DNA of 64,000 nucleotides from Amphibalanus amphitrite. Its lineage: Eukaryota > Arthropoda > Thecostraca > Balanomorpha > Balanidae. Below the pieces are notes generated by a model. The model made no database searches, was not told the origin of the DNA, and saw only the letters and a program-made list of their open reading frames with translations. Below are positions 1 through 64,000 of the stretch, in pieces; the first letter of the stretch is position 1, and each line of letters starts with the position of its first letter. The DNA is taken from the NCBI RefSeq assembly GCF_019059575.1, contig NW_024881574.1, positions 864,001-928,000 of the forward strand. Direction: 5' to 3'. Made by a program: the position numbers and the translations under genes.

Positions 1-157
1 GAGAAGGGCAAGAAGGTCTTTGTGCAGAAGTGCGCACAGTGCCACACGGTCGAGGCGGGCGGCAAGCACAAGACCGGCCCCAACCTGAACGGCCTGTTCG
101 GCCGCAAGACGGGACAGGCGCCCGGCTTCTCCTACACAGACGCCAACAAGAGCAAAG
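1..157 (+). CDS. Cyt-c: cytochrome c, penultimate coding exon (5' partial)
   Basis: This exon encodes the haem-binding half of mitochondrial cytochrome c, the intermembrane-space electron carrier between complex III and complex IV. In frame 1 it reads [20 protein letters not shown], with the covalent haem motif CAQCH at residues 11-15 of the visible part, then [20 protein letters not shown]. The initiator and the first few residues lie left of the window. The exon ends in AGCAAAG followed by a GT donor at 158-159, and phase-1 joining to the exon at 1102 restores the Gly-Ile-Thr-Trp segment of the family. Reading on past 157 gives only intron translation. Identity is near certain from the family signature; it was not tested by alignment. 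Confidence 0.97.
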
Positions 158-1101
158 GTACGGACCGATACTCTCAGTCGTCCCTAAACATTGGTTCTGA
201 TGCGAATATCACTGGCTGTTCCTGCCCTACTGTGTGGAAATTTACTTCGCTGAAAATCGAAATTGTCCTTGAGTGCCAATAAGAGAAAGCCTCTACGTCG
301 AGCCTCTTGGCTATTTCAACTTTCCTATTTCACAACCTGTTATATTGAACATAAAATGTTTGTCATTTTTATTTTGCTGGTACCGAGGAATAGCCACGAT
401 GGTATTGCACTTTGAACATCAATAGCGTGTTCATGTTTAAGTGTCTGGCGCAAGTCGCTATCACTTCAAGAACAGCGCATTTCTGATAGCACCTGATGTC
501 TCTGATACGAGTGCGATTGACACTTGGGATATTAACCGCTAATGCCATCAGTTGTTTGCATCATGCACGTCTCGTCTAGCTGAAAATGTCGCATTTGAAA
601 AGATATTAACTTGCCATTTACACTATCTTTCATCTTTGGCTGTGTTCGGTGATAGATTGAAGTAAATCATCATTACACGTTTTTTTTTTTTTGCAAGTTG
701 ATTATTGTTGTTTACATAAACCTCATGCATTTCGTTGGGTAGAATTGTATTATTTGCCCCGTCGGGCCTCACAGCCGAACTGACGTTTCTCTTCGATATG
801 CATGCAGCCTTGAACAATGAACATTGAATATGCTAAAGAAGTGTGAGTTGCTGTGTCTGAACCTCTTGCAGCTCCCGGTGCAAATGGCGTATGTATGTCG
901 TATTACCTACTGTAGTGATGCAAAAACTGCAGCTTATTTCACGCTTCGAACTTTTAATTAACGTTTTAGCAAAGCTGTTGATACGGACCTACGGTGATGT
1001 AGAAATCGAAGAACGTCAGCGAATCGATAAGCCGCGTGATTACAGACTGTTGTCAGTACATATGTGTGGCTTATGCTGATTTTCCATCCTTCTGTCCGCA
1101 G
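158..1101 (+). other. cytochrome c intron
   Basis: The intron starts with GTACGG and ends with a pyrimidine-rich tract and CAG (tctgtccgcag, ending 1101). It is AT-rich compared with the flanking GC-rich exons. It interrupts a glycine codon (G|GC), between the Lys and Ile of the family's K-G-I-T-W stretch. I see no gene or clear repeat inside it. Confidence 0.93.
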
Positions 1102-1247
1102 GCATCACGTGGGGCAAGGAGACCCTGTGGGAGTACCTGGAGAACCCCAAGAAGTACATCCCCGGCACCAAGATGGTGTTCGCCGGCCTCAAGAAGAAGG
1201 GCGAGCGGGCCGACCTGATCGCGTACCTAGAGGACTCAACCAAGTAG
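1102..1247 (+). CDS. Cyt-c: cytochrome c, last coding exon
   Basis: This exon completes cytochrome c. It reads [20 protein letters not shown], then [20 protein letters not shown] and AYLEDSTK, and stops at TAG 1245-1247. The methionine of PGTKMVFAG is the axial haem-iron ligand. The [10 protein letters not shown] helix is the conserved C-terminal helix that packs on the haem. The product has the normal family length once the missing N-terminus is allowed for. The 3' untranslated region probably extends into the GC-rich stretch after 1247. An ATTAAA at about 1571 is the nearest poly(A)-signal-like sequence I noticed, but I cannot show that it is used. Confidence 0.96.
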
Positions 1248-2477
1248 CCGCCAGGCGCTGCACTAGGTCAATGAAGCCTCTGGGAGCTGGCGGCACGCAC
1301 CGCCATCCGCTCAGGGCTTAGAGAGCGCGCGGGCGGCACGGCACGGCCCGCTCGCCGGCATATTCAAATATCGCAGTGCTGATTCCATCATCATGACATC
1401 GGAGTGAGAGACGCGTCGGTGCCGCGCGCCGGCCGGCCCGTCGCCGTCGTTTCCACGCCGTCGGCGGCGACGGCCGGCCGCGCGCGCGGCGCCTCGTGTG
1501 CGCGGGGTGGGCCGCCTCGGTCGGGTGGGATGGGTCCTTTGACCGGCCGGGTACACTCACCAGAATACATGATTAAATGTGTGCGGTGTTTGGAAGGAGT
1601 TAGTAGAAGAGATGGGGACTGACATGAGAAATCTGCATCTGAGTTTGAGGAGAGACGTTTCCCGTACAATTTCGTACAATTTGCCGTTGACTTCCTTTTA
1701 ATGGCTGCAGTAAAAATCACGATGTTGCCACTGTCAATTCTGCTCGAACATTCCGACGAGTATTTGACCATCGCATTGAGGTCTGTAGGCCAAACCTATA
1801 GGTTCACGGGCTATCGTTGGTCGATGATCGATCCAACCCGAACTACAAATGCCATCAAACTCCGCCTGCGTAGGATGGATAGAGGGCCCGGACAGTCGAC
1901 TACTGTGGCAATGTGGTCTGACATTCTGTCTGTGGTATCGGAAATCATAGGATCACCCGATCAAATTGTGAGTCATGGGACAATTGGAAACAATGGTGTA
2001 CCTTTTTCGTGCATCTTGATGCAAACACTCACAAACAAGTCGAGCGAACTATATCATCTGACATCTAAATCATTGCTGCATCTTCTCCGCCCTCGGAGGC
2101 ACGGTGGGTGACAGTAGCGGTCTGCCCGCCTGAGACCCCGCCAAAGTGATCACCTGCCCACCTGGGAGGGGGGGGGGGGAGGTCTGTCTGGCCGACTGAC
2201 GGTGGCTGGCTCACGTGACCCCGTGTTGCCGCCTGGCTGGGTGGTTGCCAAAGCGGGAACAGAAATGGAACGTCTGGCTGCCTGCCCGCCACCTGGCGGA
2301 TGGAGAACGAACTAAGCATCAGCTGTGGGCTGGATGGCAAGGGCGGTGTCGGGGCTGGAGACGTAGAGGGTGACTGAAATTTATAGACGTGTCACGACAA
2401 CCGCTCACTTGACCGAAGTAACTAGGAAGAGTAGATCACATTCAAATTTGATGACCTATCCGTGCTTCTATCCTCAG
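1248..2477. other. no recognised gene (cytochrome c 3' flank)
   Basis: The first 300 bases or so are GC-rich with short GCGCGC and GGCCGG tracts and may be 3' UTR. The rest is ordinary mixed-composition DNA with one G-run near 2170. Open frames here (for example 1701-2111) show no motif I recognise, and overlapping antisense frames of similar length suggest chance. Confidence 0.5.
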
Positions 2478-2775
2478 GATACTGAAATCCTTCTCCTCCC
2501 AACCGCAACCCCCCTCCGGGCTGGACAGGCAACTTTATCTCATGCGGGCTGCTCCCTTGGAGTGGCACCGCTGCTCCCGAGGGAGCGCACCCCGTAGCCG
2601 GGTGCAGTGAGTGCCTTGGGGCTGGGTGGCCTGTCCTCTGGACGGGCTCAGCCCCGGCGACTCACTAGGGTGCCTGCCCAGACCAATGTCTCCCCCTATT
2701 TCCTATCATCCTTCCGGCTCTGCAATGGTCTTGTCGACCGAAAGGGCCTAACCCAACAAAACAAACAAAAAAATC
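2478..2775 (+). repeat. dispersed SINE or LINE-tail repeat, copy 1
   Basis: This copy runs from the segment around ATCCTTCTCCTCCCAACCGC, through a GC-rich body with GTAGCCGGGTGCAGTGAGTG and CTATCATCCTTCCGGCTCTG, to an A-rich tail AACCCAACAAAACAAACAAA. The same ordered segments recur at 21198-21515 (reverse orientation), 19146-19390 (partial) and 41268-41745 (interrupted). A constant A-rich 3' end with differing 5' extents is typical of SINEs or 5'-truncated LINE tails. No tRNA promoter boxes or ORF are visible, so the class is left open. Confidence 0.75.
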
Positions 2776-2829
2776 AAATTTGATACTTCAGTGATGCAAT
2801 AATGGGTTACATAATGCATCATGATTACA

Positions 2830-3765
2830 TAGGGGAGATCCGTGTAAGACGCCCAGGGTCGGTAAGAGGCCCCATCGCTTTTTTTTACCAAACCAATAAT
2901 GTTATTTATTTTTTAATGTTCTTGTAAAGCAGAAGCCCTCTTGAAACAACAACTCACGAAACCTGAGGTATCAGGTGCGTCGCAGCGACTTTTGGTAAGC
3001 CTGTTTCTGTTTTTGCCCCTTTACTTGCTAGATATATGCATCTTTATCACCCTTATATATCTGAAAAAACAATGACTATCAAATGCAATCTTATCTCATC
3101 GAAATTGTCACATGTTAGCTTCAGAATAGACCATGTTCTGGTGCGCTGCAAATGTCTCATAAACCATAAATATTGTGACGTTAAAACACTGCATTTTTTT
3201 AAGAGGCCCTCCCTTCGAGGATTATAAAACGCCCCCCGATAAAAAACGCCCCCGATGCTAAAACGCCTGCACCTGCGGCAGGCGTGGCATTCTTTTTTCA
3301 AGGAGTTTGTTTTTGTTTCTTTTTTTTCTGTTTCTTTTTCTAGAGGTAATAGGTACAATTTTCGTTGGTCATCAGCGTTTGGTTGTGCTAGTTTTCGCAT
3401 TGTTCGAGCGCTTTGGAAGTGTTATTGGTTTCGATAACACCGTATTTGCTTAGCTTTTCGAAATAAAAGGCCTTGCAGCTGTGTTCGCAAAACGTCTTTT
3501 ACAAGTCGACTTGCCTTGTTAAAAGCCCGAGGGGGGGGGGGCGTCTTACCATACCCATAGTGTAAGAGGCCCTTTTGCAACTTTTTCCAAAATGTTAAAG
3601 TTTACGGTTTGTGTACCCCCTAGATTCATTTTGAATGCAAATATGTATGGGAAAATGATGCATGCTCACAGCGCATGCACACGTTAGCTCTTAAATATTA
3701 TCAGTTGTCTAAAAATAGCAACTGAGCTTAAGGGGGGGCCTCCTGCACCACTCTCCCCTAACGGC
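2830..3765. mobile_element. possible MITE with TTAGGGGAGA-like ends
   Basis: The left end reads TAGGGGAGATCC followed by a segment with AAGAGGCCCC. The right end, read inward on the other strand, is TTAGGGGAGAGTGG followed by AGGAGGCCCCCC. The motif TAAGAGGCCC recurs inside at about 3203 and 3565, and GCGTCTTAC near the right is the reverse of GTAAGACGC near the left. This suggests imperfect inverted ends of a non-autonomous DNA element. The target duplication is unclear, at most TA. No protein is encoded. Confidence 0.4.
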
Positions 3766-4654
3766 GGACCGTAGCGGGTGGCTTTATCGTGTCGACTTGC
3801 TGGTGGCCGCTCCTGGCAATCAATATAGGCCAGCTAGTAGTTTCTGTGACTGCACTTGCAGTAGTGTCAATGGGTGGGTCTGAGACCAAGTCAACTTTGT
3901 TGAGCCTAGCACCTCAGTCTGATCTATGCATACCTATTGGCATGGTCCATAGCAAGGCTATATAAGAGTCCATAGTCTGACGTCGGGTGCTGAATTTCAG
4001 GTAGGATGCTGGATGACCTCTAGTCTGTTCTGCTAGATTGGGTCACTAGTACTACGGTCTAATATCTTTGCAACTAGCCTTTGAGTGTCACGATTGGGGG
4101 CAGACATTGGACTGATGCAGCCGGCCATTACATAATACATATACGTATACGAGTGTATTACATATACGTAATACATAGTTCGGTGTGCCGGTGCGACAAG
4201 GCTCGCTCCCTAAGGTATCTAGCGGCAAGATAGAAGAGGCTGGAGCAGGGCCCTCCTTGGGTTTGTAGGGGCTAGAGCCTAGAGCTGCCAATGGAACAGG
4301 GAAGCAATCTTAGAGGAGTTTAGAGGTGTTACGAAGTGCGACTGGAACAGACCTTAGGCCACTGAACCAGCTACCTGGGTCGTCCCCCGGGACAATCTCC
4401 ATTTCTAGTGACAGCTTAGCCCGCAATAGATGAGGTAGCAGGCCCAAGAAGATGATTAGAAGCCGATTCGGGAAGGACAGTAGATAAGTGATGCGGCATG
4501 CCCTCTGTAACTTTTTCAGTACCTACCTAATGTTCGGCCTTTACAGTAGCCCTTGCCGCTTGCCCTGGACCTGGTTACTACGTTCATCCCCGACATTGCT
4601 TTCTTCCCTCAGTAGGTACCTACCTAATAGTCTGTAAATGAATAAATGTGAAAT
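3766..4654. other. no recognised gene
   Basis: This is unremarkable mixed-composition sequence. It has a short TACGTATA-rich stretch near 4135-4170 and a duplicated TACCTACCTAAT motif at about 4520 and 4617. I see no coding or RNA gene. Confidence 0.5.
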
Positions 4655-4658
4655 TTAA

Positions 4659-5587
4659 CCCTCGCCCGTAAGCGGTGTTTTGCCACCTTCGCCCATGCAG
4701 GGGGGGGGGGGTTGGTGCGACCCCCCCCCCCTGGCGTTTGAAAACGAAGCGTCGTAGAGCTTAGCGGAAATGACCAACGGATTGCTCTCAACGAGATCTC
4801 ACGATTGGTGGTATATTTTTTGGTCCTAGGTCAACATTTAACCTACTTATGACCGGTCAAAGGTCAAATTTTCGAGAAAAAAATCTAACTTTTTCAGATT
4901 TCCGCGCCGATTGCGGCAAAACGGTAAGAGATATCGACTTGAAACCTTCACTATCGTGATCCTTGATCAATTCTCTATCGTTTGGTGTGTATTTCGATGT
5001 CATAACTCTAAAAATGATGCGTTGGGAGCATCGGAAGTCTGCAAGGTCATTTGTGCATTGGGTCACGTCAGGCGTGTGACGTCACTGACCTGACCCTGAC
5101 CCAAAATGAACTACAAGAAACAACCGACGATGCCTGAAATGGATAGCAAATTCGAATTCAGGGCATCAAAATACCCCGAAAAGGCATACAAGTGCAAGAA
5201 GTCATTACAGGTCAACCGAGGTCACTGACCTTACCTTGACCTTAAGTGACCTTCAAAATGTCAACGGACATTGTGTCAATGTCAAATCATCCAGTTGTGA
5301 TTCTAAAACAAAACAATCCATCAGTGCGTCAGGTCAGTCGGCATTTACATATACCTACCAATGTGAAGCAATCTCCAATTTAGCGTAAATCTGGCCGGAG
5401 GTTGTTCCCTTTATGACGTCATAACTCCGTGACCTGACATGACCTTGACAAAAAATATCAAAAGTTGCGCAAAGGATGCCCCAAAGGGTACTGAAAATTT
5501 GACCAGACTATCTGAAACGGTTCGGCGTGTAGCTAAGAAAAACCTCAGGGGGAGGGGTTGCACCCCCCCCCCCTACATGGGCGAGGG
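4659..5587 (+). mobile_element. TTAA-hairpin element A
   Basis: TTAA at 4655-4658 precedes the left end CCCTCGCCCGTAAGCGG, which is followed by a second, related motif (CCTTCGCCCATGCAGG) and a G-run/C-run pair around the loop TTGGTGCGA. The right end on the opposite strand is CCCTCGCCCATGTAGGGG, so it matches the inner left motif. The right TTAA has mutated to ATAT. The interior has TGACCT/AGGTCA hexamers, TGACGTCA and the end-2 motif AAAAACCTCAGGGGG. No transposase is present. It is the same subfamily as element B: both carry CGTCGTAGAGCTTAGCGGAA after end 1. Confidence 0.85.
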
Positions 5588-6077
5588 ATATTTCCTATAA
5601 GCCCAACCCATACACGACCCCATGGCCCGGCCCGAGGTGCTCGGGTGGTATCGTTGCGTAAGGAATCGCTTCAGCATCACGATAGGGAGCGCCCTTGTTC
5701 AGACAAGAGAGGACGCCAGAATAGGGCTCTGGCCTCCGGGGCAGAGGACGTTTATGTCACTTGTGTTTGAGCTACAATGGTATCAGGGACGTAGGTAGCC
5801 AAGCGGGAGGGGTGTGGGCACGGGGGCCATGCCCCCCTAAAGACGAGAAATAAAATAGAATAAAACAAAAAATAGATAAAAACAGCTGCACCACTAACCC
5901 CCAAAAATAGTGGGCCAAATCCGAAGTTTTCCTTTTTGGAGGGGGTACGACACCTGTGGCCCCTGTGGCCCCTCCCTGAACAAAATCCTGGCTACGTGCC
6001 TGCATGCCGCATGGTATAGGAACTCTTTGATTCACCAAGCACTTGAGTGGCTGTTCGTCTGTCTATTTAGCTGAGAT
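5588..6077. other. no recognised gene
   Basis: A short spacer between element A and the hAT-type end at 6078. It includes an A-rich patch near 5850-5880 and a GGGCCCCTGTGGCC stretch. I recognise no gene. Confidence 0.5.
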
Positions 6078-6084
6078 CAGGGTT

Positions 6085-6240
6085 GTGCTTGACTCATGAG
6101 TCGCGTCAGAGATTTGACTCAACTCTTGACTCAAATGAGTCAGATTTGAGTCGAGTGGCGGATAAAATGTTGAGCTGTTGAGTTGAGTCAGAGTTGGGTC
6201 AGACAAAAATATTAAGGTGTTGAGTTGAGTCAGAGTCCAG
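6085..6240. repeat. TGAGTC-rich left arm of the 10.1-kb hAT element
   Basis: TGAGTC or GACTCA hexamers occur about every 10-20 bases in both orientations, some as TGAGTCA, the consensus of bZIP (AP-1-like) sites. The matching right arm occupies 14826-14910 and 16008-16210. As subterminal repeats of a hAT element they are likely transposase-binding sites; any host-factor binding is inference. Confidence 0.7.
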
Positions 6241-6419
6241 GCGCGCACACAGGATTTTTTAATGGGGGGGGGGGCACGACCTTCGAACTGGGCCCCCCAT
6301 GCCGAAGGCCCCCCCCCAAAAAAATATGGCCCACGGGGCTATATTTCGGTTGGTTTGGAGCTTGAGCAATTGGTTTGTCAATGCATGGTAAAACAATTAT
6401 TTCGGTACCAGCAGCTTAA

Positions 6420-7367
6420 CCCTCGCCCGTAAACGGCGATCTGCCACCTTCGCCCATGCAGGGGGGGGGGGGGGTTGGTGCGACCCCCCCCTTGGCGTTT
6501 GAAAACGGAGCGTCGTAGAGCTTAGCGGAAAAGACCAACGGATTGCTCTCGCCGAGATCTCGCGATTGGTGGTATATTTTTTGGTCCTAGGTCAACATTT
6601 GACCTACTTTTGACCGGTCAAAGGTCAAATTTTCGGAAAAATAGACTTTTTTCAACTTTCGGCGGCGATTGCGGCAAAACGGTGGGAGATATCGACTTGA
6701 AACCTTCACTATCCTGTTCCTTGATCAATTCTCTATCGTTTGGTATGTATTTCGTTTCCCTAGCTCTAAAAATGGCGCGTTGGGAGCGCCGGAAGTCGGC
6801 AAGGTCACAGTCGGCGGCAGAAATTCGAAAAATCAAAATTTAAATTTTTGAAATCTGATTGTATTTTTGGATTTGGGAGGTCCATTTGCTCCCTATAGAA
6901 GCTAATATTGCTGCATATTCCCTTTGAGGTGACAAGAATTAGCAAAATAGTGGTTCGGGCGCTTTTCAAAAATAGTACCGGACGCTGTTCCTCTTGTGAC
7001 GTCATAGCTCCGTGACCTGACCTGACCCGGTCAAGTTTCTTATACCATATGATAGCCAATACTTGCCCCAACATGCATGGGAAGTTTCATCACGATCCAT
7101 CAACCGATCTCCGTACCACCGGCAGGAAACCTCGGGCGTTGGCACTCAGTTTGTGAAAATTCGGCCGGAGGCTGTTCCCTTTGTGACGTCATAACTCTGT
7201 GACCTGACATGACCCGGTCAAATTTTTTTTATCAAAAGATGCGCAAGGTTTGCCCCATAAGGTACCCAAAATTTGGCGGCGCTGCGCGCCGCCGTTTTTG
7301 CACTATTTCCGAAAAACCTCAGGGGGGGGGGGGTTGCACCAACTTATCGCCCCTACATGGGCGAGGG
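6420..7367 (+). mobile_element. TTAA-hairpin element B
   Basis: Perfect TTAA flanks lie at 6416-6419 and 7368-7371. End 1 (left) reads CCCTCGCCCGTAAACGG and then, about 25 bases in, CCTTCGCCCATGCAGG followed by a G-run, the loop TTGGTGCGA and a C-run. End 2 (right) on the opposite strand is CCCTCGCCCATGTAGGGG. Inside are AGGTCA/TGACCT hexamers, TGACGTCATAACTC, and a GGCGGCGCTGCGCGCCGCC hairpin shortly before the CGAAAAACCTCAGGGG motif. It is close to element A in its first 250 bases. No ORF of substance is present, so it must have been moved by a transposase supplied in trans. Confidence 0.92.
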
Positions 7368-7734
7368 TTAATTTTCAAAACATATATATTTTTACGCTAG
7401 GCTGTTTTTTCTCAAATGCGATTCAGAGCCGGTACATATACTCATCTAATCATCTAATTTATTACGTAAAACATTCCATTAATAAACATTTTTGCAGGTC
7501 CCTCAGAAATCAGCCCCGGGCAGCGACTGACTGCCGGCCGGCCGACCGGCTCCGGGTGGCTAGAAGCAGGGGCCGGTCACTGTTTGGCCCGGATGTGTAG
7601 GAGCGGGAGCAGCACTCCTTTTTCACGTATATTCGCATATTTTTTAGGCACATCGACATGAAATGTCATTATATCTGATACGATGCGGGATCACAGACTA
7701 GAGATCCAGCTTATAACTTATATTTAATGCTTAA

Positions 7735-8924
7735 CCCGCGCCCTGGTGTGGGTCTGAGCCACCTTCGCCCTGGTGGGGGGGGGGGGCAAAATGACCCCCC
7801 CCCCCGTCTAACTCGAAAACGAAGAGGGCTAGGAAGACGCGGAAAAAAGCAAACGAAAGCCCATAACAAGTACGTTCGAAAGTATTTCAGTCATTTTTTC
7901 GCTAAGGTCAATATTGAGGTCGCTAGAGGTCATCATAGGTCAAATTTCAGTGTTTTCGGTGTTGCCGGACATATTCCGCTGTAGCTCGGAAACTAGAAGA
8001 GCTAGAGAGCCGCGGAAAAAAGCAATCGATAGCTCTTTTCAAGCTCTTTCGCCAAGGTTCGTCAGATTTGACCTCAGCTCAACGGTTTGGCCCACAGAGG
8101 TCATGCAAGGTCAACTTGGCAAATTTCGTTGAAAATGTTTTTAACTATAGCATGCATTCACGAGAAAATAGAGAAACGATTCATGCACCATCGTGCTTGG
8201 CTCGTCGAGACGCGTCGAATGATATATAGTTTGACCTCGAAAGGTCATTTTGAAAATTTGACCTCAGGTCAAGGTCATGACCTTACCGAAATAGGTCATG
8301 CTGCATATCATTCGATCCGCATTGACGAGACAAACACGATAAACGTCGAACGGAGTCTCTATCTCTATTCAATAACAAGTAAGTGCAGAAAAACCGCTGG
8401 TGACCTCTGGTGACCAGGGAGATGACCTAGCGTGACCTCAGCGAGGTCACAAGCAAATGGTTTCACATGGGCTGTGATTTGCTGACCCAAGACACTTCAA
8501 TAACGAAATATAGGAACAATCACGCCCGATTTAGCTGAAAAACAACTACTTTTCGATTCTCCCATTGACTTATAATGGGGAGCAGCGATGACCTGACCTG
8601 ACCTTAGGTCACATTTATAAAAAATCCGAGATAGCCATTTTGTAGAGCTGGGTGACATCTTCAAGTACTGTAAATTTTACATCGATCGGATAAAAGCTGT
8701 GCCTTTGAGAGAGCTTTGAACTTTTTTAGAGGTGGTGTCAGTTTTGGTGACCTTGTGACCTGACCTGACCTGACCCGAACCCCCCAAAAAAGGACATGAT
8801 GTAAAAATGTTGAATAAACAGCTATACAAAGTTTCAGGGCGCTAACTCAAGTGGTTTCTGAGTTATCGCTGAAAAACCACAGGGGGGGGGGGGCCAAAAT
8901 GGCCCCCCCCCACCAGGGCGAAGG
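7735..8924 (+). mobile_element. TTAA-hairpin element C
   Basis: TTAA flanks lie at 7731-7734 and 8925-8928. End 1 has the outer motif CCCGCGCCCTGGTG and the inner motif CCTTCGCCCTGGTGGGGG. End 2 on the opposite strand is CCTTCGCCCTGGTGGGGG, a perfect match to the inner motif. The G-run/C-run loops are CAAAATGA (left) and CCAAAATGG (right). The interior is dense in TGACCT/AGGTCA, including CCTGACCTGACCTGACC near 8760, and has a CCCATTGACTTATAATGGGG hairpin near 8563 shared with D, E and H. Confidence 0.92.
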
Positions 8925-9239
8925 TTAACCAATGAATCAAATCAACAGGACTATGTACGATGCATGTCGGACACGTACCCAGAATTTCGCCCAAGAGGGG
9001 GTCACCTGCTGGTCACCTGACCCCGGGCCCGCGAGTCACCCGGGCGCCCGGGGTCAGCTCAGGCAAGGATGTATGTACCCAGGACCTTTCGATGGGAGGA
9101 GGCAGGCACGGTGGGTCCAGTCTCACTGGCAGACGGGTCTCTTTAAAACGGTCTTTGCATGAGAAAATGTGGAAAATTGGCAAGCAAAAGTATCATTTAT
9201 GCCCGAGGAGTGTGCCTAATGTAGGTACACTAATGCCTA

Positions 9240-9564
9240 ATTTACATGGTATTTTACGAGCGAGCGAAGCGAGCGAGCTCCTCAGAGTCACCGTTGTGTG
9301 GCGCGTTCAGAGGTGCCAGTGAAAGGCCGTCAGATGCGCTGGTGTTGGGTCCTCACAGGCGCCGTTGCGGGGTCTTAGGGCTTAGAGACACTGGTGGGGC
9401 CAAAATTGGCATGTGTGTGGCCCTGCAAAATGGCCTGCAAGTGGAAAGTGGCCCGTCATAGGCTGGCAAGGACACTCGGAGGCTGGTAAAGGCCCTCAGA
9501 GTCACTGGTACGTGGCCCTCAGAGGCGTCGGTGTGGGGACTCTCAGAGCCGCCGATGTAGGCCC
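9240..9564. repeat. degenerate minisatellite, left block
   Basis: Irregular repeats of GGCCCTCAGAGG-, CACTGGTGTGG- and GCCGTTG-like segments recur every 20-40 bases. The block continues after element D and belongs with the clearer 21-bp-period repeats further right. Confidence 0.55.
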
Positions 9565-9568
9565 TTAA

Positions 9569-10554
9569 CCCTATTCCTGGCGGGCTCCGCCGGGACAAGA
9601 AACTGGCGGGGGGGGGGGCGATTCGGCCCCCCTTCAGATCTCAAAAACTACACATCGCAGCGACAAACGGTAAACGGCTCGGATACGCACGGTCAAGATC
9701 TACAATTTTTACTAAGGTCATTTTCAGGTCAGGTCAAAGATGACGTCACAGGGGTCGAAAAAGTCAAAATGGCGGCGCTAGATATGGAGAGAGTTTTTCT
9801 CGAATAACTTTCGAATTAGTCAAGATAGGAACAAACTAAGGGCATCATCGTGATCCTCTCGTCAATTCGCATCGAATGATATATATGTTGACCTCGAAAG
9901 GTCAAGGTCAAAGGTTGACCTCAGGTCACGTGACCTCGAGGTCATCATGCATATCATTTGATGCGTCTTGACGAGCTGAACACAATGAGACCATCCACGC
10001 GTCTGTATCTTGTTCCTGTACGGAGTTATTGGCCAAAAACCTTTGGTGACCTTTGATGACGTCACATGACCTCACAGCTGCCCAACAGCAAAACAGACCT
10101 CAAGGTAGTGAAGGTTGATCGTATATGAAGTCATGTATGGTATATGGGGCCATTCCGACCCGTTTTAGTGGTAAAAACAGGGAGTTGATTTTTCCCCCAT
10201 TGACTTATAATGGGGAGGTCGCGAAACTGACCTGACCTTAGGTCACCGATATCAAAATTCCGAGATATACAAATTGCACATACTGGTACCCTAACTAAAG
10301 CCTGAAGAGAAGAAATTGATCGGTCAAAAACTCTACCTCTGGCGTGATTGCAAACTTTTCTGAGGTAGGGTCACCAAACCGCCTCTGGTGACCTGACCTG
10401 AGGTCAGATCAACTCAAAATTTTCAGACATGTTGCGTAGAAGCCTTTTGGGAAAAGTCAGAAAATTTGAGCTTCCTAGCTCAACGCGTTTGGGAGAAATA
10501 AACAAAAAACCTCAGGGGGGCTCCTGAGGCCCCCCCCCCCCGCCAGGAATAGGG
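9569..10554 (+). mobile_element. TTAA-hairpin element D
   Basis: TTAA flanks lie at 9565-9568 and 10555-10558. End 1 is CCCTATTCCTGGCGGG with a shorter second motif AACTGGCGGGGG and a G-run/C-run around CGATTCGG. End 2 on the opposite strand is CCCTATTCCTGGCGGGGG, matching the outer copy. These ends are unlike those of B or C, yet the overall plan is the same. The interior is nearly the same as element E from about 9620 to 10260, including ATATGGAGAGAGTTTTTCTC, AGGTCA arrays and the CCCATTGACTTATAATGGGG hairpin. Confidence 0.92.
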
Positions 10555-10558
10555 TTAA

Positions 10559-11864
10559 GATGCGCTGGTGGGGGTCCCTTGGAGGTGGGGCGAGGGGCCT
10601 CGCAGTTGCCGTTGTGGGTGCCTTTAGAAACACTGGTGTGGACCGTGTGTCTATCACAGACGGATGTGGAGCCATAGCAGCCAATCCCTCGTTGGCCGTT
10701 ACTACTTAGGGCCCTGAGCGGCCGGCGAGGTCTCTCAGAAACCGGCATTGGGCCTTTATGAAGATAATTGTGGCTACATAGGAGCCAATAACGTCCCCCC
10801 ACAAGCCCTGTGGTGTCCTTCCGAGTTGAAGTGCGGCCAGCGCGAACCCTCTGCTACCAACTGGCGCCGCAGGGCCCCTCGGTTTCGAAGGAACCCTAAA
10901 CCCGAGAACGGGCACGTACCCCCTCGCTCCCTTGCTATGTCACTGAATCCAAGTGATGGGACCCTTTAGGTAATCAGGGGCGTTTCAGATGACCAGGGGT
11001 TTTCAATTGATCAGGGGCCCACCAGGTGACCATGGGCCCCTCTGGTAACCAGGCGCCCCTTAAGTAACCAGGGACCCCATCAATAACCAGGGCCCCTCAG
11101 TAAACGGGGGCCAATCAGGTAAGTGTAGGAGTCCCGCAGATAACCAGGGCCGGCAAGGTTTCTCAGGTCCGTTTTTTGACAAGGCTCTTATTGACTCAGG
11201 TGCGAGCCCTTTGCCATCAGCAGAGGGCCCTTTCAAGCCTTTTGAGGGCCGTTTAACGTCTCTTGCGTTCCCATTGAGGCCTTCTAAGGGCGCTTTGAGC
11301 AGTCGAGGGACCTTTGAGGCCTTTTAAGGGTCTCTTGACGTCAGCTGAGGACCGTTGGACGCCAGCTGAGGATCGTTTTTAGGCCTTCTGATGGCCATTA
11401 TACGCCAATGGATGACCCTCTGACACCAACTGGGGCCCTCTGACACCAGCTAAGGGCACTTTAAGTTTGACGCTAGCTCAGGGCCCTCTGACATTAGCTG
11501 GGGGGCCTCTGACGCTAGGTCAAGGCCCTTTGACGCTCTTTAAGGCCTTCTGAGGGCCCCTTGAGGTCTTCTAAGGGCCCCTTGAGGCTTTTTGAGGGCC
11601 GCTTGACGCCAACTGAGGACCGTTTGAGGCCTTCTGATGGCCATTTGGCGCCAGCTGGGGGCCATCTGGCACCAGCTGGGGGCCCTCTGTCACCAGCTAA
11701 GGACCCTTTAGAGCCTTCGGAGAGCCATTTGACGCAAGGGCATGGCCCTCTGACGCCAGGTCAGGGACCTTTGACACCCTTTAAGGCCTTCTGACGTCCG
11801 TTTGACGTTAGCTGAGGGCCCTTTAAGGCCATCTGAGAGTCCTTTGAGGTCATCTGAGGGCTCC
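10559..11864. repeat. minisatellite, central block
   Basis: Tandem degenerate units dominate. The first part is rich in AACCAGGGGCCCCT-like units; from about 11200 on, units read GAGGGCCCTTTGANGCCNNCT with a period near 21 bases. Units vary enough that this looks like an old array. Short open frames through it (for example 11561-11794) are a consequence of the period being divisible by three and are not taken as genes. Confidence 0.8.
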
Positions 11865-11868
11865 TTAA

Positions 11869-13768
11869 CTCATTAACGACGATAATTCCGTGGGCAAATT
11901 TCGGCAATTTTTCTTGATGCCCTGTGCTTCTACATGCACTAGAAATGCACATACGGTGTATTGAAAAATAAAAATATTTTTAACATATATTTCTGGACTG
12001 GCAACTATAGTTGCCACTCGGCGTTGGCGTAGTCAAAAATTGCCGCTATCGTAACTTTTCATTAAACAAATACTAATCGCCGGGATGCATTGAATCTATT
12101 TATGTCCCAACTTATCCCCCACGAGCCTTAATCCAATTTCCAAACAGAAAAAAAGTGGTTACGCCACTTCAATATAAATTTTTAATAAGATAATTACGTC
12201 TAAGTAGTGGAATCTACACTATGCCCTATGGTATAAGCCTGTAGCCTGTGCCCAAAGCAGCTGCAGTCCTTGGTATCCAGGAAACACAGTTCATTTATCC
12301 ATCAATAAGTGTTTTTCTGTACAAAGCAGATGCTCTTTACCAGTCCTTTTTAACCATTTATCTTGACATGCATAAATAAAATCTGCTCGAAAACAATTCA
12401 ACAAAGAATGCATATTATCTCATACGTAGTTCTCACCAGATCCCTATTTACTCGTACATGGTTGATGGCAGGTATACCGTCCTATCACAAAACTTTCTAC
12501 CGGGTATGATACATTTGTAAAAACTCGGGGTACAAAGCAACTCGATTATTCATGCCTATTTGCGAGCACGCTGATTACAGGCCTACCGGAGCCATGGAAT
12601 TGTATAGTATATTTCTGATTCCCGCATACGTACGTACTTCTGCTGTCCTTACCTAACCAGTAAATCCGTTCGCCTTCGAATGTTTTTTAGACTGTTCGGA
12701 CGAGAGTCTGGACAAATTGGATCCCTTTCGTGATCACGACTCGAGCACACACTGGCGGTTGTACTTCAGAATAAGAAGGGGGATATGTTGATTGACGAGT
12801 AAAAGTGGTGTAAGTACAAGGCGACCACCACTACTTGCACTTGAACACATTCCACGTGTCATAAAAATATAGTTCAATTTCATCTAGTTTAGGACAACTG
12901 AGCAGGCCCACATATTTTCTACCACCTGAATCCCCATTTCCTCGTTTCCAGCTGGCAGTGCCAGGAATCAGCACTGCCCCAAGTCAGGCGATGTCTCGCC
13001 TTTGGTTCACAATTTTCATTCAGTCCCATGAGACAACATCAGCTACGTGATCGTAACCTAAAGTTTCGTGTGCTGTTATCCTCGCACGAAACCCAAAGCA
13101 CAAAGCCGCCTCCACCGTCTCATTCAGCTGAATCACCAGCATCTGCTGTGAAAGTTCAGATAGCAAGCAGCTTCATCGGAATCAATTCGGTATCACGACT
13201 GTGTCAAGGTCATAATCGGCGTCAATGGGAGCTCAGCGGAGGAGGTGGGGGAGCTTTCGTTTATGGGTCCCTGTTTGTAAACGTCATACAGCGTCTTTAC
13301 GATGCTAAAAACTTAATTTGTTGATGCAAATAGGCTTAATACCTACGTGCCCCTCCAAATTGAAACACGAGCTGGTCACACGATTTAGCATCATGGCACG
13401 GTGCCTGCAGATGAGCATGCCTGAGTTTGGTTATGCATACTGCAAGTGGCGCGACTAACGAACGCTAGGAAAAACCAGCAAAGCATAGTCTTCGACATAG
13501 AAAGCGAGAGCGACTCTGGTTTATCCAGAAAGGTGATAGGTGATATCACACGCAGCAGGGTTTGAAAATTATCGTACCTAAACTTCTCGGATTTCGGTTT
13601 GTTATAAATGCATTACTGTGCAATCGTAGGCAATCTTTATCGTATAAATGCCGTTTTAGTTCTCTTTCTTTACAAAGAAAACGAAACAAAATCGGGCAAG
13701 TCGGACTCTGTGAGCTATGAATGTCCGTAATGTTTCCTGCATCCGCCAGTGGAGGAACAGGGAAAGAG

Positions 13769-13836
<68 letters not shown>

Positions 13837-14545
13837 GAAAGAGAAAGCGAGATTGCATCCCATTCCACAAAAATATCTTCAGTAGATGATAAACATAAAC
13901 AGATTTAACAATGTCGAGAATAGACCAAGAAAACAATGGATGGGGGTAGGGTTCACTATGGTAATGTATAGACATGCATGTATTTTTTAATTAATTTCTG
14001 CCTTAATTGTTAATTTATTTGCAAAAGTCCATGTAACTATGTCCCAAGGTATACACGGGGACAGTCTGGTTGAATAACATATGTTTCGTTACAGTATATC
14101 CGTAAATACAACTATTTAACTATGAACCGCTCATATTTTTGACTACGCCAACGCCGAGTGGCAACTATAGTTGCCAAGTACAAATCTAGTACAAATAACT
14201 ACAAATGAGTAGAGTGCTTTCAAGTTTTGAGACACTGGTAGCCTGCCTACATCCTTTCTGGATCAAAATAAGCCGAAAATGCTCGGAACTACCGGACACT
14301 CTGGAAAAACAGCGTCGTTTTCTTCGGGACCGTCAAGCCAATATGGCGGCCGTCTCTGCAACGTCTGACTATTTCTTGATTTGTGAAGCATGTTGCGCAC
14401 AGGACGTGACTTAAACCGTCTGATCATGATGAGAAGGGATTATGCTGATTAGGCATCCCACAAATGCTGTTCTGACGTCATTAACTTGCCTTCAGCAGTA
14501 GGTTTTTGTAGATGGCAACTATAGTTGCCACTCAGCGTTAATGAG
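11869..14545. mobile_element. TTAA-target element M (2.7 kb), no transposase seen
   Basis: TTAA flanks lie at 11865-11868 and 14546-14549, with 10-bp inverted ends CTCATTAACG/CGTTAATGAG. Removing the element and one TTAA restores a standard 21-bp minisatellite unit, so the boundaries are secure. Inside is a perfect 41-bp inverted repeat pair (12000-12040 and 14135-14175) that begins with the palindrome GGCAACTATAGTTGCC; a third copy of the palindrome lies at 14514-14529. The interior is AT-rich, has a (GA)n tract and has no convincing transposase frame. TTAA targets are typical of piggyBac and Kolobok superfamilies; which applies cannot be decided here. Confidence 0.85.
13771..13839. repeat. 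(GA)n microsatellite
   Basis: An almost pure GA tract inside element M. The Ser-Leu and Arg-Glu frames across it are trivial products of the dinucleotide repeat. Confidence 0.98.
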
Positions 14546-14549
14546 TTAA

Positions 14550-14700
14550 GGCCATCTGAGGGCCCTTTGACACCAGATGAGGGCCCTATGACGCTAACTG
14601 AGGGCCCTCCGAGGCCATCTGAGGGCCTTTTGAGACCATCTGAGGGCCCTTTAAGGCCATTTGAGGGCCCGTTGTACACGGTCTTCGGTGGTCTAAGGAT
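14550..14700. repeat. minisatellite, right block (21-bp period)
   Basis: About six consecutive units of GAGGGCCCTTTGACACCAGAT type, each exactly 21 bases, directly continue the array interrupted by element M. Units differ at a few positions, mainly in the second half. Confidence 0.88.
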
Positions 14701-14704
14701 TAGT

Positions 14705-14818
14705 TAGAGGCCCATTTGAGGCGGCCTTCGGCCGCCTCAAATGGGCCCCTTCATTCGAGTTGGGCCCCCCAACTCGAATGGGGGGGGCACGGGCCCGTGT
14801 GCCCCCCCTTGTGTGCGC
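14705..14818. repeat. GC-rich palindromes
   Basis: Three adjacent perfect or near-perfect palindromes occur: one centred on GGCGGCCTTCGGCCGCC, one pairing TTCGAGTTGGG with CCCAACTCGAA, and one centred on GGGGGGCACGGGCCCGTG. A related G-run/C-run segment with GCGCGCACACAGG lies at 6240-6315 in the opposite sense, so these may be the two ends of a further element within the hAT element. Confidence 0.6.
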
Positions 14819-14921
14819 CCTTGTCAGAGTCGAGTCAGTAAAATATCTTATGACATTGAGTTGAGTCAAAAACATTTAGGAACATGAGTCAGCTGACTCA
14901 TCTTTCTAGAAACAATATATA

Positions 14922-15907
14922 CCGGGTGTCCACGTCAAAAGTGTACCCAGACTTTTCTCCATATTTTATCTTAAAAACATCACACTCATGAACAATTGCC
15001 CTTGTTTGAGAGCCAAGGCAATGGCAAAACATTTGCTATGCTTTTCAACTGTGCTCGGCACTCTGCTGACCAGCGTGTGCCGTCTAGAGCAACTGTTCTA
15101 TATGAGCCCCTTTGAGTCGGGCCACCGCCGGCAGATAGACCGTCTGGAGGTGGGTGATCGCCTGGTCAACCATGTGGGAAGGAAGGCGACGGATCTCGTC
15201 GCTGATGGTGTCTTTCAGCTCCTGGGTCGACCCTGGATTGCCGGCGTACACACAGTCCTTGAGAAAGCCCCGCAAGAAGAAGTCTATAGAGGGCTGAGGT
15301 CGGGCGAGTGGGGAGCCCATTCCACCGCGCTTTTCAAGCTGATGTGGCGGTCAGGAAAGTGCTCCTCCAGGAATTCCAGCGACCGTTTGGCGGTGTGAGG
15401 CGGCGCCCCGTCCTGTTGAATTCATTCTTGATGGCGACGGATCCCGCGTCTCCGCTTCAGCTCTCGCCAGAATGGTTCCAGTGCCGCCGAGACGTAACGT
15501 TCTAGCGTTACGGTGTTGTGTTTGTCGCTCCCCTGTCGTCTTCGAAAAAGAAGGGGCCGATAATGCTCCCTCCATGCCTCATTGCCACCCAAACCATTAC
15601 TTTCTTGCTGTGCAGAGGCATGGTCTGAACTTTTTCTAGGCGGTGGGATCCCCAGTGCATGGGGCATTGTGGGATTTCACATGCCACGGTCCGTCTGCCG
15701 GCGGTGGCCCGAAGCAAAGGGGCTCATATAGAGCAGTTGCTCTAGACGGCACGCGCTGGTCAGCAGAGTGCCGAGCACAGTTGAAAAGCATAGCAAATGT
15801 TTTGCCATTGCCTAGACTCTCAGACGAAGGCAATTGTTTGTGAGTGTGATGTTTTTAAGATAAAATACGGAGAAAAGTCTGGGTACACTTTTGACGTGGA
15901 CACCCTG
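14922..15907. mobile_element. mariner-type element with 222-bp inverted arms
   Basis: TA dinucleotides flank the element (14920-14921, 15908-15909). Its ends are CCGGGTGTCCACGTCAAAAG and the complement of CAGGGTGTCCACGTCAAAAG. Pairing continues with few mismatches for about 222 bases (14922-15143 with 15686-15907), much longer than standard mariner ends. Between the arms, on the minus strand, is a broken transposase. It sits between the TGAGTC-rich stretches of the 10.1-kb hAT element and so inserted there later. Confidence 0.88.
15084..15717 (-). pseudogene. mariner-like transposase remnant
   Basis: Read on the minus strand from 15717 downward, fragments in successive frames match the mariner/Tc1 DDE transposase core. 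They include KKVMVWVAMRHGGSIIGPFF, then IQQDGAPPHTAKRSLEF with the second catalytic aspartate, then HSPDLSPL where the third aspartate region should follow. A TGA replaces a codon just before IQQDG. A one-base frame change separates SPDLSP from IDFFLRGFLKD. The N-terminal DNA-binding part and first catalytic aspartate are missing. It is therefore a dead internal fragment; the long arms may have formed by inverted duplication of the ends. Confidence 0.88.
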
Positions 15908-16007
15908 TACCTATAAGCTTTTCATTCTCCCCCCGCTTAACAACCTAGGCCTGGAGCTGCTGCCGGATTTTTTTCACCCCCCCCCCTCGCTCAACAACTT
16001 TTTTATC

Positions 16008-16210
16008 TGAGTCAATTTTGAGTCAACACACTTTGACTTGACTCAACAAAAAATGTGAGTCAAGTTTGAGTCAACTCATATTTTCATTGAGCCGCTTGAG
16101 TCATGAGTCGGGTCAAGGGAAAAAATCAGCTCCTTGTTTGAGTCAGAGTTGAGTCAGGGCTTTCTGAAGTTTAGTGATGAGTCGAGTCGGCATATTTTTT
16201 TTGAGTCGAG
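16008..16210. repeat. TGAGTC-rich right arm of the 10.1-kb hAT element
   Basis: Dense TGAGTC/GACTCA hexamers, often as TTGAGTCAA, mirror the arm at 6085-6240 and end at the hAT terminus AGCACAACCCTG. Confidence 0.75.
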
Positions 16211-16504
16211 CACAACCCTGGCTGAGATGATAGGAAAAACATGTCTATGTAGGTATTTCTTCTTCTGTTATTCCCTCGTTTCCCTGGCTAGGCACTTTCG
16301 GCTCATTTAGCTAATATCGGTGCCGTAGGCATGAGAGGGTAATGGGGAGGCTGATGCAGCTATTGAGAGAGTTGAGCACGCACAGCTAGGAGTGACTGAG
16401 TTGCACTGCTGGGGTAGGCCCCACAGCCTTTCACGTGGTTTCCAGGGGTCACATCAGACGAGCATGTCCGTATGGGACGGCCCTCTTCCGGATGCCTGGG
16501 TTAA

Positions 16505-17512
16505 CCCGCGCACCGACGGGGGTCTGCGCCAACTTCGTACCGACGGGGGGGGGGCGGATGACCCCCCCCCTGAGATCTCGAGAACGAAGCAAGATAGCGA
16601 CAAGCGGTAAACGGCATCGGATACGCACGGACAAGGTCTACAATTTTTACAAAGGTCATCTTCAGGTCAGGTCAAAGATGACGTCACAGGGGTCAAAAAA
16701 GTGAAAATGGCGGCGCTAGATATGGAGAGAGTTTTTCTCGAATAACTTTCGAATAAGTCAAGATAGGAACAAACTAAGGGCATCATCGTGATCCTCTCGT
16801 CAATCCGCATCGAATGATATATATGTTGACCTCGAACGGTCAAGGCCGAAGGTTGACCTCAGGTTACGTGACCTCGAGGTCATCATGTATATCATTCGAT
16901 GCGTCTTGACGAGCTGAACACAATGAGACCATCCGCGTGGATGTATCTTGTTCCTGTACGGAGTTATTGGCAAAAAACCTTTAGTGACCTCTGATGACGT
17001 CACATGACCTTACAGCTGCCCAACAGCAAAACTGACCTCAAGGTAGTGAAGGTTGATCGTATATGAAGTCATGTATGGTATATGGGGCCATTCTGACACG
17101 TTTTAGTGGTAAAAACAGGGAGTTGATTTTTCCCCCATTGACTTATAATGGGGAGGTAGAGAAATTGACCTGACCTTAGGTCACCGATATCAAAATTCCG
17201 AGACATACAAATTGTAGCTACTAATGACCTGATAACATCCTGCGACTTTCAAAGGCCTCCGACATCTACTGTAGCTCTGGCACGGTGACAAAGTTGCAAA
17301 AAAGTGACTTGAGGTTGAGTCATTCAAAGTGACCTGGTGACCTGACCTTAAAAGTTAGGAGGTTCAAACTTGCACACCATGTGTAAAATTGATGTGAAAA
17401 TAGTCTTACCGAATTTCGCGGCGCTACGCGCGCGGTTTTCACGCTATTCGCGAAAAACCTCAGGGGGGGCGGATATCCGCCCCCCCCCCCCCCCCCCGTC
17501 TCGGTGCGCGTG
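16505..17512 (+). mobile_element. TTAA-hairpin element E
   Basis: TTAA flanks lie at 16501-16504 and 17513-17516. End 1 has CCCGCGCACCGACGGGGG, then a second motif CTTCGTACCGACGGGGG, and a G-run/C-run around CGGATGA. End 2 on the opposite strand is CACGCGCACCGAGACGGG, and its hairpin contains GCGGATATCCGC. The first 700 bases match element D closely. The last part, with AATTTCGCGGCGCTACGCGC before CGAAAAACCTCAGGGG, resembles B, H and J instead. Confidence 0.92.
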
Positions 17513-17913
17513 TTAAGGCGGCGGATATCTGGGAAAGGGAAGCACGATAAAAAAGAATTGTCAGTCGCTGATTTTAGATTGCCGATGGCTCTGCTTTAGT
17601 TGCCTTTTTATTGGAACAATGTGTATAATCGTCCGGGTTAAGTGTGAATCATCCTGCTAGTGGCAGCTAGCAAACTCCAGCCAGCCAACTACCGTACTTC
17701 CGTCGTGACCCGCATCGTGGCGCTGTGACAGCCAGAATAGAGGACGCCACCAGCGATGTGGCCCTCCAATGCGGGAGGAGCCTTGTCATGGTAATGATTG
17801 GGAGCGGACTGAAATGGTCACCGAGCTGAGCACCGGATAGAAAGCGCTAGGCATGATGGGAGATGCGATGATGGAACGTATTGCTGTGTAAATGCTTATT
17901 TTGTCCAGGTTAA

Positions 17914-19121
17914 CCCGCGCGGGGCTGGGGTCTCCAGCCGAACGCGCGGGGCTGGGGGGGGGGGGTAAATTTTACCCCCCCCCCCTGTTATCTCCCGAAC
18001 TAATGGTCCGATTTGGAAAATTCAAACGCCAATCGAAAGATCTCATCACGAACAAATAAAAACATGTACTTAATTTAAAGTTTGAGGTCAAGGTCAAGGT
18101 CAGGTCAAGGATACAAATTGCAAGTTTCTACAGTATCGGTCTTGCACCGTAGTTGCCGAAGAATGGAGTCATCGACTGAGACTGATTGCCCAAAACGTGT
18201 TCTTAGGCTACCAAGACAATATTCGTTGCATACAATATCATTCAGAGGTCAAGGTCAAGGTCAGGTCAGGTCAGGTCAGGTCACCAAAAAACAAAATATA
18301 GAAAAGGGCATGTGCGACACATGTTTTATGGGTCATTTTACTCATAGAATTCAATAGGCACACTCAATAAGTGATATGGACCACCTCTGGATGAATTTCA
18401 GGTCGAGGTCAGGTCAAGGTCAATACAATACAATACAATACAATACAATACAATACAAAGGTCAGGTCAAGTGAGGTCAAATTTTGAAGTTGGTTGTTAA
18501 GGCCTAAAAAGGTGTCTATCTGATGCAGTGTTTCACGGCGAATCGAATGATGCTATTTTTGTTTCCGTACGAGGTCTAGAACTTCCAAAAAATCATTTTT
18601 CAAAATTTTTGTGTGTCGTGACGTCATAAAATTTTGAATAACTCCCACATTTTTTAACCGATTCTTCTAAAAATTGGTATGTAGGTGCACATATACCACT
18701 TCTCTGATATATATTCCGTTTTTTTTTGACACACTCAAAATTTTGGATTTTATAACTATTTTCCCCAAAAAAGTCAGTTTTTTTTAAACAAATTTGGGCC
18801 AAAATCCAAAATTTTCAAAAAACCGAGACAGCCATTTGATAGACAAAGTAGAATTACGTATAACCTTTTTTGTTACGTCTTGATTCCTTTAAAAATGAAG
18901 ATGTTAGCGGCGTTTGAAGTTTTGCCGTTTTTGAGGCGAAAATGGCGAACATGACGTCACTAAAACGTCAATTTCTCAAAAATTTTCCGACGGATTTCGC
19001 TCAAATTTCAGGGAACGTGTCAAATTGATGTAAGAAAAGGTACGCGCCGCCGTTTTTTGAAATATTGCAAAAATTCGCGAGGGGGGGTAAAATTTACCCC
19101 CCCCCCCCAGCCCCGCGCGGG
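17914..19121 (+). mobile_element. TTAA-hairpin element F
   Basis: TTAA flanks lie at 17910-17913 and 19122-19125. End 1 is CCCGCGCGGGGCTGGGG, repeated as ACGCGCGGGGCTGGGGG. End 2 on the opposite strand is CCCGCGCGGGGCTGGGGG, a perfect match. Both hairpins have the loop TAAATTTTA. It carries the longest AGGTCA arrays in the window (18085-18111, 18246-18284, 18400-18423) and a (CAATA)7 tract. The end-1 subterminal segment AATTCAAACGCCAATCGAAA is shared with I, K and L. Confidence 0.93.
18421..18455. repeat. (CAATA)n microsatellite
   Basis: Seven tandem CAATA pentamers lie between two AGGTCA clusters inside element F. Confidence 0.95.
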
Positions 19122-19145
19122 TTAAGATAATTCTGCACGAATCAG

Positions 19146-19390
19146 GCTCCCTCGTTCGGGCTGGACGTGACCTTTATACGACGTGGGTGCCTCTTCGGGA
19201 GCGGGCCCATCGTGTGGCGGGGTGACCGTTGGAGGGGCTTGTCGAGTTGTCCCATGTCCACTGAGACGAGCTCAGTCCCGGTAGAGCACCAGGGTGCCTG
19301 CCCAGACCAACGTCTCCAGACCCCGTTATTCCTATCATCCTTCCGGCTCTGAAAAGGTACTGATGAGGCCTAACCCCGCTAAAAAGATAA
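19146..19390 (+). repeat. dispersed SINE or LINE-tail repeat, copy 3 (diverged)
   Basis: Contains the ordered markers of the repeat at 2478: TTCGGGCTGGACGTGACCTT, GAGCTCAGTCCCGGTAGAGC, AGGGTGCCTGCCCAGACCAA and CCTATCATCCTTCCGGCTCT, then an A-rich tail. It is more diverged than the other copies and starts just after element F. Confidence 0.7.
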
Positions 19391-21197
19391 AAATATAAAT
19401 AATGTCTATTTACTACAGCATACTTCAGCAGGTAAAAAGTAAAAACAGACAGCCAGCTTTATACCGATGATATACCAAAAATCGACGCCCAATCAGACAG
19501 CTGTCTGACGCCGACGGCAAGCGAGGGTTCCCTGCCGAGCAGCGGCTGTCGATTAAACAACAGCTCTTCTGCCGGCGGCATCAATGGCTTAACTTCGGGC
19601 CATCGATTTCCTAAATATAAGCCCAGGATTTGGTCGCAGAAGCAGAAGCCAGGAAATGGTGTTCCACCGAGCGCGGCCTCGGGTACGACCGGGACTCGAG
19701 CAGGAAGGTCTGGCCATCTCTCTGATTCTCGGAAAGGTTTCTGGACGCTGCGGGAGATAAGTGATGCCCACTAGAGTGTATCGATAACCGAAATTTGCAA
19801 GGAAACTGGCATATTATTTGGCGCAAGGACATAAAAATAATATCTGGGCGCAACATTTTCCTCAAAACTCAAAATTGACTGACCCGGAACGGTTTTTGTA
19901 AACCCCATTCCAACTGCTGCGGACGTAGGATGAAGCTTTAGTTCTCCCCTTTTGACGCTAGATGGCAGTGATTCCAGACTGTCTCTAACTTAATTTCAGA
20001 CATCTGTAAACGTAAAAAAAGCCATTCGGATTAAATTATGCACATTTTTTACATCATTGGTGTTGGTATATTGCTGTTTTTTCCATTGCAAACGCATAGC
20101 TTTCCACACATTATCACACATAACACAATACACATTACCTATGCATTAGCGCCCTGAGCTCTTAAACACGAACAAGTAAATAGCAGATTAGGCAACTATT
20201 AGCAACTGAGCTCCTGCCGCATCGTACTTTAAGGACTACATATAGCCGGTACAATTGTGTTACCAGCGACCAAATGTCAAAGTGGACACTGGTCAGGTGC
20301 TCGGTAACTGGTGACTGGTGAGCCAGTTTGCTTTCTGTCCTATATTACGACTAATTCACCATCATCCTTGCTTGCACTTCTCCGTGTTCCGGATTAACGG
20401 TCCGCCTAGCAGACAACCGATGGAAGTCAGCTTCGGAGTGACCATTTCAACAAATGTATGCTCTAGTCTGTCCCGTTGTGACTTGCCGTCAAAACAGTAT
20501 GTCCCGGCGCTGAAATGCCGTCCCAGCGGTACAGCGGACTAGTCGTCAGTGGTTGATTGAACCGATTGAGCCTTGGTTGATTGAACCTTACATTGCCCTC
20601 TCCCTCTCGTGTTTTATCATCCCAGCATAGCCTGACTCAGACCATTGCAGCCATTATGGTGTCTTTTGACTGAGACGCTGCGGCACACAGCCGGTGCCCG
20701 ATGGTCGACTTTATTCTGACATTGCCCTCTCCCCGCTAATTCATTTATTCATCATACCACGGCCCTAAAATGTTCTCGAATAGACTAACCCATAGGCTCT
20801 AACCAAGCATAACGAACAAAACCACTTAGCAGTCTCCGAACGTCTGCTGTTAAAATTAGTAGCCAGTAGGTGAAACCGAAACCGACGAGTGGCCACGTCA
20901 AGCGGTCCCTCAGTGCCCCAAAGGTGGTCACTTTCGGGGTAGAACTTGTCACAACTCAGCCTATCCTACCGGACTGGCGTGGGCTCCTCTCTTACCGCGC
21001 GGCGAAGACGGTGAATATCGTGCGCTGGTAGTATTACATACAGCTCGCATCCCAAATAAATAGTTACTGCCGGCGAAGGCCCAACCATTCACCGTACTAT
21101 GGTGCAGGTCCGGTGACTTTCCCGCCGCCCGTGTCACCGCGACCAACGGCGGCGACAGTGCCGTCACCGGTCCCCTCGAGACCCGGCGATGCCGTCT
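19391..21197. other. no recognised gene
   Basis: Mixed-composition DNA without a frame or repeat I can assign. Two related segments with ACATTGCCCTCTCCC occur at about 20590 and 20720, suggesting a short old duplication. Confidence 0.5.
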
Positions 21198-21515
21198 GTA
21201 TTTGTTTGTTTGTTTGTTTTGTTGGGTTAGGCTCTTTCGGTCCGACAAGCCCATTTCAGAGCCGGAAGGATGATAGGAATTAGGGGGTGACATTGGTCTG
21301 GGCAGGCACCCTAGTGAGTCGCCGGGGCTGAGCCCGTCCAGAGGACAGGCCACCCAGCCCCAAAGTACTCACTGCACCCGGCTACGGGGGTGCGCTCCCT
21401 CGGGAGCCGCGGTGCCGCTCCAAGGGAGCAGCCCGCATGAGATAAAGTTCCCTGTCCAGCCCGGAGGGGGTTTCGGCGTGGAGGAGAAGGATTTCAGTAT
21501 CCTGAGGATGGAAGC
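21198..21515 (-). repeat. dispersed SINE or LINE-tail repeat, copy 2
   Basis: On the minus strand this copy starts in the GATACTGAAATCCTTCTCC segment and ends in the tail AACCCAACAAAACAAACAAA. It is the closest relative of copy 1, with the same body order and only scattered differences. Confidence 0.8.
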
Positions 21516-23364
21516 ACGGAACGGGTGCCGTCTGTACCGGAACAGCGCACTATCTGTACCCGAACAGGTGCGTCTATGTAGGTGGAATAGGCATACTACC
21601 AAACTGATCTGCCGCATGCGAGAGACGGCTACAGTCAACCAGGACTCGTGAGTCTGCGGTGTTTTAATACAGGATCACATGCAAGAGCCCGGTCACCGGC
21701 ACAGATTGACTGTCAACCAGTCCGTGATATGACCCCTGCTGTAGCTAGCTCACGTTCGGGCCCTGCTCGGCGCACTTGCCGAGGCCAATGACGAGACCGA
21801 CTTTTACGTCGGTCCTTCTCCGCCGCGCCAACCGAGTTAATAAAATACCTTTCACCATTGCTTTCATACATAATCCAGAATCCTATTATTTGACTCATGT
21901 GCCGTACACACTTTGCCTCTGGTGCCGCTCAGCCGTTTCAAGCGTCACAGGCACTAAATGAAGAGCTCTTTGCTAACTGACGGTGAACTGGGCTGGTGCG
22001 CGATAGGCACTGGTGTACGCAATGCACTTTAGTTTTTAGGGTATTTCTATTACTTTGCTCAAAGGTAATGGCCATTTGTGACCCAGACAAACATACAGTG
22101 ATCATAGAACAGGAGACATGAGAACAGCACGAAAACATAGCGTAGGAGAAAAGTGCATAGATGCGGTTTGATACTGTTAATGATAATGATACAGATATGG
22201 GCATTCAAAGTCCATTCAAGCCTTCCAACGCATGTAACGCTCTCCTATACACACCAAGGTATAAGATAGGTTTCGATCTGCCCCAGACAGAACAGGGCCT
22301 AGGCCGAGAGCCGAGGGCAAAATAGGCACATGTGTAGCTAAAACTCCACACTCCCCGTGTGTTTTGTTATTCTATACTATGAAGTATGTCAAAGGAACCT
22401 CTAACTGTCATTTGAAGTTGTTAAACTAGACGTCTGAAACAAATTATTATGGGCAATTAAGGAAAACAAACGCTATTGAGTGAGTAAGATCAGCATCAGA
22501 CACCACAAACTGTGTTAAAACGCCATGCCGACGCTAGCGCCACCTACAATTCTAGATGTCGCTAGTAGGTTATCCCATAGGAGCCCGTGTTACGGCGAGA
22601 TGGTCTCAAAGAAGTGGGCGCGGACCAGAGAATACTGACCGCAGGACACCGATTTTGTGTTTTTCTTACTTACAAATATATAGCGCCACTTTATCTGACA
22701 GTTTCCTCTCAATCTGGAATAAAAACCCTCAAATCGATACACTCTAATGCCCACAGAACGCGCAGCCGGAAGGCACAGCTCAGACGGCTGGGAGAGCTGT
22801 CTTGTGGGATGGTGATGATCAAGGCCATACGCGACTCCAGTCCGAAACGAGGAAACCCTTGGCGAGGGCACATCGGATAAATGTTGAAAGTTTAAATGTA
22901 AAAATTCTGGAGCGTGCACTGGTTGATTTGTCGTATGAACGGTCTGATACGAAAACAGATCAAACTACATACCTAAATTCATACAGAAAGTTAAAAAGTT
23001 TGCTTAGATACTACGCTATGGCGCTAGTTGACCAAATTGCAGTTCTAATAAGTGCCTTTCCAATCCATCGATTTAGCTAGAGTTCAATCATTATGGGTAG
23101 TTCCATTGCAATTATTCTAATATTTTTAACATGCTTTAGATGCACTATTCCGGTTCGATGAAAGCTGCCAATGAAATACTGAGGACTGGGGTCAATGCTT
23201 GCTTGGATACAAACGCTCTGCCAAGACAACTAGAGACGCATTCGAAATGGACGAAATCATAGCTATAAATGAGCGGCACACACTTTCGCCTCTTATCTAC
23301 TTTATCGACAACGGACCAAATCAAAATTTCCTTGAAGTTATATGGATTCATGGTCTTGCATGTT
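21516..23364. other. no recognised gene (3' flank of AK8)
   Basis: No coding frame with recognisable motifs and no obvious transposon ends. The last few hundred bases are the 3' flank of the minus-strand AK8 gene. I did not find a convincing poly(A) signal or a genomic A-tract of the kind left by recent retrocopies. Confidence 0.5.
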
Positions 23365-24711
23365 TCACTCTGGGAATTTGGGCAGTTTATCGACAGTGAT
23401 CTTCTCCACCACCTCTGCGATCTCCAGCTGCGTCATGGTGCCGTCCACCTCCTGCACGTCCTGCTCCAGCAGCGCCAGCGCTCCCTGCAGCTCGGCCTGG
23501 CGCCGCGCCACTGTCACCCCCACCCGGCGCGGATCGTCGTCCGGGTGGCGCCGCAGGCGATGTCTGACCTCTACCGGCAGGTGGAGGTCCTCGGTCAGCG
23601 TCACCACCAGGCCAGAGGCGGGCTCGTAGCGGCGCGAGGTCAGCCGCGCCACGGCCACCTTCTCCGGCACGTTGAGGTAGATGACGCGGTTGGGGAAGAC
23701 GTCTGACTCGCTGAGGTGTTCGGCCTGCGCGCTGTCGCGAGGGAACCCGTGCAGCACCCAGCCCTGCGAGCGGCAGTCGTCCTCGGAGAGGCGCTGTCGC
23801 ACCAGGGAGAGGATCAGCTCCTCGGGCGGCGTCATGTTGCTGGCCAGGAAGTCGGTGATGGCCAGTCCCTCGGCGGTGCCGGCGCGGATCGCGGCGCGCA
23901 CCAGGTCGCCGCAGCGCACGTTGATGAGACTGTGCTTGGCGGCGATGCGGGCCGCCTGTGTGCGCCTTCCCGAGCCGGGGACGCCCAGTAGAAGGACACG
24001 CAGCACAAGTGGGGCGTTCTCGCGGCCGCGGCTGTGCACAAACTGCAGCACCTGGTTCCGCAGGCCCTCCCCGCGGTAGAAGACGCGCGCTAGTGGACCG
24101 CAGTCGGCGAGCATCCCGCGCACCCGTCGTGCAAACTGCTTCGCCTCGGCGTCAGCTCCGCGGGGTAGCTGAAACCTGGCCGGTTCGGGTCTCTTCACAG
24201 CCGCCTCTGAGATGAAGACGACGTGGCTCGGCAGCACGCCGGCCATCTGAAGCTGTAGCATCTCATCTCGACACTGAGGTACTCCCGTCAGGATCCAGCC
24301 ATCCCGCAAGCAGTCGTCCTGTTTCACCCGCCGCGCTACGATCTCTGCAAGAAGCTTCGGCGTCACGTTTCCTCCGGAGTCTTGTAGACGTTCCTTCAGA
24401 TCTGCATGACTCTCTGTGACGCCGTAAACGGTCTCGTGACGCGAGAGAACCATGGCATCCGTTTGGATGTTGAGGTCCATGGCCAGATTCATAGCCTCAT
24501 CCTGATCGTAGCTATTGATCAGGATTCGAGGCACTTCTGAATTTCGATTCTCACGTCTGAGGAAGTCGACGAGACAGGCGAGCGGATCGGAGGGCATCGC
24601 AGTCAGCACCTCTTCGTACATGCGCTCAATCAGATGATGCACATGATGTCTGTCTAGGTAGTCGACGTACTTCTGAGGGATCTTCAGCGGTCTTTGCGTG
24701 TGGTCAGTCAT
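23365..24711 (-). CDS. AK8: adenylate kinase 8 (single exon)
   Basis: A 448-residue frame with the two-domain layout of adenylate kinase 8, a nucleoside monophosphate kinase linked in vertebrates to motile cilia and flagella. The N-terminal leader (residues 1-60) with IPQKYVDYLDRHHVHHLIER is AK8-like. Domain 1 (about 62-190) has PRILIN but its P-loop is lost, being replaced by NSYDQDEAM; GWILTGVPQCRDE (138-150) is retained. Domain 2 (about 236-440) has the P-loop GVPGSGRRT at 243-251, with Arg where the family has Lys, the CGDLVR segment, GWVLHGFPRD (327-336), NRVIYLNVP, and the lid start RRYEPASG. Length is close to the usual 450-480. There is no intron, although AK8 genes are usually multi-exonic, so it may be an old retrocopy or intron-poor. 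The frame is intact and GC-rich at third positions, so probably functional. The initiator ATG is the first in frame and lies next to the conserved leader. Confidence 0.9.
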   Translation of the reverse strand: MTDHTQRPLKIPQKYVDYLDRHHVHHLIERMYEEVLTAMPSDPLACLVDFLRRENRNSEVPRILINSYDQDEAMNLAMDLNIQTDAMVLSRHETVYGVTESHADLKERLQDSGGNVTPKLLAEIVARRVKQDDCLRDGWILTGVPQCRDEMLQLQMAGVLPSHVVFISEAAVKRPEPARFQLPRGADAEAKQFARRVRGMLADCGPLARVFYRGEGLRNQVLQFVHSRGRENAPLVLRVLLLGVPGSGRRTQAARIAAKHSLINVRCGDLVRAAIRAGTAEGLAITDFLASNMTPPEELILSLVRQRLSEDDCRSQGWVLHGFPRDSAQAEHLSESDVFPNRVIYLNVPEKVAVARLTSRRYEPASGLVVTLTEDLHLPVEVRHRLRRHPDDDPRRVGVTVARRQAELQGALALLEQDVQEVDGTMTQLEIAEVVEKITVDKLPKFPE

Positions 24712-25877
24712 GATCGTTTTCTATTTGACTATTTTTGTGAACCGAATAAGATTTGAATCTCGGACATCGAGGTTTTGTTGCTTTTACTATTCAAATGCAA
24801 GTAACGCAAAGAAAAAATGCGAAGAACAAGTTACGATGAAAATCATATATGAATTACACGATCAAGTTTCAGCTGGTTAAATCATTCAAATGATGCTAAT
24901 TTGGACCAAGAAAACTTTGCACTTGTTTACAAGCTTGTGACAGACGAGTGGACTTATGCAAGCGTTACGACACCTCAAGAACAAAAACAATCACAAACAG
25001 CTCCAGCCATGCTTTCACTCAGTCTCCGTTGTTCTCCAAAGGTCCTTGGTATTCATGGTATTCATCGTCATCATCGTCTTCATTGCGTTTTGTATGTTGG
25101 TGAGATACTTGAATTCCTGATGCTCTCTGAAAAAAAAACGTGAGCTTTTTCTCGGTACACTTTTGGAGTTTGTTTTTTTTTCGAAAGAAGTAGGAGGTCG
25201 CTCTTCTGAGCGTTAATTCTATTGTCTAGATATAAAGAAGAATATATTTTTCTACTTAAATTCAAAGGGTACATCAAATTAAGATTCTTTTTTTTTCAAA
25301 ACAGCCTACTCATTGGAATTTCAAATACAACCATCACACTCAAGAAGCAAACGCTACCCCAGTAATAATCTAAAGCAAGCGTCGTCCGTTTATCGTAGTT
25401 CCGGTGCCAGAATATCTCCCCGGTCGCCGTCCGCAGTCCTCATACCGCCTGCTTACACATTCAGGACGTCTGGGTCGAGCTGAGCCGCCGCCTCGAGCAT
25501 CTATCTCCTCAAAATCAGCGAGCCATACGGGTCGGCCTCTCTCAGGGAGATGCTCCAGCCCCCGAGCCCGGCTCCCACTTGGCCGAGCAGCGCTGTCGCT
25601 GCCTGCTGTAATTTACGGCGGAAGCGGTCCCAATGACACTGTTTTGAGCGGGGTCGAAGCAGCCAGCCACCAGGACTGCAGAAATGAACAGGATCACCTG
25701 CCACGCTGAGCCAATGACGTCACTAATACCATTGCTATATTAGGCATGACATGGGGTAATGTGTCGCTAGCGGGTCGAGCTGATGGCGTCATCATACTGC
25801 TTGTTAACTAGAAGTACCTTGTCGAGCGGCGGCGTGGCTGGGTCTTATAGTTGATATGTAAATAGTGGGGTGGTGGT
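24712..25877. other. AK8 upstream region, no gene recognised
   Basis: AT-rich upstream of the AK8 start, with long T-runs near 25170 and 25290 and a CATCATCGTC stretch near 25060. I cannot define a promoter. No other coding sequence is recognised. Confidence 0.5.
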
Positions 25878-25881
25878 TTAA

Positions 25882-26769
25882 CCCTCGCATGTGTAGGGGG
25901 GGGGGGTCGGATGGACCCCCCCCCATGGTTTTTCGCGAATAACTCGCGTAAAAAGCGGCCGATCGCGACGAAACTTTCAGTACCCTCGCATTGATCAATT
26001 TTACACCTACCCTGAAAATTTCATGACCCTGACCCAAATGACCTTTGACCTGTGACCTCTTTTCCGAGACCATGTTTGGCCGGAATCGCGATTTAGCGTA
26101 TGTCGGCTCGCACTAGCCGCGTGTTTGCAAGCTTTTCGTGGTTTCAAACGTTCAAACATGTGATTTGATGTTACTCCCGTGTGTGTCAAGGTCACCTGAA
26201 GGTCAGGTCAGGTCATTGACCTTTGGTGACCTCGGGTGACCTCGGGTCACTTTTTCGAGTTTTACATGTTTCTAGGCTAGTTTTTGGAGCTGAATTCGAA
26301 TTTAGCAACCATTTGAACATTTACGAAGTAGTTTTGGTGACTTCGTAACATGTTACGAAGCTGTCAGAGGCGGTTGACACGTACTACGAATACCCGTCAC
26401 GACGCCTACTGGTTGACCTGACCTGACATGACCCGACCTGGTCTAAATGCTTCAAGACATCATCTGTGATCAAAACTAACACGATATTCGTGATCAGCAC
26501 CCCGAAAAACCCCTTAGCCGCCACACTTTACGACTTTCTAACAGGTCCCGATTTTCCCGACTTTGGGTCATTGACCTGACCTGGAAGGTCAACCAATGAC
26601 CTAGGACCTTAAAATTGGGTATCATCGGCTTCCTCTCGTCACGGGCAACACGCTCGTTTTTTCCGCGAAGCTCTAGCTCAATCAGGGGCCAAACGGCAAG
26701 GGGGGGGTCCAACCGACCCCCCCCCCCCCTACACATTAGAAGCTGGAAAACGCCGCACACATGCGAGGG
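25882..26769 (-). mobile_element. TTAA-hairpin element G (reverse orientation)
   Basis: TTAA flanks lie at 25878-25881 and 26770-26773. Here end 2 is at the left: CCCTCGCATGTGTAGGGG, a G-run/C-run around GTCGGATGGAC, then CATGGTTTTTCGCGAATAAC. End 1 is at the right: on the opposite strand it starts CCCTCGCATGTGTGCGGCG and about 30 bases later repeats AATGTGTAGGGG, then a hairpin with loop GTCGGTTGGAC. The interior has many TGACCT/AGGTCA hexamers (for example near 26190-26250, 26410 and 26570). Confidence 0.92.
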
Positions 26770-26773
26770 TTAA

Positions 26774-27957
26774 TCCAGTGCTCCTTGTGCTTAGCCACAA
26801 ACGAGTCACGTTTCATAAGATATACGGACCAACGCTGGTTTCTTTCTCAGGTCACCCAGTCAGAGGTCAATGAAGCTAGTCAAGGACCCAAAGGTCGTAT
26901 TACGGTTTCGGGTCAGAAAAAAAACATCGGAGTCGTCACAGAACATCGGTCATACTCAGACCAGTCGAATGGCATATTTTTTTTAGGTCGACTCACCTAA
27001 AGTCAGGCTCAGGTTAAAGCTGACCAGGTCAAGAATTCGTTCGAGGGGGGTCACGCTGCATGTAATTCAATTTGGTTGTACGTTGCTGAGGAGCAGGAGC
27101 ATCTTAAGGAGCAGGAGCATCCTAAGTGGGCAATAATAATCTGTTGGAGGGAAGACTAAAAACAAACGGAGGAAAAATTGCTTACGAACACACATGCAAA
27201 TATACCTTCGCAATTCACATTCCTGTTTTATTTTCTTCTGCGACAGTTGCTCCATATCTTCACTGACCACCGTATCGTCGTTGCCTGAAGCATGCATTTG
27301 CTACGTTGCATGCAATTTGCTCTATACTGGCGCTCTATCAGCGGTGGATCCTCTGAAATTCTAAGCAGTCCAATTAACTCACGCAGATCTGCCAAATGGG
27401 TCAAATAATCATCAGTTGCAGCTCCGCCGATCCTAACCCAGTACTGCCGTCTAATTTGGAGCGGCGCCAGGTTTGTGCTCGCCCTCAGCTTTTAGCCGGC
27501 GGGGTGAGTTTCGTACCGAGTTATCCAGCAGCTCACCGCTTGGCCCGGCTCCAGAAAACGGTGGTGGTAGTTAGGGGCGATTTTATCTCCTGCCTCCACT
27601 CCCGGTTTGATTTTCCGCGCGCGTGGTTGACTGCGTGCGTTGGGCTGGCCGAAAACACGGCCGCCGCTCGAAATCGATGCGCGGGCGGGAATTTATGATT
27701 TTCTGATCGGGTGGGCAGGAGCGGCATGGATTTTCGCGACGTGATATTTTGCGGGCTGTTTCCAATCAGCAGCGGTGTAAACTGGATGTTTTCGAAAGGT
27801 CGCGTGAATTCTTCAGAGGCGCCTCCACCTCATCCTGCTGATGCTTCTGTATAAAGGTCTGCTCTCAGTAGAATATGGAACGTTAGGTGCTTCATAATTA
27901 TTTGTCTAAAGTGTCTTTGAGTAGAAGGTATAGGTTGCGCAATACGATATTGCATGC
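26774..27957. other. no recognised gene
   Basis: Spacer between elements G and H. A duplicated AGGAGCAGGAGCATCTTAAG-like segment at about 27090-27125 is the only local structure. Overlapping open frames at 27396-27765 on both strands look like chance in GC-rich DNA. Confidence 0.45.
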
Positions 27958-27961
27958 TTAA

Positions 27962-28989
27962 CACGCGCACTGCAGGGGGGGTTGTTTTCAACCCCCCTGT
28001 GGTTTTTCGCAAATCGCGAGAAAACGGCGGCGCGCAGCGCCGCCAAATTTTGCATACCTGTTCTCCCAACTTTTGCACACCTTGAGTAAAAATTTTGACC
28101 CCAGGTGACCTATGGTCAGGTCACCAGGTCAGGTCAAGTGATCCTACCTCGAAACGTAAATTTCGAAGTTTGCAATCCCACCAAGCCCACAGTTGTTGAG
28201 ATATGATCTTGAAACCCACAGGAAATAGTAAAGTCATCACGAGCTACAACTTCTATATCTCGGAATTTTTATATCGATGACCTAAGGTCAGGTCATTTTT
28301 GCGACCGGCCCATTATAAGTCAATGGGAGAAATTTCAACTTACTCTGAATGCCATCCTATGACTTCAATACGCTGAGGATCATAGTATTACAGGTCCCTG
28401 TTGGTGATTTCACCGAAACATATCACTTATGACCTTTGGAAGGTGATCTCCAGGTCATCTTAGGTCACCTGAGGTCACCAGCGGTTTTTCTTCAATAACT
28501 TGAGATTGAATAGAGATAGAGACTCCGTTCGACGTTTATCGTGTTTTTTTTTTTCTCGTCAATGCGGATCGAATGATATGCAACATGACCTATTTCGGTC
28601 AGGACATGACCTTGACCTGAGGTCAAGTTTTCAACTTGACCTTTCGAGTTCATATTATATATCATTCGATGCGCCTTGACGAGCTAAGAACGATGGCGTT
28701 CGAATTGATCCTCTAGCGTGTGTGCAAGACAAGTTATTCAAGAAAAACTACCGCGAAATTCCTGTTGTGAAAATCGTAACATTTTGTCTTCGGTGACCTC
28801 TGGTGACCTCGTTTTTGACCTGAGACAAAAATGACCTAGTATTTCCTCTAAAGAGCATCTCCACCTATCTAACGCCGTTTACCGTTTGTCGCTACGTTGC
28901 GCCGTTTTTGAGATCTCAGGGGGGGTTGTTTTCAACCCCCCCCCCCCCCTGCAGTTCGTGTTCGGCTCAGACCCGCTGCAGTGCGCGTG
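27962..28989 (-). mobile_element. TTAA-hairpin element H (reverse orientation)
   Basis: TTAA flanks lie at 27958-27961 and 28990-28993. End 2 (left) is CACGCGCACTGCAGGGG with the loop TTGTTTTCAA, then GTGGTTTTTCGC and the GGCGGCGCGCAGCGCCGCC hairpin. End 1 (right) on the opposite strand is CACGCGCACTGCAGCGGG, then a second motif CACGAACTGCAGGGGG, then the hairpin with the same loop and GAGATCTCAAAAACGG. The AGGTCA hexamers and the CCCATTATAAGTCAATGGG hairpin (reverse complement of that in C, D and E) confirm its orientation. Confidence 0.92.
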
Positions 28990-28993
28990 TTAA

Positions 28994-31900
28994 AGTGTGA
29001 TAAGAAATGACACCATTGTTGCTGTGTTGAGATGAATTACAGGTTAGTTTTTTAAGGTCACAATTTTTTATTAAAGGTAGGCATTTTTGGCGTACTGCCT
29101 CTTGATTTCCGCAGCCATTCCTCTGAAGCTCCCTCATTCACGCTCAGTTGTTTGTCTATTCATATATTCATGGGTGCCGTCTTGGGCGATCGCCTCAAAT
29201 AAACTCTCACGTTGTCGCTCGACATTTCAGGGCGCCAAGAGCGGCCGGCATAGAGCGAGGCAGATGGCAATGAGCACTGAGCAGTCTGATAAAGGTGACA
29301 AAGACGTGTAACACTTTCATAATTATCGTTGTCGCCAGACAACGTTGCCGATAATACAGCTGTTGAGAAAGAAGTCTTGTTATTGAAATTTGATCCTTGC
29401 TTCTGTCGAAGAGGGGTTGACATAGGCGGCGGAACGGGGAGGGCACCGGGGCACCGTGCCCCTCTTTGATTTTGACATTTTAACATTAGCCCTATGGTCG
29501 TTGCATGGAAAGAATGGGACCAAAAGTCGGCAGTGCCCCCCCCCCCCCTCCCCCTTAATTGAAGGTGTTCCGCCAGTACTGGGGATTGACAGCGAATAAC
29601 GCTTAGACATGGTGCAAATAGCATTTACCTCAACGACAGCAAGTGATGAGACACTTCGCGCACAGTAATAATTGAACTTACCTCTAATAAGCGAGGCTAC
29701 GGTTGTAAACTAGTCATGTTAACTTATCATTATGTTATAAAACATAAACAAATTATACACGCAAAGCATGACCGCGCATTTATTCGTATGATCGAGTAAA
29801 AGATGAATCGTGTGACACGGGTAATTGATCGTGGTATCGTATATTTGACTTCGAGGCCCATCAGTGTAACTCAATGAGGTCTGTGCGCTGAACATGTGGA
29901 CTGGAGCGACCGCCATTCGCCACCTCACGAGCCATGCACCGGTACAGTGTTTTGTCTCTGGTGCCGGCGAAACCCCGTCTTGATGCAGTTTCGGCGTCAG
30001 ACACGTTAGATTCAGCATCATAAATCATTTGAGAATGCGTGAGAGCTTCCGCGCCAATAAAACTGATCCAGATTTATATTGAGTCTGGAATTGGCAATAA
30101 GCCGGTCACGATCGAGCTATGTAAGGTGAAATGATGCTGTTTAATAACACACGAAATGCCCTGCCGTTGCCGAACAAAAGCATTGAAGGGCCAAAGTTTG
30201 GTGGTTCATGGACTTTATTTTCGGCTTTATTTATGCATACCATTGGCCGGTTTGTGAATGCTAGACGGAGAACGAGCGTGCAGATATCTGATAAATTTGT
30301 TTTGTTCTAGTATTCATATAAGTTTCGGTACCAAATGCTGGACCTAATTGCTGTTTTAGGACCATTCAAAAAAGTTTTTGGTAACCTCTCCTGCAAGCCC
30401 TAAAAATGATAATGCTGATCCCAGGAACTCGGCAACTTTAGACTCGATTGAGTAAAAATGTGCTTTTAAAACGATTCAATATATAATAATATTTGCTCCT
30501 CCCCGTCCAGGAAATTATCAAAATATGCACGGAATATTACCAACATATTACCGAAATGTAGCACACCTTGAATACATTTTACCCCGATGTGAAGCATTGG
30601 AGCTGATACCACGCCAATATCCCACTCCCGCCCACCCACCCAAACTGCCTCCATTTTCGGTGGTCAATTTCGACATGCAGCGCATCGATGGCGAGGTTTC
30701 GTACTTTATATCCTCCATATCTTCATATAAACAATCTCGGACCATCATCTATGTCAGCCAGATTTGATTGAGATCGCCCAGTTTCGCCGAATAGCGAGTC
30801 TATTCTCGCTCGGTTGTCCCTCGAACGGTTTATTGGTGCTTCGGCCGCGAGATCAGACCACCCCAGGCAGACTGAGATGGTGTCGGCAGAAACACTGCCC
30901 CGGGGAATGCATCCAGCTATGAAAAGGTATATAATTAGGTGCAGGCATTAGCTTTTTTGTGTTCCCTTCCATGAACCTATAGATTGCAAAAGATATATGG
31001 CCAACTTTCGTCCAACGCTATGCAACTAAGGATGCTCATCAGTCATCATGTTTTGAAATTGATTTCCTAACCAAAAATCGTTCTAAAATAATTTTGACAA
31101 TTCCATGCCCATTTCTCATCGTGCAATTGCATGTATCGGACATATTTTTTGGTGTCACCTCTCGTCAATAAAATTGTTTGCTTTCTTTACCAACACTAAC
31201 TCTTTTCAGCAATTCTTTCCTTCGATGCCAGACTCCGGCTTATTTCCGACTCTGGTCACTTTTCTGCACTTAACCTTGATGGACCACCTATAACGGAGAA
31301 ATCAAATGAGATGTAGGTACTCGACGTCTCTTTGAGAGATGCCAATTCAGAACTATCATGACAGACGATATCTACATTGCCACCTACAACCCTCTGTGGA
31401 TGGCCATTAAGCTTGGATAAAGGTAGTGTGCTGCTTGAGATAAGTGTTGAAATAAGAAACAGACTTGAAATAAGGAAACAGACTGGCAACGCATCGCTAC
31501 TTTAGATGTAGACACTAGACAGGTAGGTATATATGTTGCTGGAATTAACTCCATTGTGGAACATGTCTAAATCGTTGGCCTTGTTGGAATTTGGAAACAA
31601 ATTCCGTAATATCGACGTAGCATAATTATAAGCGACGATGTCAGCATAATAACTGACAAGACAAATAGTTTGAGCGATTCAAGCAAAGCTCTCCCAACCG
31701 CTGGACTTTGTGACCCAGCGTACTTGTTGAACTACTTAGAGAAGCGTCAAAAGCTAGTGGTGTGTATAGAATCTCGGCTAATGCATTCCACCCACCGTGG
31801 TTACTAATAAAGACAATATCTGGAAAGTTATGTAATGAATAGGTATAGTTTCCTCACTGTAAAGCTATAACATGCAAGGTGCATCTTAAAATTGTTGGTT

Positions 31901-32311
31901 ATGTCAAGAAACAGACAGTCTGGAGAATCGATCTTATACTATTTTGGTGTGTCTGACGAAACTTATCCTCTAAATGGTTTCCATATGCCTTTAACTGAGA
32001 AATTCACCCAGAAACTCAGTATAGGCTAGATCACCAGGCAAAGTTCAGCGTCAAACAATTTCTGTTAGCTCATGCAATTTTATAATGGCATGAGTTGTTG
32101 CAAAGCTACAACATTGTGCAGCTAAAATGAAGCCTCGTATGTTTGAGGCTGCATCAGAGTTCCTGAGCCTTCTAGATCTTGGCGAGCTGTATTGATTAAA
32201 ACATGCTATGAAACTTCTTGTTGAAAGGGCATACATTTCAGTTCATACTGATCGATCATTTGGACGTGTATATTTTTGGGACTTTCATAAATTTATGTGA
32301 CAATTGTACGC
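28994..32311. other. no recognised gene
   Basis: About 3.3 kb of mostly AT-rich sequence with stops in all frames beyond short stretches. A C-run followed by CTCCCCCTTAATTG lies near 29540. The GC-richer patches at 29430-29560 and 30790-30900 show no motif I recognise. Confidence 0.45.
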
Positions 32312-32375
32312 TTAACCTGCGACCCGTGGGGGGGGGGGGGGCAAAGGGCCTCCTGTGTTTTTTCGAAGATACCTT

Positions 32376-32396
32376 ACCTTACCTTACCTTACGGTA
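32376..32396. repeat. short CCTTA repeat
   Basis: A run of CCTTA pentamers lies just inside end 2 of element I, next to the palindrome TTACCTTACGGTAA. Confidence 0.8.
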
Positions 32397-32557
32397 ACGG
32401 GATTTTTTTTTAGGATGTAAGGCCTGTGGGACCCGATGTTGGCGAGCTCCTGGTGTCAAGCATAGCTCAGTCCGTGTCGTGGAGATAACTGAGAAACGGC
32501 TGCGAATTTTGACTGGAAACTTTCAGTACCTCTCCGGACATCAATTTTACACAACTC

Positions 32558-33936
32558 GTGTAATCGTGCCTGTGAACGCGTCGTGTGCACCCAGCTGATG
32601 GACTATCTAACCGGCCATCATATCCTCTGTGCGCAGCAGTACGGGTTCCGCCCCGGCCAATCCACGGAGGCGGCCCTGCTCGATGCTGTCGGTCACATCA
32701 CCGATAACATCGACGGAGGGCGCGTGACATCACTCGTCACCGCTGACACCTCCAAGGCGTTTGACAGCGTCGAGCATGGTCGCCTCTTGGAGAAGCTGGG
32801 GTGGTACGGTATTGATGACCGGTGGTTCCGTGCATGGCTTTCCGACCGCACGCAGTCAGTTAGAGGTGGATCGGGTGCTGAGCTGCCGGTGACGCATGGG
32901 GTGGTGCAGGGCAGCATAATGGGCCCAGTGTTGTTCCTGGTGTTCTCCAATGACTTGTCACAACACGTGCCGCATGGGAGGCTTGTTATGTACGCTGACG
33001 ATGCCCAGTTTATAGATTCAGACTCGCCAAGAAACCTGTCAGAGCTTAAATGCCGCGTAGAACAAACCCTGTCTGTAGCTCTCTGCTGGTTCACGCAAAA
33101 TAGGCTAAAGATAAACCCTTCGAAGACCGAACTGCTTATCTTGAGATCCTCACGCCAAAATGATAATGTCAACTTCACCGTCAAATTCGGCGAGTCGGAA
33201 GTCGTGCCTGTGCAGTCGGTGAGGGTCCTAGGCGTCAACATCGACTCGTGCCTGACGTGGGAGCAGCATGTGGCTGCGATCACTCGCCGATGTTACTGCG
33301 TTCTGATAGGGCTGGCCAGAATGCAGCGTCGTGTGCCGCGTGAGACAAAGCAGCTGTTGGTCGAGGCACTGGTATTCCCTCATCTGCAGTACTGCATGTG
33401 CGTGTGGGGAAGCTGCACAAAGACCCAAAAGCACAGACTTCAGAGGTGCATGAATTTTGGCGCCCGCATTGTCACTGGTCTTGGCTATCGTGAACACATT
33501 TCCGGGACACTGCGAGAGCTTGGATGGCGGGTGATCGAGGACATGATAACTGAGCGTGACCTGTGCGTCATGTACAACCTGAACCATGTCGAGAGCGCCC
33601 CTGAGCTTCTCCGCTCACGCATCACCCACCGCTCTGATGTGTCTGTGCGTGAAACGAGAGCGACACGTGACGGCGAGCTGGAGGTGCCGCGGGCCCGCAC
33701 AGAGTTTGCCCGTCGGTCGTTCTTCAATCGGGCGGTGAGAGCGTGGAATAGGCTACCGCTGAGTGCGAGAAACGCGTCTTCTCTTCCTGTCTTTAAAAAG
33801 TGTATCGCAGATGCCTTTTAAAGGGTGATGCAAATGTGGATTGATAGGAAAATGCTTTTACTTGTGCTACATGACGTGGAACGCTGAAAACCCATTTTAT
33901 GGATGTATTCCTAAATATATGATATGATATGATATG
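32558..33936 (+). mobile_element. 5'-truncated non-LTR retrotransposon (LINE)
   Basis: The insert is bounded by ACAACTC at 32551-32557 and 33937-33943, probably the target duplication. It begins abruptly inside the reverse transcriptase domain and ends in a short pentamer tail (GATAT repeats at 33920-33936) instead of a poly(A) tract. Short microsatellite tails are usual for the CR1/L2/Rex-like side of the LINEs. It lies inside element I and is therefore younger. Confidence 0.88.
32559..33821 (+). CDS. LINE reverse transcriptase, C-terminal part (5' truncated)
   Basis: The frame is open from the truncation point to TAA and contains the palm of a non-LTR reverse transcriptase. It has QQYGFRPGQSTEAAL, then LVTADTSKAFDSVEHGRLL, then GVVQGSIMGPVLFLVFSNDL, then the catalytic MYADDAQFI, followed by LKINPSKTELLIL and the thumb and C-terminal GLARMQRRVP region ending WNRLPLSARNASSLPVFKK. 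Endonuclease and fingers are missing. The GTG at 32583 is not a real start: the frame is open upstream to the insertion boundary (ACERVV precedes it). No frameshift or internal stop is seen, which suggests a recent insertion. The family is CR1/L2/Rex-like by these motifs; exact clade not determined. Confidence 0.92.
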   Translation, partial: CNRACERVVCTQLMDYLTGHHILCAQQYGFRPGQSTEAALLDAVGHITDNIDGGRVTSLVTADTSKAFDSVEHGRLLEKLGWYGIDDRWFRAWLSDRTQSVRGGSGAELPVTHGVVQGSIMGPVLFLVFSNDLSQHVPHGRLVMYADDAQFIDSDSPRNLSELKCRVEQTLSVALCWFTQNRLKINPSKTELLILRSSRQNDNVNFTVKFGESEVVPVQSVRVLGVNIDSCLTWEQHVAAITRRCYCVLIGLARMQRRVPRETKQLLVEALVFPHLQYCMCVWGSCTKTQKHRLQRCMNFGARIVTGLGYREHISGTLRELGWRVIEDMITERDLCVMYNLNHVESAPELLRSRITHRSDVSVRETRATRDGELEVPRARTEFARRSFFNRAVRAWNRLPLSARNASSLPVFKKCIADAF

Positions 33937-34798
33937 ACAACTCCTAACATATAGGTCCCAGGTCATCTAAGGTCACGAGCTATAGAGGTCAGACTGAGGT
34001 CATGTTCGGCAACTTTTCGTCGAAAAAGTTGTTAACGAAGAAAAATCACAGAAACTCAGGGTTTTGACTTAGCGACTCAAAAATTGGACCGTAGGAATAA
34101 AAAGTACCTACGGCAAACAACATGGCTATCTCGAAATTTCCAAAATATAAAAATGTCTAGATCTAGGGATTTTCTTATCAGCATCTTGCTGACTGAATAT
34201 GATCCTTTACGTGACTAAAGTCACTTTGCGTAAAAAATTGGCTTCCGTTGTAAGCCGGTAGAATTTGACCTTATTTTACCTACCTGTGACGTCATAGGTC
34301 CAAGAAAAATGGTCAAGGAGGTTTCTGTGGTTGCATATGTATGACATGTCTTCATAAAGACTCGAATATTCACAATTTAACATGCCTTTCCTTACGATTC
34401 AACAAAGTGTTTTCTAATTGGTCGAGGCTGACCCCTGGTGTGACGTCACAGGTCATCATCCACTCAGGTGACTATCTATCCACATGCCAGATCTATCATA
34501 TACATCATATCCAGACTCATTTTGAAAACTTAGATTTCATTTTTATGACCGACTTCTCGTCATTGCAAATTGGACTGATTTGACCTTGTTTGACCTACCT
34601 GTGACGTCACAAGTCAAATACCAAGGTCATCGATATCCTATCTTGTGCATCTCGATGAGCTCTTTCGATTGCCGTTTGAATTTTTCCGATCCGGCTATTG
34701 GTTCCGGAGATATGACGGGGAGGTCCTTTGCCCCCCCCCCCCCCCCCCCACCCCAACAGGACGTGGAACCTGCCAGACCTCAACGGGGCGCGGCTTAA

Positions 34799-35345
34799 CA
34801 CTCGCCCCGTTGGGGGGGGGGGCAAATATGCCCCCTTTGGTCTATCCTGAATAACAAGAAAACGGCGGCGCACAGCGCCACCAAATTTTCAGCACATTCC
34901 TGGGCATTAATTTGACAACTTCACACAAAATTTCAAGTCTTAAGTCACCTTAGGTCAGGAGTTATTGAGGTCAAACTGAGGTAATCTTCGAGCACAAATG
35001 AGCAAAATACATGAAATCTTGAATACCAAATTTTAGCTTAATACCTCCTTTTTTGGCCAACTTATAGCGAAATATAATGTTCAAAATGGAATGCGTCAAA
35101 TGTTTAAACTCAATTGTTAGCAATTCTAGACCACAAAGTGCAAAGCAAAGACCATCATTAGACTCCCGTGACGAGCTGCACCAAGTCAATACACATTCTA
35201 TGCAAAAATATCAAGTTTGAAATTTGACCTGATCTTGACCAGAGCTTCACCAGAACATAACCTAAACTGGCCCCAAAGGCTGCCTGACCCACATAATCGC
35301 ATTTGTCATGTAAAATGGACCATGAGACATGCATCACATGTCTTA
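34799..35345 (-). mobile_element. TTAA-hairpin element J (truncated)
   Basis: It starts directly at the TTAA (34795-34798) that bounds element I. Its end 2 reads CACTCGCCCCGTTGGGGG, a G-run, loop CAAATATG, C-run, then AACGGCGGCGCACAGCGCCACC, as in H and B. AGGTCA hexamers follow. Internal similarity to F and L ends near ATGCATCACATG at about 35340, and no end 1 follows, so the distal part is deleted. Confidence 0.75.
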
Positions 35346-35796
35346 AGGCCACCACAGCTTTTAGCTATTCGTGGCTTGAACTCCCACTGAAGCTTCCAAA
35401 TAGCCTGTCTGGTTGGCTTGAACAAGCCTCTCATATTCACAAGACTAGGGCGCTGTGACAGTTTCCACAAGCCTGGAGCCACTTTGACTGATAACGCTTC
35501 TTGGAATTCGTTTTCTTTGGCTTCAGTGGATCGGATATTTTTATTTATTGCTATTTTTGTAAACTGAAGCAATGTTACTTGCGAATAAGTTGAGCGTAAA
35601 GAAGAATCACTCAGTTATATGATAGAATATCAACCTGACATTTACACGACAATTTCACGCCATGTCAGGCTATGGCCGCCTGAGTGATGGCAAATGAGTA
35701 AAGATGTCGCACAGCGCTTCCTCATTTGCGCTGCTCAGCGTCATTGTGCTTCTGTTTGTCCAGCGCAAATTAAAGCAAGAAAGACATGGGTAACAC
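35346..35796. other. no recognised gene
   Basis: Short stretch between truncated element J and the next TTAA element. Frames on both strands show no motif I recognise. Confidence 0.45.
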
Positions 35797-36044
35797 TTAA
35801 AGGTAGTGTGCCAGCTTTCTTGGACCGTATGGAGTTAATGGCCCAGATAAGGAGAACCGGATTTTTAGAACTTATCCATACCTTCAAAACTCATGGAAAC
35901 GTCTTAAATTCTTCAAATTTTGAGTACCCCAGTGCGAAATTCGCCCCGACGGGTTGTCGGTCGTACCCCAACCACATTTCACACCACTATGAACAATAAA
36001 TGCACACACTGAAATCGCTATTACCGATATGAACTAGCCTACCG

Positions 36045-36983
36045 GGCTACAGGCTGTACCGGCAGGACAGGACGCTGGGACGGAAGAAGGCAGGAGGCGG
36101 TGTTGCAATTTACATCCGCGACGCCCTGCACGCCACCCGTATCGACACACCAGCGCCCTCTGGACCGTCCCACACCGAGTCTATATGGCTCAGCGTCAAG
36201 TTAAACAAGCAGCGAGCTACCACCATAGGCTGCATATATCGACCACCATCTACCAGTTCCACTCAGGTTGAAGCTGACTACCTCCACATCGATGAGCAGC
36301 TACAGACCGTGATTACCGCCCACCCGACTCAGAGGATCGTACTGGCCGGAGACTTAAATTCCGATGCCGTCACGAACCCGGTCGGTCACCGTCGCCTCTC
36401 CGAGCTGGAGCAGCGCTTTGGACTTGGTAATGTTGTACGCCAGGCCACATTCTGTCGCGGTGACGTCCAGTCTATTCTGGACGTGATGCTGCTGTCACGA
36501 GAGTTGTGCGAGGCCAGCGTCCCACCACAGTGCACTGTCGAGAGTTGTCACTTTGTTAGCCACCACCGCCGTGTTGTTACCTGCCTGTTTGTACCGCGTG
36601 CAAAACGTATGCCGGTGTACCGGACAGGGCGCGACTGGAGGTCATTTGACAGGGAGGCATTTCTCACTGATGTCGAACATGTTGACTGGCACGCAACCGT
36701 CCCTAGAGATGTTTCCTGCGATTTACAGTGGGATGCATTTGAGGGGGCCGTGGGCCAGTTGTTGAACAAACATGTTCCAATGCGTAAGTTTAAGGTTCAC
36801 AACCCCGTGCCTCCACCTGTCAGCCAGGATACGCAGGAGCTTATGGCTCAGCGCAGAGAGGCCCTCCTCAATCGTGACACTGACGCATATCAGAGGCTGA
36901 ATGTGTTGACGAAGCGAGCAATTCGTAAGGATAGGAGAGATGACATCGCAGAACGTGTTCGTAATAGCCTCTGGTCTATTTAG
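36045..36983 (+). pseudogene. LINE APE endonuclease domain (truncated)
   Basis: In frame 3 the sequence from 36045 reads GYRLYRQDRTLGRKKAGGGV and later IYIRD, IGCIYRPPS, RIVLAGDLNSDA and SILDVMLLS. These are the ordered motifs of apurinic-endonuclease-like domains of LINEs (RxxGGGVA, YRPP, GDxN, SxxD). The catalytic N-terminal Asn and Glu motifs are missing through truncation. The linker VRNSLWSI ends in TAG at 36981-36983, where the RT continues in another frame. An apparent start at 36309 is internal and not meaningful. Confidence 0.88.
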
Positions 36984-38750
36984 GCAACTGAAGTCAGTTA
37001 TTGCACCTAAGCGCGGTCCCTCAGTATCTCCTGTCAGCTTAACTGCCTCAGAGCTTAACAACTACTTCTGTTCCATAGGCAGGTCTACTCGTGACGCAGT
37101 GGTGACAGAGTTTGAACGTTCTGGTCGCCAGCCGCTGGATGTTAGGCTCCCTCGCATCCATACAGGGGCTCTACACATCATACCAGTCACGCTTGACCAG
37201 CTCCACAGAGTGATCCTTAGTATGCCGGATAGGGACACATGCGTGCCGGGTGACATACCAGTTAGGATTTTAAAGCTGTGTTTTAACCACATCGGCCGCC
37301 ATTTACTACGAATCATCAATACTAGTCTAGTCACAGAGCACGTTCCCGCTAGCTGGAAGCGAGCGGTTGTTATCCCTCTCCATAAGAGAGGAGACCCGTC
37401 ACTGACATCGAACTTTCGACCTATCACCAATGTGCCAACTGTGTGCAAACTCATTGAGAAGTTAGTTCATCATCAGATCAGTACTTACCTTGAACATCAC
37501 TGCCTTTTTAGTCCGGAACAGCATGGTTTTATGTCAGATCATTCCACAACCACAGCTCTTTTATCCATGACTGACCAAATCCTGGACGGCATGGACCAGT
37601 CCCAGGTAACTCTTCTCGCACTAATCGACCTCAGCCGTTGTTTTGATGTCGTAGATCACGATACACTGCTGACTAGCCTAGAACAGCTCCAGATTTCAAC
37701 CGGATGGATCAGGAGTTATCTGTCAGGCCACACACAGCGCGTACGGCTGGGAGACACTTTCTCGGACCCCCTACCCATTGACATCGGCACATTCCAGGGC
37801 TCCTGCCTTGGGCCCCTGTTATTCAACATCGTCAGCAACAACATCAGCTGCTATACATACCATCCACCATCAACGACTTCCACACCTTCTCAGTTCGTTA
37901 TGCTGACGACACCCAGGTGGCCATCACGGGTCCTCGCAGCAGACTACCCGATCTGAAGCTGTCTCTGGAGAGCTTGTTAGACGTGCTGTGTACATGGTTT
38001 TCCCAGCACGGCATGATGGTGAACGCCAGCAAGACGGAGCTGCTCATGTGTGGCGACCGTCGCCAGCTGACTCAGATCGGAGAACCACCTCAGATCGAGT
38101 TTATGGGTCAAACACTTCCTCTGTCAAGCACAGTGAAGAACTTAGGAGTTGTCATGGACTCTGAACTTTCTTGGGAATCACATATCAACACCATCATCAA
38201 CCGCTGTTTCGGCATTCTTATCGGTCTCATGCACATCAGACATATCATTCCACACTCTGTTTTACCTCGCCTTGTCGATTCTCTCGTTTTCTCACACATA
38301 CGTTACTGTGCGCCCGTCTTCGGTAGCGCCAATCGCACGGCCATAGCCAGGCTGCAGAAGGTCTTCAACTTTTCAGCCCGAGTTATTTCCGGGAGACGGA
38401 AATTCGAGCACATTTCTGATGTGCTCCAGGAACTTGCGTGGCTGCCTGCTGCTGATTTTATAGCACATGCCGACCTGTCACTGATCCATAGCATTCTTAC
38501 ATCTGGAAAGCCTCATCTTTTACGCTCTTATCTCTCTTACAACCACGAACACGTATGTCGGGATACTAGACAATCACACCTATTAGCTCTGTCACGTGTA
38601 AGAAACAACCATGGCAAGCGTCGATTTACGTACCGTGCTGCGTCCCTGTACAACCGAACAGCGTTGAACAATGGCTTTGCTGGCCTTAGTAAGTCAGTGT
38701 TCAAGTCCAAGATCAGGAACGTGCTGCGACTGAGTGGTACCGTCGGGTAG
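36983..38750 (+). pseudogene. LINE reverse transcriptase (frameshifted)
   Basis: Frame 1 from about 36983 carries SVIAPKRGPSVSPVSL, ELNNYFCSIG, SWKRAVVIPLHKRGDPS, NFRPITNVPTVCKLIEKL, EQHGFMSDHSTTTALL, LALIDLSRCFDVVDHDTLL and GTFQGSCLGPLLFNIV: the fingers and palm motifs. At about 37850 the frame changes, and frame 3 carries VRYADDTQVAI with the catalytic YADD, then MMVNASKTELLMCG and the thumb and C-terminal part RRFTYRAASLYNR to a stop at 38748-38750. At least one indel therefore separates the catalytic aspartates, and this copy cannot make active enzyme. Confidence 0.9.
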
Positions 38751-38907
38751 GATATTTACCTACTGTCATTGTCATTGTATCGCGCTACTGTGATCTTAGT
38801 TTACTTGTCATCTTCATGTGTTTCGTACTGTTATGACGATGATCGGAGAAAAGCCCTGCCTTATAGTGGATCGATCTGATAATGTTTAATAAATGAATAA
38901 ATAAATA

Positions 38908-39990
38908 TGCTCATCCAATCAAGTTTCGATAAACCCGTTCATCATCATCTCCTGCGGTTTCGAACACGCCTGTTAGGTGGCTTCTGATGCTCGTCGAGGT
39001 CGGAATTTCCAAATACGCGTGGTGCGTCGGGCCGCGCGCTCTGACTTCGGCCAAGAAAAATGCGTCAGCTGATCATTGTCATTTCTGCCACTTGCGTGTG
39101 GTGAAATGGGGTCATAACTTATAAGACGGCTTTTTCATATCAATTATTTTACATAAAATCATATTTCAAACCATAAATAATGTTCGACAGCCAAATAAAA
39201 GAAACAATACCAATACGGGCTTACAGTTTAAGGCTCGACATTGTGTTGTCTACGATTAGACAGCTGATAACTCATTCCCGTACGTCGTATGGTCGTAACA
39301 CTATAATGACCTTTGCTTATTGTCACAAGTGCGCCGCATTCGCGATTGTTGCCCGACGCCTGTTTGCAGGTGAGCCCACTACAGTTGTTATACATATCTA
39401 AAAACCGATAAACTTTTAGGCGAAAAAGGCACTATTCCAGGCCCATTTTTGATTTTTTTGCGATATTAGGTAAAAACAGAAGCTTCTTATCCTAGGAAAA
39501 ATAAAATGGGAAATCTTTCAAAGGTGGCACACTACCTTTAAGTTACTGATTGTATGTATAGTACGCCAAGAAGAGCTCAGTTCGGGTCTTCTTTTCCAGT
39601 AAAAACATGGAGTACGAATGTAGACATTTGGACTTATTTACATAAACTGCCGGCTGCTTACAATTCTATCCACCTTACACATAAAACCAGGCTTGACCAT
39701 TGGGTCCCTAATCACGCCAAAACCACCACACACCGTCAGTTTAGAAGCTCTTGCACGCCCGTTTGGGTGACGTGACGCTGCTTTTAAGCAGACAGAGCGG
39801 AGTGGGGGTATCGATCTCACTGCGATGCCGTCTGGATGACGTACTGCGTCCACTCCCGCGGTGGACTCTCCAAGATATGGGCGTCATCGCTTGGTGTCTG
39901 CCACCACCAGAGAGGACAGCCAGCGCCACCGATATGGGAGCGACAACGGCTCCCAGAGCCACAGATAACGGCTCCCAGAGCTACTGACTT
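38908..39990. other. no recognised gene
   Basis: The right flank of the TTAA element and unassigned DNA to the start of the foldback element. I see no coding signal. Confidence 0.4.
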
Positions 39991-40492
39991 ATTAGCCGTT
40001 TTCACGACGGCTATCTGGTACACTCGGGGGCAGATTGATGTTCCACCACTCCCTACCCATCGGGCTCCCATGGCTCAGCACTGGCTGCTGCCAGTGGCAG
40101 CACTGGCAGCACTGGCACTGGCAGGCAGTGCTGAGCAGTGCTGAGGGCAGGCAACACTGGCAGCAGACAGTGCTGAGCCATGGGATTGCCCGATGGGTAG
40201 GGAGTGGTGGAACATCAATCTGCCCCCGAGTGTACACGTCTGGTGCACGTTTGGTGCAGATTAGGTGCAGATTTGGTCAAATTAGGTTCAGTGTGTCTCT
40301 TAGTAGCTATCAGCTAGGGTTGCACTAATTGCTTATATGCTTGCTTTGTCATATTATCAGAAAGTATCATCGGTTAAAACACTGAAATAAATGCATAAAA
40401 TAAAGATATTTGCTGTAAAAGAGATTAGGTGCAGATTTAGTCAAATTAGGTGCATTCGCCGGATAGCCTGTCGTGAAAACGGCTATTATAAC
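39991..40492. mobile_element. foldback element with TAGCCGTTTTCACGACGGC-like ends
   Basis: The left end TAGCCGTTTTCACGACGGCT is mirrored at the right by GCCTGTCGTGAAAACGGCTA, with TTAT on both outer sides as a possible target duplication. Inside is a second, larger inverted repeat: about 66 bases from GTACACTCGGGGGCAGATTG at about 40018 pair with the segment ending CCCCCGAGTGTAC near 40233. Between the arms lies a CTG/CAG-rich core. Short AGATTAGGTGCAGATTTGGT repeats fill the right part. No protein is encoded. Confidence 0.7.
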
Positions 40493-41016
40493 TCGGTCTT
40501 TGGTGGATGTGATGCAAAGGCAAATGCGATTAAAACAAAATTGTCTGTCCCTTATCCCCTGACAGCGCTGGATTTACGAGTAGACCGGCATGCGTGTTTA
40601 ACCTCTAGAGACACGAGAGCAAGTTTACAGATAAAAAAGACGAAATTTGGAATATAGTCTGCTTAAGTAGTGCGATTGTTAAATTTCCAGTCGTTTTGGC
40701 CATATGCCCCAATGCGCATGCGCAGTGACCTGTATACTATAGTATACATTCGGTTTCAGAACTTATTTTTTTGCACTTGGTTGTTAATATTAAAAGTGAT
40801 AAATATGCTTTTTAAGGGTCGCATGGACAATGTCTAGCAATGTGATGAATGGGCTGATGTGTTCTAAACCTTTTGAGGTGATATCTGCATGGAAAAAAAC
40901 ATATTTGTTGTTGTAAACATACTCAGGAGCATTGGGGGTGACATCTTGATTACCTAACTCGAGGTCACTCTCACTGTCGGACCCAGGAGCAGGATCGACT
41001 CGAGGGATGTACTCGT

Positions 41017-41206
41017 CCAGTAAACATGCCGACGTCGGCCGACGTGGGGGTGACGTCGGCATCTCGGCATCGGCATGCCGACGTCGACCCGACGTCGGTC
41101 CAACCTCGGCACGACGTCGGCTGGATGTCGGATATGCCCGCATGTACCGACGTCCAGCCGAGGTCCAGCCGACGTCGGGCCGACGTCGGACCGATATCGG
41201 CCGCTG
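41017..41206. repeat. GACGTCGG palindromic repeat, copy 1
   Basis: It begins CCAGTAAACATGCCGACGTC and continues with repeated CCGACGTCGG palindromes and variants. The right terminus seen in the copy at 41943 is missing. All six frames are open through much of it because the sequence is a low-complexity GC repeat; the Pro-Thr-Ser frames are not genes. Confidence 0.75.
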
Positions 41207-41267
41207 TTTTGACCGTTGAAATAATATAAAATGCATGTTTCATTTTTCATAAAGAGCTTCTGTATTC

Positions 41268-41745
41268 AAAATATCCTCAGGAAACTCAAATCTTCCTCCA
41301 CGCCGCAACCCCCTGATCCGGACTGGACGGGAAATTTTAACCCATTTGGGATTGCCCGTAAGCCTAGCTCGCCCGTAGCCGGATGCGGAGAGTGCTTGGG
41401 GGCTGCCCGGCCTATCCTTTGGTCAGGCTCAGCACCGGCAACTCACCAGGGCCGGGCCCAGTTCATATAGAAAGGCCAGTCGGCAAGTGTCACTTTGCCA
41501 AAGTGCCACTTATCAAAGGGACACTTTGGGAAACGTTGGTGCAGGTGTGTTTGAGTGGCTATATGAATCCATTGTGGGGTCGCCCTTTCCAATAAGTGTC
41601 ACGTAACAGCAATGGGACCAGGGACTCTGTATGAACTGGACCCAGGGTGCTCGCCAAGAAGACCAATGTCTCCATCCTATCATCCTTCCGGCTCTGAAAT
41701 GGTCTTGTCAGACCGAAAGGGCATAATCCAACAAAACAAACTAAA
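41268..41745 (+). repeat. dispersed SINE or LINE-tail repeat, copy 4, interrupted
   Basis: The left part matches copy 1 up to GCACCGGCAACTCACCAGGG. The right part resumes at CCAGGGTGCTCGCCAAGA and ends with CTATCATCCTTCCGGCTCTG and CCAACAAAACAAA. Between them (about 41455-41645) is an insert with inverted ends GGGCCCAGTTCATA and TATGAACTGGACCC, a small non-autonomous element. Confidence 0.72.
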
Positions 41746-41779
41746 TTCGATCTCTGGCCAAGGCCCTCTAGCCCTCTGG

Positions 41780-41865
41780 ATGCGTGGTTTAGTGGTTAGC
41801 GCACTACCCTCGCGTTCAAATAACACGGGGTTCGAATCCCATCGCCGGCTGATGCTTTTGGCGTG
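41780..41865 (+). repeat. tRNA-derived SINE fragment
   Basis: It contains a polymerase III A-box-like TGGTTTAGTGGTTAGCGC and, 30 bases on, the B box GGTTCGAATCCC. The flanks do not pair to form a tRNA acceptor stem, so it is a tRNA-derived SINE head and not a working tRNA. The following segment (GCCGGCTGATGCTTTTGGCG, TGTTGTCCC) is repeated with a degenerate B box at about 41900-41945, a local tandem duplication. Confidence 0.72.
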
Positions 41866-41866
41866 T

Positions 41867-42188
41867 TGTCCCAGTAAACATGCCGACGTCGGCGACTGGG
41901 GGGCTCGAATCCCGCCGCCGGTTGATATTTTTGGCGCGTTGTCCCAATAAACATGCCGACGTCGGCCCCGTCGGTCCAACGACAAACGATCTCGTCAACC
42001 TCGGCAAACGACCTCGGCCCGACGTCGGCCCGACGTCGGCTCGACGTCGGCTGGACTTCGGCTGGACGTCGGAACATGCGGGCATGTCCGACGTCCAGCC
42101 GATGTCGGGCCGAGGTTGAACCGAAGTTGGGCCGACGTCGGGCCGAGCCTCGGCCCGAGGTCGGGCCGACGTCGGCATGTTTACTGGG
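41867..42188. mobile_element. GACGTCGG foldback element, copies 2 and 3
   Basis: A partial copy starts at 41867 (CCAGTAAACATGCCGACGTC). A fuller copy runs 41943-42188, with CCAATAAACATGCCGACGTC at the left and GACGTCGGCATGTTTACTGG at the right as inverted ends. The body is made of GGCCGACGTCGG-type palindromes in imperfect tandem. It could fold into a very stable cruciform. The class of element is unknown to me. Confidence 0.75.
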
Positions 42189-44020
42189 CGTCTTCTGAAT
42201 CAGAGACATCTAGGTCGGATCCGGAATCAGGTGCTTCGAGCATGGCCTTGATACTGGCAGACGACAGGCCACCTATAAAACAGCACAGTTTATCAAACTT
42301 CGCTCTATAATCCGACCTAACTTTTCAGTGATGGCATGCAGACTGTGACGCTACGATCCCTTTTGGTAGTTTGACCATTTATTCTCCATTCAGTAACAGT
42401 ATTTTACCATCAAATACCAGTAAAACGCCGTTAGGGCGATGAACGAGAGAGCGCAAAGGTGAGTCGTTTACGTGCCTGAGTGTGAAATGGTACCCCGACT
42501 GACTTGTGTGCAACACCATACTAACCGGTCCCTAACGTTGTGCCATGCTTTAGCGCAATAATTATTGAAATGTGTCCGTGAGAACCACAGGTATGTTTAC
42601 GCTTCACGTCCTGAATGTATACTTGAGTGCACATGTCCTGTTGTAATGTAAGCCTAAGTGTATACTATAGTACACAAATCAAGAAACGAGCGAATCCTGA
42701 TGGATACCATAGTATACACATTCAATAAGTAGGATTTAATTTTGCGGTTTAGGTAGGACAATTATCTTAATATGTGTCTTACAGTCACGATACAATAAAG
42801 TTTTTTTTTTTTTCAAGAGAGTGGAATATAAGATATAGGGCACTTGCATCATCGGGTGGCATGAAAGAAAAAATCTGAAGTCCGGATGTATACTATAGTA
42901 TACAATCAAAGTCTGAAGTCCGGATGTATACTATAGTATACAATCAAGTACGATAACACATTTCGTCAAAATTACGAACGCTAAAGCAAAAATAACTATT
43001 CACATATTTGCACAGCACCTTTCTCATAACTAGCAACATGTCAAAAATGATGATAACATGGCATGATAATAAGAAAAAAGAAAACATGTCGGAGCCTCAC
43101 CTGAACGCGTCCGTCGCCCCGACGTAGCGAAATCGAAAAGGCCCCTGGCGGCAAATTTTGCAACCAAAGGTTTGTTTTTGGCACCAGATGGCAGGCATTG
43201 GATCAGTCTGAGGTATGACCATAGCTATTGCGATCTCGGAGTACATCGGAGCGATATAGACGGCGATATAGATATAGATATAGACGATATAGATATATAT
43301 ATAGCCATGTATACTATAGTGCACCCGGGGTCTCTAGAGGATAAACAGCGCTATAAGTACACTTTTACTTTGGGTAACATTTTTATGGACCTGTTTGCAG
43401 CAGAAAAATTCTCGCTGTCCTATTTTTCAGATAGCTAAGTGAATAAAGATGGGTTGTTGCGGGCAGTCCCATAAAGTTATGGATTACAGTCACGGCATAT
43501 GACGTTAGATTACGGGTACTGCCTTTGCAAACACAAATTAAACAGCTAACTTTGGTCCTTTCAAAATTTGAAAGAGTAGTAGGGGAATAAAATCTCAGTG
43601 CAGGTGTCCCAATGTCGAAGGAGGCTTTCCGCGAGCAACTTTGGTTACGAACGGTTGCGTACGAAGCAAAAGGACGCTGAATATGTCTAACTGTCAACGC
43701 ACATTTGTGCTCTAATGAGGAAACTTTGTTCATCACGCATATTTTTCTTCTGGAAAGTCGCGGCTTACATCGACGTCAAACTTTCAGTGCTTTCTGCTGC
43801 ATCGATCGGCACCTTGTGTGCTTGATAAAAAATCGGTAGTTGTCATTGGTTTGCCGGTACTGACGTTGGAGCGACACCATTTCGGTCGATTTTGCTGGAA
43901 AAGGATCTGCTAAGAATAGCTCCACATAGAAACCACTAACTGACAACAGCATCCCAACTATATGTATAGCATGTAGCATTTGAACCGGCACTCTTGAGTG
44001 CTGGCCTGAATGACATGCTC
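42189..44020. other. non-coding stretch with recurring palindrome GTATACTATAGTATAC
   Basis: No gene is recognised. The 16-bp perfect palindrome GTATACTATAGTATAC is present near 42888 and 42926 (within a 38-bp tandem duplication containing CTGAAGTCCGGATGTATACT) and also at about 40733. Near-copies lie at about 42660, 42706 and 43309. A short GATATA-rich microsatellite lies at about 43262-43304. Confidence 0.6.
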
Positions 44021-44024
44021 TTAA

Positions 44025-44904
44025 CCCTATTAGTGGCAGGCTCCTGGCTACCCCTATTAGTGGCAGGGGGGGCTGTTTACGACCCCCCTCTTGATATCTC
44101 GAGATCTAAGGGGCCGATTTTCAAAATTCAAACGGCATTCGATTTCGCTCAACGTGATCTACATTTCTAAAAAATAAAAATTAAAAAAATATCAATAGGG
44201 GGCAGAGGGGGGTAAAAACGGGCAAATTGCAGATACATTTTTAAACTGTTTATCACGGCCAGGTTTCTGAACCAATCTTAACGCAACTGTTGCCGATCGA
44301 TAGAGAATGAACCAGGAATTCACATGGATCCTAAAAATATGCATTTTCAAAAATCATAGGCGGATACAGATCATTGAGATTGGGGGTACACAAAAAGTAT
44401 AGTAAATAAGGTTTTTGTTGGTACTGTTTCTAAGAAGGGTGGTAATGGTCTTGTTATGTTACAATTTTCTTATGAGAGAACGACTACAATTGTATTGATC
44501 ATGCATAGGCGGTGTCAGGGCACCTATGTTGGGAGGTAAAACATAACCCCCCTTTTTGGACGCCTGGATCCGCCTATTATAGCAAAAACGTGTCAAAAGA
44601 TAACTTTGTATATGTTATCACATGATACCTTTCATTCACTGTTCGTTAAACTGGTGCATACAGTTATTATACATCAGCATCGTGATCTTCGCCCAAATGA
44701 CTCGCTTCACGAATAGGACCCCCCCCATTCCCAGTGCTCTGGAGCCGCCCCTGGTGAAGTTATGAACTTGAAATTTTCAGGGAATGTGCCCAATTTAGTT
44801 TTAGGAAAAGTCAGAAAATTTCAGCATCGTAGCTTCAGCGGTTTCGGAGATATTCCCGAAAAACCTGAGGTGTGGATGAAAACAACCCCCTGCCACTAAA
44901 AGGG
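44025..44904 (+). mobile_element. TTAA-hairpin element K
   Basis: TTAA flanks lie at 44021-44024 and 44905-44908. End 1 is CCCTATTAGTGGCAGG, repeated 26 bases later as CCCCTATTAGTGGCAGGGGG, with loop CTGTTTACGA. End 2 on the opposite strand is CCCTTTTAGTGGCAGGGGG. The segment AAATTCAAACGGCATTCGAT follows end 1, as in F, I and L, and CCGAAAAACCTGAGG precedes end 2. Unlike most copies it lacks AGGTCA arrays, so the ends and not the arrays define the family. Confidence 0.9.
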
Positions 44905-44998
44905 TTAAATATAATAATGATTAATTAATCTTAATGACTGCCCTTAACCCGCGCCCTGGTGGGGTCTGTTTACAACGCGACCTGGTGGGGGGGGGCTA

Positions 44999-46758
44999 CA
45001 CTGTAAACCAAATCTACAAGTTGGCTCCTTGTTACAAGTTTGGTTCCAATTCGCATAGGCGTCACCTTGTCGATTCACCAGTCCCAGGCTTGTTGGCTAA
45101 CAAACTAACAGTTTGTCTACAAGTTTGGTTCCAATTCGCATAGGCGTCACCTTGTCGATTCACCAGCCCCAGGCTTGCTGGCCAACAAACTAACAGTTTG
45201 TCTACAAGTTTGGTTCCAATTCGCATAGGCGTCACCTTGTCGATTCACCAACCCCAGGCGTGTTGGCCAACAAACTAACAGTTTGTCTACAAGTTTGGTT
45301 CCAATTCGCATAGGCGTCACCTTGTTGAGTACTAGTCTGGGCCTTGTGAACCTACCAACTTCTGGATAGGCATAGCCGTTTCCTTGTCGGTTCAACAACC
45401 CCTGGTTTGTTGATGAACTAGCCTTTGACTGGGCATTGCTAGTTTACAAATTGTCAACAAGTAAGTGTACTAACGCTCAGTTCGAACTTGTTCTTCCTTA
45501 CAATCGCTTTGTTTGCGTTGATAACCTTAAGAACTTACGATTCGCGTTCGTTTTCAATTGCCACGATACTGATTCAGGAAATATTTTCTATACGGACAGG
45601 TCATTTTTTGGCTGGAAGTGGTGCACAAAATCATGACTGGCATCAGTTATTGCTCAAAGGCTTGCGCTGACAAGAAACGGAATACTGATGGGTTATATAA
45701 TCGATGAATGCATACACCACATCCATTCGGAAGTTTCTGGAATCATTAGTATTTATTACGGTCACGTACCTACATCACGTAGTATGTAATTATTACTATT
45801 GACTGGAGACAATTCCAAGTGCATATTTTCGAATGGATGTGGTAAATGCATGAGGTATAAGGTATACCTATCGTGCACCGTCAGCATATAAGTCTTTGAA
45901 GCAAGAACTGCTGCGTATGTGGAAGAACATGGTTTTGTGCATCGCATCAAGCCAGAAGTATAACATGCCCGTATGACGAATATTTCCACATTGACCATAA
46001 CAATCATGGCAGTTGCACGATCACGCAGATAATTCGAATAAAGCATGATCGCCAACCAGATTAGCTTTTACAGCCCATATATGTCCATCAGTTAAGTTAA
46101 AAATACAAAGAGTTGAATTAAAGGCAAATAAATGTATTTATATATAAAAAAACACCGACCGCAAAACATCTGCTCACATGTGCATGCAAAGGTCTGGCCC
46201 ACTTACATTGCGCGCGCAGGGGAAGGGAGGCGTCTCGACCGCGGGTATAGGCACGATTAGTGCGTCCCGCAGGCCAGAGCGGGCCTCACTCACAGCACGA
46301 ACACCACAGTTCACAGATTTCACTTTTTACTGCACAAATGCTGGAACAGCCCTCGTCGCTGATCCATGCTGCACGGCGGCCGCGCGACAACTGCTGGTTT
46401 GAACGGTTTGAAACCGCCGCGCCGGGGCCGGACGGCGACCGCTGATTGGTCCGCCAAGTCTGACGTCACGGGCGCAGCTGACCATGTGTATGCTGACCAG
46501 CTGACCAGTACAAGTTAGGCGCCGGTTAAATAACCATGCGGCAACAAGTTTCCAAAACTGGTTAAGAAACAAACGTTGAAACAAATGTAGAGTTGGTCTG
46601 GATACTGAGAAGTTGGTGTGCATAGTAACTATTGACTCGTAGTTGTCATCTGACAAGCAATGCACCAGACAACGGCTTGTTTGAAAAGTATCAGTTGGTA
46701 AACATACCAAGAGATGATTGGTTATATTACACAAGACTTGTCAATTTGGTTTACAGTG
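44999..46758. mobile_element. TA-target element with CACTGTAAACCAAAT ends
   Basis: The 15-bp inverted ends CACTGTAAACCAAAT and ATTTGGTTTACAGTG are flanked by TA on both sides (44997-44998, 46759-46760), as for Tc1/mariner-type insertions. The empty site is confirmed by the intact other end of the host element L. Inside are 85-bp tandem repeats and otherwise AT-rich DNA. No transposase is recognised. Confidence 0.82.
45034..45373. repeat. 85-bp tandem repeat, about four units
   Basis: Units start at 45034, 45119, 45204 and 45289 with ACAAGTTTGGTTCCAATTCG. The first three are full and nearly identical; the fourth diverges after CACCTTGTTGAG. Each unit contains the inverted pair ACAAACT/AGTTTGT. 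A frame runs through part of the array on each strand, but unit length is not a multiple of three and no motif is seen. Confidence 0.92.
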
Positions 46759-47916
46759 TATTTTTTGCCCCCCTCGTATCTCCGAAACTACTGGACGGAT
46801 CCGCAAAATTCAAACGGCGTTCGAAAGGCCTGTCAAATTTGTTGAAGGAAACCAAATTTTATTGACCTCGGGGTCACCGATGACGTCACAGGTCAGGTCA
46901 AAGATGAACTGTTTCACCGTTCACGGGTCTGCTAAGGAATGCGCTATAACACCGAGGAAAACGCATTTTGTCGATTATCAGCGATAGGGCGTCAGTTGCC
47001 TAGTAGATATGTTGCTATTAGAGGTCACTGACAATACCAGGTCAGGTCACAGGTCAGGTCACCAAGGGTCACAGGTCAGGTCACATGAGCCCAACTTTAC
47101 TAAGGTTGTGTGATGCATGTTTTATGGCCAATTTTTCATTTCCAACTCAATGGTGTTGGTTATAAGACTATCAGGTACGGCTTAGGTCACTTTCTGGTGA
47201 AGTTCAGGTCAAGGTCAGGTCAAGGTTAGGCCAAAAAAGGTCAAATTTTAAAGTTGATAGTTTTGCATAAAATGGGTATTGATTCGATGCAGCTCGTCAC
47301 GGGGAGTCTAATGGTGGTCTTTGTTTTGCGCTACGGGGTCTAGAATTGCTAAAAATTGAGTTTGAAAATTTGACGTCATCAATTTTGAACAGTTGTTTCG
47401 CTATAACTTCGCAAAAAAAAGAGGTATCAATCTCAAATTTGGTATGTAAATGGAAGGCAGTAAGTACTATCACATATATTCCGGTTTTTGCGAAATTCAA
47501 AAGCTTTTTGGATTTTTCGATTATTATATCCAAAAAATTCATTTTTTGATTTTTGGGGGTCCAAATCCAAAAATTTCAAAAATCCGAGATAGCAGTTTTG
47601 TAGTCCTGTTGATTCTACAGCTTTTATGTCTTTATCATTTTTCCGTATTTGCAAAGCTATAGGCCTGACAGCTCTTCCCGCGAAACCCTTTTTTGGGTCG
47701 AAAACGGCAGAACATGACGTCACTCTGACGTCATTTCCGACCAACCTATCATAGCCTTTGGAAAAAAAAATTTGGTCACAATGTGTAAAATTGATGTCCG
47801 GGAGGGTACTGAAAGTTTGGTGACGATCGGCGCAGCGGTTCTGGAGATAAATCGAAAAGTCTAGAGGGGGGGGGGGGCAAAAAATAGCCCCCCCCCCCCA
47901 CCAGGTCGCGGGTTAA

Positions 47917-48568
<652 letters not shown>

Positions 48569-49698
48569 TGGGGAAGCTAGTGGAACAGCCTGCAAGGATG
48601 GATGAAAATTTAACTGGCAACTTTGGCAACAAGGGTCCAAGGAGACCAAAACAAAACGTTTGTATCGGTGCGTGAGCGTGTGATATTCTAGAGCGTTTTA
48701 AAGAAAATAAATTTTGGTGGTTTCATTTAATTTTAATATCCGCAGCGCCGCTGTCATTGTAAACGACCCCCGGAAACACCCGTTTTAGACCGACTTTTTA
48801 CGGCCGCCACTGCAGTCATGTCAAGCCGCTGGACCCGCACCTTTGACACAGAGCCCGTCCACTCTCCCCTGGCTCCGAGCAGAGGCTAAGCTGCCGCTGA
48901 CGGCGGCACTAATTTGTGGCCGGGCCGGCAGCGCTGTCGCTGACGCCCTGGGCACTGGGACGCTGCTCTGGAGACAAATGAACGGGCCCGCGGCGGGCGG
49001 GTCAGCCGGGCGGGAGCGGCGACGGAGGGGAATGTTTTGATAGCGGGGAAGGGAGACGGTGAGGCTTATTGCTCGCTGAGATTGAATGGCACGATCGGAA
49101 TAGATCAGATATGAAGGAGAATGATGGGTGGCGTATGTCTGAACTAAATGGATTTGTTTGAAGACTAGTTACGTTATGTAGTTCTGTTTGGTATTATATC
49201 TTGCGATGATGAGTTGTGAAACTCATTGCGACAGTGACGCATGCTGCATTAGATCAGCTTCAGTAAGAATTGAGCAATCATACTGGAGGTGTAGTGAAGC
49301 AAGGATTTATATCACCATCTTCTCTTACCGAATTCTCATTTATTGTGACATTCAGTACCGCGTAATCATTAGCTAAGTCAGAAGTGCAGCTACAATCTTG
49401 AATCATACGAGAATGATAGCGATTATTTCCTGTTGAAACATATCTGCTTCATGTTTTCTTTAGATTGGACCCTTTCAGTCTACTAACTACTAAGACTGCC
49501 CTCCACTGCAGGATCTATTGCCTGGGTCAGTTTACCACGAGGCCTAGCAGTGAAATTTAAATGTAACGATGCGCAATGCGCATAGACTCGTCTCCAGGAA
49601 AGAGTGGATGGACAGACGTATTCATCAAATGTAAATAAATGTCAGATGATCGGGGTAAGGTGCCAAGTTCACCAGACAACCGCCCGCGGCCCAGCTGC
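48569..49698. other. no recognised gene
   Basis: Includes a GC-rich patch (about 48740-49040) that could be a CpG-rich regulatory region, followed by AT-rich DNA. No exon can be supported. Confidence 0.45.
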
Positions 49699-49706
49699 GG
49701 CCCCTC

Positions 49707-52303
49707 CAGTGTTCGCCACGGGCCCCAAAATCCCCAGCCCAGCCCGGCCCGGGCCCATGGGTTCAGAGCCCGGCCCAGCCCGTAGCCCGCTCTTGGCAAA
49801 TATTCCAAGCCCAGCCCGGCCCGGCCCGTCAAAAATAGCAATCTAGTTATTGTCTTAGTCTATTGCTATAATAAGCATGATTGATTACACTATTTTGAGA
49901 ACAATTCAAATTGCATAAATATTAACATGGCAATCATGACTCCCTTCTTTTCAATGAATATAATCATTTCAAGCACCTATGGCACAAATTTTAACAGTAA
50001 CAGCAAGCACCTCAGTCAATTAGGTCATGATTACACACCTATAAAAAGTTTACATGATTATATTAACTACATTCTATGAGTAAAGTTATCTTGCAAGCTG
50101 ATGTGTGTGAACATTATCATTCATAATTGATGACTCTAATGCATACTTGAAGGAAGTATTTGCCACATACTCTATACTTCCCAGCACTTACCAGCAGAAA
50201 AAAGCTTGACTTATGGGAATTGATGAATCTGTCTGGGATTGACCTTGCTGTTAAATTCACTCCATAGATGCTGCAATATCAAAAGCCTGAGAAAGCATAC
50301 AAAATAGGTGACACTAACTTTAGCACTGTCTTCCAAAAAAGAGAAAATCCACCCATTTATCAGCAAAACTGATCTTATCTATTTTCAATTCATGCCCACG
50401 TGTCAACCGAATCTCTGTGGACAACTATCTGCTACTTTCCTTGCTATTTTATGTTAGGCTCTTTTCAAGATATGGATATCGCTAGCAGCGTAAGCAGAAA
50501 ACATGGTAAGCTTGAAATGTCATTGGGTATTTTTGCGACTTTTACGCATCATCATCATCAATCGAAAATGAGCGAACACTTCTTGATTGTCGCAGCTACG
50601 GCAGTTAACGATTTTGACCAATTGTATAATAAAACATATATGATCAAGTTTTTGTTTTGTTTTTCGTTCGGGTTTTCAGACTTCGTGATTAAGGTTTTAT
50701 TTTTTATTTGTTTAATTTTGTTTTTCACCTTGATACTTACTTAAAAACGTATTTATTTGATATACTGTTGTGTATACTACCTAGATGCCGCCACATAAAC
50801 ATAGCGCCGCCGCCATGATTGCAAATGTTGTTGAGAAGGTTTGTAGGTTGTTGTGATTTATTTTGACAAATTTATGGACATTTAAAGAAGCTTTCATCGC
50901 GAAATACTCTGTAGAGTTCCTCGTTACTTACAGTGTGTTTTGTGAGTATCCTTTTAAGGTTCTGTTCGTTAAAAAGCCGTCGGTGAAGGAAAAAAGACTG
51001 TTGGAATTGTCTCACTATCGCCATATACCGGGTGGCCCAGAAAAAACGTTCCCAACTTTAAATCAATATTTCTCAGAAAGCGATAACGATACAACATTAC
51101 AACTTCCAATAGTCAATGCGGCATACATTTTCAGTAAATGGTATGATTTTTATGTTATTCGGTCAATTACTTTTTAAATGGTTCGTGTTTCTAGCATGCT
51201 ATGTAAAAATTACTTTTTTGCTCAGATGTTTACTAAAAAATGTGAGTGAACGGGCCACTTCCATCTCGGCAACACGGCCTGCAACATGACTGCTACTGGT
51301 CTGGCAACTAGTCTCATTGATGGGTCAGGCCTCAGGGTGACACATTCCCTCTAGCTTTTTTCCTTATTCGGTCGATTTACTGTTTGATCTTCTTGAAGGG
51401 AGGGCGATCAGCAGTAACCCATGCACCGTGCCACTCCTGCTCGAAACAGGACTTGTTAAAACAAATGGCATCCATTAACACTATTTTGGCTCAGTATTTG
51501 AATATTTGGCACATACGTGGGACAAAAATATTTAAAATAACAACACACGTGCTGGTTTCATTCACGTGTTCTATTTTTCCATTTTTTTCTAACATGGTAC
51601 GTCTAAGCCAATCATTACTGCCGTTCAACATCGGCAAAAAAAGCAAAAACGTCTTACTTCATTCAACATAAGATTGCTGGCTTGAAAATGATGTTACAGT
51701 GTTATAATTTGGCATACCAATGCGCAAAGAAGTGACGCAACCTTGATAAAAAATTTGGCTCGTTATTAGCACTCGAATTTGAGATATAGGCCTCCAAAGT
51801 TCGGAACGTTTTTTTTGGGCCACCCGGTATAAGTGTTAAACTTAATGTAGCCCTGTAGCCCATCATTGTTGAGTGGCTTCTTAGTTTTTGGAGTTGTAGT
51901 GCTAAGTAAGTTATTCTGATAACTACATTTTAACTTTTATTACAAACTTATGATGCTAGAGATTCTCTGATCTTTTTGGTTGCGGAATTTTTATGAAAAC
52001 CCTCCTATGTGTAACATGATGTGATATTGGATAATTCTCAAGATTCCCAAAATTCAATATCAAATAGGTTTTCTTTCACATTGCTTAAATTTGGTTTAGT
52101 TTTTGTATTTTCCCAGTGGGTTTTGTTTGCATCAGTTTCCAAATTTTCTTAAATTGACATTAATCGCAAAACCCATAGTGCACAAAGCTCTTGGCCCGGC
52201 CCGTCCATAGCCCGTTAACTAATGATATTTGGGAGCCCGGCCCAGCCCGTAGCCCAGCCCGGCCCATGGCCCGTTGGGCTGGCCCGGCCCGTGGCGAACA
52301 CTG
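49707..52303. mobile_element. hAT-type element (2.6 kb) with CAGTGTTCGCC ends
   Basis: The ends are CAGTGTTCGCCACGGGCC and its exact complement at 52286-52303, flanked by a perfect 8-bp duplication GGCCCCTC (49699-49706, 52304-52311). Both subterminal regions, about 120 bases each, are made of CCCGGCCCAGCCCGTAGCCC-like repeats. The interior is AT-rich with no transposase frame that I recognise. A mariner-type MITE is nested inside. A 432-bp relative lies at 60270-60701. Confidence 0.93.
51028..51827. mobile_element. mariner-type MITE nested in the hAT element
   Basis: The ends CCGGGTGGCCCAGAAAAAAC and the complement GTTTTTTTTGGGCCACCCGG are flanked by TA. The ends share CCGGGTG with the mariner remnant at 14922, which also targets TA. 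The 800-bp interior has no transposase. The open frames inside are AT-rich and unconserved in appearance. Confidence 0.87.
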
Positions 52304-52311
52304 GGCCCCTC

Positions 52312-53280
<969 letters not shown>

Positions 53281-55465
53281 CCATCTCTCCGGTCTCTGCG
53301 GCTGTGGCCATTTCTCTCCTTCTGCGTTGCCGTGGTTACGGTAATGGAGTTTGCCACACTCGGCCCAGGTAGCCGGCTAACAAACGGCCCGCGATCCGTC
53401 GAGATCGGAGCGGGTCCCGTAACGACGCTGACCGGACCGCGGCTGGAAGTAATGCCCGGCTACTTACCGTTGGACGGTCAACGATCAGCGGCTGGTGGTC
53501 GCTGGTCGCTGGTCGCTGGTCGATGGTTGGTCGCTGGCCGGTGGTCGGTGCTTGTTGGTTGTGTTAGTGATTCGTGGTGGTGATATCGGTGGTGTTGAGG
53601 ATCTCAGTATTGCTAAGCGTGGATCGTGGTGTTGTTATTTCTGTGCTATTGGTCGCTGTGATATAGGAATTTACCTCAATTGAAATATTTCATAGACACT
53701 GTCCAGAACCTGATATCGCAGAGCGCACGTGACATGTATCGGTGCACAGACGATGTGATAATCGTATCGCTCAGTAGCAGTTGTCATTGTATCGTAGTGG
53801 CTATCTAAAGACTGTAAGGACGAGGTAATTTTCGCTCTCGGTCAGTGGCCATCCATTCTGAGTATAGCGTCCCAAGAGATTGTGCTGCGACGGCTGCGTT
53901 TGTCATTGCGAGCAGATGGGACACTTTTCTGCGTGGCACAAAGGGAACAATGTCCTGCGCACAACAAGACAATGATTCACGACCAAACAGAGCAATCTTC
54001 ACTTAACCAGGGGAGGATACAGCCTTGCGTCTAAACTGGACAATGCTTTGTGTCCCAGCGGAACAATGTCCTACATCCAAGTGGGATTTTGCTCTGCGCC
54101 CAAGAAGAGACATCTTCTTGCGCATTAATGGGGACATTGTCCCTTGCGTACCCGTACTGACACGGCTCTGCTGGTCCGTCGGCCCCGGCGCTTTGTGCTG
54201 GCGATTCAGCCGTCGTCATTTAGAGCAGTGTCAACGAGCGTAGCCGCGGCGAGACACAATAGCTGGCGTCCGTCGGCTCAGCTTATACGTCCAATAACGG
54301 CAGCGTAAGGTTCAGGCTGTGTCTCTCCTCCCCAGCTTTTCCGACATACACAGCACTGTGTGCGGAAAAGACGCTGATGCAGGCTGAAAGCATCCAGATT
54401 CAGCAGAAGTTAGCTGCGTGAGCCTGAGAGGAATGCTAGATTTTGTGTGTCAATAGTGTCGTAAATACGAGGTAATTTTGCTATTTAGAGGACGACAGTG
54501 AGCCTGCGGACGAAGCAGCAGCTTCTACCAGAGATCGAACACAGCCACTTGGCACACTTCCGTATTCTCTTAGGCTTTCTGTTGACAAACTATGGCGCCC
54601 CAGCGCCCTGGCATCGCCTAATTATGCAAATTTGAGCACCGTTCGGTTTTATAGTTTCCGCTGTATTGGCCCAATCCCACATCCCTCTGCGCCGCTTCTT
54701 TTGCATTCATCAGAAGCGCACTGAATAATAAAATAGCGAAAAATACTGCCCGGGTGGGAGCCAGCTGGCATTTTGAGAAGGCGCCGATAAGACTAACGGA
54801 CCTGCCTGAAGTAATCTGTTGTTCATCACAACATCTGCAACAAAAACATTGCGTATGTAGTGCTAATAATTAACGATTACATAATTCCATTTATCGAAGA
54901 CTATTATGTTCTCCAAGTTTCTTCAAAAACTCATGTCTGCTCTGACCCTCTGGTGCTAGCCGGATAGTCTGATGGTTGCAGCTGACAATGACCCATGCCT
55001 CTGGCGTTCTTTAGAGCGTCCATAGACCACGTGGGGACCGCAGGCGGACACCAGTCACCTCCTCCAAAGAGCTAGTGACGTCAGCCTAGAGTGGAACCCG
55101 CCCATCGATTCAGCCGCCGCCGCGCCGCGCCGCAGCGGCAGCGGCCGTGCCGTCGCCGACGACAGTGCCGCCGCGTCGACAGCGTCGATGTGTCGCCGTC
55201 TGTGCCGACGGCAATTGATTCGTCCAGTCATGCCGAGACGGATGAGCCCGGTCGCGGACAACAGCGGTGTCTGTTACTTGTATTAGCTCTGGTAGACGAA
55301 TTACTGCCGCCCTCTGCAGAATAATATTCTCCCAGGAGCAGCCATTTTCCGGCATCCTTAGATAAGATGTGTAATGGTAGTAAATATAGCTGTTATATTG
55401 ATATCTAAAGGGATACATGCTCAAGTTGTCGTATTATGCTTATCTTACGAATTCATTTGTACTAG
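53281..55465. other. no recognised gene; short local repeats
   Basis: A GGTCGCTGGTCGCTGG tandem lies near 53490-53530. Between about 53930 and 54150, segments like GGAACAATGTCCT and GACAATG recur every 30-35 bases, a degenerate local repeat. A GC-rich patch at 55100-55260 (CCGCCGCCGCGCC) could be promoter-like but no gene follows that I can identify. Confidence 0.45.
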
Positions 55466-55473
55466 ATATGCCT

Positions 55474-57252
55474 TAGGGTGGCCCTTATTTTCGAAAGTTT
55501 GAAAATCCAGTCTCCAAACCCGGATTCTTGTTCCACTCCATGAGGAAACCACGCGAGTATTTTTTTTCTAAATCGAATAATATTTACCCGGTGCTCAACG
55601 ACCTTAAAATTTTACTATTTAAGATCATTTTCACCTTCAACGATACAGGGGCTTTACCCTTGCTAGTCCACTGGGACGGGAAGCTGATGCCGGATCTCAC
55701 CAGCAACGTCCACGTCGACCGCCTGCCCATCCTCGTGTCTGGGGGAGGGGAGGTTCAGCTGCTTCAGGTGGCGAAGCTTCCCAGTGGAAGAGGGGCGAAT
55801 GAAGCGAAGGCCGTCGTGTAGGCGTTGGATAAGTGGAGCGTCGCTGACCGGGTCGTGGGGATGTCCTTTGACACCACCGCCGCCAACACGGGTCGCCACA
55901 ACGGGGCGTGTACCCTGATTGAGCAGCAGCTGAAGAACGACCTCCTCTACCTCGCCTGCCGGCACCACATTCTCGAGCTCGTGATCGAGGAGGTCTTCAC
56001 GTCGGTGATGGGGCCAACTACAGGGCCTGCTGTCCTGCTGTTCAAGCGTTTCCAGGAGAGGTGGCCCTTCATCAACCAAGGCGATTTCCAGCCGATCGAG
56101 GATGGAGCAGGAGAGGTCGACATCGAGTGGTTCCTTCAGGCCCTGAAAGAGCGGACAGACCTTCGGGACGACTACCGGGAACTTCTGGAACTAACCGTCA
56201 TCTTTCTGGGCGGCGTACCTCCCCGCGGAATACGCTTCCGTGCCCCTGGCCCCATGCACCACGCTAGGTGGATGAGCAAGGTGCTGTACTCGCTCAAGGT
56301 GTGGCTGTTCAGGGGACAGGTCAAACTGACGCCGAAGGAGGAGCGCGGACTGTTGAGGGTGGCCATGTTCTCCGCCCGCCTCTGCAGCAAAGCCTGGACG
56401 CAAGCCCCACTTGCTGTCGCGGCTCCGCTCAACGATCTTCAGCTGCTTCAGCACTGGACGGGTACGAGGACGCGGAGGTCTCCAAGGCCGCGACAAAGAA
56501 GCTCCTCGGCCACCTCTGGTACCTCTCGGAAGAGCTGGTAGCCCTGGCGTTCTTCGACGACCGGGTTTCATCAGAAACAAAGAAGAAGATGGTAGCGGCG
56601 ATTGAGGAGAAGGACGGCAACGACACAGCCCAGGAGCGAGTGACCATTCCCGCTTCAGCGATCAGCGGCTGCAGCCTTGAGGACTTCGTGACCTCCAATA
56701 CGTCCTCGTTCTTCTCCAAGATGTCCATCGACAAGGGATTCCTGGCGTTGGAACCGGCAGACTGAAAGAAGGATGAGGCGTACGGCAAGGCGTGCAAAGC
56801 GCTGGAGAAGCTGTCGGTCACCAATGACCACGCGGAACGAGGTGTCGCCCTGATTCAGGAGTATAACCGGCTCCTGACGAAGGACGAAGAACAACTCCAG
56901 TTCCTCGTCCAGGTCGTCGCGGACCATCGGCGCCAGTTCCCGGACACCAGGAAGGGAACGCTTGCACGGACCGGGCGACAATGAGTGGCTAGCAAGTAGC
57001 AACCACATAACCCCCGCCAGGAGAGGGAAGCGGCTAATACTCCCACGAGAGCAACGTGGGAGTGGGACCCGGAGTGCTTGTGACTAGCGTTCGCTGAGTA
57101 AAATTTCAGAGTCGTTGAGCACCGGTTAAATATATTCCGATTTCAATGAAACTTTGCACAGCACGTTTCTGGGTCAAAAGGAACAAGAATCCGGGTTTGG
57201 AGCATAGACATTATTCGTTTGAAATTTCACCCCCATACAGAGGGCCACCATA
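55474..57252 (+). mobile_element. hAT-like DNA transposon carrying a broken transposase
   Basis: A perfect 8-bp duplication ATATGCCT (55466-55473, 57253-57260) flanks the element. The ends TAGGGTGGCCCT and the complement of AGGGCCACCATA are similar, and further in both ends share the 20-base core CTCCAAACCCGGATTCTTGT in inverted order. A transposase-like frame occupies most of the interior. The 8-bp target size fits hAT (and also P elements). Confidence 0.88.
55528..56984 (+). pseudogene. hAT-like transposase pseudogene
   Basis: Frame 1 reads LPLLVHWDGKLMPDL, RLPILVSGGGEVQLL, then a TAG at 55819-55821. It continues KWSVADRVVGMSFDTTAANT, ACRHHILELVIEEVF and APGPMHHARWMSKVLYSLKV. Near 56455 it changes to frame 3, which reads LLGHLWYLSEELVALAFFDD, then has a TGA at 56763-56765, then SVTNDHAERGVALIQEYNRL and a stop at 56982-56984. 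These segments recall a family of large uncharacterised transposase-like proteins common in arthropods and cnidarians, with FDTT as a probable RNase H-fold aspartate and HH(L/I)xE-type and NDHAERG motifs. Two in-frame stops and one indel make it non-functional. The superfamily call rests on the 8-bp target duplication and memory of the family, not on a search. Confidence 0.8.
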
Positions 57253-57260
57253 ATATGCCT

Positions 57261-60200
57261 AAAATATCAATTAATCTTAATATGCAGCCAACAAGCAAAT
57301 AGCATCGTAAGTAGGTTTTGTAATGTGTCCTTATGGCTCCAAAACAGTTAACGCCCCTTTGGAGAGGGCACCAGAAAAAAAAAAATAAGTAATTCCTTGT
57401 ATCTCATCTGTTGTCTCCATACAAAATGTCTGCATAAAGTTTTCTTTTGCAATGTGCCTAAACAATACTTTTCTAAGGATCTGTTGAAAGACCTTAGATA
57501 TTTGTTTTGTCGCAATAAGTAGTTCAAATATCGCATGATATCTACATTTGTATTGTATCAGTTTTGATAACGAGGTTTTGATATTGTGCATGCTAAGCTT
57601 TTCTTGGCGATAGCACGAAACCTTTTCAGCTAAGGAGCGAACTCCTCTTCATTCCTTCACCCGCCGGTCGATGCCCGTGGCATGCCAAATGAAACTTACC
57701 TGTGACGGCAGGCGCCCCGGCCGACGGACTCTAGGTATACCCGGTGACCCCAGTTTTGGTGGCCGAGGGGGCGTGCCTTCAGCGTGGAATGGCCGGAGCT
57801 TTGGTTTTCCGGTGCGCTGGCACGCGTCCGACGAATACAGGTCGTTGGACAGGCTACCTCGCTTGGCAAACACCAGCTGTCAACGCTGCAGTTGTGCCTG
57901 CTCAGTCAGTGTTAATTTCTAGACAGGCGGATGTTGGAGCTGTTTAGACTAATGAAGCTAGGATAAATAGGATATGCTCTGACAGCGCTTAGGCCAGTGA
58001 AGTGCAAGCCATAATTGAGCTGAACGGACTTGACGCATTCTTTTAGGCCCTTTACGTCTTTTTTGCGTTATGTGATACAAAATCGTCAACAAGCGCTTCA
58101 GCCAAAAGGACTGCACCTCCAACTCACCTTGTCATCTTTGGATGAGCCCTTAAAAAGTTTTTTTTATAGTTGCCTGTTGACAGGCTAAGTGTTCAATTTT
58201 CATTATTATAGCAAAAAGAAGAAACCAAGCAAGATATTATGCATATGACGGTCACCGGGCTAGAATATCATAGGTCATCATAATAAATTGGCTTATTTGC
58301 CTTTTGATCTAAAACTCCAGATTGAGAGTCGCGCGACGAAGTCATTACGTTTATTTTGGCAGTTACCAAAACTTTGATAGCCCGCTAGGATAAATTGCTG
58401 CTTGCGAAACTTCTCAAGGGATTTAGTTCAGCATCCTCGGCGGTCGAGGGCGGCTCGTTTTTGTTCCGCGCGCGCCGCGGGCTTCCAATCTTCCCCGAGA
58501 GCTAACCGGCGACGGTGGCCGACCGGGGTAGCTCGCGACTGCAGCCGGCCGGGGTAGCCACCAGTCGGCGACGGTAGCCGGCCGTGGTAGCCGCCAGCCA
58601 GCGACGGTCGCTAGCCGCTGCCGGCGACGTCAGTTGTGACTCGATAAACGGGAGCGGCGGTGATCAGCGCGCGCCACGGGCTTATTGGATACGGCGGACG
58701 GCTCGAGACCGCTGATAAAGGAGTAACGCAGTTACCGACGGACCGACGGACCGGCAGCGGACGGCGGACGGCGGGCGGCGGCGGCGGGCCTCCCTCTCTG
58801 CACAATTACCTACGGCCGCCGTCGGGCCAGTCTGCTCGTCGGACGGTCGACGTCTCATCTGTGCCACGCTCCAGCAGCCGCCATGCGGCACAACAGGGAA
58901 AAGACAAAGGGGCTGGATAATAAGAAACGCAGGGAATGACCAGAATGGTTGAGGGCAATATGAAACATTTTCTGGGAAAAAAAAAATAAATGCTAGACAA
59001 TGATTCGTACAATAACCTGGCCATCAATTATTCAAAAATGAAATGATTCACTTTTCATGCTGCTTATTACAGTCTCCAAGCCTTTCCCATATGAAATTAT
59101 TGGGTATTTTTTATGCCCGTTGTTATCTAGTATCAACTAAACATGAGACGGGTATGGTAACGACGGTTAGGCATCACATTTACTTCTTTTTCAGTTTAGA
59201 TTAAATGTCTCCGTTTTTAAAATACAAATGCATCGAAGTTTGAAATAAGGCATTCACATGTGATCGTTTGCATGGAGCGGCCACTGACACAGCTTCATGC
59301 CCAAAGCGCAGGCTCACGCTGGTCTTCAATCGGATGCAGTGCTCCCTTCCTTCACCCCATCAACACCGTTGTTCCTTCCGCCTCATCCATCCGAGGCCGG
59401 GGCTTGGCGGAGCGCCATCCACTTCGTAATACCTCCTCCCTGTCTCCCAAATCCTGTCCGGCCGTCTCCGCACAGCTCAGATCCCCCCGCCCGCTCCCCG
59501 CCCTCCCCCGGTCGCGGCGCTCCACAATCAGCCCTCCCCACACCCGGTCACCCCTCCCACCCCTCCCTTCCGGCGTGGTGCTAGGGAGCGCCATGTTTGT
59601 ATGTGTGTGTGCTCGCTCATGCTTGGCCGGAGCGTCACGGTTCGGGACGGTGCGCCTAATTGGTTTTCCTAGTTGATTATCACTCTTTCCTTGATCGATA
59701 GCTGGTGCTGCAGTCCGCTCCACCAGGCTTCTTGCGATAACAATAGGTGATGAAAAGAATCGGATAGGTGGGATGAAGGGCGGACGAGTTAGGGAAAAGG
59801 AAAGATGGAAGGGAAATGTGTGGTAAGTTTAGAGAATAAGAGGGAGAACAGCTTGACAGATGGGATAGCGAGTGTACTAATGAAGCGATGGTAATGCGGT
59901 ACGACCAAAAATGGATAAACAGATAGAAAACTAACTTCCGTAAGCTAGTATGAAATGCTGGTTAAAATAAATACAATACATATTGTCCAATGATAGTGAT
60001 GCTTTCCAGCGTCTTGGGCCTTAAATTAGTATCATGTTTAAGTAACGTTACAAAGTAATTTTCGTTTTATTCGAGAATGTGGCAACGTCGATATCGCCAC
60101 ACCCCTTCCTTGTCTCCTAATTGGTTCTCGAGTTTTTCTCATTTATGAACGAAGTTTTCAACCAAAGTCTTTCCAAGTTGGGCGGATAAGTCAGCCAACT

Positions 60201-60261
60201 TAGGTTTATGACACAAAATGGGAGGCGGATGTCAGAAGCTCTGCTACAGATCGGCGGTCGG
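57261..60261. other. no recognised gene; GC-rich patches
   Basis: AT-rich DNA with two GC-rich islands. The first, 58430-58920, is rich in GGCGACGGTAGCCGGCCG-like segments in imperfect tandem; the second, 59290-59650, is C-rich on the plus strand. Either could mark a promoter, but I found no exon. Open frames there overlap on both strands. Confidence 0.45.
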
Positions 60262-60269
60262 CTTAACAC

Positions 60270-60701
60270 CTGTTTTCGCCACGGGCCGCAAAATCCCAGT
60301 CCAGCCCAGCCCAGGCCCATGGGCTCACAGCCCGGCCCAGCCCGAGCCCATTTATGGAAAAAGCGTCCAAGCACAGCCCGGCCCAGCCCGTCAAAAATGA
60401 ATGGATTAAAAATGATTGACACCACACAGGTGTCCAAAGGAAGCAAAGAAACAATATTTTGCGAGCAGCATGCACAATGCACATATCATGCGTGCTTTAT
60501 TAACTCGTTTTCGAGTCTTACACAGTAATAAGCTATGTAATTACAGCTTTTGTCTCAGTTGCGAACCCCTGACTACACTTTATAATTCTTGGCCCAGCCC
60601 ATCCACAGCCCATCGGTCCTTCATATTTGGGGGCCCAGCCCAGCCCGTAGCCCAGCCCAGCCCATGGCCCATCGGGCTGGCCCGGCCCATGGCGAACACT
60701 G
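60270..60701. mobile_element. hAT MITE (432 bp), same family as the element at 49707
   Basis: A perfect 8-bp duplication CTTAACAC (60262-60269, 60702-60709) flanks ends CTGTTTTCGCCACGGGCC and GGCCCATGGCGAACACTG. The left end differs from the larger copy at two early positions. The subterminal AGCCCAGCCC arrays are the same; the AT-rich core is shorter and contains AATGAATGG and a TTGGCCCAGCCCATCC segment also seen in the larger copy. Confidence 0.92.
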
Positions 60702-60746
60702 CTTAACACACTGTTTTCGAGAAGTTACCGATGATGCAAGGTGATG

Positions 60747-60932
<186 letters not shown>

Positions 60933-60938
<6 letters not shown>

Positions 60939-61027
60939 CGTCGCCGCCCTCGCGCTTGCAAAAAACATTGTCATAGTGTGTAACGGGGCTGTATTTTGTC
61001 CGTTTTTTGGAGAGGTGGAACAGCCCA
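60933..61027. repeat. 95-bp direct repeat, copy 1
   Basis: The segment from TTTATCCGTCGCCGCCCTCG to GGTGGAACAGCCCA recurs without visible change at 61267-61361. Flanks of the two copies differ on both sides. Confidence 0.92.
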
Positions 61028-61266
61028 GTACAGAGAGCACACAGCATTAGCACCGCCTAAAGCAAGATAAACGAACAAGGCACAGGAGGCGTTGGGGTGG
61101 CGGCGGGCGAACAACGACTTTTTTGCTGGCTCTGCGTCGCCTGTCGCTGCGTCAACTGCGGGTGCGGCGCCGCCGCCGCGCCGGCTCAGCCGCCGCAGGT
61201 TGACAAGCGCTTAAGTTGGCGACGACCGATAAAAGTCTTTATACGCCGTTGGCGCATAAATTGCCA

Positions 61267-61361
61267 TTTATCCGTCGCCGCCCTCGCGCTTGCAAAAAAC
61301 ATTGTCATAGTGTGTAACGGGGCTGTATTTTGTCCGTTTTTTGGAGAGGTGGAACAGCCCA
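61267..61361. repeat. 95-bp direct repeat, copy 2
   Basis: Second copy of the segment at 60933, about 334 bases to the right. It lies in a GC-rich stretch (61080-61500) in which I cannot support a gene despite open frames on both strands. Confidence 0.92.
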
Positions 61362-61997
61362 ACCACCCCACCGAACCGCGAGGCGCGCGACGGGGAGAGG
61401 TAGTAACGTGACGGGACACGCCGCGGAGGGCAGGTACGACGGCCCCGCGGCCGGCACTCGGGGTAGCCGCCGTGTCGGGGCCGACGCGGCCTGCTGTTAA
61501 ATACACGAGTGTGGGGCACAGCCGGGCGAAAAAAAAAACCACGCACCCGACGTGGGCATCGGAACAACGAAGCGAACCGGCTCACAAGCCGATTGGTTTT
61601 AAGTCTTCTACTGGAGTCTCACTGCGGCAGCACGCCTTGTGAAACATTGCTGGCATCCAGGTTGGTGATTACGTTCCGATATCTGGGACATACTCTCTGC
61701 TGATGGCAGTATAGACCTAGACGCGTTGTCTCGGTTTACCATCGCCTGGGCCCTGGTTGCGTGCTTTTTGTCGCCATTTTACCGCTCTACGGCGTCGGTC
61801 GCCACCGGCCGTTCATGCATACTCGTCGAGTTCCATTTTGCCCCCATATTCGGTGTATGACATGCGAGGCACGCTGCTCTGACCCAGGCCCGGGCCTGGG
61901 TAGGGCCGCGTCCCCCCTTCTTTGTTTCGCTCCCCTCCCCTACCCAGTGTTGTCGCAGGGCGTCATCCCGCCCCGGGAGTACGGACCGTATGGTCGT

Positions 61998-62070
61998 CGT
62001 GGCTCAAGTGCAGAGCGCTCGCTTCTCACCCGGGCGACCCGGGTTCGATTCCCGGTACAGGATCGCTGGC
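61998..62070 (+). repeat. tRNA-derived SINE head
   Basis: An A-box-like TGGCTCAAGTGCAGAGCGC and a B box GGGTTCGATTCCC with a paired T stem (CCGGG...CCCGG) are visible. The anticodon and acceptor stems do not form, and a tRNA-unrelated stretch leads into the (TA)n tract, so a SINE is more likely than a tRNA gene. Confidence 0.75.
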
Positions 62071-62113
62071 ATATTTCGCTTGGATGGGTAAGGGTGTGTA
62101 TTACGTTATTACC

Positions 62114-62114
<1 letters not shown>

Positions 62115-62192
<78 letters not shown>
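62115..62192. repeat. (TA)n microsatellite, second copy
   Basis: About 78 bp of pure TA between the tRNA-derived SINE and the second copy of the 66-bp segment. Confidence 0.97.
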
Positions 62193-62196
<4 letters not shown>

Positions 62197-62258
62197 TGGT
62201 GATTATTTTAGGATAAGAAGTTGTGATCATCCGAATATCACTCGCAATGATATTTATC
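62193..62258. repeat. 66-bp segment after (TA)n, copy 2
   Basis: Second copy of 60873-60938. It is followed by TCCGTCTACTAG, which is unrelated to what follows copy 1. Confidence 0.9.
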
Positions 62259-64000
62259 TCCGTCTACTAGAGAATTATTGTGTATTGAAATGCATTTACA
62301 CCTTTTTTCCATGTGATGAGAGGAAGTTCTTATCTTCTTTTTGTATCCACTGTCCGTTTTCGTTTCTTTAAAAGCCTTTGTAGTGGGCGCCGAAGAAAGA
62401 GTGGGATCTGATAAAAGAAAATGAAATAGGACTGAAGGGGATTTAGGTGACAGAAGTAGCCCTAAGCTGGTCTGATATTGCCTGAACAAATTCCGGTGCC
62501 GTAAAAAGTGATAGCTTTTTATATTTTTGTATCCTGTTTGTTAGCCTTTTAATTAGGTCTGTGGCTAGAGAAAGCTGTAAAACATTTTGTATTTCTTCAG
62601 CCTGTGATATAGCATAGTGGCTTAGGTCGGACAATAATATCAATTCAAAGTCGGAAACGTTAAGTCTTCCGCTTTATGATGTTGTCATTGAACGGTTCCG
62701 TAAGTAACGCAAATATTATAACTGCATACGTTTAGATATGTGCTTTTTATGAATAATACTCAAGTGTTAATAAATTACTGACATAAAAAATATGCCGTTC
62801 ATTGGAAGCTCTTCGCTCGCTTCGCTATGCGAACGTTCCTCTGGGCTATCCATGCTATGCGGCGCAGCATGCATTCAGGCGCTCACCATCAATGCCATCT
62901 AGTGGCAGGTATTTAAACTGCGCTGAGGTGGCTGTCACAAGTTCAGCCTGAGATTAAAGCAAAGCATAAACCAAAATGGATACTTTCTACTAGCATGACA
63001 ATGGGCAAATAAGGCGTTTGCATGTGTAGAAAGAATGCATCGTACGGGCAGCATTTGTAAATGTCAAACATACGGGCTCCCTTAACATCACACATCTTCT
63101 GCCTACGTGATCTACATGCAACCCAGGGTAACATTCACGTCGCTTGTGTTAAATCACATTATTTCGAAATGTTGTAATCAGCGTGTAATTCCTTTCAGCC
63201 CAGAACAAACGAAACGGCCCGGCCCTGTTCTCTGAAACGAGCCTGCTTCATCAAGCTGCCGTCACATTAACATGTCATTTGTCCAGGCCGAATTTCGGCA
63301 CTGTGCAGCCACAGCTTCCTTCTCGGCTGTACAGCCAGTGCGACTTTTTCGTCGGAGCGGACTGCAGCGTGGTTCGTACGGCTGGACGGCTACTCACCGA
63401 CCAGTGGCCATCAAAAGGAATTTACGGTCAAAAGGTCATCTTTAATGTCAGAGCCGCGCGGGGGAGGCACGGCGGTATTAAAGCCAGATGACATACGTCC
63501 GGAAAGTTGCGGGGGAGAAGGCGGAAAAACACCAGAATTGCGAGCCCGGAAACGTAGGGTATGTGCTACATAGCACCGGTTCTCTGGGACGAAGAGACGC
63601 CAGCAAATATTTGCTAGGACGGGGGCGATAAGGTAGTGGCGTCTCAAACGTCTATGTTATATCTTCTCTGTTTCATTTGTGTACCACTTTCCCAGTCAGC
63701 GATCTCTTTTCTCGGCCGTCCTGGCACGTGAGACCGCTCCATCAGTCAGGCTAACTCACGTCACTGCCGATAGTGGTAGTCGGTCCCGGTGCAGCTCTTA
63801 CTATTCAGAGCCCGGTCACCGCAGGTCCGCTCACAGCCTCGCGGAATTCAGCTCACGCCAGCAGGAATTCAAACTCGGGGATGTATGAGAGGCACTTAGA
63901 TGGCTGCTTCCATGAGGTATGGATGCCATTACGGTGATGTAGTTAGAAGGCCACTGCCGAGCGCAGGAGGCCGGTTTTATGACCGGAGCCCTGATACGTT
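62259..64000. other. no recognised gene
   Basis: AT-rich to mixed DNA to the window edge. Frames at 63279-63491 and 63679-63888 show no motif I know. A partial exon cannot be excluded. Confidence 0.4.

Follow-up and report, generated by a model that had tools for sequence, protein, structure and literature searches.

What are the repeated TTAA-flanked elements that crowd a 64-kb stretch of Amphibalanus amphitrite DNA (the window), what moved them, and what purpose do the runs of G and C just inside their ends serve? A sequence-only reading of the window had described twelve polar copies of one common architecture and pointed to mobilisation by a piggyBac-type transposase. The copies are very probably non-autonomous, MITE-like transposons of the piggyBac superfamily, which are moved by a barnacle transposase clade nearest to Trichoplusia ni piggyBac and carry the G-run/C-run palindrome as a putative site for the zinc-finger domain (CRD) of the transposase.

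The count of twelve was borne out, with eleven two-ended elements (A-H, J, K and L; the letter I is unused) and one truncated copy (M); the bounds given here include the TTAA. On the plus strand lie A (4655..5591), with its long end at the left and a 3' TTAA decayed to ATAT; B (6416..7371), with TTAA at both ends and a damaged palindrome at the short end; C (7731..8928); D (9565..10558), of tip type CCCTATTCCTGGC; E (16501..17516), with the short-end core CGGATATCCG; F (17910..19125), with the tip CGGGGCT and the core TAAATTTTA; J (44021..44908), of tip type CCCTATTAGTGGCA and free of AGGTCA; and K (44944..47916). The minus strand holds G (25878..26773), H (27958..28993; tip CACGCGCACTGCA) and L (32312..34798), all with the long end at the right, and M (34795 to about 35339), which retains the short end only and has one TTAA in common with L. 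L has irregular arms and is interrupted by a reverse-transcriptase insertion. The long-end palindrome of K carries an insert at 44999..46758 (no strand assigned) with inverted ends CACTGTAAACCAAAT and TA on both sides; read across this insert, the core of K is CTATTTTTTG, matching its other end. The interiors had been described as coding-free; L and K depart from this through these inserts. Later inserts aside, the elements measure about 0.9-1.2 kb. The quarter of the window ascribed to them is reached with nested inserts included (15,138 bp, 24%), and element-aligned sequence alone amounts to 11,904 bp (18.6%).

The polarity of the elements is definite: the long end consists of tip, spacer, second tip copy and palindrome, and the short end of tip and palindrome, the latter beginning after 12-15 nt. 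Element C provides an example, with a long-end palindrome at 7775..7805 (plus strand), a putative zinc-domain site, and a short-end palindrome at 8882..8911 (minus strand). TTAA flanks, CCC-type tips and paired G- and C-run arms had been attributed to the copies at large, and each holds for most ends. Ten of the eleven two-ended elements have kept an intact TTAA on both sides, A being the exception. Tips read CCC at 16 of the 22 ends and CCY at 18; those that are not CCC belong to the short end of C (CCT), the short end of E and both ends of H (CAC) and the ends of L (GCC/CCT), and M has CAC as well. The four ends outside CCY are the short end of E, both ends of H and the long end of L. Both palindrome arms comprise at least six bases at 17/22 ends (the long end of K counted across its insert), and the arms are broken or short at five (the short ends of A, B and J and both ends of L).

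Among 20 elements from the window and other loci, the palindrome of the long end lies 26-27 bp further in than that of the short end in 17; the exceptions are E (25), L (28) and F, where the offset is 21 by a run-of-four rule, because its tip contains GGGG, and 27 by a run-of-five rule. The tip sequence ahead of the palindrome is repeated faithfully within an element, with a mean identity of 0.739 compared to 0.384 between elements (0 of 10,000 permutations, on 20 elements, some of which are related to each other).

Such ends are abundant in the genome. A strict short-end pattern, which recovers three of the eleven two-ended window elements, had 13,754 forward-strand matches in the 807.6-Mb genome, and the reversed pattern had 0 over the same 807.6 Mb; the terminal-pattern search proposed by the sequence-only reading therefore returned far more than chance. 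About twenty tip/core types of G-run end occur in this one genome, as counted with a pattern that requires the G/C runs. The tip of element F, CGGGGCT, accounts for 12 of the 71 sites listed. End-pattern scans of viral and prokaryote contigs gave no match, as expected for an animal repeat.

Elements B and C inserted precisely at TTAA. Paralogous copies of their host repeat in the same genome are devoid of both elements and have a single TTAA there. With 40 of 415 candidates scored, the C junction is spanned in 40/40 listed matches, eight of them 100% identical over 184 nt, and the B junction in 36 of 38 listed matches; two of these loci, checked base by base, have one TTAA at both junctions. 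The junctions of F and G yielded no empty site among the matches listed, and at a nested copy of D (96.4%) in locus L031 the relatives compared for an empty site diverge.

Complete transposase-bearing relatives with intact-looking frames are located elsewhere in the same genome, and autonomous copies, for which the sequence-only reading had proposed to look, are present in four transposase families with G-run ends (L025/L027/L028; L031; L023; L040/L041/L042). L025, L027 and L028 are mutually 98.8-99.4% alike; L040, L041 and L042 are 99.8-99.95% alike and have a 645-aa frame each, and both ends are present in L040 and L042, whose flanks differ. Element C matches L040 at 98.8% over 685 bp and at 98.6% over 515 bp and, judged from this alignment, is an internal-deletion derivative (MITE) of it, with the deletion junction near 8414/8415. 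An autonomous partner was found for C only; A (about 89% to the long end of L025), B and G have relatives among the autonomous loci, and D, E, F, H, J, K and L were assigned no partner among the loci compared. A further candidate, L020, was rejected, since its transposase belongs to a separate piggyBac (667-3347, ends TTAACCCATTAGTGCC) nested in a G-run element.

The domain PF13843 lies between the G-run ends of L025, L031 and L040 (four proteins scanned), at 9.4e-60 in L040. The L040-type transposase aligns with moth piggyBac chain 6x67 (1.2e-56, positions 116-643), spanning the catalytic DDD aspartates and the CRD. In a tree of 20 of the 40 loci, with moth piggyBac and bat piggyBat included as fragments and rooted by midpoint only, five G-run-ended transposases form a group at 97/93, which joins moth piggyBac at 100/100, away from 15 other barnacle sequences; the bat branch is long, and the moth and bat sequences are odd in make-up. 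The moth-type zinc pattern CxxC...CxxC....CxxH...CxxC occurs in L023, L028, L031 and L040 and in 0/34 loci without a transposase assignable to G-run ends (26 have another Cys/His order and 8 neither order, some being cut short), and the frames of L025 and L027 stop before the zinc domain. Because the TTAA ends, the precise empty sites of B and C and the autonomous relatives, which are G-run-ended and encode a PF13843 transposase, all agree, piggyBac-type mobilisation is upheld.

How might such ends be recognised? The transposase core would bind the tip sequence, and a zinc-finger (CRD) dimer would bind the G-run/C-run palindrome, as the position and symmetry of the latter suggest. The second tip copy and the displaced palindrome at the long end would accommodate a further transposase dimer and thereby, as we propose, ensure the correct pairing of one long with one short end. 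The runs of G and C would be palindrome arms lengthened by slippage, which need not act as single-stranded hairpins.

It is a serious contender, somewhat short of an even chance, that the homopolymer arms play no part in recognition at all, and that a short palindrome was lengthened by slippage or assembly error, so that only the core and the few G/C next to it matter. In favour of this, run lengths vary among the otherwise nearly identical L040, L041 and L042, G-runs span 7-16 among the genome sites of the listed tip types (the pattern leaves out runs below 7), and five of the 22 window ends are broken or short; yet both arms are of at least six bases at the other 17, and runs are present in all four G-run-ended transposase families. 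The twenty tip types do not count against it, because their pattern demands runs. Slippage or homopolymer assembly error could be the source of the run-length variation, and since G-run length varies, the palindrome axis, unlike that of moth piggyBac, does not sit at a constant distance from the tip. We regard it as very unlikely that the arms act as extruded or single-stranded hairpins, e.g., in a replicative or terminal-resolution step. Predicted single-strand folds of four ends do beat shuffles (z -2.1 to -3.9), and in C/L040 and H one of the two ends has its core reversed relative to the tip, but a DDD piggyBac transposase, together with the precise empty sites at TTAA, explains movement without hairpins, and the flip is neutral for a dimeric binder because the cores are near-palindromic.

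Kolobok, another superfamily that uses TTAA, is a highly improbable mover. The duplication of TTAA is common to both superfamilies and cannot alone separate them, but the CCC tips, the PF13843 transposase enclosed by G-run ends in L025, L031 and L040 and the derivation of element C from L040 all speak against Kolobok, and among the four proteins scanned PF13843 was found between G-run ends instead of a Kolobok transposase. The chance that the copies belong to a satellite or to a larger tandem repeat, the alternative which the sequence-only reading had kept in view, is negligible: adjoining elements can share a single TTAA (L/M in the window, and also at L028), but flanks differ, both orientations occur, other host-repeat copies show precise empty sites, and a tandem-repeat search (periods up to 500) reported no such array.

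The piggyBac reading also places the ends among known systems. The sequence-only reading knew of no homopolymer-armed hairpins just inside the termini in this superfamily, but the hairpins have a precedent: in the moth element, as described in PMC7351741, a palindrome inside the tips is bound by the zinc domain of the transposase and is set back by 27-28 bp more at one end than at the other (a value derived from the LE35/RE63 description), and only the homopolymer arms are unusual. Trichoplusia ni piggyBac and the barnacle elements share TTAA, a CCC tip and a palindrome near each tip at unequal distance (PMC7351741, PMC11707139), as well as a tip segment duplicated at the long end, a DDD transposase and the Cys/His order of the zinc domain; the barnacle offset of 26-27 is close to the 27-28 of the moth (PMC7351741). 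The barnacle elements differ by G/C arms of variable length, other tip and core sequences, AGGTCA arrays and very many non-autonomous copies. Myotis piggyBat belongs to the same superfamily and has a left-end tip motif followed by a palindrome, whereas its right end is described without a corresponding palindrome and its zinc-domain topology is unlike that of moth piggyBac (PMC11707139, PMC13405395), as is the Cys/His order in 26 of the 34 other barnacle loci. The coral CMITEs are likewise piggyBac-related MITE families, with internal sequence shared more than ends and with tandem arrays, but host and sequences differ, and the abstract makes no mention of homopolymer palindromes (PMC2872659). 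Daphnia Pokey and mPok represent a crustacean piggyBac superfamily with MITE derivatives; Pokey targets rDNA (PMC3849761, PMC4912750), whereas an Rfam search found no rDNA in the barnacle window.

For A. amphitrite itself, a table in PMC10813416 gives five full-length and three intact piggyBac types, the intact ones measuring 2708-4732 bp and encoding transposases of 506-645 aa. A 4,732-bp, 645-aa element is thus already published, and the L042 family (4732 bp, 645-aa frame) is probably catalogued there, since both values match. The paper states that MITEs were left out, and the terms "palindrom", "hairpin", "subterminal" and "internal repeat" are absent from its main text. Among the papers that literature searches listed (for instance 12 of 475 and 8 of 1,688 matches), none dealt with piggyBac MITEs of barnacles or with piggyBac ends built of homopolymers, and neither the non-autonomous copies nor the end design were found in the literature searched. 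The homopolymer arms, the about twenty tip/core types and the AGGTCA arrays in non-coding flanks are new.

The unequal ends of piggyBac, a common tool of genome engineering, have been called enigmatic (PMC7351741), and about twenty end types together with recently copied autonomous members would make it possible to test directly how transposase choice depends on tip, palindrome and spacing. Tips and cores seem to reassort: the tip CCCTGGT was found with two cores, and at least three tips share the core CCATTTTGG. Tentatively, and with considerable doubt, the elements may represent a T. ni-type piggyBac radiation whose end code has two parts, the tip sequence (three times per element) and the palindrome core (twice), separated by G/C arms; within this single genome the code would have split into about twenty recognition types.

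By their number, the non-autonomous copies are able to shape the barnacle genome. Arrays of AGGTCA, which resembles nuclear-receptor half-sites, stand in the non-coding parts of most elements read; if these are typical, such sites have been spread to more than ten thousand loci, and if they bind host receptors, gene regulation is perhaps affected. Apart from the transposons, Rfam and tRNA searches reported no RNA families or tRNA in the window, and an adenylate kinase 8 protein from the window matches Amphibalanus amphitrite at 99%.

The TTAA-flanked elements of the window are part of a set of piggyBac transposons that is real, abundant and recently copied. By sequence reading, the window holds eleven elements with two recognisable ends (A-H, J, K and L) and one truncated copy (M) with the short end only, and all eleven two-ended elements are polar. 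At the short end, TTAA is followed by a 12-15-nt tip, a G-run, a near-palindromic core about 7-10 nt long and finally a C-run, while the long end runs from TTAA and tip through an often GGGTCTG-like spacer and a repeat of the inner tip sequence to the palindrome. Among 20 elements (11 from the window and 9 from fetched genome loci), the G-run begins 12-15 nt in at the short end and, with the exception of F, 39-42 nt in at the long end. In 17 of the 20, the two ends differ by 26 or 27 nt; the outliers are E with 25, L with 28 and F, where the offset is 21 by a run-of-four-G rule (the tip itself holds GGGG) and 27 by a run-of-five rule. The 9 nt ahead of the G-run have a mean identity of 0.739 within an element versus 0.384 between elements, and 0 of 10,000 permutations (n=20 elements) were as high as the within-element mean, a descriptive figure from a sample that includes related elements.

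Both palindrome arms comprise at least six bases at 17 of the 22 window ends, the long end of K being read across an insert; the exceptions, with broken or shorter arms, are three short ends (A, B and J) and both ends of L. Relative to the tip, the core is flipped at one end only in H and in C and its genomic relative L040. The K insert (44999-46758) lies inside the core of the long-end palindrome, is flanked by TA, has CACTGTAAACCAAAT inverted ends and contains an 85-bp tandem repeat (45029-45325); judged by its TA sites only, it is Tc1/mariner-like.

The terminal consensus, which the sequence-only reading had proposed to search genome-wide, is neither a chance nor a local feature. In 807,550,619 bases on 2,644 contigs, a strict short-end pattern (TTAACCC(G/T)CG, 5-12 nt, G7, 4-16 nt, C6) has 13,754 forward-strand matches, versus 0 matches of the reversed control pattern on both strands; the reverse-strand count of 43,710 is inflated by multiple readings of one site. 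True element numbers are probably higher, because only 3 of the window's 11 two-ended elements are recovered by the strict pattern. Among the matches listed, 71 distinct sites on one contig (C1) show 22 tip strings, two of which are parsing variants. At these sites, 18 tip strings (8 of them at one site each) have a single core string and 4 have core variants, some produced by the parser's cutting of runs. For example, tip CGGGGCT is paired with core TAAATTTTA and CACCGAC with CGGATATCCG, and core TGTTTGAACA is common to CCCTGCT and CCGGGCC. CCCTGGT has two cores, CTATTTTTTG among the matches listed and CCATTTTGG in L040, and the pairing of tip and core is not one to one.

The elements move by precise insertion at TTAA. 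The genome was searched with the joined flanks of elements B, C, F and G, and 40 of 415 candidates were scored. The matches to the C and B flanks are paralogous copies of a host repeat, not alleles; they span the C junction in 40 of 40 matches listed (8 at 100% over 184 nt) and the B junction in 36 of 38 (at 86-95%, one with small gaps including one of 3 nt near the insertion site). In two loci inspected base by base, a single TTAA is present at both junctions. For F and G, no empty site was found among the matches listed. According to paired coordinates, B and C reside within one copy of this repeat, and its other listed copies are free of both. Within 6326-9018, the sequence outside B and C belongs to the host repeat, and at least 40 near-identical copies of the sequence around the C site exist elsewhere. 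Neighbouring elements also have one TTAA in common (L and M at 34795-34798; locus L028 at 6071-6074), which would follow from insertion of a newer element into the TTAA of an older one.

Autonomous relatives with a piggyBac transposase, of the kind that the sequence-only reading had suggested looking for, exist elsewhere in the genome. At least 116 matches to the piggyBac domain PF13843 were scored, and 40 were fetched together with their surroundings (flanks of 1.5 kb for the first 20 loci and of 4 kb for the others). In 6 of the 40 loci (L023, L025, L027, L028, L031 and L040), the transposase lies between G-run ends, a count that may miss more distant ends among the first 20; L025, L027 and L028 form one family, and one TTAA of L023 is mutated. 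Identity to L040 is 99.95% for L041 (over 4,102 bp) and 99.8% for L042; each of the three contains a 645-aa frame, and both ends are present in L040 and L042, in different flanks. Element C is an internal deletion of the 4,723-bp L040 element, whose first 681 bases it matches at 98.8% and whose last 511 at 98.6%. A and B are about 89% identical to the long end of L025. L020 was rejected as an autonomous G-run element, as it is a nested pair. L014-L020 represent another barnacle piggyBac family with TTAACCCATTAGTGCC ends and a 604-residue open stretch; its copies are 99.9-100% identical over about 2.68 kb, and it, too, has been copied recently.

The L040 protein matches PF13843 (9.4e-60) and, over residues 116-643, the Trichoplusia ni (moth) piggyBac transposase structure sequence 6x67 (1.2e-56); the alignment extends through the zinc domain and places D at the known catalytic positions. 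A protein search yielded 21 proteins past 1e-20 among 7,995 scored candidates. They are A. amphitrite records, of which one (98% over half the length) is called PiggyBac transposable element-derived protein 4 and another HARBI1, together with unnamed relatives (up to 72%) and proteins of beetles and moths (about 30-36%). In a midpoint-rooted tree of 22 proteins (20 of the 40 loci and fragments of the moth and bat proteins, the bat on a long branch), five G-run-ended transposases form one group (97/93) that clusters with moth piggyBac (100/100); 15 further barnacle transposases fall outside. The moth-like zinc pattern is found in L023, L028, L031 and L040, and the L025 and L027 frames stop before the zinc domain. 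The pattern occurs in none of the 34 loci whose transposase is not assignable to G-run ends; of these, 26 have a different Cys/His order and 8 have neither arrangement, with some sequences truncated. Readable ends of other barnacle piggyBac loci are, e.g., TTAACCCATTAG-, TTAACCCTTTA- or TTAACCCAGAT-like.

In moth piggyBac, a 19-bp palindrome-like repeat is bound by a dimer of the C-terminal zinc domain (PMC7351741). Because the barnacle ends match its design, displacement and tip duplication, the G-run/C-run palindrome is a putative zinc-domain site and the second tip copy the putative seat of a second transposase dimer, as position, symmetry and protein kinship suggest. For a dimer bound to a near-palindrome, a core flipped at one end would make no difference. 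Since copies that are nearly identical elsewhere differ in arm length by several bases, slippage or assembly error seems to act on the arms. Single-strand folds of four ends are predicted to be better than those of shuffles; the transposition reaction does not call for hairpins at these ends.

The elements contain 152 copies of AGGTCA (either strand) in 11,230 bp versus 27 in 49,410 bp outside, nested inserts excluded (Markov expectation: mean 5.1, maximum 11 in 100 runs). L040 harbours 32 in 2,785 non-coding versus 1 in 1,938 coding bases, and L025 12 in 2,055 versus 0 in 1,920. Each of seven piggyBacs lacking G-run ends has 0-4 copies, the density in 15 other loci (101 kb, with G-run elements next to some of them) is 1.27 per kb, and J and its relative L036 have none. 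The arrays may be host-receptor sites, transposase sites or slippage products. Within the elements (4655-47916), TGACGTCA has 17 sites in 11.2 kb, versus 4 in 49.4 kb outside (palindromic counts halved).

Five full-length and three intact types of A. amphitrite piggyBac have been described, the intact ones with 2,708-4,732 bp and 506-645 aa; that study excluded MITEs, and the main text mentions no palindromes or subterminal repeats (PMC10813416). Since the 4,732 bp and 645 aa of L042 agree with these values, at least this autonomous family has probably been published already. Among the matches listed from the open literature, no paper deals with barnacle MITEs or with homopolymer ends in piggyBac. 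While the end design is common to T. ni piggyBac and the barnacle elements, the homopolymer arms, the diversified tips and cores and the AGGTCA arrays are new compared with the former.

The window also comprises other features. A 239-residue open frame with FDTTAANTG (55822-56541) has no Pfam match up to E 1 and seems to belong to a repeat protein not yet described. At 41078-42176, repeated GGTTCGAATCC-like stretches, which resemble a tRNA B box, adjoin a CCGACGTCGGC tandem repeat; no tRNA was called there, and a SINE-like unit is possible. A foldback element has 229-nt arms (14915-15143 and 15686-15914), 93% complementary and 542 nt apart, and a long dispersed inverted repeat (2507-2779 and 21200-21473) is 87-95% alike at a distance of about 18 kb. 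A degenerate, GAGGGCCCTTTGACGCCA-like 21-bp tandem repeat lies at 11.0-11.9 kb and 14.5-14.7 kb. Finally, the window is eukaryotic and is taken to be DNA of this acorn barnacle, because an adenylate-kinase-8-like frame on the minus strand (23365-24720) is 99% identical to an A. amphitrite protein and 59% to one of Pollicipes.
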